In this document: one piece after another, positions 1 to 64,000 of the stretch
How the letters are laid out: every line of letters begins with the position of its first letter
Position numbering within the stretch: position 1 is the stretch's first letter
NCBI GenBank assembly: GCA_018902385.1
Contig: JABSSW010000062.1
Span: 62,001-126,000 of the forward strand
Origin: Physcia stellaris
Taxonomy: Eukaryota; Ascomycota; Lecanoromycetes; Caliciales; Physciaceae
Reading direction: 5' to 3'
DNA: 64,000 nucleotides
Made by a program: the position numbers and the translations under genes
Notes under the pieces: generated by a model
Databases searched by the model: none
What the model was told of the DNA's origin: nothing
Seen by the model: only the letters and a program-made list of their open reading frames with translations

Positions 1-701
1 GATGCGTGGCGGGGACTGAGGTAGCCGAAGCGGCAGACGTCGGAGCTGAGGCTGAAGAGGGTTTTGGGACGTTTGTTGGGACTGATGTGGAAGTAATCGA
101 AGTGGAATTGATCGAAGAGGGAGAACTCGAGCTAGTCGTGGCTCGGATGCTGCTCACCACGCTCTCAGGAATGCGTGCATGCCCAAGTACTGCAAATTGT
201 CCCAGATGGTTGTCACAACAGGTCGTATTCACATCTGCCTTGGTTCGTGCACAATAGGTTCCATCCGAGCATTGGCTAAGCTGCACAGACTCAACGCTTA
301 CATCTAAAGATGTGCATTACTGTCAGTCATCACCTTTGGCAGCGCATAAAGATCTGACGAAAGGCGGCCTTACCATAAGCGATAGCAAGGCATGCCGGGT
401 CCTGCCAAGTGATATCTGTGCACGAACGTCTCCAGAGGGACGAGTCGCTGTCATAAGGCCCAGCAGGCCCATTCGGGTCTGCTATACATAACGTGCTGGT
501 CTCATTGCAGTTTTCACCGCTGTAGCAACACATACTGGCGCCCACATTGCCAAAGCAAGGCCCTCCGGCCTGGTCAAAATGACCATCTATAAAATAGCAT
601 TTGTGATCCTTATCTGGAGGAAAGGGGGCAAAGGCAGCGGTGGAGAAAAGAGCAAGCAGGATACTGTGCAACAGTGGACTGGAATATAATCTAAATAGCA
701 T
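1..701 (-). CDS. secreted cysteine-rich protein with Ser/Thr-rich tail, C-terminal end outside window
   Basis: Exon 1 runs 701-334 and exon 2 from 275 off the left edge. The 58-nt intron (276-333) begins GTGATG and ends TTAG, and removing it keeps the frame. The product starts with a hydrophobic signal peptide (MLFRLYSSPLLHSILLALFS). A Cys-rich domain follows with CCYSGENC, a WRRSCTDITW block and, after the intron, CSDGTYC and TTCCDN. Beyond that the chain becomes Ser/Thr/Pro-rich to the window edge. This layout is common in ascomycete surface proteins that often end in a membrane segment or GPI signal, but that end is not in the window. The function is unknown. The join is supported because the Cys motifs continue in frame. 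Confidence 0.75.
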
Positions 702-1512
702 TCTGAAGTGATGTTAGTAGTTAAATTTGATGGTCACGGAACGTAGCAGTAGAAATCGATGGGGCAGCCTCGATCACATTCAACCATCAAGGGGGGTGGG
801 CGGAGACTAGGAGCGCTCGTTGCGACCTCGCTACGCCTCAGACCGGGTTTTACTGCAGTTTCTGTACCACCTGCCTTCTCTTATCAATCGATAACCTGAT
901 TGATATGTTCTCAAGGGAAACATCCTGCTCAGCGACTTTGCTGTGCCTCTTGAGAATCCCGGCGCTGCATGACTGGTACCTAAGGAGATAATTGGGTGAG
1001 CTGACCAACGTTCCACACAGGTAATAATGCAACACGATGATGCGAGTTCGAAACGGGTCATGCATTGACGTACATACGTGCGCACCTCCGAAGCAAGAGT
1101 GGTTGGACCTGAAAGAAAGCAACCAAGTCGGCCTGCTGGACAGGGGTGCTGATGCAGGGAAGGCGTCTAGATACCCAACCGCCAGGGGAAATGCTCGAAC
1201 CTTCCACTCGATACATTGTTTGTTTCCCTTTTTCTTTTTCTTTTTCATTCTTCAAATTTTATTGTTTTTCGCTCACTCGCTTCTGAGAAATCGTTTCATG
1301 TATATATCAACTTCATAGCTCGGCCGCGTAGATAAGGAGATTGGTCGACGATGCTATTGCCCAGCAGAACTTTTTTTTGGGGGTTTTCTTGCATAGGCGA
1401 TGCTCGCTGGCCAGGCCAACCACCAAAGTCTCTAAAAGTCTCTATACAGAAGCCTTCAGAGGCATTAGCCAAACTTCTCGGAGAAGGTGTGGATGCGACC
1501 AAATCTCGAGTC
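702..1512. other. intergenic, no gene recognised
   Basis: Several short open frames overlap on both strands without motif, splice logic or signal peptide. A T-rich low-complexity tract lies at about 1228-1262 and makes a lysine-rich false frame on the minus strand. Nothing else stands out. Confidence 0.4.
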
Positions 1513-1605
1513 ATGACTCTGACAGGTCTCTGGGTACTAGCAAAAACGCTTATCTGTGGTCTGGTCGTGATCTTCTGCATTGCTGGAAGCGCAAGCGAGC
1601 TGTGA
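1513..1605 (+). CDS. possible first exon of a small secreted protein
   Basis: Starting at the ATG at 1513 the sequence encodes a strongly hydrophobic leader (MTLTGLWVLAKTLICGLVVI, then FCIAGSAS). It ends at a good donor, GTGAGT at about 1603. The leader resembles a signal peptide. No downstream exon could be assigned: between 1606 and 2430 several frames are open but none gives a recognisable Cys pattern or domain. It may be the first exon of a fast-evolving secreted protein, a decayed gene, or chance. Confidence 0.2.
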   Translation: MTLTGLWVLAKTLICGLVVIFCIAGSASEL

Positions 1606-3130
1606 GTGAACGAGGCAAACGAGGCAAACGCGACCCCTCAATTTGTGAAGTCACTGAATGGCAGAGGAGACCTCTGTCAAGACACGATATCGGTTATTGA
1701 TGCCATTCAAATGCCCAACTTAAGATCGGGGACGTGCCTCTGGGAGGGATCAGCTTTCCTCTCCATGATCGTTCTGGTAATATTTGCGCTCAAAATTCAG
1801 GTAACCCCAGCCTTCGCGTTTCGTTGCTTCTCTACCAGTGGCTATGTGTTATTTGAGTGCCGGCTACGCCAATCCTCTGGTACCCAGCCGTCCCAAATAG
1901 AATGGTGGCGGTATGGGGTTCACCAAGGTGGTGTTCACGTCTCCGTCGATTGAACCACGAACTGGTTCCGCTACAATGCTCTGGCGCTACCAAGTCATTC
2001 GTACACTCTGGAAAGCACCGGAAGGACCTTTCTTGTGGCATTACTGCATGCCTGTTCCCACATTCATAGCCATTCTATCAGAATCTGCCGCAATGTTGCG
2101 TGCCAATACCGGAAGCCGGACATGGCCTCTGGACCGGTCTGCAACACCCATCAGAACAATTTGTGATGGTTATTGCTGCTCGGATCTCTGCTGCTGCTGC
2201 TTGTACATTGCTTATATGGTTTTGTGCTTTGTGCATGGGCTCGCGGGGGGATTATGGAAAGACGATAAACTTTCTTTAAGTCTTCATTTGGTTTCCATGG
2301 TGGATGTGAAGATGCGAAGATTCGCGAGGGTTCCGAGCCTTTCGGATGCTGTTCCAAAATCCTAGCGCCGGGCATTGGTATAGGTGGGTTGATGGCTAAA
2401 ACTTTTAAGGGGGCTGAGGCCTGCAAGTAGACATGTCAACTGATTCTTTCTGTTGACCAGAGCTGACTGAGTTCGACTCTTTTTAGGTGAAAGAATCTTT
2501 TATGTTGAATGACTTCTCCATTTACAAAGTCGTATCAACAAGCGAGCCGAACCTCCGGTGAGAGAATGTTGCTCTCAGTCCAGGAAGCGGGCCGTGTCCG
2601 GGCGAGCGGTCGGAAGACGCACCTAGGTCTGAACTCAACCGGAAGGAAATTCAATTTCGACAGACGAGAGAGGTGACCTTAGGAACCCGTCGTTGAGCCT
2701 GGATTTGTATGTACACTGGTCTAGAAAACGCTCTGATAATCACACTAGTGCTTACTGTGATCGAAACCTGCTTTTTTACCTGGTGTGTTTATGATTAAAT
2801 TGTTACTCACGTCGAAGAATAGCAACCACACGACTCGTATTGAATAGAAATAAGTGAAGTGTCAGAATGATGTACTAGACGTGGACTATATTAATTATTT
2901 ATGAGACGATGATTTTAAGAATAGGAAGGAAAGATGTACAAATGGAGGCCGAATTGCCTGATGTAGGGGCTCCCACTTCCCGGGCATGCTCGTAAAATAC
3001 ACCAACTACACCACTCTATATCAGCAAATTCCCTCCATATTCTCTCAAAAGCGGCGATCGAGGTTTGCGGCATCGCGTTACCTATTCGATCTTGATCAGC
3101 AATCGCCCTACAAGCGTTGGAGAATACAAC
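1606..3130. other. intergenic, no gene recognised
   Basis: Short overlapping frames only. A hydrophobic stretch (plus strand, about 2160-2270) could be a membrane segment but has no exon context. No repeat is evident, and 2700-2940 is mildly AT-rich. Confidence 0.35.
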
Positions 3131-3415
3131 TTACGCAGCGCTTAGCATTTCCCGTACTTCCACGTCGCACATATCGTGGTCCGACCACCACCGGGGATTG
3201 ATCGCAGTTGAGCTCGACGCAACGGTGTCCAACGCATGTCTGTGTATTGGGGCAATTACCGCGTTTGTCCAGGAGCCCACAGGGTCGGCTTCTCGCACAG
3301 CGTCTGCGAGGTCGGTAAGGTCTACGTCGAAACTTCCGTCGTTGGAGGGTGATTCGGTGGCTGGATAGGCAGCTGCTAGACCTAAGCAGGCCGCGAGGAG
3401 GAGGGTGAACTTCAT
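3131..3415 (-). CDS. small secreted protein, 94 aa
   Basis: The single exon starts with MKFTLLLAACLGLAAAYP, a clear signal peptide with an AxA-type cleavage region. The mature part is about 75 residues, acidic at first (DVDLTDLADAVREADP), with one cysteine. It matches no family I recognise. The start is fixed by the signal peptide. An inverted-repeat transposon ends only 14 bp upstream of the ATG, so this copy's promoter and leader must lie partly inside that element. It may be an effector-like protein; that is inference from size and leader only. The last residues could change if an intron was missed. Confidence 0.5.
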   Translation of the reverse strand: MKFTLLLAACLGLAAAYPATESPSNDGSFDVDLTDLADAVREADPVGSWTNAVIAPIHRHALDTVASSSTAINPRWWSDHDMCDVEVREMLSAA

Positions 3416-3429
3416 GGTGATGAATGTTA

Positions 3430-3479
3430 GGCGTCGTCACGACGCTTTTCTACGATCCTTATAAGGCTTATAAGTACAA
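3430..3479 (+). repeat. left terminal inverted repeat of the 366-bp element
   Basis: Begins with the hairpin GGCGTCGTCACGACGC and continues to TTATAAGTAC. It pairs with 3746-3795. Confidence 0.8.
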
Positions 3480-3745
3480 AGCTCCAGTTGTACTAGCAAG
3501 GCTTATTAGTACTGATCGTCATGAAGACAGCTTAGAGTACAGTACTGCTTATTAAGGGCCGACAAGACGTGAAACGCGAAATTATCTCGTAAACTTCGCA
3601 TTCGCGCTAGTAACGAGGTACAATAAGGACGGTACAGGAGTTAAAAGGAACATCGATGTTCCTTTGAGTTAATGTACTTATAAACCCATTAACTACGAGA
3701 TTACGGTGAAACAAGCGTGGGGGAGTTGTTTCATCTGGGTAATAA

Positions 3746-3795
3746 CTGTACTTATAAGGCTTATAAGGACCAAAAAAAAGCGTCGTGACGACGCC
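3746..3795 (-). repeat. right terminal inverted repeat of the 366-bp element
   Basis: Reverse complement of the left repeat, with identical outer 16 bp and about 80% identity further in. Confidence 0.8.
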
Positions 3796-4004
3796 TGTTG
3801 TAAAAACGAATTTGTTGGTGTTGTGCTTATTGAGAGTTGAGTACGACTGGAGGATGAAGAAGGAGTTGAAGAATGGGGATTCAAGAGAGGATCTGGCAGC
3901 TACTTATACACAAAAGCGACGTGGTTTGTCATTATCATCCGGAATGCCAATGTTCTTGGTTTTGAGGATTTGCTGAGGTGCAGCGGCCCATACCGCCTGA
4001 TTAG

Positions 4005-4120
4005 GAATGAAAGCTGAGTGAGACGGACTTGGCACGGGGTTGTTTTGCCCTGCTAACGCGTATGAGATGCAGTGATCCATATAACGTTCGATCAGAAATG
4101 AAGCTGAGTGAGACGAACCT
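4005..4120. repeat. short direct duplication
   Basis: Two copies of a 26-bp word built on AAGCTGAGTGAGACG lie at 4005-4030 and 4095-4120, 90 bp apart, with a few differences. No coding context. Confidence 0.6.
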
Positions 4121-4196
4121 GACATGAACGATTATTGATTGTTCCGCCGAAGAGCTCCAGCGAAAGATCTCTGCAGGTTCAGGGGTAATCTAAGCT

Positions 4197-4358
4197 ACAA
4201 TAGATATAGAGCTTTGCTATAGCCACCCGCCGTCCTGTTCTCCCTCATCCGCTGGCGCTGTCAAAGGTCTTTCGTCACTCATTTTCTCTCGGTATGAGAG
4301 GACGGGCGGTGGCATTAGGAAAAGGGGGTGTGGCTATAGTAAGGCTCTAGATATAGTG
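4197..4358. mobile_element. small foldback (MITE-like) element, about 162 bp
   Basis: The left arm (from ACAATAGATATAGAGC through CTATAGCCACCCGCC) is the imperfect reverse complement of the right arm (GGCGGTGGC ... TGTGGCTATAGTAAGG ... CTAGATATAGTGT). About 23 of the outer 28 positions pair, and a second paired block (GCCACCCGCCGTCC / GGACGGGCGGTGGC) lies inside. No clean target duplication and no coding frame were found. It could be a transposon remnant or a natural inverted repeat. Confidence 0.5.
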
Positions 4359-5784
4359 TTCAGGATTCAATCTGATTGAGCAGCATATGCGAGGATTCAT
4401 TCTAGATTACTGACTCATCTTCTCGAACATTTCAGCCATGTCACTAGATCCATTGCGGAATCCATGTCAGCGCAGCAGGACAGACAAGCAAGGAACACTC
4501 TCGATCAGGGCGGGACCAATGCCCCTTAGACTCGGTTCACTTGCTGACCGCTCACCGCCGAGAATTGGTTTCACGCTTAGACCCCTCGGCGTTAAGTCAT
4601 CTGGTCGTTGCCAAGGTGCAATCCATGTCGGCACGGGCAGGTAGACATGTAGAAAGCCCGAGCAGATCCCGATAAGGGATGAGGCATTCCGTTCATTGAT
4701 CGTGCAGCAGGAATTCTTATCCGACACTCGTGTCGCTGTAGGGTCCTCGCGGCACGCTGAGGTTCTCAACCGATCTCGCCCCAGAGTTGGAGATCAGCTG
4801 AGCAGTGGTGAGACTCGGGACGGTGAAGAAGACAGAGTCGAGTACATGGAGACATCCCACTCGCCCAAGATGGAACCATCTCCGTTCGAGCCGAGCTGTA
4901 GCAGCGGTAAAAAGACAGAGAGAAGTGAATGAGAGGTTACGATTCTAGCGCTCCCCTCACGGTAGGAGAATGGGTTAAGGAGTGGATGAATACCTAGGTA
5001 GTTGGCAGTTAAAGAGCTTTGATTCCGATGATGAATGTAATTGATATCTCGTACTTACTAAGGCTCTAGAAAGGAAGATGCCTCTGCTGGCGGTCTAGGG
5101 TCAAGCTCCTTATGTGATAGTGCGAGTGTGACCACTGATTGCACCCATAAGAATACTGCAAGAAGAGCTGCTGGATGTGGCAGCCATACATTGATCAAAA
5201 GATATTTCAGCAAGCGGGGCATGTTTCTGTCGGGCCTTACGTATGCTGAAATTCCTCCAAGACTCTTGTCCCTTACTAGCCGCACCAATAGCCTTTTCGT
5301 TTCGTTTTCAAGGAAAGCTCGATATTGAGAAGCGGCCATTAGTTGTTCGGAGGGGAATCTCTTTATCCTCTTGGATTATTCACGGGCAAGGTTCGGAGAA
5401 TAGAATGCAGATATCTTCGATCCACGTTGGAAGTCTTTCGCTATCTAGACTAGACGTCTCTTCATACACCGGATGGTTTGTTTCGAATCCTGGAGAGAAG
5501 TAGACCTTCCTGCACGACCATTAAGCCCGAGGATCTCTAGTAAACTCGGCAATTACCGTTGCGAAAATTGTAATTACGCACCATTTCCGTCACACCTGTA
5601 CGGTAGTACAACCACCTTTTTCGCACCTCCCAAACATGAAAGGAGAGTCCGTTCTATACCCCATCACCTTCCTCCATCTTTCCCTTCTTGACTGGCTGTC
5701 CGTTTACCGCGGAGTCATCTTCAGCGCTTCGCTTCCGGGTCTCTAGACTATTGGAGGGTTGTCTCTGAGAGATGAAGAAATGAG
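4359..5784. other. intergenic, no gene recognised
   Basis: One plus-strand frame from 4438 to 4932 is open for 165 codons except for one stop near 4642. It is Ser/Arg/Glu-rich and matches nothing. A minus-strand frame (5058-5339) includes a hydrophobic stretch but no other gene sign. Confidence 0.35.
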
Positions 5785-6343
5785 TCAAGGAAGTTCAAAG
5801 AACATTGGGTCGACAGAATTGGATGAAAAGGGGCTTACTCCTAATACCTCGTCCCCAGCGGAGTCGATATTTTCCTTAGTTCCAGGCATTTTGGATCTTG
5901 CATCATCTAGCTGGCTCATGAGCTTCTCTGCCTCTTCTCTCTGGATCCGGCTCTCCTCCTTCAACTCCTCGATTGTCCTCTGAAACTCCTCGTTGGATTT
6001 AGTAAGTTCCTTGTTGGATCTAGTAAGTTCCATGGTCTTGAATGTCTAAAGTTTTATCAATCAGCGGGCTTACTCTCTCCGATTTTAGGTAATCATCTAG
6101 GCAGAAGGCGAACGATAGGCAAAGGTGATGGAAAGTCTGATGACTAACCTCAAGGCGAAGCTTTTCTTCCAGAAAATCACAGTTTTTTAGCAAGGTTTCG
6201 GCATCATCCATCAGATCCTGGAACCCGTCTTCTTCCCCCTTATCCCAGTATACACGGTAGATTTTAAGATCGCGATGGTACGCTGGTAGATCATGGATTG
6301 GCGCGTGGAAAGTGATGGTCTTCTGGTAAGGGGAGTGAGGCAT
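5785..6343 (-). CDS. small coiled-coil protein, 151 aa
   Basis: Exon 1 is 6343-6149 and exon 2 is 6045-5785. The 103-nt intron (GTTAGT...TTTAG) joins in phase 0. The N-terminal 65 residues are mixed and aromatic (DLPAYHRDLKIYRVYWDKGE). After the splice the chain turns into a heptad-rich coiled coil of about 60 residues (NKELTKSNEEFQRTIEELKE). It ends in a Ser/Pro-rich tail with VDPMFFELP. There is no signal peptide or membrane segment, so the protein is probably cytoplasmic or nuclear. No family was recognised. The intron is believable because the coiled-coil frame opens exactly at the acceptor. Confidence 0.6.
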
Positions 6344-7231
6344 TGTGAACTGAGTTGGGTCGACCTTAAACTACCAGGTTGTACAGAAAAACACGGCGAC
6401 TCTTTGACTTGTATCCCAAGGAGAGTCGAAGAGAGTCCAGTGTTGATACAAGTGGTAAGTTCCGCGATTATTGCCTGGGACAACCGAACCCTATCTTAAT
6501 GCCAAGACTTTAGGGTCATCAATCGGTGCTCGAGCTCATCTACCTGGTGATCGCAACTCGTGTCTGAATAATGTAGGAGCTCTGTTTATCTGCCAGGTTA
6601 CTTTTCCGCTGAGTTACCCAGTCGGCGTGAGGCTGCCTCGAGCATCACTGGAAGGCTTACCTGACCCAGCTCCGGGTCCGACTAATACCCATAGCCCTTG
6701 ATTTGTACCGGTTTTTGCTATGAAGGAGAACTTTACTAACGTGGAGTCAAAATTTCCTACCAGGTGATTGCCATGCTGATTCGTTGTTATCTGGAACCTA
6801 TGTAACCCATATTTCACGTTCTTGTGCTGCTTCATACCTTTCAATCATTAGGCAACAGATACTTGCTTCTACGTCTCAGGATTGTGATTAGACGCGAATC
6901 ACAGCGGCAAAAGTGATTTTGTCTCTAGATGAAGTATGCTGGATTGACTCGCTGCTACAGAGTAAACTTTCTCCGCGGGAGAACCTCCGCTTCATCCAGC
7001 GCCTTGAGAACAACCTGCGCAATACACTGCCTCTATGCCAGAATCCCCCTAATGTCAGTGGATAGGAAATTCTCAAGTGGAGTGAATAGCGTGAAACGAA
7101 GGAGATGGAGTGTGGGGATGCTCGTTCATCCTGGTGACAGCCGCCGTCTTCACCCAGCTAAAACCATGTGATCGCAAAGTGGATTACCGACAGTCACCGC
7201 TCATGTCGCACAATTGTGGTACTCGAGTGGG
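6344..7231. other. intergenic, no gene recognised
   Basis: Only overlapping short frames. The sequence just before 7365 is C/T-rich, as fungal leaders often are, and probably belongs to the gene starting near 7409. Confidence 0.35.
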
Positions 7232-7237
7232 TATAAG
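7232..7237 (+). promoter_or_regulatory. TATA-like box
   Basis: TATAAG about 175 bp upstream of the ATG at 7409, followed by a pyrimidine-rich leader. Confidence 0.4.
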
Positions 7238-7408
7238 AACCGCCTCTCCCACGTACCAAGTTCTCCATATCCTCCCTCGCAATTCCCAGCAAAATATCAA
7301 CCTAGACTCTCCCAGCAATATATTCCATTTTTCAACTTTTCCAAGAATACATCCAATCGCACTGATGGATTCTGCAAATTCAATGTCTGGAGATAGGCTG
7401 GCTATAGT

Positions 7409-8052
7409 ATGCAAACAACCCACTCTGATTTTTTCCCTTCGCCTTGCATAGCCATTAAAGGAGCTACGCTGACAGCTCCCAAGATGCCAGTCCCCGAGAT
7501 AACACAACCAAAAGAAGCATCTGTGGAGGATTGGAATAAGCAGTTCATACACTTGCACTTCCTCGCAGATCTTAGATCGACCTTGATCAAATCCATACAG
7601 AGTCCGGGTTTGGCCATCCTCGAAAATCTGATCAAGATGCAGATCGACAATTTCAAAAGCTGGTACTTTGAAAGACGTTCCAGTGTCGTCGATGACGTGG
7701 TCGGACGTCTCATTCGATACAGCACAAGATTCAACGACCTTTTCGACGACAAAAACGGCAAAGTCTTGGAGATGGGGCTTGACACTATCTTGGCCAGTAT
7801 TTTCAGGAGTCTAGAGCGCGACTTGAAAGAATATAAGCCCGATGACACAAATAGACTTGTATTCAAGCAAGGAATCGAGGGACACCGAAATTGGATTAAG
7901 CGCTTACCCAGCTCTTGCCCCAAGGCTAAAAAAGCACTCAGTAAGCTTTTCAACTATATAGATAACGAGTCGAAACTCCAGGTATACCTCTCTTTCCCTT
8001 TTGGCATAGACTCACTCAGCTGATACAGCTTCAGGATCAGAAAAAAAGATGA
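7409..8052 (+). CDS. helical protein of unknown function, about 196 aa
   Basis: Exon 1 runs from the ATG at 7409 to 7981. An alternative start at 7484 begins MPVPEITQPKEAS. A donor GTATAC at 7982 and acceptor ACAG at 8028 give a short second exon that ends at 8052. The protein is mainly alpha-helical, with alternating charged and hydrophobic residues (DWNKQFIHLHFLADLRSTLI; VVDDVVGRLIRYSTRFNDLF). It has no signal peptide or membrane segment. I do not recognise the family. The end is uncertain, because the adjacent 30-bp tandem array (8085-8395) is open in more than one frame and could be part of the protein if splicing differs. Confidence 0.5.
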
Positions 8053-8084
8053 AGAGGCGGCTGAAGCCCAACAGAGCGATCAAG

Positions 8085-8395
8085 AACCATCCCGGAACCG
8101 GGATAGATATTATAAGCCATCCGGAGACCAGAAAAGATATCAAGAGCCGTCCAGGGGTCGGTACAGATATCAAGAGGCATACGAAGACGAGAACATATAT
8201 CAAGAGGACGAAGACCAGAACATATATCAAGAGCCACCTGAGCACCGGGATAGAGCTAAAAATTCATCTGGCCATCGGAGTAAACCTAAGGAGACTCTCG
8301 AGTACCGGAGTAAGCCTAAAAAGTCATCTGGACACCGGAAATGAGATCAGGAGACATCCGACCATCAGCAAAGCGGTAAAAAGGGGCAGAAACTT
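8085..8395 (+). repeat. 30-bp minisatellite, about 10 units
   Basis: Tandem units of 27-30 bp built on AGATATCAAGAGCC and GGAGACCGG. Because units are multiples of 3, two frames stay open. One gives a Tyr/Gln/Glu-rich ten-residue repeat (RYQEPSRGRY, RYQEAYEDEN, IYQEPPEHRD). The other gives TGxDIKSHP-like repeats and runs to 8432. Later units drift. It directly follows the 7409 gene. Confidence 0.75.
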
Positions 8396-9233
8396 GTTGT
8401 CTACCGAGGAGACCATTCTTGATGTAAGATAAATCATAATGAACAGAATGATTGTATTTGGAGCATATTTAGAAATTTGGATATGAACCTAATTTCAATG
8501 TGCCATGAAATTCCCCAAATAGCTTCATCTTTTTATCGAACGTTCTGCTCAAGGCTTGATACATCCTAAAGGAGTGACTCAGCAGTCCGTCTTCTCCACC
8601 TCTGCTCCCGAAAGCGCGATCTCCGTAAACAGTCCGTCTTTCTATCCCTCGAGCGGTCTTCTATTACCATAGCTCTCCCTTTCCACTCCAACATTAGACC
8701 CAACACAAAGTCTCTTCCCCCTCTCTGCTTCAAGTAAGACATAGAAACTTTCAAATCTTCAAGTCATTCAGCATGTCGGAAGTATAGCAAGAATTCCAGC
8801 TCTAGCAGCTATGATCTTTGTATCTCCTTTTAATTGACCGAAGTCGTTGATGCAGTAACGAGGGTGGCTCGACGTTGTGTCCCTTAGGAAGGTTTTGGTT
8901 CGGCGACGTCTTATGGATGGACGTGATAAGGAGCTGCGAGGAGGAGTGGAGATGTTCGAGTTTGATGTTGATGAGGAGTTGGGAGATTACTCTATTTTTG
9001 CTTTGTGATCTTGGGGGCTCTTTTTTTGCTCTAAAAGCTATTATCTTAAGAGTATATTCGTGAGCGTAAACGCAGTTACTCCGCAAAACAAAGTCTGAGA
9101 TCGTTTTAATCGATGCTCTGTAGATTCACCTCCTACAAAGCACCTCAAGCCCCTTTCCCCCGCCCTCGGAGCACATATCCTCAAGTATCGACCCGAGGAC
9201 CAGATTCGGTCAATCATCGAGAGCAGCATGTAA
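8396..9233. other. intergenic, no gene recognised
   Basis: Short frames only, with no domain or signal peptide of note. Confidence 0.35.
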
Positions 9234-9238
9234 TATAC

Positions 9239-9325
9239 TGTAAGACTGAACCACTGCACCAAAAGTGAGGCCCCACAAGTAGTGAGTAGCGTATGGTGGT
9301 ATATGAGGGTAATTCTGGTTTGACA
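9239..9325 (-). repeat. LTR of the TRIM-like element
   Basis: 87 bp, TG...CA, with TATAC just outside. This is the less mutated copy. Confidence 0.8.
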
Positions 9326-9613
9326 CACCCTTTCAGCTTAGTTAAGCTTCGGTGAACTAAAATGTATCGAATATAGCGTGATGAAATGTACTTGTAATAA
9401 TAGTATTAATGAAACAACTCAAATCTCAGTGTGATACGTGACAATTTGTAAGTGTTTTTCGTTCGTATGTACTGTATCGTCATACGGTGTCGCGCTTAAT
9501 CAATCAAATCATTTGATTAGTATTGATACTCGTTTCGTTGTGCGTTTTGTAGAATTCGAACTTGCGACGTTCGTGTTTGTGCGCTAATTTTAAGCGAGAT
9601 TCGAACTCATAAC

Positions 9614-9700
9614 TGTAAGATTGAATCACTGCACCAAAAGTGAGATCCCACAAGTAGTGAGTAGCGTATGATGATATATGATGATAATTCTGATCTGACA
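9614..9700 (-). repeat. LTR of the TRIM-like element
   Basis: 87 bp, TG...CA, with TATAC just outside. More AT-rich than its partner. Confidence 0.8.
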
Positions 9701-9705
9701 TATAC

Positions 9706-10832
9706 TCTTCGCCTCAATGAATTGAACGCATCTTCAGATAGTCGCGTGAAGGTAGATGTGTTCATAATAGCGCCTCATCGCAAGAAAAAACAATTGTCCA
9801 TGAACATTCTCTTGACACGCGAAATGGAGGAATTATATGAACTACGATCCTCGATGCAGATCATACATCAAGTTCTCTCCTAGTAGCCAAGCGGTTTGAA
9901 TAGCTAGAAAGTTTTCGCAAGCTACCTATCATCAGTCAAGAGAACTACAACCTGCTTATATTAGAGATTCAATATCGCGATAAATCAAATGATTCAAATC
10001 AACATCGAGCCTTTCGATCCCTACACATAGAAACTCAAATAATGAAAAAACATACAAACATCTCAAAATCTCACGAGTGAAAATACTATCATTCGTTCAA
10101 AAGTCATCAAGTAATTCCGTAATTCGATGATCGCAGGATCGCAATCCTAATAATCTGAGTTTGGGAGTCTTTCAGTGGTAGACGGTCGGAGCAGGAGCCG
10201 ATCAGAGCAATACTCGGCCCGAGCAGTAGTCGGCCCGAGCTGCTGTATTCGACGTTTCTATCACTCGAAACCTCGATCGAGGTTTTTGGAGCGATTTTAT
10301 CGAGTTTTGAAGAGTTGACGGTCCGGTTGCGATGAATGGTAATTTGATACGGTGGGGATTAGCCGGCTTCGGTAGCACAGTAGAAACTCGAGACTTTAGT
10401 GACTGGAAACCTCGATTGAGATTTTCAACCCGATTTCATTGGATGCAGTAGTGTAGTGCAGCTAATAAGATAATTCGCAATTTGCTAGATGGCTTCGTAC
10501 GATAATACACATGCTGTGATTGTAAAATTCTTAAGTAGCCTCGTGGCTAAATACTCACAAGGTTTGAAGCATACTAGTTAAAACTACGAGACCCGACAAG
10601 GCAATTTTACAAAACCTTCGAGGTTGGTGATTTAAACCGCAGATTTGTGAACAGCGATGAGAGACATAAGCAGGTTTCAATAAAAACACTACAACAGCGA
10701 ATAAGGGTATCTCAAGTCAATCATACGAAAAAGCAACACCAAAAGGCACCTAACCATGCATCATGACCCCATCACCCTTCAAAGCCCAAAACCAACGCCG
10801 TACCAATGCCGCTAAAAGAACCGCCCCCTCCC
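9706..10832. other. AT-leaning intergenic DNA with degenerate repeats
   Basis: A 60-codon frame at 9706-9883 (basic, RVKVDVFIIAPHRKKKQ) has no recognisable match. Two related 42-bp words starting GAAACCTCGAT occur near 10269 and 10405. CGGCCCGAGC is repeated near 10212-10245. TTGTAAAATT recurs inverted near 10520 and 10605. Probably old repeat debris. Confidence 0.4.
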
Positions 10833-12638
10833 TCACAGCGCAGAAACATACTCCCTCATCCTCCCAAAATCCGGCCTCCCCAGCCCCGTCAGCGGATCCC
10901 ACCCAACAGTGGCATTCCACTTCGCGTACGGAATGACCGGGGCCCCCTCAAGCGTCATATTGGTACGCATATCCACACCATCGCATCCCCCAGCCTGACC
11001 TTCTACGATATCGCCCAGGGCCTCAAAACCCTTGGAATAGAGCCACGGGTTCAGGAATCCCAGTGCTGGCTTACCCTGACTTAATCGGATATCGTTGAGG
11101 AGACCGATAATGCCGGCGACGATGGGCGTAGAAGCGGAGGTCCCGCCGTTTGAAAGCAAGCGGTCGTTTTCGAAGGTTGCAATGGCGGGGAAATAGCTGT
11201 GCGCTGAGATATCTGGGTATGCCCTTCCCTTTTTGTTGAAGAATTGGCTCAGATACCCCAGCGTTTCGGGCTCGACTTTATTGTCCAGGTAATCGCCCAC
11301 GAACGCGCTTTGATATTTCGGCTGAGCGAAATAGTCGCTGAAGCCGCCACCGGAGGCATTCCATCCAATCTCGGGGTAATTTGCTTGCGTGCCTCCGACG
11401 GTGGTGACGTAGGGACAGCTGGCGGGGAAGATCGGCGTGAATCGCGGAGCCCTATCACCGGTGTTGGCTTCGCAGCTGCCGCCTAGTCCACTGTCGCCGC
11501 TGGCAGCGAGCACAGAGATGCCGCGGAGACCGAGCTGGCCGATCTGGTTGCAGACGCGGCGCGCGTAGGCTTCGGGGACGGTTTGTTCTTCATCGCCGTA
11601 GGAATGGGAGATTACATGCGGGAGGGCGCTGTTGGGCTGCGATAGTAGGTATTGGAAGTACTCGAGCCAGGCTTCGGAGGTAAGATCGGTGCCGTTATGT
11701 AGGTTGTCGGTGACTATTGGGGCGTTGCCGCCGGTGTTGTAGCTTGTTATGTTGAGGCCGGCTGCGACGCCTACCAGCAACTGCACGTCCATGTTGGCTT
11801 CGTCGTGGTTGTAGTCGTCGATTTCTTGGGTTTGGGTCCCGCCGTTGATGAATTCTACGCTGAAGCCTTGACGCGGGATGGAGAAGGCGTCCTCGTACAT
11901 GTAGAGATCGCTTGCCCGGGCGGATTGATTGAGGAAATTGGAAAAGGCAAGTTTGCTTTGGGGATTGGCGCTGGGCGTGTAATTGGCGGGGATGTTGTAC
12001 ATTTCATGCAGGCATTTGGGGGTTACCGCTTTACTGCAGGTTGAGTTGGCGAGGAAGGCGAGATCACTGGCGCTTTGGCGGGGCTTGAGAGATGGTTTCT
12101 GGATGGGTGCCATAGGGGAGGTCACGCCGAAGTAAGTTGTTGGGACAATGAGGTCGACGAATCGATAGAGCTCGTCGGGGACAGAGTAGGCATTTGTGCG
12201 CATCTTTTGGACGCCATTAACTTCGTAGTAGTTGAATCTAGTTTCGAGTAGTCGATTGACTGTGCTGACGTCTGACGTGAAGGTGATCCAGTAACCATCG
12301 GATGAAATCCGCTCTATACCATTCTCATGTAGCCATGCGGTGACGGCCATCTCGGACATCTCCGAGGGCCGTAGAAGCTGTTTCAACTGATTGTCTTCCA
12401 TGTATCTTCCATATTCGGATGATCCGGGAGTTGAGACGGCGTAGATTAGAGATTCGAGCTGATCGAGGTTCTGCTCTCGTAACCCGATCCTGAGAGTTAT
12501 CGGGGTGTCGTCCGAGGGTGTTGCCACTTGTTTCCAGTTCTTAGCTGTCGACCTCTCATGGATAGCAGCGAGAGTTGGAATGCTGAAGAGGTAAGCGATG
12601 ACCATGGCCCTAAGGCCTACATTACTCGAGAAAAGCAT
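10833..12638 (-). CDS. tripeptidyl-peptidase, sedolisin family (S53), secreted
   Basis: An intronless frame of 601 residues. Residues 1-25 are a signal peptide. About 32-175 form the pro-kumamolisin activation domain and about 200-600 the peptidase domain. The family's catalytic residues are all present: Glu280 and Asp284 (HDEANMDVQ), the oxyanion Asp349 (SHSYGDE) and the nucleophile Ser501 in NGGTSASTP. Calcium-site residues Asp543-Ile544 and the GWDPLTGLG loop (Asp581) are also kept. Sedolisins are acid-active serine-carboxyl proteases that remove tripeptides from N-termini, and fungi secrete them to feed on protein. Length is normal for the family and the gene looks intact. Clustering with the next genes is not evident. 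Confidence 0.95.
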   Translation of the reverse strand: MLFSSNVGLRAMVIAYLFSIPTLAAIHERSTAKNWKQVATPSDDTPITLRIGLREQNLDQLESLIYAVSTPGSSEYGRYMEDNQLKQLLRPSEMSEMAVTAWLHENGIERISSDGYWITFTSDVSTVNRLLETRFNYYEVNGVQKMRTNAYSVPDELYRFVDLIVPTTYFGVTSPMAPIQKPSLKPRQSASDLAFLANSTCSKAVTPKCLHEMYNIPANYTPSANPQSKLAFSNFLNQSARASDLYMYEDAFSIPRQGFSVEFINGGTQTQEIDDYNHDEANMDVQLLVGVAAGLNITSYNTGGNAPIVTDNLHNGTDLTSEAWLEYFQYLLSQPNSALPHVISHSYGDEEQTVPEAYARRVCNQIGQLGLRGISVLAASGDSGLGGSCEANTGDRAPRFTPIFPASCPYVTTVGGTQANYPEIGWNASGGGFSDYFAQPKYQSAFVGDYLDNKVEPETLGYLSQFFNKKGRAYPDISAHSYFPAIATFENDRLLSNGGTSASTPIVAGIIGLLNDIRLSQGKPALGFLNPWLYSKGFEALGDIVEGQAGGCDGVDMRTNMTLEGAPVIPYAKWNATVGWDPLTGLGRPDFGRMREYVSAL

Positions 12639-12753
12639 GGTGGTATACGTCCAACAATTGACAAAGGAAAACCGTAAGACCGCTAGAATGCAGGAATGAC
12701 GAGGAAACAGATCAGAGAGTGATGAAGATGATCATCATGTAGAGGAACGTGAG

Positions 12754-12762
12754 GATATATAC
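12754..12762 (-). promoter_or_regulatory. TATA-like box of the sedolisin gene
   Basis: GTATATATC on the minus strand, about 120 bp upstream of the ATG at 12638. Confidence 0.45.
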
Positions 12763-14617
12763 TCAAGTCCAACATCTGTCTCGCTGGGCAGAGGATTTAC
12801 CAAAGTGGCTAGTGAGGCTATGTAGATGTGAAGACTAAAATGCGAGCCCTATATTGGGATATGATCCTCCGCCAAGCTTCCATCCCATGAGACTTCATCA
12901 AAGCCTCTCGTACTGCCTACTGAAGCTGAGGGGGAAAAAAGATTGAACAACATGTGAGAAGATTGACGGCTGAAAATACACAGACGGCATGCCTTACCTA
13001 AATTGAAACCATGTGCTGTGATGTGGGGATTGGAAGCTCACCATTTGGAGAGGAGTCATGCGTCCACGAATGGGGACAAGAGGCGCGGTCTTCTTTATAA
13101 GGCGTAATGAGGGTTGAGAGCACGCGAAATATGCCAGTAGGTCTCCATGCTTCCGCAACTGGTGGTAGAAAATGAAATCCCATACATCCCACACGTCGCT
13201 CCTAAGATCTCAAACCACAAAAGTACCACCTCTTGAATTCATGATAAGCAGCAATGTTCGCACTTCGTTTCAATTTGCGGCTGGCATCATGTGTGTCCAC
13301 CATCGTTGTCACAATGGTGTTGTTGCAATGAGTCGAGGCTTTCGACTCCGTCTTCCAGAGGCTGCTGTGTATGTTGAGGTGGATGTCTACCTGACATTCT
13401 GAGACTACTTCAAAATGTTGGTAAATTGGAAAAGAAAATGCTTCGAGCCATGGTTTCATGTGCTTGAACAGCGAACCAAAGTGTGGGAGCAGACTGGAAG
13501 ATGGGGAGATTGGAAGGATGGGGGTGGGCAGGACAGATCGGCGGAGCGGAACCTATTCCCGGCTCCTGTGTTGGCTTGGCACTTGGCAGGGCTGACGTCG
13601 GCTATTTTTAACCCATCACCAGCATTCATTTCCATCCTTCCACTGCCATCCTACTTTTACTACACCTCCCACAGTCACTCGTGGATTTCTGAGTGGGTAC
13701 ATCAAGCCCGATCAGTTTCGCGTGATCAAGGGTGTGTATTCGAATATCGAATCATATTGCTCCAATGCTGGTCATACGGATTTTTACCAACGTAAGCCCT
13801 ACCTTGGAGATGCAAAATTGCTGGGAATACATTCTATTGCTGGATCTTCGCTTCATGACAGTCGCGAGCTCAAGCCCCCAGCAGAACAATCTCTGTTTAC
13901 TGATTCACAGGCATTCGTACAATGGCATTTTGGATCAACTACTGAACAAGCCTCAGCAGCTAATGCGAAACGTCAGAAAAGCGGCTTTGCGCCCAAATAT
14001 TCCGCAACTTGCAACACAAAGCGATATGTTACCGTTTGGATCACGTCTCGTTGGGCTTCGAGAAAATGCGGCCTTCAAGAGGAAATTTCCTCTCTAGACG
14101 CCATGGCTATGTCTATGGGAAAGGCTCTAAAAACTATTTTCTTGCTTTCCAAATTATCAGGGATCGAGCGTCAAGCGTAAATACCTATGAAGCATGAGAT
14201 CGAAGTTGACTCCTTCCCACAATATATCAACCGAGACAGGGAGTCGAGTCGCAGCAGTAATTTGATGAAGAGAAAATGTCCGTTTGAGAAAATCAAGATT
14301 GACATTAGCTTTGTATGGACGTACCTTATCACAATAATCTTAGGATCCAGGATCCTCGAACCCTTGAAGTCAAGCCCCGAAGGAATTGTGACTTGGCCAT
14401 AGCCACTCTGCGCGCACGCCATGTTGCCAATCACAAATTCTTGCTACCCCAAGCAAGGGAGTGAAACAACTCCCGAGATCGAAAAAGAGTATCGAAGAAT
14501 CACCATATCCCCACCCAGCCAGCAAGCCCTTGATCCCTCATAGACCAATATGTATCCGCGCAAAAACCCCATCGTAGAGTAGAGAATATTCATAATACAA
14601 TAAACAGAAGCATCCCC
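12763..14617. other. intergenic, with one unresolved transcribed-looking segment
   Basis: 13,570-13,690 reads like a fungal leader (C/T-rich with a TATTTTTAA box). Downstream lies a donor GTAAGC at 13,792 and a good branch point plus acceptor (CTGATTCACAG) ending at 13,910. The joined frames do not give one clearly protein-like product: two frames stay open to about 14,097 and 14,180. A small spliced gene is possible but unproven. The remainder holds nothing clear. Confidence 0.3.
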
Positions 14618-15698
14618 CTACTGCTCCTTAGGCTGATAAGGCCACCCCAAAACATTAGACGTCAGCATCTGCGTCTCCTGGATCTCCTTCGCTCGAGCTT
14701 TAAGCTGCTCCACGTCCCAATTCGCCCAGACGAATTTCCCGCGCAGGAAATGCGCTTCCGGGCTCGTCAGCCAGACGTTGAAGTGCGCGGACAATTTCAC
14801 TGTGATGGATATCAGCCAACTCACACGCGTTCTGAATAACAATCATCTTACCATCGTCGAACTGCATATTGCCTTTCCCCTCACTCGCCTGCCTCGCCAC
14901 CTCAGGCGCCATGTCTTTCGCCAAATCGGTCACTACCACCCCCGGATGCACGCTCGCGACGAACAGATCGGGATGCTCGAAAGCCAGGAACTCGAGCACT
15001 TTGAGCTGGGCCATCTTGGACGAGGTGTACGCCGAAGAGCCGGCTGAGGGGCCCTGGCCGGGAGGAATCTGCACGATTCCGGCGTTGATGCCGATTATTG
15101 AGGCGGAAGGGTTGTGGGTTGGGAGGAAGGATTGCGTGCTGATTATTATGCCTTTTACGTTTGTCTATGATTTTGAAGGGGAGAGGGTTAGATCGGTGAT
15201 GGAATGGGTATTCATCGATAGCTCGGCAAAGAATGCACGAGTCCGTCGAGAAACATAGGGGGAAAGAGAGGGATATCACACCTCGTAAACCCTCCACCAC
15301 TCCCCCAGCTCCGCCTCCTCAATCCGCGCCGGCTTCGCCACTACCCCCGCATTCAGGATCAGGATATCCCAGGGCCCAATCTCCTTCGCGGCTTTTCGCA
15401 CCGCATCCTCATCCGCTACATCTGCGATATGCGTCGTTACTTTCGTTTTGTGGCCTTCTCCTTGGATTATATCTTGCGTCTCGGATAATGTTCTCGGTGT
15501 CCGGCCCAAGATTGCGACATGTGCGGCGCCCGCTTCGGCGTATGCTTTGGCGGTTTCACGACCTATACCCGCTCCACCGCCGGTGATGACGATGGTTTTA
15601 CCGCTGACGCTGGCGGAGAGGGAGGGATTTGTGGGGGAAATGGCGGCGTAGGTTGTGTTGTGCCATTCGGAAGTTAGGGATGGGTAGGGGGCTTTCAT
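14618..15698 (-). CDS. short-chain dehydrogenase/reductase, 303 aa
   Basis: Three exons: 15698-15282, 15164-14852 and 14799-14618. The introns (117 and 52 nt) join in frame. The Rossmann fold shows the cofactor motif TGGGAGIG (about residues 39-46), the NAG motif (about 116-118) and the active pair Tyr185-x3-Lys189 in SSAYTSSK. NVKG (141-144) spans the first splice, which supports the join. The C-terminus (LRGKFVWANWDVEQLKARAK) matches a common fungal SDR subfamily. Where many SDRs keep the catalytic Ser, about 13 residues before the Tyr, this one reads GINAGIV, so the Ser may be absent. It is a cytosolic NAD(P)-dependent oxidoreductase of unknown substrate. No biosynthetic core gene lies beside it. 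Confidence 0.9.
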
Positions 15699-17281
15699 GG
15701 TTGGATTAGCTGTGGGTGGATGTGTCTGTGTTCAAACAGAATGGCGGATGTTCTTAGAGGTAGTAGACTAATTGAGATAGGACGGTTGGGGGGATTGATA
15801 GATCAAAGGGTGCTCCGCCTTTTTAAAGCAAAAAGCGTTTGTCAGCTTTGTCAGCTTGGTGTTCGTATCAAGTTACATCGTGAGTCATCGTCCTGCAGTC
15901 TTCGGCGGCTTTTGTGCCAAAGTCCGAGAAATATGTCCGATGGTGCAAGATCAGATTCATCTCGCTATGAATCTTCCTTGAACCGCCTTGAGGTGAAGAA
16001 ACCCTACAGTAGATTGCAATACGTTCCCGTCGATATCAATCTTGCATGATCTATTGCTATTTCCTCCCTCGCTGGATCAATATTCGAGTATCCGACCTCA
16101 CCCGATCTGGCATCAACGACCTCATTGTTCATGTAAAACCACTTGATGTTCTTTCTATTGAAGGTACAAGCGTCCCTTTTGACCTCTGGTTCACAGTGAA
16201 ACATCTCCCGAAGGCCAGAGTTCGCTGCGCGAGGAACTTATGTCGCCGCCCGATACTTGTATGACGATGGCGTGAGCGTTGAATTGCTGCTATAGTTACA
16301 TTCATTAAGATGACATTTTAGGAGAAATGCCAATGTCCGAGGAGCTACGGAACGCATTATGCGTAGAAGGATATGCGGACTATTACCCGTGATGAGCGTA
16401 CAATCGTCGGACATGCTCGGACAGCAGACCTTTGGAAGAAGTTGCAAATGATTTCATGAGTCTGTATCTAACAACTCGCTTGGTTTCTAGATACGGGCAG
16501 TCATAACGTTTGCGCTTTCCCCTTGTTGCTGGCAAACCCGAAGAACTGGTACTCTGTTTGATGAACTACAAAGTCAGGCCCAGGTGTGGCCTGTCTGTAG
16601 TCAGCTGAAAGGATGGATGTTTAATGAACGATATTATTTCCAGCCAGATTCCCATTACGGAGGAAAGAGGAGGGCCTAGCCAGTCATGCGACAGCTTCCT
16701 CTCACTTGCCACAATGCAACAGCTCATGAGATCTTCGCCAATCTCGCATGACGTTCACCTGTCTTGTTGAAAAAGAAAGAGTGGCTAAATTTCCAAAGTC
16801 CAGCTGAACGCGTTTCAGGATAGCTCCTCGAATCTTATCGCCACACACACCCAGTACGGCCCCCAATCATGCGACCGGCACAAAGATCGTGGATGACGAA
16901 ATTAACATGTTTGAAAGGGTTGTACAATCTGAGATGGATGCGGGCCGTTGGAAACGTCTTCCAGAACCAAATGGAAAATGCTTGTCTGGGCTTGAACAGT
17001 CCCAATCGAGAAAGGGAAGAAGGGGACAACCCATTACACCTTGCTCTGGTACACGAATGGGCCCATCCACGAGCCGTGTACAGCGGAGATGAGCTGCTTG
17101 TGTATACTCCGCTCTTAGCTGGCAATATCAATTCAGAGATGGGGCCAACTTCAACATTTTCAGGCCAGACCATGATATGGGACCATCGTGCGGTTTCGTG
17201 TGGCTTCGTAGGCAGATTCTTGACGAGCCTGAATTAGGAGACTCATAATCCTTAGCATGTAAGATTAGAGTAGAGACCGCA
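15699..17281. other. intergenic, no gene recognised
   Basis: TTTAAA near 15,831-15,837 may serve the dehydrogenase promoter. Overlapping frames at 16,004-16,264 and 16,835-17,237 on both strands have no motif, signal peptide or convincing splice sites. Confidence 0.35.
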
Positions 17282-17288
17282 TATAAAA
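17282..17288 (+). promoter_or_regulatory. TATA box
   Basis: TATAAAA 116 bp upstream of the ATG at 17,404. Confidence 0.55.
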
Positions 17289-17403
17289 GCCCAGTGAGGC
17301 CCAGAGAATGAGAAGCCAGACTCGTGTCGACATTCATTCATCCAGCTCCAAGTCTCATTCTTCCAGTCTTTCTATCTTCGTCAACTCCCTACCTGCTTTC
17401 ACC

Positions 17404-19203
17404 ATGCTCAAATCAGCCAGGGTTGCACTACTTCTCGCATCGGTCGCTTCGGCCAACATCAATTGTCTGAAGGTCGGTCAGACAGCGACCGCACATTGGG
17501 TCGACAAAACTACGAAAGCGACCTGCTCTTGGACCGGTACCGTTGGTAGCAACTTTGGCCAAAATCCTACGAATAAGCAAGAGTATAGTAATCCATCTCC
17601 CTGATAGCGAACTCTGAGCTGATGGTTTTTTAGTTATGGCTGTAATGGACGGTACGTAAGCCAATGATGAAGCAGGCTGTATCCTCAGGTAGCCAATGAG
17701 GAAGCTTATGTCTTGGGATAGATGTGGTGCAGGTTGTAGCGGTGGTCCGCTCGTGGGGCTTTCGGGAAACGCTTAGTGAGTCTTGATGGTCGCCTTTTAA
17801 TTAATCCCTAACCTGGAGATACATAGTACTCAAAACTGTTGGTCCCACGATATCTGCTCCTGGTTTAACAATGCCACGGCGGGAAGCGCGTAAGAGCAAC
17901 CAATATGCGAAGGAACATTGTCTTCTACGTGGAAGCTAACGTGATTTGATAGGGATAAACACTGCGGTCTAGCCTTCGATAGAACATCCGACGATAACGT
18001 TCTTGGCTTAAGAAAAGGTTGTGGGGCTACAAATCCTAAGAATGCGGTTCATGTACCCACAAACAAGCCCATTTGTACCCCAGCTAAGCAAACCACTTCG
18101 GGAAGTACTTCGAGCCTTGGATCGGTGCTTGGTGGGGCTGCTTCGAACTTAGCAAACGCGATTGGAGGAGCATTGGCGAATGGCTTAATTGGTGGTTCAA
18201 CTTCCGGTCGTAAGGAGGATCTAGCTCGACCTCTGGTGGAAAGAAAGGAGCTGGAACTGGCTCAACTCCTAGTGCCAATGGAGGATCGACACCCAGCAAC
18301 AGTGAAGCGGCTGGAGTTTCTGGAACAAGCCCACTCGACGGACCAGGTCAGGATACAGTCAATGGAGCACCTGGTTCGACGCCCACCAACCCCACAGCAG
18401 GGACAAGTCCAGTCGACCCAGCAATGGTCCCGGTCGGTCCAACAAGTCCAGCCAGCTCAGCAGCAATCCCGATTGATTCAGCAAATTCAGTCGACCCAGC
18501 AATAGTCCCGGCCGATCCAACAACTCCAGTCAATCCAGCAGCAGCCCAGGCCGGTCCAACAAATCCAGTCGACCCAACGGCAGTCTCTCTCACTTCAGTT
18601 AATCCAGTCGACTCAGCAGCAGTCCCACAAGTCCCGGCGCCAGTCCCAACAGTTCCCATCGATCCATCAGCAGGACCAAATCCAGTTGATCCAGCATCAG
18701 TCCCGGTCGATCCAGCGGCTGTCCCAGTAGATCCTGCAGTTGTACCCGCGGATCCAGCAATTGCCCCGGTTGACCCAGTGACAGTCCCAACCGACGCAAC
18801 TGAAGTAGCCCCAGTCGATCCAGCAGCAGGAGCCACTCCAGATGAGGGAACCACCCCAGCTAACGGGGGAGAAGATCCTGCAGCTGGCTCTACCCCTGGT
18901 GACCCAGATGACGATGAAGCTTCTGACCCAGGGCTCGGCGAAAGTGGAGTTTTTGGTGGTTTTGGAGATATAGGCGACGTCAGCAGTGCCGGTGATGGCG
19001 GAAACCTTGGCGGCGTTGTAGATACAGAAGATGGCGAAAATGCTAACGGTGCTGGAGAAACTGCTGACCCTGGCGATGCTGGCGATTCTAGTGGCGCTGA
19101 CCTCGCAGACTTTGGAGACGGCGCTGACTCCAGCGACGGAGAAGATATTGGAGGAGATTTTGGTTTCCGTCGGTCAAGATTTGCTCGACGACTGCGCAGC
19201 TGA
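17404..19203 (+). CDS. secreted Cys-rich protein with Pro/Val/Asp repeat and acidic tail
   Basis: Exons are 17404-17582, 17634-17651 (18 nt), 17722-17775, 17827-17889 and from 17953 on. All four introns are standard and keep frame. After the signal peptide (MLKSARVALLLASVASANIN) comes a Cys domain with YGCNGRCGAGC and YTQNCWSHDIC. The latter resembles a family of fungal secreted proteins with a conserved NCW/CL-x-HD-x-C motif, recalling the His-Asp of phospholipase A2. Then follow a Ser/Gly linker, a long xPVDPAxVPxDPA repeat, and a Gly/Asp/Ser-rich acidic tail ending FRRSRFARRLRS. The repeat and tail lie in a different frame from the Cys domain. A switch is needed between about 18,205 and 18,260, which means a missed intron, an indel or an assembly error. 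The function is unknown; a cell-wall or matrix role is a guess. Confidence 0.65.
18370..18845 (+). repeat. coding minisatellite (VDPA repeat)
   Basis: Degenerate tandem units of about 24-36 bp built on GTCGACCCAGCAGTCCC, encoding VDPAxVPVDPA. The array is also open in a Gln/Ser-rich alternative frame that stops at 18,505, which shows how tandem DNA can keep several frames open. Confidence 0.75.
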
Positions 19204-19623
19204 AACAGGTTGTAAAGGTTCCCGAAAGGATTTGTACATCGTCATTGGCTTCAACAAGATATCGCCATCGAGTTGATCTCATGCTTTGCGCTGACTTGTT
19301 TAGTTCCGCTGGATATTTTGTATTTCCTTACAAAGACTTTTCTGTCTGGCTTGTACATGCTTCCACTTTTACATGTTATTCTTTCTAGGTCTGGCACCAC
19401 GTTACTGTTAATATAGATTATAAGAAAAATTAGCCAGATAGCTGCATCGGCTATCGAGCATTTTGTGTGCAATTACTCCGATGTTGTAGTTTGTCCCGGT
19501 CACATAGGTGGTCTCATCTAAGTAGGGTGAATGTTGTCTGTCCAGAGAGAAAGTATCAGCAAGCGTCATAATCTTCATCCGTTGAGCGGACCTTGAATTA
19601 GAATCTGTGCTACCGCGAGCTCA
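19204..19623. other. intergenic between convergent genes
   Basis: Lies between the 3' ends of the Cys-rich gene (plus) and the transcription factor (minus). Nothing coding is seen. Confidence 0.5.
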
Positions 19624-21357
19624 TCATTTAATACCAGTGAAAGACGGAAGCCGGGTATACTCGAGTCTGTCCGCCAAAACGATAGCTTGCTGAATACCCA
19701 GGCACTGGCTAATGCGTCTCAGAGTCTTGATAACCCAGCGAAGGACGGGTTCCGTAACGATATCGGTCATGCCAACCAGGAACAGCGCCCACGGTAACTG
19801 ATACGACGAGGTACGAAGCAGTGGTACTGAGGTACTGGCTAAGTCTTCGGGGATACCTGACCTACTGTCCATGAATCCCGACCACATTTGCCCTTGTCCC
19901 CTCGGCAGTGTAGGCTCACGCGACCCGAAATTACTGTCATGTGAATCGGCATCCGAGCCTAAGGTGTAGCCCAGGTGCTGTGGTACGCTGGCTATGATGT
20001 CAGAACTTGTTTGGTATAGCGTGTCGGTTGACTTTTGGAGCTGATCGGTGTACATTCTCTCGACAAAAAGTGGTGGTTTCAACGAAAAACCCTGAAGTAG
20101 TACATTGCGGATTATCTCGTTTAGCATGATCCTCATGGTGCGCATCCCATTCCACATCATTGCGGAAAGAGCATGCTGGTAGACGTGATAATAGCCTGTG
20201 TACACCAGCTCTGGGTCCTGGTCTGTATAGACTGTGGAGTACGTCAAATCATGAGATGGGCGGGAAAATATCAGGGTAAGCTCTTTGTCTAATTCCAAAC
20301 ATCTGCTGAGAATAAACTGTAGATTGGTGATTTTTCCGCTTTTGACTCTGGCGAAGAATGTGGTGAAGTCTATAAGTACTTGATGGTTTCGCCAGATCAA
20401 ATTGTTGGTGTCGATAAACTTGCCCAGATGCCTGCGTAATTCATGGATGTGTTCAGGCATTTCGATTTCCTGTTGCAGGCAGCTTGTTGCCAGGCTCGCC
20501 GTAATTTGACCGAACAGACGTCTCCCAGCCAGGGTGGAAAGCTGCTCGGGGCCGCGGATTTTCATGAGTGCAGAGGCTCCATTTAGATGAGCAGCCCAAG
20601 CAATCAGAGAGTTCTCGGAGCGGCCGACCAGAGTTTCGAAGATACCTAAGACCATGACTGCCATGAGTGTAGAGTCCTTTTTAGCCTCGACAGGAGATTG
20701 CAAGGCAACATTGAGATGTCGCACAGCAGAGAGATATTGTTTCTTGGCCTCTACCAAGAGGGCTGGTGCCTTGGCCACATTCGAGAAGCCGGCTAGTCCG
20801 ACCGCTTTGATGCTACTCAAGAGGTTATCGCCTAGCTCATAATCTGGATGTGTTTGCATGTGCTCAATGAAGCCTCTCGACGGGACGTCGATGCCTGCAA
20901 CATGATTGGAAAAGAAGAAATTGACAGCGCGCTCGTCAATTGTAGGAGCTAGATGAGGCATAATCGAAAATGTGTCTGGCGAGGACGCTGAAGATTGACT
21001 GCTTGCGACCTGCCTGGAGGAATCCTCTGAAGTGGGCGGACTTTCAACATATCTAGGCGTGAAAGTTTTCGAACATGCTCTGCTCTTTGAGACTATCCGA
21101 GCCTCCACTTTCCTCGCCGTCTGGTCGTTCTCATTATGGAATATTAGGTCAATTTGATTCCGATATCCGAGACATTGACGTTTGAGATTGCTGCAGTTAA
21201 TGCATGCAGGCCGCGTTTGATCACACTGAGGCTGGTCAGTAAGCCTTCAAGTCTAGAACTGGACAGCAGCGCGAAGCTAATCAATTAAGGCACATACTTT
21301 GACCTTCCTCTGGCGACACGTGAGGCACCCTTTGGATGGAGTGCCGCGGTACACCAT
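19624..21357 (-). CDS. Zn2Cys6 transcription factor, 553 aa
   Basis: Exon 1 is 21357-21298 and exon 2 is 21225-19624, with a 72-nt intron GTATGT...CTCAG. The intron splits the DNA-binding domain after residue 20. The binuclear zinc cluster is complete: Cys11, 14, 21, 28, 31 and 38 (CLTCRQRKVK, then CDQTRPACINC). A Ser-rich linker follows, and then a long helical region of about 450 residues of the Fungal_trans_2 (DUF3468) type, with conserved stretches such as MAVMVLGIFETLVG and AWAAHLNGASALM. It is a nuclear DNA-binding regulator. Targets are unknown; none of the adjacent genes forms an obvious regulated cluster. Length is typical and no defect is visible. Confidence 0.92.
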
Positions 21358-22205
21358 CGTTCATAGGATGACAACGACAACTTCCAATTGCTTTACCCTT
21401 TTTAGGTTACTATAGCAGAACCAACCTCGATGCAATCTTAATTTGAGGTGATTATCGACAGACACAGACATATGTTCGCTCTCCCGGCTCTCTCGCTCTC
21501 TATCTTTTCCGATCATTGCGGCTGAGCTCAGCTTAGCGCGGCTTTTCAGCCCCACCATCCAGGCGTCTGAAGCAACTGCTTCTGTCAGGACTTGCATTCA
21601 TTTCCACAACATGGTTTTTTGCCTTGTTCTAGCCTTGTTGCGGCAGATTTCCGAGGATTTGTCGCTCAAGCTTGTGCAGTGGAGCCAAAAGTCGAGAGAA
21701 AGTAGACGTGGCGATGGCTGGTGATGGCAGGCTTACGTTTCATCATCCCAGCTTCCAGTCTAACCAGATTGAGCCAGCTCTGCGACAGCCAATCAGATCC
21801 CGTCAAGAAGCTTAAGCGAAATCATCTTAAGGGGTTAATTTCTGCCCACCGTTTCCATCATGCTTGCTTCTCCAATCGCAACCAGTTTCACAGCCTCAAT
21901 CTGTAGAACGTGAAGATCTCCCTTTACCTAAGGCTTATTCCAATCAAGCTTTCTTACGCAAAGCTCCATTAATGGCCAACGCATTGTGGCAGGCACCGCG
22001 ACGGTGCGGCGTCAGGTAGAGTGCATAAAATCTCCTCACCCCTCTCCAGATGTCTGCGATCCATCTTTCCCATACACCTAGCAAGTCGGATGCTACTCTT
22101 GCCATTTTCATCTCTTACTCTGGTATTGTGTTAAAGTGCCGCTGTCGGCCAGCGCCCTCACCTCCTTGAACGCATTCTCTGAAGCCTTGCCAATCACTCT
22201 TTGAC
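21358..22205. other. divergent promoter region
   Basis: Separates the transcription factor from the seven-TM protein, which are transcribed away from each other. C/T-rich leaders occur on both sides. No convincing coding frame. Confidence 0.5.
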
Positions 22206-23134
22206 ATGGCCGTGGGATATCGTCAAGGCGTTTCGATCGCCGTCTTAATCTACTATGTTCCTGCTCTTGCTATCGCCATCTTCCTCTCCATCCGCCATGG
22301 CTTTAGGCGAGCCTCTGGCTGGCGATTCATGATCGTCTTCACCCTGGCTCGAGTCCTAGGATCTTGCTTAGAGCTAGCAACAATCAGCCAGCCCAGGAAC
22401 TATTCACTTTACATCGGCTATGCAACCCTGATCAACATTGCGTTGTCGCCATTGGAGCTGGTTGCTTATGGGCTCATGAGTCGGGTTATCACTGTAAGTG
22501 CCTTCAGGTTGCTCCCTCCATAAAGCGTTTCTCTTCGTCCACTTTCGAAGACTCGCGCTCACGAATGTTTTAGAGTATCAACCGCAGTAAAAATACGATA
22601 GTCACACCACGACACATGCGACTAGCCGAACTTCTCATCACCGTCGGGCTGATCCTGTCCATAGTAGGCGGGGTTAATGCTGGGACCGACTTCAGCAAGA
22701 CCGGTGTCTACAAGACTCAGACCCTCAGCAAGGTCGGTCTTGCGCTGTTAATTGCAGCATTTGGGATCCTGTGTGCGATTACCGCCGTCCTGTCGCAATC
22801 GATTCGGCATGCCGAAGAAGGAGAGAAGAGGATACTGTTTGCAGTTGCGGCATCTCTGCCCTTCCTTCTGGTTCGACTCATTTACTCAATCCTAGCGGTC
22901 TTCGCCAAGGAGAAAAGCTTCAGCTTGTACAATGGAAATGTAACAATACTGTTGTGCGTGGCGCTGTTAGAGGAGGCGGTGATAGTCGCAATCTATGAAG
23001 GAGTAGGATTGACATTGAAGAAGGTAAGCAAGGAGGAGGTTGCCGGAGGTGAACGCGGATCTTGGGTGCATCTGATGCGTAAGTCGCAAAGGGATCCTAA
23101 AATTCATGGGGATCGAGATTATGAGAATGTTTGA
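22206..23134 (+). CDS. seven-TM fungal membrane protein (DUF7702-like), 282 aa
   Basis: Exon 1 is 22206-22493 and exon 2 is 22574-23134. The 80-nt intron GTAAGT...TTTAG joins in phase 0. Seven hydrophobic segments can be read: VSIAVLIYYVPALAIAIFL, MIVFTLARVLGSCLELATI, LINIALSPLELVAYGL, LLITVGLILSIVGGV, VGLALLIAAFGILCAITAV, AAVASLPFLLVRLIY-like and VTILLCVALLEEAVIVAIY. The tail is charged and cytoplasmic-looking. RHGFRRASGW after TM1 and the overall plan match a widespread family of ascomycete integral membrane proteins that I recall as DUF7702; the function is unknown. A receptor-like role has been suggested for similar topologies, but nothing here proves it. Confidence 0.8.
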
Positions 23135-23954
23135 AGCAGTGTAGAAGGCATGGGCCATGACCCAATGAACCCATAAAACCATAGATGAAAGAATCTTGAC
23201 CTTACCATGTATCCGATGCACTGGTGGTGGCTAGTACATTATTTTGTAGCGCCCGGAGGCCGCCTAAAGCTTGATCACCGGGGCCCCTCTCCCCAAAAAT
23301 CGGATTTGTTAGGGACGCTTTTAGCGGCTGCTCGGGCTTCGGCACGCCCAGGGGCCTGCCAAAAATTTTGTGCCTATCGGTACATGGAATGGAAGCGTTC
23401 CTTCATTGAACATAAAAATGCGAAAGGCTATAGTAAGGTACTATAGTGCTTAGCGAATCGATATGGGTGCCTAAGCAGACAACGTTGCTTTGCTAGTTGC
23501 GCCTGCTTGCTTGCCCTTGATGCTGGACGGACTTCAAGTGCGCTGAGATTGAAATGCAGAATTATGGAAAAATGATGTCATGAGGAAAGGGCATGCGGAA
23601 TGTACGGAGATAATTTAGGAAGCTGCGAGTGAGGGAAGGTCGGAACAAACAGTAGAAGGGGCGAAGGAGATGGTGAGGGTGACTTGTGAGCGGTGTATGG
23701 GCGCGTCCTTGCCTTAACACCAGCTTCTATTACAGTCGTGTTGGCGCTTATTTTTCCACCACGAAACAACTCTGGTGTGAGCTGGCTATCTGTCTATTTT
23801 AGTTTCGATCCTATCTGGCCTTCTGGAGAAGCATTCTTGTTGGGCCCTTATTGGGGGTTCCGGCAAGCCCAGGGAACCTTCAGTTCACGCCTGCGCGATC
23901 CCAAGATCGGAGCGGCAACGACTGAGGTAGTGCGCCTAGGTCGGTGAAATACTT
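23135..23954. other. intergenic with GC-rich block and hairpin
   Basis: 23,245-23,365 is unusually GC-rich (CGCCCGGAGGCCGCC; CACCGGGGCCCC) for this spacer. A perfect 7-bp hairpin CTATAGT-AAGGT-ACTATAG lies at 23,428-23,446. Its words also occur in the right arm of the 4197-4358 foldback. Possibly a degraded transposon end. No gene. Confidence 0.4.
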
Positions 23955-24569
23955 TCAAAGCATTGATAGTAAGACCACTGCACCACCGAGTAGCAGCGTC
24001 GTACTCATCATCAAGGAATCCACCGGGCGATGCTCGCTCCCACCTGTAAATGGGGTTACACTCGGCGTCGGAGAAACTGGTGCGCTTGCGTTGGAGCTTG
24101 CATTGTAGGCAGAGCAATTGCTCCTATTAATGGGGCCAAAGTCGGCGCAAAGCTGTAAGGTGTTGTTTTGTCGCACTAGGATATAATTCTGAGCTCGATA
24201 CCTCGAGGGATACTGCATCTGGGTCAGACATACCGTCTAGCTCCTCGGGGGTACAGGCTCCCTGTTCGCAATTGTTCGTCGGACAGATGAAAGCATCCTT
24301 AGTGCACTAAGTATAAAGTAACGATCAGCGGCCGTGCGAAAATTGATGATGAAAATGGGTCAGAACGTACGATGCATTTAATATCACTCAACGCACAAGC
24401 GGTTGAGGTGGCCAGTGTATCTTTGATGCATGAGGTCTAGCGATTTTGTCAATATCTCATCCCACAATCCGACGTTCTGGAAGCTTAGACGCACAGCACA
24501 TGCTGGGAGGCCAGCGAAAACGGACGCGGTGACAGAAGCTAATGGGACTGTCGCTGTGACGTTCGGATT
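23955..24569 (-). pseudogene. CFEM-domain GPI-type surface protein, 3' part of a split host gene
   Basis: Four exon pieces, 24569-24495, 24436-24371, 24306-24234 and 24175-23955, are separated by introns of 58, 64 and 58 nt that all keep frame. They encode an eight-Cys CFEM domain: LPACA, SCIKDTL, TACALSDIKCICTKDAF, ICPTNNC, GACTPEEL. A C-terminal Ser/Thr/Asn-rich stalk follows, then a hydrophobic GPI-attachment-like tail (STTLLLGGAVVLLSML). CFEM proteins sit in fungal walls and can bind heme or act at host surfaces. The first codons and signal peptide are missing here because a 24.9-kb LTR nest begins inside exon 1. They lie at 49,503-49,565, in register across the GGATT duplication. Without the leader the protein cannot be secreted normally. 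Confidence 0.85.
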
Positions 24570-24721
24570 TGTAAGACTTCTGAATAGATAAGTCATTGAT
24601 TGCATGATGTTCTATTTAGTGCTAATTTACATGATTTCTAGCATGCAATGTCATTGAAATGCGTATTAATGACTAAGTTTTTGACGATTTTTAATTGATC
24701 ATTCGATCATTCAATTTTACA
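24570..24721 (+). repeat. 5' LTR of the outer Gypsy element
   Basis: 152 bp, TG...CA, preceded by GGATT. Matches 49346-49497 with many transitions. Confidence 0.85.
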
Positions 24722-25639
24722 CATTTTTTTAGAAAAAAATATTTGATATTTCATTTTATTTTTGATGTTGCATTTATGAATATGCGAATCGAGCATTTGA
24801 TCGAATCATGCATTGATGCAAAAATTTCGTTTTTGACGTTTTCGCAATTTTTGTAATTCATGCGTTTTGATTGATCGAATTTTTCGATGAAAAATAAAAA
24901 TGATGCGAATTTGTATGAGATTTCGTTGACGAATATCAAAAACGCAAAAAAAACAATGATTTTGATGTTATTGCAAATTTAATGATTTCGATTTTTCAAC
25001 AAACATGCGATGTAAATCATTTTCAATCAAACAAAATTGTTTGATGAATTTTGATTGCATTTGAACAAATTTCTGAAATAAAATAAATGAAAAAATAAAC
25101 GAAACGTTTTTCAACGTTTTTGATATAAATTTTGATGAAAATATCGAAAAACGTAAAAGTTTTGATGAAATTATTGATCGTGAAATCATTTTTGTTCAAA
25201 ATATCGATTTTTTTAATGTTGTTGTTTTATTTTCGTTAATAAATTTCATTTTTTCAGCGACAATAATTTCTTTTCGCACGATGATTGCGAAAATGTTCAT
25301 TTTTTCAAATTTAAATTTATTATTTTCAAAAACGTAATGTGCATTTATTTTCGACACGAAAACAAAAAAAATTTGTTGAATTTTTTTTTCGATATAAATG
25401 ACGATGTTTTGCATTGAAATGCACGTTTTTATTTTCAAAAATATTGTTTGCAACGATATTGATTATAAAATCAATTCACGCAACACAACGTAAATCACAT
25501 GATTTAATTTTCGAATCTGATTAAAATCGCATATGTTGATATTTATTTTAAGTCAAACAACAATGCGAACAAATTTTGAAATTCAAAAATCGATTTTCAT
25601 TCAAATAAACAATACATTTGAATCGAATTCAATTTTTTT

Positions 25640-26250
25640 TTAAAAACGACATCGAACGAGCAATCACGTTGCAACAAAATTTTTGAAAAAATTTCGCAAA
25701 CACAAACAAAATCACAATCAATCGATTAAAAATTACAATGTCGAACGAATAAATATATTTGTTGAATTGAAATTCGAATTCAAATTCACGAAAACAATGA
25801 AATTCAACGATTTTCGTGACGAATTACGTTTGAAATTTCGTTGCATGTTTTTTAAAAAATTCTCACAAAGACAAAGTTGCTTGAACAATTCAAACGTATG
25901 AAAAACGTTCAAATTTTCAAAAAAATTCAAGAATTTCAAAAAGCGTAAAATTTCGTTCGATATTGACAATTCTGAAAACGAAAACGAAAAATTCAAAATT
26001 GCAAAATTCAAAAATAAAAAAATAAAAAATATTAACAAAATTAATTCGAATCACGAATCAATCAAATCGAAAAATATTCGAATGTATCGTTGATTCGTCA
26101 ACGAATTCAAAAAAATTCAAAACAAAAATAATTGTATAAATTGTGATAAATCAAATTATCAAATCGAAATTTGCACAAACAAAAAAAACAAAATCATTTT
26201 CGCTGATTAAATTTTTGAACAATCAAAAAATTAATCGATTTGATGATTTT
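25640..26250 (+). pseudogene. gag remnant of the outer Gypsy element
   Basis: Basic, Lys/Asn-rich reading with a zinc-knuckle-like CINCDKSN region near its end (about 26.13-26.2 kb). Broken in many places. Confidence 0.6.
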
Positions 26251-26260
26251 CGCTCAAATC

Positions 26261-26467
26261 TATTGAAAGAATCATGAGTGACTACCATTCTATTGCTCTG
26301 AATCTCGTTGTTCTTGTAACATACATGAAGTGAAAGCACAGAAAGTGTGCGAATGCCAAGACATTAATTTCAACAAGAACGCATTAGTCCTTCTTTCGTC
26401 AGATTATATCAACTGGATTTTGACTGCAACATCCGCGAAGCATTTTTGCGAAGGCTGTATTTCAACA
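26261..26467 (-). repeat. LTR, family A copy 1 (3' in element orientation)
   Basis: 207 bp. The less mutated of the pair. AAATC lies just outside. Confidence 0.85.
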
Positions 26468-27208
26468 CTCCCTCACAGCAACCGCTTGTGCCTTCTGTTC
26501 TGTATTCTAACGAGCTCAGTTTGAAGCTTCCGTGCAAGCTTTCCCAGCGATGTAGATTTTGCTTTCTCAGCGATGCGTATCCTAGAGCTCCTCCAGCGAT
26601 GTATTGCCTGAAGCTTCCGAGCAAGCTTCCTCAATGCGATGAATCCGATGCGAAGATTGCAGAATCGAACGAATTGAGGTCCGATGACCTATTGGCTTCA
26701 AATATGACGTAAGGTCGATTTGTAAAACGTGCGATCGAACATCTGAAGGATTGCGACCGTGTTCTGGATCTCCATGAGGTGAAGCATCGATGCGGGAATC
26801 GGTATCTAGAATTGGGTAGAAGATACATCAAGGAGCAAGTACCAATTGCCTGAGTTCTGCGATGGCGAACGAGAATGCAGGTCACACCATGTAGCATCAT
26901 TGTGGATCTCAGGGTTCTCAGGTACTTCTTGCGACATCAATGGACCGATACCTATGCAATTTGGCTGTAGGAAGTTCATAAGGTATGCCGACGAGATGCG
27001 CAAAGCTGGAGACGGTCGAGAAATCGATATGGAAGGCATGCATCGATGCAAAGAGTGCAGATTCGAGCTTTTCTGACCTGACTAAGCCCTGCCAGAGAAT
27101 CAGGTCGATTAGTATGCGAAAAGGTCAGATATCTCCAGTCCTTGATCGAGTTCTTGTCCTTCTTGACCGAGTTCCTGCTCTGCAAGGCCGAGTATGTAAT
27201 ATGGCTGC

Positions 27209-27475
27209 ATAGTACGCTCCCCCGAAGCGGTACTATGTGACTCCATCGAGTTTGTAATGACTTCATAGTACGCTCCCCCGAAGCGGTACTATGTGACTCC
27301 TTGTCATACGAGACTGTATAGTACGCTTTCTCGAAGCGATACTATCTGACATCAAGTCCTTGTTGTATCAGACTCAATACGCTCCCTCGAAGCGGTATTG
27401 TCTAGTCTGTTCCTTCTTCGTTCTAACGACTGTGCGTACAGTGTGTTAATACGCTCCTCCGAGACTGTACTGCCA
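27209..27475. repeat. array of hairpin units
   Basis: Four clear units and one degenerate unit, about 52-58 bp apart. Each is an inverted repeat of the type CATAGTACGCT, loop CCCCCGA, AGCGGTACTATG. Clear units are at 27209-27238, 27264-27293, 27317-27345 and 27375-27400, with a degenerate one near 27446. Loop sequence and stem ends are conserved while spacers differ. Confidence 0.8.
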
Positions 27476-27759
27476 TATCTGTACGTCTTGCTCCCCTTCT
27501 CCCCCTCGTTTTTATCGGGCGACTAAGCCTCAAGGGTAGTAGGAAAAAGAGGCAATTGATTAGTCGTGTTAGATCAAGACGAAGCCACAACAGAGGTAAG
27601 TCCCTACCATATCGTTAAACAATAAACAAATAAACAAAGCATACAACAACTTTTAACTCCCCAAGCCGATCAACGGTTAACAGGCAGGGCGAGCGGACAA
27701 AACAAACAAACAAACAACATGCTCTAACTCCCCGAAGTAGTGACTCCCCCGAAGAGGGG

Positions 27760-29023
27760 TCAATACTCCCCCAAAGTAGGGCGGGAGCGAGCGAAACGTA
27801 TCCCCATGAGTTTCCCAACGTTCCCAACTCTTGAGGCATTTGGCGTGGCCCAGCCAGTAGGCCAATAGGTGGCAAAACGCCCTTGGCAATGCCTGCAAAC
27901 AGGAGGCGAGCGAGAGACCATTGGGAATCGAAAGGGAAACGAGGTAGGTGAGGCCGATCGTGGGGAGACCGAAAACTGGCGCGGAAGGCTTCCGCGGGCA
28001 TGTGTAGGTGCAAATGCTTCGGATTTGGCCGATTTGGAAGCAGGTGTGGCCACCGCATGGAAGTATGACGTAATGCGGCTTTGTATGGGGCCACATTTGC
28101 TGGCGGGACTGCATTTGCCGAAGCTGCGAGGAGACAACGGCTTGTTCTGACTTGGCTGCAGGCCAAATGGACTCGGCTTCTCAGCAAACATGCGGAACAG
28201 GTCGTCCACAGTGAGATAGGGCCTCGATGGTGTAGGTGCTCGAGGCGGAGTAGGCGGTGGAGTAAGCGGGCAACTGACTGCTGTCTTCTCCAAGGGTTTG
28301 CACACCGATTTGGGTGTCGCAATCGGGAGACGAGAGGGCTTCGGTGCAGTGATTGGCCGTGAGGCAATTTCTGCCCAAGATATCGATTTTCTTGATGTTG
28401 CAACCGACAAGGATTCTGGTTCTGAAGGAGGAGGAGTAGGTGATACGCTCTCTGAACGCTCGCGTACAATTTCTGGTGTAGGCATCGAGAGAGATAAGAG
28501 TTTCGGTGACGTGGGCGATGAGGAGATTACCGATCGAGGCGGCGTAGGGGGTTTCGATTCGGAAGAAGATGAAACAATTGACTGCGGGCTGACTTGAGCA
28601 GGCTTCGGCTTCTTTTGCATGACGAGTACGGATATGCTCGTGAAGCTTGGTGTTGCTATCGAATTTGACCGTCTTGCAACGCCTGCAGGTGTATCCTTCA
28701 GCTCGCTTCGCTGCTATGCGAGTCTTTTCTTTCTGCTTTGTCAACTGCTTCATTTCCTCCTTGAGCTTGTTCTTGACCTCCAACTCGTGCTTTCGTAGAT
28801 GATAATTTTCTTGTGCTCTTTTCGCTTGAGTGAACCAATTGCATCTCAAAGCCTTAGCATCCCCAGTCAGGTGCATGCTATAAAGCGTTTTCAGATCTTG
28901 CGTCATGGGGTGGCCGTCAGGTACGTGGTCGCAAAGAGCAGACGAAAAAGGTAAGAGGTCAGGTGCCGAAAAAGTAGAGGTAGATGCGGAGGCGGATTTG
29001 ATCGCAGAAGTAGAAGTAGTCAT
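27760..29023 (-). pseudogene. Gag-like coding region with C2H2 finger, family A copy 1
   Basis: In order on the minus strand: an N-terminal Ser/Thr-rich part, a basic coiled coil (about 28.85-28.72 kb), a C2H2 zinc finger (CRRC ... HEHIRTRH), Ser/Pro-rich PTPP-type stretches, SWAEIASRP and APKPSRLPIATPK motifs, PYLTVDDLFRMF, SRITSYFHA, and a second partial CRHC finger. It is related to the Gag of the element at 30,472-32,751. A few breaks. Confidence 0.75.
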
Positions 29024-29370
29024 TCTGACTGAGTGGTAGGTAGGCTTCGCGAGATCGTAAGGGACTCGCGAAGGGTATGTAGGTAGGTCGAAAGCTGACG
29101 GTTTCGAAGAGTTCGTAAGGGGTTCGTAGGTGGCTGTTACCGACGTAACTGAGAGCGTACTAAGGTACTGAATGCTGTCAATGCAATTGAGTCAATTCTG
29201 ATCTGACAAGACTGAATACTTTCAATGAAGTTGAATACTGCTGAAGTACTGCAAAATCTGCTGTACTGTTCGACGACTAGTTATTATTGCTCATGACGTG
29301 CTCTGACATGCTGCTGCTGTAACTGATACTAGATGTAGTAACGAAAGCTGCTAACTCGATTCTCATAATC

Positions 29371-29575
29371 TATTGAAAAAATCATGAATGATTATCATTC
29401 TATTGCTCTGAATCTCGTTGTTCTTGTAACATACATGAAGTGAAAGCACAGAAAATGTGCGAGTGTCAAAACATTAATTTCAACAAAGACGCATTAATTT
29501 TTTTCGTCAAATTATATCAACTGAATTCTGATTGCAACATCCGCGAAGCACTTCTGCGAAAACTGTATTTCAACA
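29371..29575 (-). repeat. LTR, family A copy 1 (5' in element orientation)
   Basis: 205 bp, followed by the AAATC duplication. More mutated than its partner. Confidence 0.85.
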
Positions 29576-30339
29576 AAATCGTTAAAAAAAAATTTCGAAT
29601 TTCGATTTCGATACGTCGTTTTTTCAAACATGAACAAAAATCATGTCAACAAAAAAAAAACGACGCAAAAAATTTAGAAAATTTATAATTCGTAAATGCG
29701 TCAAAATCAAAATTAACATACAAAGCGAAAATCGAATTTGAAACGAATCGAAAACAATACTCGATACAAAAACAGAAATTAATTTGATAAATCATGTTTA
29801 TGCGAAAAACTGAAATTTCGTCGTTTTGAAATTCTAAATTGTGATGCAAAAACAATTGACAATCATCGTTTGAAAACATATGACGTTTATTTCGTACAAT
29901 TCGAAATGTCAAACGTCAAAAAAATCAATTGTTTTTTCGAAAAATCGTTCTTGATCGTGAATCTGAATTGAAATTTAACGTTAAACATGCTTTGAATACA
30001 ATTTTCGAAAATCAAAATAAATTGAAACGACGACAATATCAAAATTTGACGTTGCAAAAAAAAACATTTCATTTTCACGACAAATCGTATGAAAAACATC
30101 GAATCAAAACAATTGATCATAAACGTCATCGATAACGAAATTGAAACGTATTTTATGTTCGTACGAATGTATATTGACAAACAATTCGACATGTATGAAA
30201 TGCACATTTCAAAACGAATTCAAATAAAATCTGTTTTGATTGAAATGAAAGAAAAATCCGATGTCAAAATCACGTTTTTCGATATTTTGAAAACGTATAA
30301 AAAATTCGATAACGAAAATAAAATTTACGAATTATCGAA

Positions 30340-30471
30340 TCATGATTCAGACGATCATGTTATTGATTTAAAAAAAAAAAAAACAAAAAATCGTCGCATG
30401 AATCAATTTATTTTCTATTTGAAAATAAGTTTCGAATATTACGTGCTTACATCGAAAAACATTTAATTAAC
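30340..30471 (+). pseudogene. start of reverse transcriptase, outer Gypsy element
   Basis: DDHVIDLKK matches the D-H-x-I-D-L block that precedes the Ty3/Gypsy RT. The domain resumes at 32,752 beyond the family B insertion. Heavily broken. Confidence 0.65.
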
Positions 30472-30642
30472 TGTTACGGTAAACCTGCACATAGGGCTAG
30501 ATTGGTGATATCTTGACCAGAAGGGACTAGCGCTCCCGCAGAGCCTCGGCAGCCTGCCCCATATCTGCATTCTGCCTTCTAGATAGTAACAATTCAACCA
30601 CTTTATCAACCATATTATTATCCAATACGTTTATTCGTAACA
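30472..30642 (+). repeat. 5' LTR, family B element
   Basis: 171 bp, TGTTACGG...CGTAACA, preceded by TTAAC. Confidence 0.9.
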
Positions 30643-30983
30643 AATGGTAGCATCATCGAGAATACGATTGACAGCTTCTATCGCTGTCTTGTAACGGAGC
30701 AGCATCCAGTTACCGTGTAACGCCTAGCTGCAGAGCAGTATCCAGTCCGCAGACGATAATTGTCACAACTCCTGTGGAGTATTCAGTCCTAGCAGACGAT
30801 AAACGCATTCAGTCCTGCCTGACGATAACGGCCCTAGTTGCTCTGCAACAACCAGCATCTATTGCACCAGAACAACCTAGCCATTCGGCACCAGAACACC
30901 CAGTTGCCAGTTCGCAACAACCAATAGGAAACACTCAACCAAAACTCCTACCTACGAGTCTTCCGCAGCCCTCATCCAACATC

Positions 30984-32456
30984 ATGAACGCTCAAAAACT
31001 TCGTTCCTGTCCATGTCCACCACTTGACGCCAAGAATGCAGAAATCGAGCGATATTATATGTCAGAAATCGGCCTATTCTCACCAGATTTGAGCATCAAC
31101 AACGAAACACCAGCAGGCGACCTCATTTACTTTCGAGGCTATCGCGTATTTCGAAACGTCAGGCTGTTCATTCAACAAATCAAACAAGTCGGAGCAAGAG
31201 ACGGTGTATCAGTTCGAGACATACTGTTGTGGTGCTTGCAAGGAGCAGCTCTTCGATGATTCAATAGCAATAGCTACGAAGTCAAAGTGTCTATCATGAC
31301 CGGCCCATTGCGACCGTTCTTCGACCACTTAATGACGCAATTTGACGAGGATACGCGTATAGCAAAGGAGCAAGAAGAAGCCCGTTTGACGGCCTTTGCA
31401 TGCAGACGTTGCCCTGCGAAATTTCCTAGCAACACCAAGCTCCACCAGCATATCCAGGATCACCATCAGAAACCCACGAAGCCTGAATGCGAGACCGAAA
31501 AGAGTACACCAAGCGAGCCCGCAATGCTTACTACACCTCTCTCCACACCAAAAGCGGAGCCCGCCACGATGCCTACACCTCCTGCAACACCTCCACCAAC
31601 AAGTGAGTCAGCATTGTTGCTCACACCACCCATTACACACCAAGAATCGACCTTCGATCACTCACTTCCTATCACTCCACCTGCTACACCAATTGCAACA
31701 CCACGAAAGCAGATATCCTGGGCCGAAATAGCCTCACGCCCAGTCATTGCACCAAAGCCGTCACGTCTCCCAATTGCGACACCCAAAATCGCACCAAGAA
31801 AGACGGAGAATGCACCAGTTGTTTGCCCGCCTACTCCGCCGCCTACCCCCCCTCAGAAGCCAGCATCGAAACACCAACACCAAGAGCAGAAGCCCTACCT
31901 TACTATCGAAGACCTGTTCGAGATGTTTGCTGAGAAGCGCACAAAATCAGGCCTATCACACACCAGAAAGACCGAATCCCCTCCAAAGATCTCCCGCCAG
32001 TCGAAAATCACCTCCTACTTCAGGCCTGCAGCCAATCAGAGCACCTCGATTAGTCAGGGCTCGAAAACGCCGAATCCGAGGAGTTTTCAACAGCATACGC
32101 CTGCGGAATCGAACCGCGCCAAATACATCCCCAGCAAGTGGTCTGAGAAATCGGCCATTATACCATACAAAACATCGACCTTCTCCCGCCTATCCACCTC
32201 AGAGATATCGAGCATCCTGCCATACAAATTGCCCGTCATCTCTGACCGCCTAGACCGTTCATCTATCCCACGAGCTCCTTTCGGCATCTTCGCTTCATGC
32301 CACAGCTGCCGCATCTGCAGCGGTACATTCGGATCGAACAATGGCCTGCATCGGCACCTACGGGCAATCCATTTCAGCCATGCACCCCGCCATGAATCTG
32401 AGAAGCATCGAGCGCCCGGGCGCAATACCATGGCTTGGAGATCCTTGACCGCATAG
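30984..32456 (+). pseudogene. Gag-like coding region with two C2H2 fingers, family B
   Basis: The N-terminal part carries capsid-like blocks (RNVRLFIQQIKQVG and DILLWCLQGAAL) like the CLxGxAL segment of fungal Gypsy Gag proteins. Then come a canonical C2H2 finger (CRRCPAKF ... LHQHIQDHH), a Pro/Thr-rich PTPPPTPP linker, SWAEIASRP and APKPSRLPIATPK, PYLTIEDLFEMF, KITSYF, and a second C2H2 finger near the end (CRICSGTF ... LHRHLRAIH). Usual Gag proteins carry a CCHC knuckle instead. About one interruption. Confidence 0.78.
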
Positions 32457-32580
32457 CGGAGAAACAGGCCCTTTTCTTACTTCTTACTGTGTATTACTAC
32501 TAGATTTCTCATGGATGGATCGCATGTCCCCGCCAAGCGGCACAACGAGGGCGTTGTGGTCTTCTTTCGTTGGTGGCATC

Positions 32581-32751
32581 TGTTACGGTAAACCTCCACA
32601 TAGGGCTAAATTGGTGATATCTTGCCCAGAAGGGACTAGCGCTTCCGCAGAGCCTCGGCAGCCTGCCCCATATCTGCATTTTGCCTTCTAGATAGTAACA
32701 ATTCAACCACTTTATCAACCACATTATTATCCAATACGTTTTATCGTAACA
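32581..32751 (+). repeat. 3' LTR, family B element
   Basis: 171 bp, followed by TTAAC. Confidence 0.9.
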
Positions 32752-33900
32752 TTAACGATTTCATTCGATTTTCACAATTTTTTGCAAAAACGTTCATTTT
32801 GTTCGTCAAAAAAACGATAATTTACGTCTATGTGTGAATTACAGAAATCTTAATGTTTTCACGATAAAGAATAGATATTTTTTATCGTTAATCGATGAAA
32901 ATTTACATATATCAACAAAATCGTCAAGTATATCAACATCGATTTGATTGTTATTTATCATCGATTGCGTATCAAACATGAAAACGAATGAAAAACAATT
33001 TTTCGTATTCGATATAATCATTTCGAATATAACGTATTTTTTTTCGATTTCATTAACGTTTCGACGACGTTTCAAAATTTTATCAATCGAATTCTGACGA
33101 TTCGTTTCGATATTAACGTCATAATATATTTGAACGATATAATAATTTATTCGATGAACGTCGAAATTCATATCGACGATATCAAATGAATTTTTGATCG
33201 TTTTAAAAAATAAATTATATATTGTTTTTGAAAAATGCAAATGATTCGCTGACGAAATAAATTTTCTTGAATTCGTTATTTCATTCAAAAATACGAATGC
33301 AAAACAAAAAAATCGAAATTATTCAATAATGATTTGTATTTCGCAACGTTTTCGACATCATGCAATTTCTCGACATCGTTAATTTTTATCGACGATTCAT
33401 TAAACATTTCAATAAAATTGTTAAATTTCTGATCGCTATGCTAAAAAATCGCAAAAATTATCAAAAAATACATGTAAACACAAACGAAATCAAAATCGAA
33501 ATCGCAACAAATTTTCGAATATTCACATTTTTTGATCAATGAAACGTTGAAAATTTTCAAACGATTTCGCAAAACATTTATCGAAACATCAATTTTACAT
33601 CATTTCGATTTCGAGCGTGTTATTCGAATCGAAATTGACGCATTCGACAAAATCATCGAAATCATTTTATGTCAACAAAACGACGAAAATTATTGACATT
33701 TTGTTGCGTATTTTTCACGCAAAATGATTTCGATCGAATGCAATTACGAAATTCATGACAAAAAATTATTGATTATTGTGATTTCGTTCAAACAATGAAA
33801 ACATTATTTCGAAAACGCAAAAAAACAAATTTTTGTTTTTATTGATTATCGCAATTTGAAACAATTTATAATCACAATTAAATTGTCGTCACGTCAAATT
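32752..33900 (+). pseudogene. RT and RNase H remnants of the outer Gypsy element
   Basis: FLDIVNFYRRFIKHF corresponds to the conserved FLGFxNFYRRFI segment between RT and RNase H. Further on, an AYFSRKM-like and NYEIHDKKLL-like stretch corresponds to the RNase H region. Heavily broken. Confidence 0.75.
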
Positions 33901-33999
33901 CGATAAATTCAAAAATTAAATCGATATAATTTTTTAATCGATTATCGTTTCGATAACAAAAATTTTGTTAACGAATTTTCAAAACGATTTGATTACATG

Positions 34000-35750
34000 A
34001 TAATTATTGAAAAAACGTCGAAAACAATTCACAAATCTTGAAACAATTACAAAAATCATTGATCGCAAATTCGAAACGTTTCGAAAAAATGCGAATAAAT
34101 GCGATCAAAATCATGAATGCGATGCATGTCATGAAACGATTTATGAATGCGATACATAACATGAAACGTCGATCGCATTTAAATGATTTAAAAATATCGA
34201 ATCAATCAACGTTGTTTCAAAAACATTTGATTCAAAAAATTCAAAACGAAATCGAATTTCAATCAACGTTGTTTCGAGAACATTCGATTCAAAAAATTCA
34301 AAAATTCGAAACATTCGATTGAGCAAAAATCAAACGTGACATTCATAAAATGAAAAATTTTCGTGTTAAAATCAACGATTGTATTTGAATGCGCAATGCA
34401 TAAAATTCGAATACAAATTGCTTTACGAAAAAAAAACGACATATAACGACGAGTCAACATTTTCATTGTTGAATTTCGTTCGAAATTTGATCGATAAAAA
34501 TCAATTCGTTTCTGAAATATGTCGAAAATTAACTATTTCGAAAACAAAAACAAATCATGACAACACAAAAATGAATTTTTGTATTACGACGACGTCGTTT
34601 ACATTTCAAAAAAATTTGCGTGAAAACGTTATTCGTGTCAATCACGATAATTCGTTCGTTGATTATTTCGACATCGAACGAACGTTAAAATTGATACGTC
34701 GAAAATATTATTGATCGAATCAAAATTTTATCGAAATTTTGAAATGCGACAACAAATCAAAAAATATTGTGAAACATGCGTCGTTTGCAAACGAAACAAG
34801 ATTGCACGACACAAATCATACGACGAATTTTTTTTTCGATTTTTGAATTTAAATGAATTGATTTTTTCATGAATTTCGTGACAGAATTTTTTTCAAACAA
34901 AACGTAAAATGAAACGATTTATCATTCGATTTTAATGATTGTGAATCGTTTAACGAAAATAATTCATTACATATCAATGATTAAAACGATTTTCACAAAA
35001 ATCTGATCGAAATTTTATTTCGCGAAATCATTCGATTTCACGATTTTTTCGTCAATCGTTATCGACAAAAATTTCATTTTCACATTCAAATACAACGATG
35101 CGTTGTGTTACGTTTTGAAAATCAAACGTAAATTGTCAAGCGTTTTTCATTTTCAAATCGATGAACAAATCGAACGAATGAACAACGTCATGAAACAATT
35201 TTTTCGCGTTTTCGTCAATTTCGAACAAAATAATTGAATAAAATTGTTGTTTAAAATCGAGTTCGTTTACAACAACAACAAACACGCATTCACAAATATT
35301 TTTTCGTTCGAAATTATGTTTGAATATTCGTTTCGCATGTTTTTCGAAAAAACATGAAACAAAAAAATTAGATTCAAATTCGCAAAAAAACACGTTGAAC
35401 ATTTAATTGAATTATTTCGAATATTGAAAAACAATTTATTCGTGACATAACAACAACAAACAATGTACAAAAACAAACGCACAAAATCAATGCCATACAA
35501 CATCGAAAATTACGTGAATTTGAACGATAAAAACATAAAAATTAAACGAAACAAAAAGTTGAAATGAAAATTTTTCGAATCATTTCAAATTTTAAAAATT
35601 ATAAGAAATCAAATTTATCGTTTAAATTTATTCAAACGTTGACGCATTCACGACGTTTTTCACGTTTTTCTTTTGAAAAAAATTTAATTCTAAAAAAAAA
35701 AAACATACGTCACATTTTTTTGAATTTTCGTATCAAGTTGAAAATATTGA
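34000..35750 (+). pseudogene. integrase remnants of the outer Gypsy element
   Basis: Scattered plus-strand matches to the order expected after RNase H: an HD...IRRKYY zinc-binding-type segment near 34.6-34.7 kb and a FHVSLL-like end near 35.65 kb. Heavily broken. Confidence 0.5.
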
Positions 35751-36842
35751 ATTCGACGAAAACATAAAAATGAAAATCACGAAAAAATTTTATGAAATCG
35801 AAATCATTAAAAACAACAAAATTTTCAAAACAAATGAAATTTCAAACAAATTTTACAACGAATTCGATTTTTATTATTTGATAAAATGAAAAAATTATAA
35901 AAACGCAATTTGAAAATTTGCATCGTTTGTTAAGCATTTTCGAAAATTTTGCGATAATTTCACAACGAAAATTCAAAAAAATCTGATGTCAATAAAAAAC
36001 AAATCATCGAAAATCACGAAAAAATTAATTGAAATATTTATTGAATATTAACACATTTTCGTTTTCAAAAATTCTGTGTGTTATTTATTGTTTAAAATTT
36101 ACGACGCATGAAAAGTTGAATTGTATCAAAAACATTTTTAGAAATTGTTGTTCGATTTGATCGAACGATAAATCATTGAATAAAAAATGTGAAATGAAAA
36201 AAAAAAAAATTCGAAATTTGAATATCAATGCGATCGCGATTAATGAACGTTTATCGCGTTATATATTTTTTCATAATATCGATATTGATATTCGAAAATA
36301 AAAAAATGAAAAAATAAAAAAATGTTTCAATTTAGAATTTTTTGTCAACAAGTCAATTGTCAATCATCATATCGAAAATTGTAAATGATACGAAATCAAA
36401 CATTCGATCATGAAAATAGCAAACAATTGATTTATCAAATTATGTTTTTTTGAATTCATTCAAAAAAAAATTTTTCAGATTTTTAACGAAAATTGATTAT
36501 TGAATTCGAACAAAAATATTTCGAAATGCGAAAATCACAATTATAATGATTTTTTAAATTAATACAAAATCAAAACAAACAAAACACGTCAAAACAAACA
36601 AAATACGTTAAAATTTTTGTTAACATGTTGATTTCAAAAAATTTCGATGTTTAAAAAAAAACGTATGTAAAAAATAAAAATTCAAAATTTTCGAAAATGC
36701 GATTCGCATTTCGTCAAGCAATTCGATTATCGAAATTCGAATGATTTCGAAAAAATTGATTTCAATTATTTTACAATTCGATCAACGATAAATTCAACAA
36801 GTTCATATTATCAATCGAAATCAATCGAATTCGTACGATTGA
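35751..36842 (+). other. AT-rich 3' non-coding part of the outer Gypsy element
   Basis: No domain can be read. Same base pattern as the rest of the element (C almost only before A or G). It continues at 47,474 after the chromodomain element. Confidence 0.5.
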
Positions 36843-37234
36843 TGTAATACGTTCGCGTTATCGAACAATTAATTCATGCGCTAATTTTGAGTACGCGTTT
36901 GCGTAACGCAAATGCTTGACATTAATAATGAATGTAATTCAGATGTAACATAGTTATAAACGCACGTCTAATAGAAACGTCATGAATTGATGTCATAATC
37001 ATGACGTTAATCAAAGCGTCATAACTATTACGTCAGATACGAGTATAGATAAATTGTTCACTTTCTTTCTCGTTGAATTTCAACGATTAATTTTATATTT
37101 ATCGTACTCATACGATGTTGATAGTTAATAATTGAAATTTATTAAATTTCACGTTTTTCAATAGTTCGATGCGCTATCGTAAAACTAATACATTATTGAA
37201 ATTTGCTTTACGTCAACGCGTCTAAATTTTTACA
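36843..37234 (+). repeat. 5' LTR of the chromodomain Gypsy element
   Basis: 392 bp, preceded by ATTGA. Confidence 0.9.
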
Positions 37235-37269
37235 GTTTTAATCGTTTCATTTTTCGAAGAAAAAAATTC

Positions 37270-38620
37270 GAAATCTATTAACATCATGACTGAATCAAAT
37301 ATCAACATTTCAAATTCTAAAGTAAAGAATTTTGATGATGTTTCAAATATTTCAAATAATTTTATTTTTTCGAATTGAAACGACGTGAATCAAATTCAAC
37401 AAAACATTTTTATTATCGACAATGCGACGACGCAAAGCATTTTGAAACAAATGACAATTGTTTTTCGAAAATTTAACGATGAAATCGTTCAATTGCGAAT
37501 TCAAACTCGAACAAATCAAAACGCAACGCAATTCGTTATCGCATCGCAAACGCAATCAATATCAATTATATTTATCGTTCATTTCAAGAAGCGAAAGTTC
37601 AAAAACAATCTTTTTATAAAAACGAAAACGAGAATGAACATATTCGTTGATTTCGCGAAATCGAATTCGAATTTCTGACGTGTTTTAATTATTTTATGAA
37701 TGATCGATCGAAAATTTTTGATGCATGTCATCGTTGCGAAAAAATTTTCAATTTCAATGATTCAATCGCATCGACAACGATAAAAATTTGAAAAATATTT
37801 TTTACGATTATTATAAATTTTTTTTTTTTTTTGAATTTGATAGCAAATTCAGTGAATCGTCGATTCGTCGTTTACGAAAATTGAAAACGAACTCGTCAAC
37901 GTGCGAATCAAAAATGTTTAATTTCAAAATGAATTCGAGAAATACGAGATTTATTTGTCGTTTTTTGATGAAATTCATTCGATCAATTTTTTCTTTTGTA
38001 AATTATTGTCATCGTTGAAGAAAAAATTGTTAAATATCGAAAAAATATCGATGAATAAAAAAAACTTGTTTGCGAAAATCGTCATGTTAAAAAAAATTCT
38101 CGAACGCGAACGACGAACAGATTCGCGTATTCAAAATAATCAAAACATTTTCAAACAAAAAAAAAATAAAAACAAAATTAAAAAACAATTTCAACAACAA
38201 AATCAACAACAAAATCAATCGCAAAATCGTTTCAATCAAAACATTTTTCACGATTTTGAACGCAATACGCATGCGAAAAGCAAGCGAAAACGCAATGAAA
38301 ATGATCAAAATACAAAATCAACGTGTTATCGATGTCATCGCAAAAATCATTATGTTTTCGATTGTAAAATTGATGTAAATGAATCGAATAATCAACATAT
38401 CATCGTTGTCGTCAACGTCACATTTGAATCAAAAAAAGATCAAATTTCGCGAACGTTTCGCAAACGAAACAAAAAAATCAATAAAGATTCGAAATTTTAT
38501 CGTGATTCAAAATTGAATCAAATTTCTAAAAATGAGCGATTTGTTCGCGCGTTCGTGAATTTTGAAATCAAAATCAATTTTATCAATCAAATTTTTGTCA
38601 TTCAGTGAAAAATGCAATCG
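37270..38620 (+). pseudogene. gag remnant with CCHC zinc knuckle
   Basis: Gln/Asn/Lys-rich frame ending with a readable knuckle CYRCHRKNHYVFDC at about 38.32-38.37 kb. Part of the chromodomain Gypsy element. Broken. Confidence 0.75.
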
Positions 38621-39039
38621 ATAGACGAAATCATTTTATCGTTATCGAATTTTCTGAATGAACAAAATCGTTATTGTCATGAAACGCATGAATTCATTTA
38701 CAACATAATAAATTCGTGAGATCAATATCGTCAATGCAAAATTTTGTTTTATGCAATTGATTATACTGAATCGAATTTTATTTTGAATATGTTTATGTTA
38801 ATTGTCGAAAACATATTAATGAATTCGACGAAAAGCAATTGACGTTTCAAAATCAAATTCAAAAATTTCAAATTGATACGTTTAAACAATTTGCTAAAAG
38901 TTTAAAGAATCACGAACAGATATTCGCGTTGATGTGTGCAAAAATCGAAAAACAATCAAGAAAACAAAAATTTAAAATTACGAAAATGTCAAAACAACTA
39001 AAGAATTTAGAAAATCAATTTGACGACATTAAGACAAAT

Positions 39040-39105
39040 ATTTTATTCGAATTAAATAAAAGTGATCATGTTATTGATTTGAAAAAGACGAAAAATCGTC
39101 GTTCA
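39040..39105 (+). pseudogene. start of reverse transcriptase, chromodomain Gypsy element
   Basis: SDHVIDLKKTKNRR matches the block before the RT domain; compare 30,340-30,471. The domain continues after the nested element at 42,371. Broken. Confidence 0.65.
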
Positions 39106-39306
39106 TATTGAAAAAATCATGAGTGACTATCATTCTATTGCTCTGAATCTCGTTATCTTTGTAACATACATGCAGAATGAAAGCACAAGAAATGTGCGAA
39201 TGTCAAGACACTAATTTCAACAAAAAAACGCATTAGTTTTGCTTTCGTCAAATTATATCAATTGAATTCTGATTGCAGCACATTTGCGAAGATTGTATTT
39301 TCAACA
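39106..39306 (-). repeat. LTR, family A copy 2
   Basis: 201 bp, same family as 26261-26467. Confidence 0.85.
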
Positions 39307-40649
39307 TTCTTTCACAGCAATCGCTTGTGTCTTTTGCTCAATATTTTAACGAGCTCAATTTGAAGCTTTCGTGCAAGCTTTTTCAACGATGTGTCTTGAA
39401 ACTTTTTCAGCGATGCGCATTCTAGAGCTTTTCAGCGAAATAACTTTTTCAACGATGTATTGTCTGAAGTTTTCGAGCAAGCTTTCTCAACGTGATGAAA
39501 TCATGCATCGATGCGAGAATTGCAAAAACGAACTAATCGAAATTCGATGATTTATTGACTTCAGATATAACGTGAAATCGAATTGATAAACGTGCGATCG
39601 AGTGACTGAAAACGTTCTGCGATTTTTCATGAGATAAAACATCGATGTGATATTTGATATTTAAAATTAAGTGAAAAATACATCATGAAACAAGTATCAA
39701 TTGTTTGAGTAATGCGATATTGACGAGAATGCAAATCACATCATGATTTTGATAACATCATTGTGAATTTCAGAATTTTCAAATATTTCTTGCGACATCA
39801 ATGAATCGATTTCTATGTAATTTGATTGTAAAAAATTCATAAAATATGTCGACGAGATGCGCAAAGCTGAAAACGATCGAGAAATCGATAAGAAAGATAA
39901 CGCATCGAGTGCGCGACATGCATTGCGAACATACATCGATGCGAAAAGTGCAAAATCGAATTTTTCTGTTCTGACTAAGGCTTGTCAGAGAATCAGATCG
40001 ATTAATATGCGAAAAGATCAGATATTTTCAACACTATTTGTTCTTTTTGATCGAGTTTTTGTTTTTTTGTTGATCGAATTTCTGCTCTGCAAGATCGAGA
40101 TGTAATATAACTTCATAATACGTTTCTCGAAGTGATATTATCTAATTTGTTTCTTTTCTTTTAACAACTGTGCGTACAGCACGTCAATACGTTTTTTCGA
40201 GATTGCATTGACAAATTATATTCTCATTCTTTTTCTCTCGTATTTATCGGGCGACTAAGTCTCAAAAAGTAATAAAAAATAGAGACAATTGATTAGTCGT
40301 GTTAAATCAAGACGAAATCACAAAGATAAATCTTTATCATAATGAAATGAAACAAAACATACAACAACTTTTAACTTTCTCAGGCCGAAATAGGACGAAA
40401 GAGACGAGACATCGAATTCATTAAAACAACAACAACTTTTATGTTTTCTCAGATCGATCAACGATTACTAGAAAGAGCGAGCGAGCAAAACAAACAAACA
40501 ACATGCTCTAACTCTTTCGAAATAGTGACTTTCTCGAGAAAAGATCAATACTTTCTCAAAACAGAACGAAAAGAAGCGAAACGTCAATAACGCATTCTCA
40601 TGAATATCTCATTGTTTTCAACTTTTGAAACACTTGACGTGACTCAATC

Positions 40650-41600
40650 GATAAATCAATAGATGACGAAACGCTCTTGACAATGTTTGCAAACAAGAAA
40701 CGAGCGAGAAACTCTTGAAAATCGAAAAGAACGAGAAATAAATGAAATCGAGTGTTGCGAAATCGAAAATTGACGCGAAACGATTTCGCGAGCATGTGTT
40801 GACCCAAATGCTTCGAATTTGACCAATTTGAAAGCAGATGTGGTCATCGCATGGAAATATGACGTAATGCGACTTTGTATGAAATCACATTTGCTTGCGA
40901 AATTGCATTTGTCAAAATCGCGCGAAAAAAACGAGCGCATTTGATGTCGTTGCAAATCAAATGAATTCGACTTTTTTGCGAACATGCGATATAAATCGTC
41001 CACGATCAGATAAAATTTCGATGATGTGAAAGCTCGAAACGAAATAAACGAACAAGCAATGCTTGCATTTTTCGAGGATTTGCACATCGATTTGGATGTC
41101 GCAATCGAAAAACGAGAAAGTTTCGATGCAACGATTGAGCGTGATGCTATTTCTGTTCAAGATATCGACTTTCTTGATGTTGCAATCGACGAGAATTCTG
41201 AAGCGATTTCGAAAGAGAATTTTGAAGAAATAGAAGTAGTTGATGACTCGACTACTAACTTCGATGACGTAAAAGATGACAAGATGATCGATTGAAATGA
41301 CGAAGAAAATGACGATTCGAAAGCAAATAAAACAGATGAAATAAACGATATTGACTTTGTGATTTGCGAAAAGAATGAAACAACTGCTTTCGACTTTTGA
41401 CGTGACGAATACGAATATGCTCGTGAAACTTGATGTTGTTGTCGAATTTGTTTTTGCAACGTCTGCACGTATATTTCTCAGCTCGTTTTTTGATCAGACG
41501 AGTTTCTTTTTGTTGTTTCAACAACTTTTTCGCTTTTTGTTTGACTTTATTTTTCATTTGCAATTCGTGTTTTCGCATCAGGTAATTTTTTTGTGCTTTT
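40650..41600 (-). pseudogene. Gag-like region, family A copy 2
   Basis: Recognisable by CRRC...FHEHIRIRH, a PF-LYRMFAKK-like block and SRITSYFHAM. A mutated relative of 27,760-29,023. Many breaks. Confidence 0.65.
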
Positions 41601-42172
41601 TTTGCTTGAATGAATCAATCGCATCGCGAAACATTAGTAAAACTTGAATTCGTGTGCTCGTGATATAGAATTCGAAAATTTTGCGTTTTCGAATCATTCG
41701 CGAATAGACAAATGCATAGAAGAAATGATCAAGAAAAATATCGAGAACGAATTCGAAAATGAACGATGCGAGATTCGCAAAAACTGTTGATTTCGTAAAA
41801 AAATAAAAATGATCATTCTGACTGAATGATAAAATTCGCGTAAATATTTCGACATCGTAAAATAAATAAATGACGAAATCGTAAAAAACTCGCGAAAAAT
41901 ATGTAAATAAATCGAAAACTGACTGTTTCGAAAAAGTTCGTAAATAGATGTTATCGATGTAATTGAAAGCGTATTAAAATATTGAATGCTGTCAATGCAA
42001 TTCAATCAATTCTGATTTGACAAAATTGAATACTTTCAATGAAGTTGAATATTGTTGTTAGTATTGCAAATTTGCTGTATTGTTTGACGATTAATTATTA
42101 CTTGTTTTGACATGCGCTCATGCTTTGTAGTTGATACTAGATAGCGAAAGTTGCTAACTCGGGCTCATAATC

Positions 42173-42370
42173 TATTGAAAGAATCATAAATGACTATCAT
42201 TCTATTGCTCTGAATCTCGTTATTTTTGTAACATACATGCAGATGAAAACACAAGAAGTGTGCGAATGTCAAGACACTAGTCTCAACAAAGACGCATTAG
42301 TTTTGCTTTCGTCAAATTATATCAACTGAATTTTGACTGCAGCACATCTGCGAAGACTGTATTTTCAACA
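42173..42370 (-). repeat. LTR, family A copy 2
   Basis: 198 bp, followed by ATTCA. Confidence 0.85.
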
Positions 42371-43600
42371 ATTCATGTCGTTGTATAATTTATCATAAAA
42401 TGAATTAACGAAATTTCGACGTTACATCGAAAATGTCTTGATCAAAAAATGAATTAAACATTCAATTTTTTTTTCGTTGACGCGTCGATACTTTTTGTAT
42501 CGAAAAAAAATGAAAATTTTCGTTTTTGTGTGAATTATCGAAATTTGAATGCGATGATTATTAAAAATCGTCATTCATTATTTTTAATCACAGAGATTTT
42601 GAATCGTTTTAATGATGTCAAGAAATTCATCAAAATCGATTTGAAAAATGTTTATCATCGAATTCGTATCAAGCAAAACGACGAGTAAAAAACGACGTTT
42701 CGCACGCGATATGAACATTTTGAATATCAAATTATGTTTTTTGAATTAATCAATGTTTCAACAATTTTTCAAATTTATATTAATAAGATTTTGCGAAAAC
42801 TTGTCGACGTCATTTGTGTGATTTATTTGAACGATATTTTGATATATAACAACGATTCAACGCAACATTGACGACATGTGCGTTTTGTGTTCAAACGATT
42901 GAAACAATACGAATTGTATGTCAATTTAAAAAAATGCGAATTTGTCATCGATCAAATCGAATTTCTAAATTTCATTGTGTTCACTGAAAATGTACAAATG
43001 AATTCAAAAAAAATTCGAATCATTGAAAAATGATCGCAATTTAAAAGTTATCGCGAATTACAAATGTTTTTAAATTTCGTCAATTATTATCGTCGTTTTA
43101 TTCATGATTATTCAAAATTGATTGCATCATTTATTGATTTGTTGAAAAACAATAAACAAAACAAAAAATTTGAATTTTTTGTTTGAAAAAAAAAGTCGAA
43201 ATTGACGTTTCGTCGATTGCGCGATATCTTTACATCGATTTTCATTTTTCATCATTATGATTCAATCAAAAAAATCAAAATGAAAATCGATGTTTCGAAT
43301 TTCGAAATTTCAAATATTTTTAATCAATTTGATGAACAAAGTCATTGACGTTCGATCGCGTTCTGATCGCGAAAAATGATATCGACAAAAATAAATTACG
43401 AAATTTATGATCAGAAACTATTAATTATAATTATGATTTTTCAACAATAACGACATTATTTCGAAAACGTTGCGCACGTGATAAAGATGTGATTTGATCA
43501 CAATAATTTAAAAAAAATTTATGAAACAAAAAAGTTTAATTCAAAACAAATCAAATGAGCTTTTAAATTAATTGTTTATGATTTCGAAATTTTTCATCGT
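42371..43600 (+). pseudogene. RT and RNase H remnants, chromodomain Gypsy element
   Basis: Order and residual motifs fit RT followed by RNase H: a KKNDE-FRTRY-like block near 42.68 kb, an IYLNDIL-like YxDD region near 42.83 kb, and FLNFVNYYRRFIHDYSK near 43.07-43.12 kb. Heavily broken. Confidence 0.7.
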
Positions 43601-44179
43601 GCAAACAAAATCAATTCGACAAATGAATTATCGAAACGTTCAAATTACGAAGAAACGTCGTCATTCAATATCAAATTTTTGTTCACGTTGCAAAATAAGT
43701 TTGCGTTATCGTCAAAAAAACGAATCGATTTTGAAAATCAAAATTTTGCTTCGAATATCGCAACAAATATTCAGTTATTCAAAAACAATACGCGTGCGAA
43801 AAACAAACGCGAAATGTTAAAAAATCTAAATTCACTGTTTCAATTGATTGATATACAGATTGTTATTTTCAAAAAAAAAAGATACGAGATTTATTTGAGA
43901 AATTTTATGAAAAGTCGCAAAAATCGATGAAATTTTGATTCAAAAATTTCAAACTATCGACAAAACGATTAAAAAATTTGTCGAAAAAAGCAAAAAGTCA
44001 TTTCGTCGTCGACGCAACAAATTTTATTGAAAAATGAATTTCGAAAATTTTCTTAAATTCAAAGATCGTCTTTATGTATTTGAAAATGCAACAATAAAGA
44101 AAAAATTCATAAGCAAAAATCACGATGATTCATTGACAAAACATTTTGATATTGATAAAATTGTGAATTTGATTTAACG

Positions 44180-45220
44180 AAAATTTTATTGATTCGTTTG
44201 CGCGAAACAAATTCGTTAAATATATTAAAATTTGCGACATATATCAACGTATCAAAATTTATCGACATAAATTTTATGAAAAATTCAAATTTTTATTTGT
44301 TTCGAATATTTTTGAAAAAAATCATCATGAATTTTATTATCGATTTGCTTTTTAACAAACGTCGCGATGTCGTTTATGATTCGATTTTAATGATAATAAA
44401 TCGATGCATCAAAATGATCAAATACATTTCGATTACGATCAAAATCGATGTCGTTGCGTTGACGAAAATTTTTTATAAAAAAATTGTTTTACGATTTGAC
44501 GTTTCGAATGATATAATGAATGACAAAAATTTTGTTTTCACGAATGTTTTTTGATTTTCGATGTGTTATCACGCACGCATTAAACGACGATTAAACATTG
44601 TTTTTCATTTTCAAACGAATGATTTAATCGAACGTCAAAATTAAATTTTTGAAACGTATTTGCGTACATTCGTCGACGCGAAACAAACGAAATGAACAAA
44701 TATGTTTTCAATGATTGAATTTGTTTATAATAATGTTATTCATTTTTTTACAAATGTTTCGTCTTTTTATTTAATGTATGATTATCATTCAGAAATTCAC
44801 TATGTGATCGAGAACGATTTCAAAGAAAAAAAAATATTCATTGCAAAAAATAGAATAAAACATTTGCATGAAATAAAAAAAACGTTGATAAAACGTTTTG
44901 AATTCGTTGTCGCAACGCAAACGAAATATTACAATCAAAATCATGAATCAAAGAAATTCAATGTGAATGATTTAGTAATGTTCAATATCAAGAATTTTAA
45001 GCAGCGACGTTTTAGCAAAAAAATGTCGCACAAATTTGTTGAATTTTTTCGTGTGAAAAATAAAATCGATGCGCAAACGTATCGTTTTATTTTATTCAAT
45101 ATTTATCGCATTCATAATATTTTTCATGTTTCGTTATTGAAAAATTATCATCATAAAGCAAACGATAAACATGCGAAACAATTTATGCAAATTTCAAAAT
45201 TCATTGATGATGAAAAACAA
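44180..45220 (+). pseudogene. integrase remnant, chromodomain Gypsy element
   Basis: The core domain reads FIIDLLFNKRRDVVYDSILM near 44.34 kb, with a further acidic block NDIMNDKNFVFT near 44.52 kb. The C-terminal part (44.70-45.22 kb) keeps EFVYNN, KKFNVNDLVMF, KKMSHKFVEFFRV and YRIHNIFHVSLL, typical of Gypsy integrase ends. Broken, but the best preserved part of this element. Confidence 0.82.
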
Positions 45221-45224
45221 TGAA

Positions 45225-45410
45225 AAATTGAAAAGATTTTTGATAAAATGAATGACAAAAAGAATATTTGATACAAAATCAAATGATTTGATTGAAATTC
45301 GAAATATAATCAATGATTACATGAAAATGAATTCAAAAATGTTTCAAATTTGATGAAAAAATACAATGAGCGTGCGTCGCGCAAACGCAAACGACGTCAT
45401 TGATTCAAAA
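45225..45410 (+). pseudogene. chromodomain remnant
   Basis: Follows integrase directly. Residual KIEKIFDKMNDKKN, YKIK and ENEF blocks align with the WEVEKILDxR...YLVKWxGY...TWEPxxNL pattern of chromodomains, which puts the element among chromoviruses. Broken. Confidence 0.65.
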
Positions 45411-47075
45411 TTATTTATTTTGTTTCAATGTCAACAATGATTTGATTTTTTCGTTTTATCGTTTAAAACGATAAAAACGATGAAATCGTTCAACATCAAC
45501 ATATGATCACGAACAAGAAAAAATAAACAAACGTCAAACGTCAAACAAAGAAAATTTATGAACAAAAAAAAAGTCGTTTATTCATCGCATATTCATTTTG
45601 AATCGAAATCAAAATCGTTCGAAATGAACGAATCGAAACTCAACGAATTCGAAAAATTCGAAATGTTCGAAAAATTCGTTTTATCGAAATTCATTTCGTT
45701 GATCGAAATCGCAAAAAAATTTTTTTTCGAAATTTTCGATTTTTGAATCATCATTTTTTGAACGAAAATTTTGTATTCAATCAATGCAAAAATGAAAATA
45801 AAAAATGTTTCGTTTGTTTATCGTCAATTGCGCATTTTTTTTCATCAAAAAATTCATCAATTTTTATTTTTTTTTTCAACTTTTTCATTTTTTTCGTCAA
45901 TTTCATTTTTTTCGTTTTTTTTTTTTCAATCTCATTCAGCAAATCAATGATTTGTTTTTTCGTTTTCGTCAATCGCTCGTCAAATTGATTCGTTAAAATC
46001 GTGACACGATTGATCGCTGACTGTGCGCGATTTGCGATAATCGAAATGTATTTATGATTGCGACGTCATTGTTTCAAATCAACAATTGCATTTTTTTTTT
46101 CGTTTTTCGATGCGAACGAAAATGAATTGATCGCGACGTTCGATTTTTGCGAATTCGCGCACGATTTTTTTCATTTGCTTTCGAAATCGTTTTGAAAATT
46201 GTGATTTGTTAACGTCGTCGCATCGTTTGCGCAAACAAATACATATCGAATGACAAAAATTGAAATCGTGATGTTGAAAACGATATTTTTCGCAAATTTT
46301 CAAAGCATCGCGAACGCACGCATGACGATCAAAACACGTCATACATGCGAAATTTTCGCAAATTATGACATGTTAATTTGTTGTTGTTGTTTGCGTTTGT
46401 GACGCGTGCGTTTCAAAATATTTACGTCGATTTTTTTGAGAATCGATCATAATTTGAAAATAAATAAATTGTCGTATTGATAATTATATACATAAATAAA
46501 CGTTGCGCAAACGTTGAAAAATATCTTACGCGAAAAAGTTGTGATAAAAAAATATGAAAAAAAAAAAAAAAAAAAAATGCGAACAGAAAAGTTGTTGATA
46601 AACAACATCGTGAAATTATCGACACGTTGTTTTTGCAATCGACGAAATTTCATGTTTATCAACAAAGAAATTCGCGTCGACGTTTCGATGAAATTGAATT
46701 TGAATTTCGTTATTCAAATTTTGATATTGACATTTCGATTTTCGATTTTGAAACATTGTCATTCAAGATTTGCATTGAAAACATGCTTTACGATTGCGCA
46801 ATTACATTGAAAATTTTTTTTCTTCTGAACAAAGATTTGAAAAATTTTTAACGAATTCTTGAGCAAGCGATACATGAACGCAATATGATATCGCACATGA
46901 TATTTCTTGAAAGTTTTTTTTCTTTCGTTTGTTTTCGAAGTTTTGAGAGTTTTTGAATACGAACTTCAATAAATTTTTGAAATTTTACAATCAAGACATT
47001 TACATGTTGTTTTTATTTATTGCATTGATATTGTTTTTATGCATTGAAAATCAACGCATTGAGAAAAAAAACAAT
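45411..47075 (-). pseudogene. 3' tail with antisense coiled-coil/Cys-rich frame
   Basis: Between chromodomain and 3' LTR the minus strand shows a Lys/Glu coiled coil (about 45.97-45.78 kb) next to a Cys/His-rich basic frame (about 46.34-46.08 kb; CFDRHACVRDAL, CHSICICLRKRC). An extra antisense frame of this type is known from some fungal Gypsy elements. Broken. Confidence 0.4.
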
Positions 47076-47468
47076 TGTAATACGTTCGCGTTATCGAACA
47101 ATTAATTCATGCGTTAATTCTGAATACGCGTTTGCGTAACGCAAATGCTTAACATTAATAATGAATGTAATTCAGATGTAACATAGTTATAAGCGCACGT
47201 CTAATAAAAACGTCATGAATTGATATCATAATCATGATGTTAATCAAAGCGTCATAGCTATTACGTCAAATACGAATATAAATAAACTGTTCATTTTTTT
47301 TTTTCGTTGAGTTTCAACGATTAATTTTACATTTATCGTACTCATACGATGTTGATAATTAATAATTGAAATCTATTAAATTTCACGTTTTTCAATAGTT
47401 CGATGCGCTATCGTAAAATTAATACATTATTGAAATCTGCTTTACGTCAGCGCGTCTAGATTCTTACA
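47076..47468 (+). repeat. 3' LTR of the chromodomain Gypsy element
   Basis: 393 bp, followed by ATTGA. Confidence 0.9.
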
Positions 47469-47473
47469 ATTGA

Positions 47474-49345
47474 ATAAATAAAATGTGAATAAAAAACAAT
47501 TGCAAAACGTAATTTGTTCTGTAACGATTAATAAATCAAAAAGTCATTATTTGCACATTTTCTTTTATTGCGTGCAATTTTTCGAAATGATTTCGACTTA
47601 TCGATAAATTATCGATAAGAATTATCTAAAATTGATTTTCAAACATCGAAAGTTGTTTTCGCAACATCATTGAGACACATTTCACATCAAGTTTCGTGTA
47701 TCATCTTTACATTTTCTGCAACGTGTTGTTTCACTCAATATGACGACGAATGTCTACGTAAAACGTCAAACGAAAACGAAAAAACACGCGAAAAAAAAAT
47801 AAAACGAATTAAAAAATAAAAAAAAAAAAGAATTTCTTTAGACATCGAGAAAACGATACTGATTTCGCGATCATACAATGTTGCAAAAATTTCGAATTCG
47901 AACGAATTGATTTCTTTGTAATAATCTTGATTTTATTGATCGAAAGCGAAAATGTATCTAGCATACGAATTGATTTGACGAATGAATGATGAAATTTTGA
48001 TGCGAAACGCATCCGAAAATGATTTTTTTCATTTTTTTGATATTCGGAAATTTTGTTTTCGTCTTTCGAGAACTTTAATCTCGAAAGAGAAATTGCACGC
48101 AATAAAAGAAAATGTGCAAATAACGATTTTCTAAATCAATATATTACATTTCAAGTTATACATTTTTGATGTCAATAATTCATTAGATTATACTATTTTT
48201 AATACGAATTTTACAACAATTTCGTTTTTTTTTTTTTTAAAACGTTGTTTTATCGTTTTGTTAATCACGTGAATATCGAATTTATGATTCAAAATTCATG
48301 AAAATCGAAAAAATAATTTGATATTATGACATCGACGTTGACGTGAACGACAACGAAAAATTTTACGATTTTTGTATTTTTGTTATCGTTTTTGTTTTCG
48401 TTTTTTTTTAACGTTTTTCGTCAATAACAAATGTCGAATTGAATATCGTTTTTTTTTTTTTTCGAATTTTTTTATGCGCGTGTGTTGACGAAAGATTTCG
48501 AAAAAAACGAAAAATTGTGTTTCGTAATTCGTTACGATTTTTAGTTGAAATAAATATATTTCAACGAAAATAAATGCGATTTTGTCGATTACGTGTAAAA
48601 AATCACGATACGTACGTTTGTTATCGATAATTTCAACAATTTTCGTTTGTTTAACGAAAATCAACATTTTCAAATATTCGTTTAATTAAATATCGATGTT
48701 TTGACGATTGAATGAATTTTTGATTATGCGATTGTATTGTTGTTTCAATTTCAAATTTTTAATTGAATCGATGAATGCAAAACGTGTTTTTAAAACGCGT
48801 AAAACGTTTCATGAATAAATTTCAACGAACTGAATAAAATTGAAATTTGTAATCGTTGTTGTATCATAAATGTAATCGATTATTTTAGTCATAAATTGTT
48901 TTTGTTTTTTTCAATTTTGAAATTTCGTTTTGTATTTCGACGACGCGATTTTGTATCGAACATGTTTTTCGATGAAATTCGCATTTTGTTGTGCGTCAAA
49001 ATTAAATTTTACGAATTCAAATTTGTTCGTTGATTTAATATTTTTGAATAAATCGATAAAATTTCAAATCGAATATTCGATGATTTTAATTCGTACGATT
49101 GAAAATCACGCGTTTCAATTTTTGAAAAAATTCAATTTGAATTTTCGTTTCGTATTCGTCATCGTGTTGAACGGACGAATAAATAAAAAAAAATTTTTCG
49201 TTGTAAAAGAATGTAAACACAAAAATGTTTTCGCGATGTTTTGATTTTTTCAATTAATTTGTCGAAACAATCGAATGTTGAAAATTTCAATAATCAATTA
49301 AATCATGTATTGAATGCAGCAATAAACGTGATTCGAATTCATAAT
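47474..49345 (+). other. 3' part of the outer Gypsy element, non-coding
   Basis: AT-rich, no domain readable. Same depletion of CpT and CpC as the rest of the nest. Confidence 0.5.
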
Positions 49346-49497
49346 TGTCAAATTGCATGAAGTCGTAAATCATTGATTGCATGATGTTCTATCTAGTGTT
49401 AATTTACACGTTTTTAGCATCTAATGTCATTGAAGTGCGTATTAATGACTAAGTTCTTGGCGATTTCTAATTGATCACCCGGTCACTCAGTTCTACA
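49346..49497 (+). repeat. 3' LTR of the outer Gypsy element
   Basis: 152 bp, TGTCAAATT...TTCTACA, followed by GGATT. Less mutated than the 5' copy. Confidence 0.85.
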
Positions 49498-49565
49498 GGA
49501 TTCAAAGACGAAACAAGGTGTACAAGATCCGCAAGGTATACCAGAACGAACTGCGAAATATGCAT
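49498..49565 (-). pseudogene. start codon and signal peptide of the split CFEM gene
   Basis: From the ATG at 49,565 the minus strand reads MHISQFVLVYLADLVHLVSS then LNP, a plausible signal peptide. It runs into the GGATT duplication (AATCC on the coding strand). The first intact residues on the other side of the nest are Asn-Pro-Asn-Val-Thr, so the frame continues across 24.9 kb once one copy of the 5-bp duplication is discounted. A TATA-like ATATATTTA lies about 80 bp upstream (near 49,645-49,655, minus). The host part itself shows no AT drift, so the RIP-like damage stops at the element edge. Confidence 0.8.
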
Positions 49566-50726
49566 CTTGTTTCGCTGAAAATTGGATATGCGGTGTAAAT
49601 AGAAACGAGCACTCACGGATTGGGATGACAAGTCCACTCTCGCAATAAATATATCCAACAACAAAACAAAGAACCAATTGGGCTCAGACGAAGCTTATAA
49701 GCAAAGCGCCCAGAACTGGAGAGACTGTACTGTGGGTCTTTGCTCCCCACATGCCGTCACCAAAACTCGGTTTTCCACTTGCGGTGAGCTCAATTACATA
49801 CTGCAGCCCGGCGGGGATATTAGAAATAAGAAGACCTGCCTCTAGTCTTCATTGTGGGAAGGTTTACTCGGCGGGGTTACCTGCAGCCAAGGGTGGGAGA
49901 CAGGGTGGGGACCCTTGAAAACGCCTTTCTGGAGAAGTTCGGTCGGAATTCAGAGGGTGTGCACGGGATCTAGATCTTGACTTGCAGCAGACACAAATGA
50001 CGAAGAGTTCGCGATCTGGGCCGCTGATACCGGCAGATCATCAATTGTTCAGGGTCTCCCCAACGCATCCTGTCCTAAGACCCTTGGAAAGCTGTGTTAC
50101 TCCTGACAAGTTTCATCTGGGAGCTGAGAAGACGAATACTGACACCTGCCGTCTGCTTCCTACTAATCTACACGTTGCTTCCAGTGTCAGTTGCTTGTAG
50201 AGAAGGTGTAGGAATATGCGTAGACGGAAACATATCTTCACCGAGATGCATGACCTGGCCAGAATTAGAACTCATATCATTTCATCCATCTGCTTTCTCG
50301 TTTTCCCAAGTTCCAGCTGGGGTATATAGCAACGAAATTCATTCAGCCATTATTTCTCATCCCGAGAATTGATAGTAGAATAAGGATGACCTTAGAATAC
50401 CGAGCGATCCCCGGTCTTTCGAAAAAGCAATATACAAAGTCGGCATTTGCGGACAATCGGAATGTGAAGACATAAGTGCCCTTATCTTTGAAGGCATGAG
50501 CCCTCTTATCTTTCAAAGCATGCATCCGTCTCCTCTTGGTGGTGACGTACCACACTTCTCTCGGATTAGAAAATCGAGGATTGCACGCCATTGAATTCCA
50601 AGTGCTGCTTTGGTTTCGGAATTGTCTACTCTGATACTTCTAGCAGTGATTCTCTTGCGCATACAGTCTTGATCAGGTTCAGATGCTATAGATACATCAT
50701 CACCAATCCTTGTTGAGACCACCACC
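49566..50726. other. divergent intergenic region
   Basis: Between the CFEM start (minus) and the Trk gene (plus), and so likely to hold both promoters. A 24-bp word (CTTATCTTTGAAGGCATG / CTTATCTTTCAAAGCATG) is tandemly duplicated near 50,477-50,523. Otherwise no gene. Confidence 0.45.
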
Positions 50727-53154
50727 ATGTCATCACAGTCCCAGGGCAGTCATCGGCAGGATCAATCTCCGAAGCCCAGAAATGGTGGCTCTAAGCTGTT
50801 ACAAAGCCTTCGCCTGGAAATTTTCCAGCTCAACTTCTACCGCGTGCATATCGCCTACTTTATTGTGGTCATCCTCATCTCCTCGGTCATAATGTACGGT
50901 AGCGGTATCGCAGACAACCCCACAGAAGCGTATGGAGGTCGACTTGAGTACATTGATGCGTTGTTCATATGTACTAGTGCTATGACCTCTACCGGTAAGC
51001 TTCCTGGCCAGAGGTGGAGGGTCCCTAGTGGAGAATTTGACGCAAAGACAAGGCCTTGCAACTGTTAATCTCAACATCTTAACCGCGTTTCAGCAAGCTC
51101 TGCTTGCGATATTGATGATTCTAGGAAACGTCGTCTTCGTCAGCACTTCCGTCGTTGTCCTTCGGCGACACTTTTTCAGGAAGAAGCTCTCTGATGTTAT
51201 GGAACATTCCAAGGCAGCTCGAAAAGTGAAAAACGATATCGATGAAGAACAAGCCGAGCAGAGCAGCCACCCGACATCAAAGCGTTCCACGAATCCGAAG
51301 CTTAATAGTGAAGCGCCTACTAGAAATGTCTCCAGTCCAGCAGGTGACTCTGATCCACTGGTAGATGACAAAAATGCGAACGTACGTCGCAGGAGACCAA
51401 CAGAGGGGGAGCACGCTCAGCCTTATAGAAGAAGAAGAATCCACAATCAGACGGGCTTGGGCTTTTTCCCAGCTCCTTGGCAGGTGTCTGGGATCCGCGA
51501 AGCGTTCCACTGGCCATTCCAAAGAATTGCCGAGCAATTGCACCAGAAAGAACACAAGTATTTTTCATTTGAACCAAATTTCGACCACAAGGTGGGGTTC
51601 TTTCTGTTAATTTCAAAGAGAGTGCTAAAACTAAGTTTTGTCAGGGCCGTCTCCATTCGCTGCAGGAAGAAGAGCGCCGTGAGCTCGGCGGTGTGGAATA
51701 CCGTGCACTCAGCCTTCTGATGTTGCTCTTGCCGATATACTTGATAGGATGGCTTACACTGGGAACCTTGTTCCTTGTGCCTTACAGCTATCGCCCATAC
51801 GTGAAAAACATCATTACAACGTCACAAACTGGCTACACTTTGCCAGGATGGTAAGCATTGTGGGAAGCTTTGTATTAGACATTGGGTTTATTAATTTATC
51901 ATATTCTCCAGGTGGTCCTTTTTCCTGGTCATGTCATCTTTTGGTAACTGTGGGTTGAATTTGTTGAACTCCAGCTTTCAAAGTATTCCTGTATCAACCA
52001 CTTGATCCTACCAGAGTTTTGCTGATGGGACTTAGTGTTCCAAAGCACCTATTACATTCTCATAATGGTAGGATTGCTGAACCTCGCCGGCAATACGCAA
52101 TTCCCCGTATTGCTGCGCCTCTCCGTCTGGTTGATCTCAAAGTTAGCTCCGACCAATTCGGATCTACATCACACAGTATCTTTTCTACTGAATCATCCAC
52201 GAAGGTGCTTCATTTGTAGGTTCTTCGGCGCTACAATGTAAGGGTCTCCGCTGACTGGGTCCGATTAGACTTATTTCCAAGCCTTGAAACCTGGTATGTT
52301 CGGCATGTCCCACTTGGTTGACCTCCGCTAATAACACCTTGGAAAACAGGTATCTTTTCGGCATACAGATAGCCATCGAGCTTCTCTCTTGGATTCTCTT
52401 TGAGATTTTGAACCTTGGAATTCCCTACGTGATGAGCATTGCGCCAGGTACAAGAGCAGCAGTTGGTCTATTCACATCCCTAGGTCTCCGGACTGGGGGC
52501 TTCTATGCGGTTTCGATTAGCTTCTTAGCACCTGCCCTTCAGATATTCTATATCGTCGTGATGTACATATCGAGCTTTCCAATCATCTTGACCCTACGCC
52601 AAACAAATACGTATGAAGAGCAATCCATCGGTCTCGAAAGTACCGATGAGAGCAGACGGAGCAATTTGTCAACTCACCTACAAAATCAATTATCGTACGA
52701 TCTCTGGTTCTTGATCGGGGCTTGGTTCCTCATCTGCATCGTCGAGCGTACAGCGCTGATGGAAAGTCACCCTGGCTTCCTGATCTTCAACATCCTCTTT
52801 GAAGTGACTTCTGGTTACGGTACAGTCGGCCTCAGTACGGGCGTACCGTATGATGCATACTCGCTAAGTGGCGCTTTTCACAAGCTTTCCAAAGTCATTA
52901 TGCTTTTTGTGATGGTTCGTGGGCGACATCGAGGCCTTCCCCTGGCGATTGATCGTAGCATTCTTTTCCCGGGTCAAGAACTTCTACACCGAATGGATGA
53001 AGAGTACGAGAGACACGGTCGCTTCTCAAGGGATACAGAGAAAGAAGTTAGGCGAGATGAGGAAGAGAGCGGGGCGAAGGAGACAGAACCAGGAAAGAAG
53101 AAGGCCGATCAGGATCCAGAAGCAAGATCGGAGTGGGTATTCGAGCAACAATAG
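50727..53154 (+). CDS. Trk-type potassium transporter, 697 aa
   Basis: Seven exons: 50727-50994, 51053-51591, 51645-51850, 51912-51982, 52036-52215, 52269-52293 (25 nt) and 52350-53154. All introns are 53-61 nt, and every join falls in a conserved Trk segment (TSTG|LATVNLN, HPRRCFI|YLFPSLETW|YLFG). The total of 2094 nt is an exact multiple of 3. Four pore loops with filter glycines are visible: SAMTSTGLATVNLN, SSFGNCGLNLL, LGLRTGGFYAVS and TSGYGTVGLSTG. Between the first and second repeats lies a long charged cytoplasmic loop of about 180 residues, typical of fungal Trk. The C-terminus RGRHRGLPLAIDR is diagnostic. It mediates K+ uptake at the plasma membrane. The first acceptor is AAG, unusual but required by the frame. 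Confidence 0.93.
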
Positions 53155-54071
53155 AGCTTTATTGGATGGTGAGGTTGTACAAGAGCTTTGAGTATGATTC
53201 TTGTTCCGTAAGGCTGTGGATGCTGGTAGTGTTGACGCACAAAATTCCCAGTGGTCTAAAGACATCACACATTACAGACCACTTGGGTGATGAGAATGCG
53301 CCAGCCAACTCAAGAGTATAGTATCCAGATACCTGAATGAATAACTCGGCTGCTTACACGCAGCCAGCTCAGATGTGCGAGTTCGTACTGTGATGTGAGG
53401 TGAACGAATAGTCCTGTCGCACCTCCCGGCCAGCGCGACGATCGCAGAGTTTAATTCTTCATACGAAGTGGCAAAATTCAAAAAACTGTGGCATGAAGGT
53501 TAAAACGCTGGAGATGATGAACTGGCACCGTTGGTGTGGTTCCCACGAAGATCACCAGAACCTGGGGCCGCTCGGGCTAGCGATCAATATAAGCCACTCG
53601 CTTGGCGGGTACTGAATTAGGCGAAAACACGCTTGGAACACGAGGAACGAACGCGCTAAGATATTAGCTGCAGGCACGAACTCTGCTATACGGTTGAACT
53701 TGCTCCTTTCGTGGTTATGCAAGAGAGTCCTTTGCATTTCAACTTCGTAACAACAAGTCCAGAAGCTGGACCTCGCCGGGGTTGGCCGACCTCAGCTTCG
53801 TAACTAAGGATGGCTGCTGCCAGCGCAATGGATTGCATGGTGATGATCCATATCCATCCTAAGGATGAACCACCATGGCTGCTGCCAGCCCAATAGGATC
53901 GCATGGCGATGATGTATACCCATCGCCAGAATTCGCCGACCTCAGCTTCGTGAAGAGCGATGGCTGCTGCCAGCCCAATAGGATCACAAAACCATCGCTA
54001 GTGGTTAGTGGCCGGATCTGAGGAGAGTTATTGGCACTATGGCTGGATACGAGATGAGCAGTGACGGACTG
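53155..54071. other. intergenic with degenerate tandem repeat
   Basis: Contains the three-copy repeat at about 53,780-53,995 and the promoter of the gene at 54,177. No gene. Confidence 0.5.
53780..53995 (+). repeat. imperfect tandem repeat, three partial copies
   Basis: The phrase GATGGCTGCTGCCAGC followed by (C/G)CAAT(A/G)GGATC recurs at about 53,813, 53,875 and 53,961. CCGACCTCAGCTTCGT recurs at about 53,787 and 53,937. Spacing is about 62-86 bp. Confidence 0.65.
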
Positions 54072-54077
54072 TATAAG
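54072..54077 (+). promoter_or_regulatory. TATA-like box
   Basis: TATAAG 105 bp upstream of the ATG at 54,177. Confidence 0.45.
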
Positions 54078-54176
54078 ATCCGCTTCGTTGCCGTCAACTA
54101 TACCTCATCACCAAGTCAAACAACAGGAAAGTACCTTCTGCCATCCTTTGACTTCACTTGAACACCACAGTACATC

Positions 54177-55135
54177 ATGTTACTTTCGACCTCCCTGTTA
54201 GCCTTTTCGGCACTGCTTCACCAAGCCATTGCTGCACCCGGCGCTGCGGAATTAGAGAAACGAGTGATCGCTACAACATCGTGCAATCGTGACAACCTCT
54301 ACCGTTCCTTTATTGACCCTCGCACAAGCGTATCGGCAAGCTCCTTCTGTAGTACTTATATTCAATCTACCGTGAAAACGGCTGCGACTACTACGTAAGT
54401 CTTACTATATTGCCGTCATCTTCCCATAATACAGGCTTCTCACATGATCATAGTGCAACAGTCACAGCGGCAGCCGCAAAACGGGACCTTGAAGCCCCCG
54501 AAGCAAAGCGTGACTTGGGAGCAACGACGTACCCAGCGTCTCGCTTGAGCAGTGCATGCTCTTGCATCTTGACCGCTCAGCCTACACCAACAACGGTCTT
54601 CACCACCACTGTCACCGTCACAACCACAGTGAAGCCAAGTGGCTGCACCGTCCCTACCCCTATCGTCAAGAACGGCGGCTTTGAAAGCGGACTTGCTCCA
54701 TGGGTTGTCGCTACTGTCATCCCACCTTACCCCGAGTACTCCCAATACGAAAGCTTCGGCGTCCAAGCTCCAGGCTACAACTCGCCCAACGCGTTCACTG
54801 TGACCGATAACGCGGCCTCCTCCTACTTTGAGCTCGATCTGACGCAAAGCATCACCCTCTGCGCCGGCCAGCAGTATAAGTTTACCGCCAATTTCTACAT
54901 GACCGACTCGCACAACATACCCACTAAGGAGACCTACCTGACCTTCTATGTGGACAACACCGTAGTTGGCGCGAGCAAGTTCAGTGATGGGAAAGGCCCA
55001 CCCATCGTTTGGACACCGTTGAGTGGAACTTTCACTGCGGGAGGCAGCAGCGCGACCCTTAAGGCTGCGTTTGTGGCGACGAACATTGTTGGAGTTACTT
55101 GGGGGATTGACAATGTCGTCATCACACCTGCTTAG
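54177..55135 (+). CDS. secreted protein with CBM4/9-like beta-sandwich domain, 299 aa
   Basis: Exons 54177-54394 and 54454-55135. The intron of 59 nt starts GTAAGT and ends CATAG, and the join is in frame. The signal peptide (MLLSTSLLAFSALLHQAIAA) is followed by ELEKR, a Kex2-type processing site. Two more KR sites (AAAKRDLEAPEAKRDLGATT) lie at about residues 82-95. A Cys/Thr-rich linker (CSCILTAQPTPTT, TTTVTVTTTVK) leads to a C-terminal domain of about 150 residues starting VKNGGFESGLAPWVV and ending WGIDNVVITPA. This N-G-G-F-E-x-G-x-x-x-W start and the closing IDNV are typical of carbohydrate-binding, galactose-binding-like modules in fungal secreted proteins. The ligand is unknown, and no catalytic domain is attached. 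Confidence 0.82.
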
Positions 55136-57283
55136 ACTATCTCGTAGATGAAACCATGCTTGCTTGAAGGCACGGCAATCGAAGCGATCGGATATCTGTA
55201 TAGGGAATGTTGCTGAGATTTGGGCAACTTGGTCACGCTCATTTAGATAGATGTTACGTCCTACGTGTTCTGCTAACGCGTACGAAAACTGTATCTCAGC
55301 ATGTGATTGTGTTCCATTTCGATGCAGAAGGCTTGTATTAAGCTTGTATTGAGTGAATCTCCAAAGACGGCGTGCACTTTTCCTACTCTTAGTCATCGCT
55401 TTCCCATACAGCTGCGTAGAGTCTTTTTGTAGGTCCAGCGGACTTGCCACACTATTAAGAAGCAGCCTTTGACCATTGGCGAGATGCATCCTAGGAGGCG
55501 GACTCAGAAGATCCTACAGCTGGCACGGCATCCTCGTCCGCCGGGCTTCCATGATCGTACATCAAGTACTGGCTCGAAGAGTGCCTTTCCGAGCGTAGAT
55601 ACGTCGATAATACAGTGGGCTATGAAGCCAGTAAAATGAATCTAGATACAGCCTTGATGTGGACGACGTCAGCAACAAGAAGATGAAATGCGAAGACACA
55701 AGTTTGAGATCGAAGTTCAACCTTGAAAATCACTTCAAGTCTGAGGAGACATCAGGGATAGCTTTTAATCATTGTATTTTGTTCGTGGCTTATCAACCCA
55801 AGTCGGTTACACCATTGGTGACTTACTTGCTCGATGAATGAACACACGCACACGTAGCCGACTGCTCGCTCCGGCAATCATTCTTCGGCTTGTAGAATGG
55901 GTACTGGTACAGAGTACCTTACCGCCAATTGCACTGTGAAGCAAATCCATGGAGATCCAATGTAGAGAGCGTCGAGCCGCCCACGCACCTTTTTGATTGA
56001 GGGTCAGCGTATTGTCTGGAACCGCTTTTAGCATAGAGGAAGGTCGTGCTCGCGGTCTTCATGGTGGTTTAACAGCGAAACTTTTGATGGACACGTATAT
56101 GCAGGAAGCGAAAAAGGAGACACGATAAAGCCTGTGAAAAGAGCGAGCGTGAAGTTCTTGCTTGAGATAAAAGTCGTAGAGGTAAGAGAAACTGAATACC
56201 GAACCTATTAACGATACATTGAGAGGAATGGGATTGCAGAGCGACCGTTCCCCAGAAAAGTATACGTTGCAAATATCAATGCATGGGTTACCAAGTCGCA
56301 CCTGTTCTTCAAAACAATATAGAATCCAGGATTGAAGCTGTACAGGGTTGCGGATACTTAGCAGAAGCAAACATAAGATGCAACGAGAAAGCAATTGACG
56401 GCAGATTTATTGATTGATATGGTCGCTCGGCCAACTGCTTTCTGCTTACTCTAGGGTTGAACATCAATGATAAGTAAATGCTTTGTTAGGGTTAGACCTG
56501 TCATCTCAACAGTGAACACGCTGGCCTTGTTTACAAATATTGCACTCCACAAAACCCTGTACAGGACTATCCATTATTGTGAGCTACATGCTTCGTACCA
56601 TCACTGCGGTCAAAAGTAGAGGGACTCATGAAATACCGACCTCGGCCAATATTAATCTGCTGAGTGAGACAACTTTTGGTCGCATCGCCATGACGAGCGG
56701 GACCTGGGTAGGACGATCACAATCACGGCCACCTCCTCAATTTCCGTTCAGTAACGTCTTTGCGTGTTCCCTAGTCTTCTTTGACGTGCTAATTCTGTAC
56801 ACATCCACAGATTCTTTGCGCAACTAGAGTGTGGTACCTTGCGAACAACCCCATAGCAAGACTTGGAAAAGGTGGGACGCTCCACGGCTTGTTAAAGCCC
56901 ACTCCTTGCTGTCGCCACCCCGTTGGATTCCAGATATCCCACTCCTTGGTTTCACATATCAGCGATGGAGCAAAAAGTAATAGTGGGATCATACACGGGT
57001 TGCGTAGCCTGTCTACTGCCACGACCCTGGAGGGGACTCTGCTGGCGAAGGACTCATCGATCTACCGTGATCGTCTTACATTGGTCTTGATCAAGGGCCA
57101 GTACTGTTCCGCTCGAGAAACAGCTAGTGATTGGCACTGCGATATCTCGCGATATTTCTAGGGTGTTGGGGAAAGGCGAAGCACCTGCCCGGGAACATCC
57201 AGCACTACCCAGGCGATTAAAAGAAGGATTACTACATGACTAGGCACAATACTCCTGAATCGTTGAGCTACACAGTCTGACTA
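55136..57283. other. intergenic, no gene recognised
   Basis: Many short frames. One minus frame (56,059-56,394) is hydrophobic but lacks any motif. No repeats were seen. Confidence 0.4.
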
Positions 57284-58442
57284 TCAGATCGCTTCCAGGA
57301 TCTTCCAGATCCTCCACCGGTTTTGCAATCCAACTGGTGCAGTTGTAGGCTTTAGTTTCCCTTCCTTCCTTTCTTCTTCGTCACCTACTTTGTGGCTCTC
57401 TTCAGACGCTTTACGGAGCAATGTATCGACCAATCTATCCCAGTCGATGCAGCCCAAGTCTGTATTCATCACAGTATCAAGCTCCTCAGGTAAAAGCCAG
57501 CCAAGACGGTCTGCGAGCTGCTTGTTCGTAGGCATATCTACCTTGGTTGCAGAAGAGCAAACGCGTATCTCATTGATGAGGTAGGAAGTAAGATCAGGTA
57601 CCTTGAACGGCGAGGGGTCTGCGCAAAGGTGCTGAACGAGCGAAGAGATTAGCACGGGGCTTGTACTGGCTGCTACGATCCTCCCTACGTACCTCCCATC
57701 CGGGTTCTTCATCCCATTCATCGGTCCAGAATTGTCGCGCTCCGTAATATCCATGTGGCCACTCTAACCCACCTGACCTGGCGTAGTAGCGATTGGTGCT
57801 GAATGGATTTCCCGACTCCTCATCGTTCGACCATCTTTGCTTTCGTAGCCCGTCGCAGAAGTCGAGAAGCGATGCCGGCTTCTCGGTCTTTGAAGCGTGA
57901 GCCTGCAATTGGCGGGTCTGACACAAGCGTTCAATGATTTGGAGACAGGCTTTATGAATGGGAAAGACCATGTCATCATCGTGGTCCAAAGCTACATATA
58001 CGCCGGGGTCTTTCGTCGGGCCTTTAGTGGTTGGTATCTCGGGTTCTCCCCTACCATATCCGTAAAACCAAGCCGCAGGGGGAGATACAAAAAGATCAGG
58101 TATTGAGGATTCATTCAGCGTTGATGGTTCACTGTGGCAATCAGTCCTCCGCAACGAATGATGTCGAGATAGTCGGCCTACATGAGTGACCAGCGTCCCA
58201 CAACACGAAAATCGGTAAGCCACTGTTTCTCTAGTCATTTCACCGCTACCTTTGCACTGCTGCTGACGAAGTCGTCTTACCTGGGTTTGTTCTCGAGCGA
58301 GAAGGCGTGCATCGTATGGATCTCCTAGGAGTATGGAAGGGTCTTCGTCTGGGTCTGGATTTACCGGATCTCGAATATCGGGAACGCCGAAAGAACATCC
58401 GCATACAGCGCAATACTTGTTTCGGGACCACATGAGTGACAT
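57284..58442 (-). CDS. F-box-like fungal protein with N-terminal CxxC motif
   Basis: From the ATG at 58,442 the product begins MSLMWSRNKYCAVCGCSFGV, a CxxC motif as in a large ascomycete family. A donor GTAAGA follows REQTQ at 58,280. The acceptor of that intron is uncertain, because the frame is also open without splicing. Further on, VFPIHKACLQIIERLC, the DFCDGLRKQRW region and LEWPHGYYGARQFWTDEWDEEPGWE match the family core. A 61-nt intron (57,692-57,632) joins GWE to HLCADPSPFKVPDL in phase 0. The C-terminal part (LADRLGWLLPEELDTVM) is F-box-like, with GLQNRWRIWKIL at the end. It may act as a substrate adaptor of an SCF ubiquitin ligase, which is inference from the F-box-like segment. Confidence 0.65.
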
Positions 58443-59825
58443 GACTCTAGCTTCTCCCAGGGAAAAGAGCCTTGTTGCAGTATTTGAAGATGAGCAAAGC
58501 AATCTTGAAGCCTCAGTCTAGTTAAGTCGTTCCTGCTGAAGTTCTGAACTGCCTCGTAGCCAGTAGCTGATTGATTAATTAATCTTCAGTGATGTATTCT
58601 AGACCGAAGTGGAAGATTATTTGAGAAAGCTGACAATAGAGTTGGGCTCATGTGATGAAAAACAAATGGTGGATTGACGTGGACAACATCGGAGGAAGTC
58701 TACGAGTTTATCCAGATTAGACAGGTTTACGAAATACAGATGGACTTATTCCTTATTCTGGATGCACGTGGGGAATTAGCAGCCGAAGTAATAATGACAC
58801 GAACACGGCGCAGTGTGTCAAATGAACACGCCACATAACACCTGCAATTTGTGTGTCGCAAGCTCCGAACAAGTGTCTTCTTTAGCTGCGTGCTCGCATC
58901 GAGCACGTCTATTCGTTCTGCAACCGCCCGCTTGAATGGAAAGAGACGTACCGACTTTGCCACTAACGTCTACGCCGCTTCCTCAGTAGGGCTGTGCATG
59001 TTGTGCATAGCCCTATTGCAATCCGCCACAAGATCATGAGATGCGGCTTTTCGTTCATCCCCACACTTCCTGACTTATAGAGCTCCCCTCCTCGGACCTG
59101 TTTAAGTTGTGTGGACGTCGAAAGACAGCAAAACTAGGCAAAGCCCGGTAGGACAACATGCCAATCAAGCAGGTAGTGCTCAAACCAGAGTGATGTGAAG
59201 AATAAGGGTTGCACTTTTCGCTGTAGAATCAGAACTTGCATAGGCCACTTTATGACGTGTCCGAAAGGGATCTACATCCGACGCTGAGATATCAAGCCAA
59301 CATGTTTGAACACAGGTGGTGTTTTTGAAAACCAACATACAGCGACCAAAGAAGCTCTGTCTGCACTCGCGCTGGTGCAGGATTAAGCGTGCGTCTTGTA
59401 CAATGAGTCTGGAACGCAGCAAGGCTGGGGCTAAGCCGCGTTACCGTATGTTGGAGTTCGGCGTCTACGATGTTTGCAACATCAGAAACAAATCCACCGG
59501 GAGCGTGGCCCAACGCTAAAGCCTATTATATGGGTGTCAATATGAAATCTGGTAGCACGTTTTCCAGTATATCTATGACCTATGGCATCTCTTTACGTCT
59601 TTGCTCACTTTTATGTCAGGAACGATTTAAATTTTTCTATCGCTCCATTCAATACACGAGGGTTTTATTTCTATTCTGCTGGTCAGAAGTTACTCGCTTT
59701 GATATTATCAGCATCAGTTACAGTCCCCTACTATTCTCTAGAATTGTATTCGAACTCATCTTCATTAGATTCACCTTGCAGTTTTCCGGAACCGGTCCCA
59801 CTTCCTGTGTACGCATTCAACAGGA
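58443..59825. other. intergenic, no gene recognised
   Basis: A hairpin AGGGCTGTGCA...TGCATAGCCCT lies at 58,988-59,014. A frame ending at 59,839 (PEPVPLPVYAFNRNATF) could be an upstream exon of the next gene but has no proven splice. Confidence 0.35.
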
Positions 59826-61519
59826 ATGCCACTTTCTAAAGATTTTTGGCAGGCGTCCCTTGTCATTCTTTTCTTATGGCTGCAAAATGGTCAATGTGGG
59901 GACTCATCTGAGCCCAGATCGATATCAGAAATAAATACGTGTAAATTTCCGTCGAGCATGTCAGCCGTCCAACCCGCCTTTCTACAACTGAGAAAATTCA
60001 AAAGCATTGGCAAGCAACCCAATGGTAACCGCGGCGACAACGGTCTGGTCTTCAACAATGTGGCAAAATGGTACGCCAGAGACAGTGATCCAAGTATCAA
60101 ACCGGGATTCCGGTGGTATCGATCAAGTACGATTCCGGTCAACAGTGAGCAAAGCATAGAGCACGTTTGTGAGTATAAAGTGAACCCTTTAGTTATTGAA
60201 CGCTCAACAGCTAATAGTATGCAGATGAGAAGCAGCTGATAGAGCTTTTCCTCAAGAGCCAAATCGATACAGCTAACTTCTCATGCGACGACATGATTGC
60301 ACTCTTCTTTCCGTGTGGCCAGAATTTGATGCAAGGAATATTCGACGAGCTACCGGGAATGCAGATGACAACAGTCCCCAACAGACCTAAAAATATAAAT
60401 TATGGGTTCGCTGGATTGGAAAAGACTATCAACACATTGAAGGGTATAATGTTCGATAAGGGTATCGAGCCGCCTTCCAGATACTGGACAAATAGCTTGC
60501 AAAACGAAGGATACATTACAACCATTCAAAAATCCATTATGTTATTCGGTATTATCAAGGATGGCGATTTCCAGAAAATGTTTGATATGACGAACAATCG
60601 AGTCTACCAGGCTTTCTCGCGAATAGACAACCGAATCACCAATCGAAAGGATACCAACGGCAACACGCTCCCAGACCTGCAAAAAGCTGATGGCACGCCA
60701 ATGCCAGCCAACTGGGCCTTGAACTACAAAACGTGGATGGAAAACTATCTCAATGACATATCCGGACCGGTGTGGACCTGGGCAAATACTACTTGCGCCA
60801 CAAGGCAACGGGAGCTGAGATCAAATACTACTATAAGATCCGCTGCCGATCAAGAAGAGCTCACGCAGTTGAGTTATATCAGCGGTCATGCGAACTTTAC
60901 CCAGTCCTTCTTCAAAGCCGACTTTGGTCTTACATGGCAAACCGGCAGCAACCCTAACCAACCTTTCGGGATCCACGGCTCATGCTCGCCAAATGCGTCG
61001 TCATTGTCCTTTGCCTCTACTGGTAGTACTTTCACTACGAAGTCTCTGTCGGCTTCGTTGTCGACGTTCTCTGGAACTTCTACTTGGAAAACAATTACTA
61101 CTTCGGCTGCAGCGAGCACCCCGTCGTTGTCAGCCGTCTCATCTACTACGCTTCCATCACGCTCAGAAGCGGATTCAGTCCTTAGCTCAACCCTTTCAAG
61201 CCCTCCAACGACTTTTCTAACCTCGTCCTCAAATCCCACGTCAATGTCAAGCTCGAGCATTGGTACGACTCTGGTCTTAACATCTAATATCGACTCCGCC
61301 GAGAGTACCACCACCCCCAACCCAACATCATCAACAACCGAGCCTCCGACTACCACGGATCCGCCGGACGACTTTGTAGATCCAGGTATAGCAATGGCAA
61401 CGACGCCAGCTCCAGAGGAGGACGGACCTGAGGTTACACCACTTCCCGAGTCGATCGATACCGGGGGACCTGAGGTTGAGCCACTGCCCGAGTCGATAGA
61501 TGCTGGAGGACCCTTCTAG
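59826..61519 (+). CDS. secreted protein with Ser/Thr-rich C-terminus, 545 aa
   Basis: Exons 59826-60168 and 60225-61519. The 56-nt intron GTGAGT...TGCAG joins in phase 1. The leader has a hydrophobic core (SLVILFLWLQ), plausible as a signal peptide. The middle, about residues 75-330, is conserved-looking: FNNVAKWYARDSD, SEQSIEHVYEKQLIELFL, MIALFFPCGQNLM, TTVPNRPKNINYGFAGLE. EHVYE...LI and the following order recall the C-terminal region of fungal killer-toxin-like chitinases and related secreted proteins, but no GH18 or LysM domain is present, so no function is assigned. About 150 Ser/Thr-rich residues follow, ending in two copies of GPEVxPLPESIDxGG. Confidence 0.7.
61430..61512 (+). repeat. 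two-copy coding tandem repeat
   Basis: About 42-bp units starting GGACCTGAGGTT encode GPEVTPLPESIDTG and GPEVEPLPESIDAG at the end of the secreted protein. Confidence 0.75.
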
Positions 61520-62368
61520 CTTCGGTCATTTATGTTCAAGGGCATTGGAAGAAATATTTGGATTATGCAACGCGCATGCGATATGACTAGCACTGAGTCC
61601 AGCACGTGGCATTTGCAATTAAGGTCTAGAGTCTGAGTCGAGTTCCTACTAAAAACGGTATGATGACCGCGAAATTGACTATGAAGTAACTTACGTACCA
61701 TTGAGCAGTCTAAGGAAACGCTTAGGAGGCACGAAATTGGCCAGCAAAGGACATTTGAGATATATGACCTAGCTATACTGCTGGAAGGAGAACACTCGCT
61801 GGCGACGAGAAAAGCAGTAGTGGCTTGCGCATCTCCGTATCTGAGTCCTCTCGGTCCCAGACTTAGTTCTGCAATGTCTTAGTTTGAATGTGGGACTGGT
61901 CTACTCAATGTGGTCGCGATAATTGAACCGGCGAAATGAAGTCTTCAACATCACTTCAATCCGTCTGAGGATTGGAACCATCGTTTCGAGCATATAAATC
62001 GAATAATCTTTCCAATGGTACATTATCTTATCCATTCCAGCGTATCCAATTGTTTCACTTCAGGTGTTGGTCACTGGTTGCGGATTTGAAACAAGGCAGC
62101 TTGATTATGCGCGTCATGGGGTCTGGCGCGGGATTATGTGTAGTGTGGAAACGTTTCATGGGTCACAGGAACAGTCGTGTACTATGATAGTATTGCCGAC
62201 GGGTCGCAAGTGGCGGACAGGAGCAGGCTTCGGTATAACCGTATAAGGGTCGATTGTCGCACATCGATTGCTATGGGCACGGCGAACCTTTGGGCGGTCT
62301 GACAGTTCAACTTGCAATAGCACGTTCAATATAGGTAAAATCGGCTCAATACATCTCATCGGAACCCA
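61520..62368. other. intergenic, no gene recognised
   Basis: Short frames only. Presumably holds the promoter of the gene at 62,369. Confidence 0.4.
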
Positions 62369-63043
62369 ATGCGCTGTTCGGTGGTCCCATTGCTGGGACT
62401 TGTGCTCGCTCCAACATTTACCTGGGCTTCACCTAGACCGCTTGACGCAATCTCCCCTCACAATGAAGAAATCGACGAATCCAGGTCCGCATGGTGCCAC
62501 CACTCCGAATGAGACCCGGAATGCTGACATGTCACCAGATTGGAATCTCGCTTTCTGTCCCTGGACCCCTCATTGGACGGTGGTAACATAGATGGCACGA
62601 TGATCGGACCGGGCCTGTTCAAAATCGCCAACACACCGCTCTCCATCCAGCTCGGTCTCGGCCAGATCGTCGATCCCGAAGCCATGTTCAATCTGCTCAA
62701 CGCCACGCAGCGCCACATCGCCGCCCAACTCGCCGCCTCGGGCGACAGCCAGCTGCCGCCGTCCCAGGAACCGTTCTGGTATAATCTGGATCAGGGCGTC
62801 TGGTTCGAGGCGATCAGCTTTACGGATTACAAGCAGCATCTCACGTGGAGTATGCTGAATGAGACCATGACTTGGCTCGTTCCCCATCTGGCTCCTGTGA
62901 GTAAGTACCGGCAGAGCGCGGCGGTGTTTGTGATACATGCGACTTATGGGTCGGTGGGGAGGATCTTCATCCAGCCGGGGTATAAATCGGAGGGACTTGG
63001 TGTGCCGGTGCTGGCGGGGAGTGAGGGAGTTTATCAGTACTAA
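62369..63043 (+). CDS. secreted protein of unknown function, 206 aa
   Basis: Exon 1 is 62369-62484 and exon 2 is 62539-63043. A 54-nt intron (GTCCGC...ACCAG) removes stops and keeps frame, although its donor is weak. The signal peptide reads MRCSVVPLLGLVLAPTFTWA. The mature protein contains SLDPSLDGGNIDGTMIGPGL, a helical middle (DPEAMFNLLNATQRHIAAQL) and a Gly-rich C-terminal half (VFVIHATYGSVGRIFIQPGY). It has few cysteines and no recognised domain. The exon 2 codons are clearly GC-biased at the third position, unlike the intergenic DNA, which supports it as coding. Confidence 0.7.
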
Positions 63044-64000
63044 TAGGTGATTCGGGTATTAGAGGCTATCTTTGATTGAATGTGTAGGGACAGGCGTTGG
63101 CGGTTCACATCATTTGGGTTTAGCTAAAGACGCCTTGCGTGATGGGGAAAGGTAGCAAGGAGGCACTCTAGTAAGAGGCCTGAGTATAGCTCCTCGGCCG
63201 CTGAAGAGTTGCTTGATAGATTCAAGACGATCACTCGAGTCTATTTGGAAGCGAAATCACAAGTGCCAGGTAGTGTTGTCTGTCCTCTTGCAGCAAGCAC
63301 TTGTTCTATAATATCAGGTTCTCGTTCCCAGACAGGATGCCTTCTTGCCATATAAAGATCCCACGGCGACTTTTGGATTCAGGACTCCATCGTATCTCTC
63401 CTGTATACGCTCTGCAACCCTGGTTCAAATTGATAATCAATGGATACCGGAAGCGGTATTCACTGATTATTCAGTCTATCGTAAGCCTACAAATAGATTT
63501 CACAAGAAAATAGTCTCATTATTCTCTCATGTCGTGATTGTGAAAGCCAGTGTGCGGCCGCCCCCCGTAGAACAATGCTGTCTTGGCTCAGGATGAGGGA
63601 ATGTTGGTCCCCCTTTTGAAAATTTGACATTGCTACCGTGAGACGGAACATCGTTTCTCTGGAAATTACCAACGAGGAGCTGTCTGCTATGGACCGGTGG
63701 CGTGAAGGATCGGATGAGAGCTGGCCTTGAGGGTAATACGCTTACGTTGTAAAGGTGGATAGGGGTAGTGTAGACATTCTACTCGGCTCCAGAAGCAGCC
63801 ATAGTGCTTTGCATAATCAAGCACACTCGGTAGGTTATTTGGATTTAATCGAATCTTTGACCGTATAACGCGTAAGGTTTTCCCATTTTAACTTGTCGGA
63901 GTGCTCATCTCTCGAAAAAAGTACGATACAGAAGGGTACGTCCAATGATATCTGCAGATGAAGAAATGCAAAGAACACCAAAAGCCACGCTGGTCCATGC
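63044..64000. other. intergenic, possible exon at about 63,335-63,490
   Basis: A plus-strand stretch reads LPYKDPTATFGFRTPSYLSC and later VQIDNQWIPEAVFTDYSVY. It has an acceptor-like CCCAG before it and a donor GTAAGC at 63,481. It looks protein-like but no partner exons were found. Confidence 0.25.

Follow-up and report, generated by a model that had tools for sequence, protein, structure and literature searches.

In the lichen mycobiont Physcia stellaris, a lichen-forming fungus, repeated DNA has accumulated C to T changes at CpC and CpT, with CpC attacked first and with CpA and CpG largely kept, and we put at roughly 75% the probability that this reflects a RIP-like defence whose target has moved from CpA to CpY. 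The direction and context of the changes, their confinement to repeats and AT-rich DNA as against the gene-like stretches sampled, and their gradual accumulation are directly observed. The original prediction of a RIP-like process aimed at CpY instead of CpA is supported by dinucleotide counts, polarised alignments, a strand-coherent tract, the spectrum of stop codons and sampling across the genome. These results suggest that the mutating machinery of a genome defence can change its target.

CpY depletion in a nest of transposable elements

The window, a stretch of 64,000 nucleotides, contains a nest of elements composed of the following parts (strand is given where one is assigned).

24570-24721: left outer LTR-like repeat (start as originally predicted; repeat-search match 24635-24721)
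24722-26255: old saturated CpY-mutated segment (GC 0.24; CC/GG 0, CT/AG 19, CA/TG 201, CG 74)
26257-29570: T1, a younger LTR element nested here (LTRs 26257-26460 and 29367-29570)
29571-30470: old CpY-mutated segment flanked by two younger insertions
30471-32751: young nested LTR element T3, essentially unmutated (LTRs 30471-30642 and 32580-32751, 95% identical)
32757-39100: old saturated CpY-mutated segment (GC 0.26)
36843-37237: first LTR-like repeat of the element that T2 interrupts (partner 47076-47471)
39102-42370: nested element T2, of T1's family, at an intermediate stage (CC nearly lost, CT about half lost)
42376-49345: old saturated CpY-mutated segment (GC 0.27)
42500-42976, + strand: reverse transcriptase domain (RVT_1, domain match), disrupted by one TGA and one TAA
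47076-47471: second LTR-like repeat of the T2-interrupted element (repeat pair with 36843-37237)
49345-49497: right outer LTR-like repeat (repeat-search match 49411-49497)

Observed/expected dinucleotide values, computed over both strands, are CC 0.00, CT 0.14, CA 1.44, CG 3.34, TA 0.33 and TC 1.39 in 24722-26255; CC 0.00, CT 0.18, CA 1.22 and CG 3.67 in 32757-39100; and CC 0.01, CT 0.23, CA 1.23 and CG 3.50 in 42376-49345. Against these, the flanks (1-24569 and 49498-64000) are normal, with CC at 0.94-0.97, CT at 1.04-1.05, CA at 1.07-1.11 and CG at 0.89-0.90, which bears out the claimed near-absence of CpT, CpC, ApG and GpG from the old nest; the lines at 33,661-33,780, 44,161-44,220 and 48,301-48,360, which had been singled out, hold zero CT, CC, AG and GG. 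When the three old segments are pooled, 2 CC, 2 GG, 117 CT and 169 AG stand against 938 CA, 846 TG and 903 CG. Neither a loss of CpA equal to that of CpY nor a normal frequency of CpY, the two outcomes named as contrary to the prediction, appears in these counts. CC and GG alike have almost vanished from the old tracts, so both strands are targets, and because TpC is undepleted, the deciding context is the 3' base. TpA stands at 0.33-0.43 of expectation in the old segments, that is, it shows no rise. At the left edge of the depleted zone, CC/GG is last seen at 24565 and then not until 26285, the repeat beginning at 24570, while at the right edge CC/GG is missing from 49200 to 49458 and first returns at 49459, so that the mutated zone fades within the right outer repeat.

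Comparison of LTR pairs within the nest reveals the same preference. The LTRs of the element interrupted by T2, a putative chromodomain element, had been said to differ mainly at CT/TT and AG/AA, and the exact repeat pair 36843-37237 and 47076-47471 indeed has 22 of its 26 differences (over 395 bases) in CpY context, 4 in CpR context and no transversions; the count is taken from this pair, the wider stretches 36600-37400 and 46834-47640 being 73% identical. In T1, all 20 differences over 202 bases of LTR are transitions at CpY, while CA (0/33) and CG (0/14) are unchanged in each direction (Fisher p = 7e-12). The T2 LTRs differ at 18 positions, of which 13 are C>T at CT (the two directions counted together), 2 lie at CA and 3 are transversions. 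Half of the 8 differences in the T3 pair are transversions, and the outer LTR-like pair shows a mere 81% identity with mixed differences. Compared with other copies of its family, T1 as a whole carries light CpY mutation, and its interior retains CC as far as 29164.

Direction, order and strand of the mutations

We aligned nine degenerate copies of one retroelement to L040, a copy whose frame is still open. Relative to L040 they show 6371 C>T or G>A changes, 111 T>C or A>G changes and 123 transversions. The changed fraction is 93.5% at CC (3406/3643), 76.7% at CT (2653/3458), 6.0% at CA (207/3461) and 2.7% at CG (97/3605), and the bases at -1 and +2 have little influence on the rate. C>T and G>A are each abundant in all nine copies, so both strands of the duplex are targeted. 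The least mutated copy, L042, has lost 0.739 of CC, 0.411 of CT, 0.023 of CA and 0.015 of CG. These data support an order of attack in which CpC precedes CpT, CpA is hit at no more than about one twentieth of the CpT rate, and CpG remains near background. A colinear 3 kb copy (L049) has lost 99% of CC and CT and retained CA and CG.

L042 also contains a strand-coherent tract: in its first 750 bases, 80 of 102 CpY sites are mutated on the bottom strand versus 5 of 92 on the top strand, and adjacent mutated sites lie on one strand in 305 of 453 pairs (null 264.6, sd 8.3). Such a tract excess was found in this one of the five copies tested. No significant CpY excess separates L040 from L041, which are 96% identical over 3 kb (p = 0.18 and 0.11), and none is present in 7 of 10 copies of the T1 family or in any of 5 copies of the T3 family, all at GC about 0.50-0.52; these are the best-scoring BLAST copies, which biases the sample toward unmutated ones. 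Such unmutated copies indicate that the process acts patchily, can be evaded or is not active at all times.

The context of mutation is also imprinted on the stop codons, since hits at CpY create stops from tryptophan codons (TGG to TGA) and hits at CpA create TAA and TAG. Reverse transcriptase domains contain 250 TGA, 33 TAA and 3 TAG (150 scored among 527 candidates), while random frames in the same kind of DNA give a TGA:TAA ratio of 1.0-1.6. The DNA transposase domain DDE_3 (23 matches) contains 47 TGA, 6 TAA and 2 TAG, and in the L040 frame 96 of the 110 in-frame stops of the nine copies are TGG>TGA. Transposable-element genes are thus inactivated mainly through TGG to TGA.

Distribution in the genome and standard RIP indices

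Among 500-base stretches sampled from 17 places in the genome, 118 of 120 AT-rich stretches and 0 of 212 high-GC stretches are CpY-depleted, 8 stretches of intermediate GC being left unclassed; the classic CpA pattern appears in none of the 120. In the DNA sampled, the mutation is restricted to repeats and AT-rich DNA, repeat status having been checked in the nest and in the families of T1, T3 and L040, and CC and CT are normal in gene-like DNA of the same assembly. We also computed the standard RIP indices, TpA/ApT (product) and (CpA+TpG)/(ApC+GpT) (substrate), whose medians over 141 AT-rich windows are 0.44 and 1.37; none of the 141 passes the RIPper thresholds. The pattern of classic CpA RIP, with CpA as the main target and TpA raised, is therefore contradicted by this result, by the 6.0% of CA mutated against 93.5% of CC, and by the TpA values given above. 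The ratio (CpC+CpT)/(CpA+CpG), taken over both strands, picks up the mutation where the standard indices fail: it is at most 0.50 in AT-rich windows (n=141) and at least 0.78 in high-GC windows (n=288), without overlap in a comparison that excludes 21 windows of middle GC. Since the standard indices are blind to CpY mutation, other genomes may have been wrongly scored as free of RIP.

Candidate enzymes and alternative explanations

The genome contains genes for RID, a DmtA-like enzyme and DIM-2, with PCQ intact in all three, and the first two are class I methyltransferases. The P. stellaris RID groups with that of Heterodermia as a lecanoromycete RID (support 100/98), its motifs read SPPCQFFSDAHTVMGKDDDMNTASLF...LEQT, with SPPCQ and EQT both present, and it departs from convention at 2 of 82 strongly conserved columns. 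Were RID the enzyme, so conventional a sequence would not announce the new specificity. The DmtA-like enzyme falls with the DmtA of Aspergillus and Onygenales (96/96 support, a group of 19 rows, with 0.66 changes per column on the stem), and it has FEDKQAVILA in place of the family's D[DE].N.A-type segment after PCQ, a description of the family made in the present analysis and not a published criterion. Relatives of this protein were absent from the viral contigs searched. The culture sequenced was derived from ascospores (PMC7513301), so P. stellaris has sex.

Under the reading that we favour, a RIP-like defence re-aimed at CpY, either strand of repeated DNA would receive C:G to T:A transitions, at CpC, then at CpT, rarely at CpA and at about background at CpG. 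The trigger would be sequence homology during the sexual cycle, the executor would probably be a class I enzyme of the DNMT1 superfamily, either RID or its DmtA-like paralog, and the CpY rule may be set by how the enzyme contacts the base on the 3' side of its target. Foremost among the candidates would be the DmtA-like enzyme, whose rebuilt post-PCQ loop is a circumstantial candidate for the cause of the CpY target, a putative link that draws on one genome. We tentatively entertain, at somewhat less than even odds, the more specific proposal that in Physciaceae this class I enzyme took over or re-aimed RIP, reading the 3' base as a pyrimidine. If true, the target of RIP would have switched naturally from CpA to CpY, accompanied by a protein change that can be traced, and the choice of RIP target would become directly testable through enzyme or loop swaps in N. 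crassa. The process is so exact that it offers an assay for the residues of RID or DmtA that read the 3' base.

Several other explanations deserve consideration. Methylation of heterochromatin by a DIM-2-type enzyme followed by slow deamination, in place of homology-triggered RIP, would draw on a gene that this genome possesses, on the CpT preference reported for Neurospora DIM-2 (PMC13297926) and on the mutated 3' end of T1, which adjoins old mutated DNA as spreading would produce. However, the first target here is CpC and not CpT, the left edge of the mutated zone is sharp, the P. stellaris DIM-2 has a conventional catalytic core, with 186 conserved columns retained, departures at 6 and 107 other columns, and slow decay would hardly yield the strand split seen over 750 bases of L042, so we regard this explanation as unlikely. 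The same tract is also compatible with a processive single-strand deaminase of the APOBEC/AID or another kind, editing exposed repeat strands at CpY with no methyltransferase involved. APOBEC/AID enzymes, however, read the 5' base, whereas here the 3' base decides, the 5' base has little effect and TpC is kept. APOBEC_N has no match in the genome, a weak search in that its control gave no match either, and the eight matches to the deaminase fold PF00383 are presumably housekeeping enzymes. Taken together, these points leave a deaminase of this kind improbable. Editing of single-strand cDNA in particular is rejected, as both strands are mutated and DNA transposases also carry the TGA signature.

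It is about as improbable that deamination occurs in many contexts and that T:G repair restores CpG and CpA, leaving CpY alone mutated. A CpG rate near background is what strong CpG-directed T:G repair would give, but repair at CpA would also have to be almost perfect (2.3% in L042), and no glycosylase is known to favour both CpA and CpG; the order CC > CT > CA may be more simply read as the preference of a single enzyme. Drift of base composition or a sequencing artefact at CC/GG is scarcely credible. Errors can arise in long reads where motifs are modified, and the assembly is in part Nanopore, but it also includes Illumina reads (PMC7513301). With CC and CT normal in gene-like DNA, an artefact is rejected, and so is drift, which would not have spared CA and CG as they are spared in L049.

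Comparison with known systems

The process in P. stellaris shares with RIP in Neurospora crassa and other Pezizomycotina the exclusive direction C:G to T:A, the targeting of both strands, the concentration in repeats and islands of transposable elements, the AT-rich tracts, the element genes broken by stops, and the genes for RID and DIM-2. However, in classic RIP CpA/TpG is lost and TpA rises, whereas in P. stellaris CpA and CpG are kept and CpC and CpT destroyed; as far as is known, CpC is the least used context in Neurospora. The index medians of the AT-rich windows differ accordingly from the product of 1.59 and substrate of 0.44 reported for large RIP regions of N. crassa (PMC6714961). 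With RIPCAL, high CpT was seen in Tad1 of N. crassa (PMC2621366) and likewise for control RIP species (PMC7882544), and RIP at CpA plus CpT is described in Botrytis, Sclerotinia and Magnaporthe (PMC4352252) and in Anisogramma anomala (PMC10998396). These CpA plus CpT fungi resemble P. stellaris in having CpT as a main target and one or two copies of class I methyltransferases. In them, however, CpA is also targeted and CpC is not listed in the cited passages, while in P. stellaris CpC comes first and CpA is nearly exempt. Mutation of the CpG type, reported in Basidiomycota and Tuber (PMC4352252), likewise involves C>T outside CpA, but P. stellaris spares CpG.

In Rhizoctonia solani AG8, C>T hypermutation also has a context other than CpA, with reported spacings of 214 bp for CpC, 370 for CpG, 422 for CpA and 491 for CpT (PMC4014442); we observe that the shortest spacing belongs to CpC, a point given no emphasis by the authors in the cited passages. 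In AG8, genes and repeats are hit alike, between nuclei and in all contexts (PMC4014442), unlike P. stellaris, which spares CpG. Among lichen fungi, Cladonia rangiformis has RID and DIM-2 homologs and a GC peak of about 16% in its transposable-element sequence (PMC12542154), and Gyalolechia flavorubescens and Cladonia metacorallifera have been scored for RIP with CpA-based indices (PMC7882544). According to these reports all three are, like P. stellaris, Lecanoromycetes with AT-rich compartments of transposable elements; the windows of P. stellaris, however, fail the indices by which the latter two were scored. We know of no other CpC-first fungus in the open-licence literature. Published in 2025, a survey covering 1,239 fungal genomes concludes that RIP-like defences have a CpA preference in common (PMC12543289), and to this P. 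stellaris, with CpA almost exempt and CpC first, is a clean exception.

Results

Dinucleotide counts show that in the old segments of the nest, the repeat zone at 24570-49497, CpC is absent and CpT nearly so (together CpY), with CpA and CpG kept (together CpR), and that the mutation affects both strands. This bears out the original prediction that nearly every C there is followed by A or G and that CpY rather than CpA is lost. The stretches 33,661-33,780, 44,161-44,220 and 48,301-48,360 contain no CT or CC, as predicted, and no GG or AG either. Because TpC is still present at about 1.4 times expectation in the old segments, the 3' base of the C is the deciding one. The left edge of the nest is sharp, with the last CC/GG at 24565 and the repeat predicted to start at 24570 (the part of the left outer repeat matched in our repeat search is 24635-24721), while on the right CC/GG is missing from 49200 to 49458 and returns at 49459, within the outer repeat. 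The window flanks have normal dinucleotides, and genes in the window include:

10836-12638, -, sedolisin-like peptidase with a Pro-kumamolisin activation domain and a subtilase-family domain
19627-21108, -, protein with a Fungal_trans_2 transcription factor domain

Three younger LTR elements are nested inside: T1 (26257-29570) and T2 (39102-42370), of one family, and T3 (30471-32751). The interiors of T1 (up to 29164) and T3 retain CC and CT, T1 being lightly CpY-mutated itself relative to other family copies by reverse counts, and T2 is at a halfway stage, with CC almost gone and CT about half gone. This series from the nest to the younger elements says that CpC is lost first and CpT second. 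The T1 LTRs (26257-26460, 29367-29570) are CpY-mutated and the interior is mostly spared; the mutated zone at the right end starts at about 29165, ahead of the LTR. T3 has a C2H2-type zinc finger in the ORF at 31287-32453, both T1 and T3 have Pro-rich ORFs, and their families have an inverted 95-nt segment in common.

The LTRs of one element are identical at insertion. Those of T1 differ at 20 of 202 sites, every one a transition at CpY (CpA 0/33, CpG 0/14, either direction; p = 7e-12). The LTR-like pair of the interrupted element, earlier called the chromodomain element (36843-37237 / 47076-47471), was predicted to differ mainly at CT/TT and AG/AA, and 22 of its 26 differences in 395 are at CpY, 4 at CpR and none are transversions. 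The T3 pair has 8 differences, half of them transversions, and the T2 pair has 18, including 2 at CpA and 3 transversions. The outer repeat pair of the nest has 81% identity and mixed differences.

The direction of change was read against a retroelement copy (L040) whose frame is open across the 1000 codons fetched, and which has many colinear degenerate copies (40 matches listed of 207 candidates, L040 included). Ten further copies (L041-L050) were taken, and nine, all but L041, were aligned singly to L040. Each of the nine carries 469-842 C>T/G>A changes, 4-32 reverse transitions and 6-45 transversions. The pooled mutated sites are CC 3406/3643, CT 2653/3458, CA 207/3461 and CG 97/3605, with little influence of the -1 and +2 bases. 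L042 is the least mutated copy, with CC at 74%, CT at 41%, CA at 2.3% and CG at 1.5%, or as rates about 1.35 : 0.53 : 0.02 : 0.015. CA reaches 11-13% in the two most mutated copies, and CpA is therefore a poor target, not a forbidden one. CG is mutated at 1.2-3.5% in eight copies, comparable to the 3.2% between the unmutated L040 and L041; L050, where background changes are more numerous, reaches 6.6%. L041, 96% identical to L040, is likewise unmutated, with no significant CpY excess relative to it (34/794 vs 23/787, p = 0.18; reverse p = 0.11).

By the genetic code, single CpY hits yield stops from Trp codons only. TGG>TGA accounts for 96 of the 110 stops in the L040 frame across the nine copies. 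Stops number 250 TGA, 33 TAA and 3 TAG in RT domains (150 scored from 527 candidates) and 47 TGA, 6 TAA and 2 TAG in 23 DDE_3 transposase matches; counted over all frames of the same kind of DNA, the TGA:TAA ratio is only 1.0-1.6.

The assembly containing the window is 43.97 Mb, and a deposited P. stellaris protein (P0121) matches at 100% identity across the part compared. We sampled 17 ten-kilobase places at positions fixed before viewing, a non-random sample in which contig ends, small contigs and two places from the contig of the window are also represented. Of its 340 stretches of 500 bases, 120 were AT-rich (<36% G+C), 212 high-GC and 8 between. CpY depletion was found in 118 of the 120 AT-rich stretches and the classic CpA signature in none of them; the remaining two are a telomere (L008:1-500) and a stretch affected in part (L013:8501). 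The depletion is absent from the sampled gene-like DNA, with none of the 212 high-GC stretches showing it. Telomere-type (CCCTAA)n repeats occupy L008:1-90, the start of contig C1. Among 1-kb windows from the 64-kb window and the sampled places, none of 141 AT-rich ones passed the RIPper or RIPCAL thresholds, and 7 of 288 high-GC ones passed the laxer RIPCAL threshold.

A PF00145 profile search of the genome found three methyltransferase genes: DIM-2-like, RID and DmtA-like. The DIM-2-like gene (1064 residues, single frame) has a conventional core, keeping 186 conserved columns with 6 departures against 107 others. RID clusters with Heterodermia and lecanoromycete RIDs and departs at 2 of 82 strongly conserved columns (113 others compared). 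The third gene is:

G000:C6:788000-797000 (L005), DmtA-like methyltransferase, FEDKQ-type segment after PCQ

This class I enzyme, 513 residues by our own exon join and 72% identical to a Heterodermia protein, keeps 92 conserved columns and departs at 10, of which two are gaps, in comparison with 68 others. In a class I tree of 41 of 238 search hits plus this protein, it groups with the Heterodermia protein and seven further ones within the DmtA group, their common stem having a length of 0.66 changes per column. D[DE].N.A after PCQ is usual in RID and DmtA proteins (116/118 of the RID search list and 53/65 of the proteins P0037-P0101; counted by simple patterns, the remainder being of neither type or unreadable). 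The P. stellaris DmtA-like group, its Heterodermia protein included, instead has FEDKQAV or similar, which occurs in 32 of the 36 best hits and in none of the 322 remaining proteins listed, 123 of them without a readable motif (118 from the DIM-2 search); lineage here refers to the extent of this derived segment among the matches listed. In sequence alignment the stretch corresponds to the DNMT1 loop that follows the catalytic PCQ and that we take to contact DNA at the flipped base. The Teloschistales class I paralogs P0046, P0059 and P0066 fall in another part of the tree and are without the derived segment; in these the PCQ triad has changed but retains its Cys (PCK, SCQ, CCQ).

Discussion

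The variant of RIP-like mutation present in P. stellaris is real, and it is both strong and clean. In the first 750 bases of L042, CpY sites are mutated at 80/102 on the bottom strand and 5/92 on the top, and adjacent mutated sites share a strand in 305 of 453 cases (null 264.6, sd 8.3). So lopsided a tract (78% of one strand, 5% of the other) speaks for a small number of intense mutation events and against slow decay. The same-strand excess is absent in the other four copies tested, as would be expected after several rounds. Some repeats escape: L040 and L041 look unmutated, as do 7 of 10 T1-family and 5 of 5 T3-family copies fetched, and the process may be patchy, threshold-limited or off at times. 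The T1 and T3 families have dozens of genome-wide matches, many of the fetched ones unmutated, with GC of about 0.51 and only about 80% identical, having diverged without this mutation.

Most likely, a homology-triggered, premeiotic RIP would act on P. stellaris repeats through a class I methyltransferase that reads the 3' base with a preference for a pyrimidine, CpC over CpT; we infer the trigger, the timing and the enzyme. We name the derived DmtA-like protein as a candidate since, of the three methyltransferases found, only this one has a rebuilt segment beside its catalytic site, but RID could act by itself. For the predicted CpY-preferring, RIP-like process the data show direction and context, the hitting of both strands, CpC loss before CpT and absence from the gene-like DNA sampled; the suggested unusual machinery is putative, this candidate being proposed from protein comparison.

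The reported targets are CpA, CpT and CpG (PMC4352252, PMC10998396, PMC2621366, PMC7882544, PMC4014442, as far as their accessible text goes). Within the parts available, PMC7882544 gives CpT to TpT as the dominant change in its control species, and the kingdom-wide survey PMC12543289 states a shared CpA preference. A Rhizoctonia solani AG8 table in the accessible part of PMC4014442 gives CpC the shortest spacing of the heterozygous C/T sites, which lie in both genes and repeats, and therefore CpC-rich C>T change has some precedent. The portion seen of the P. stellaris genome paper (PMC7513301), which gives 43.3% G+C and cultures derived from ascospores, has no analysis of mutation context, and we found no report of CpC-first, CpA-sparing RIP in a search of open-licence papers, Clutterbuck 2011 not among them. 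The process works like RIP, with a putative homology trigger and timing, but lacks the CpA preference that defines classic RIP. RIP regions of N. crassa have a product index of 1.59 and a substrate index of 0.44 (PMC6714961, accessible part), whereas the medians in AT-rich 1-kb windows of P. stellaris are 0.44 and 1.37.
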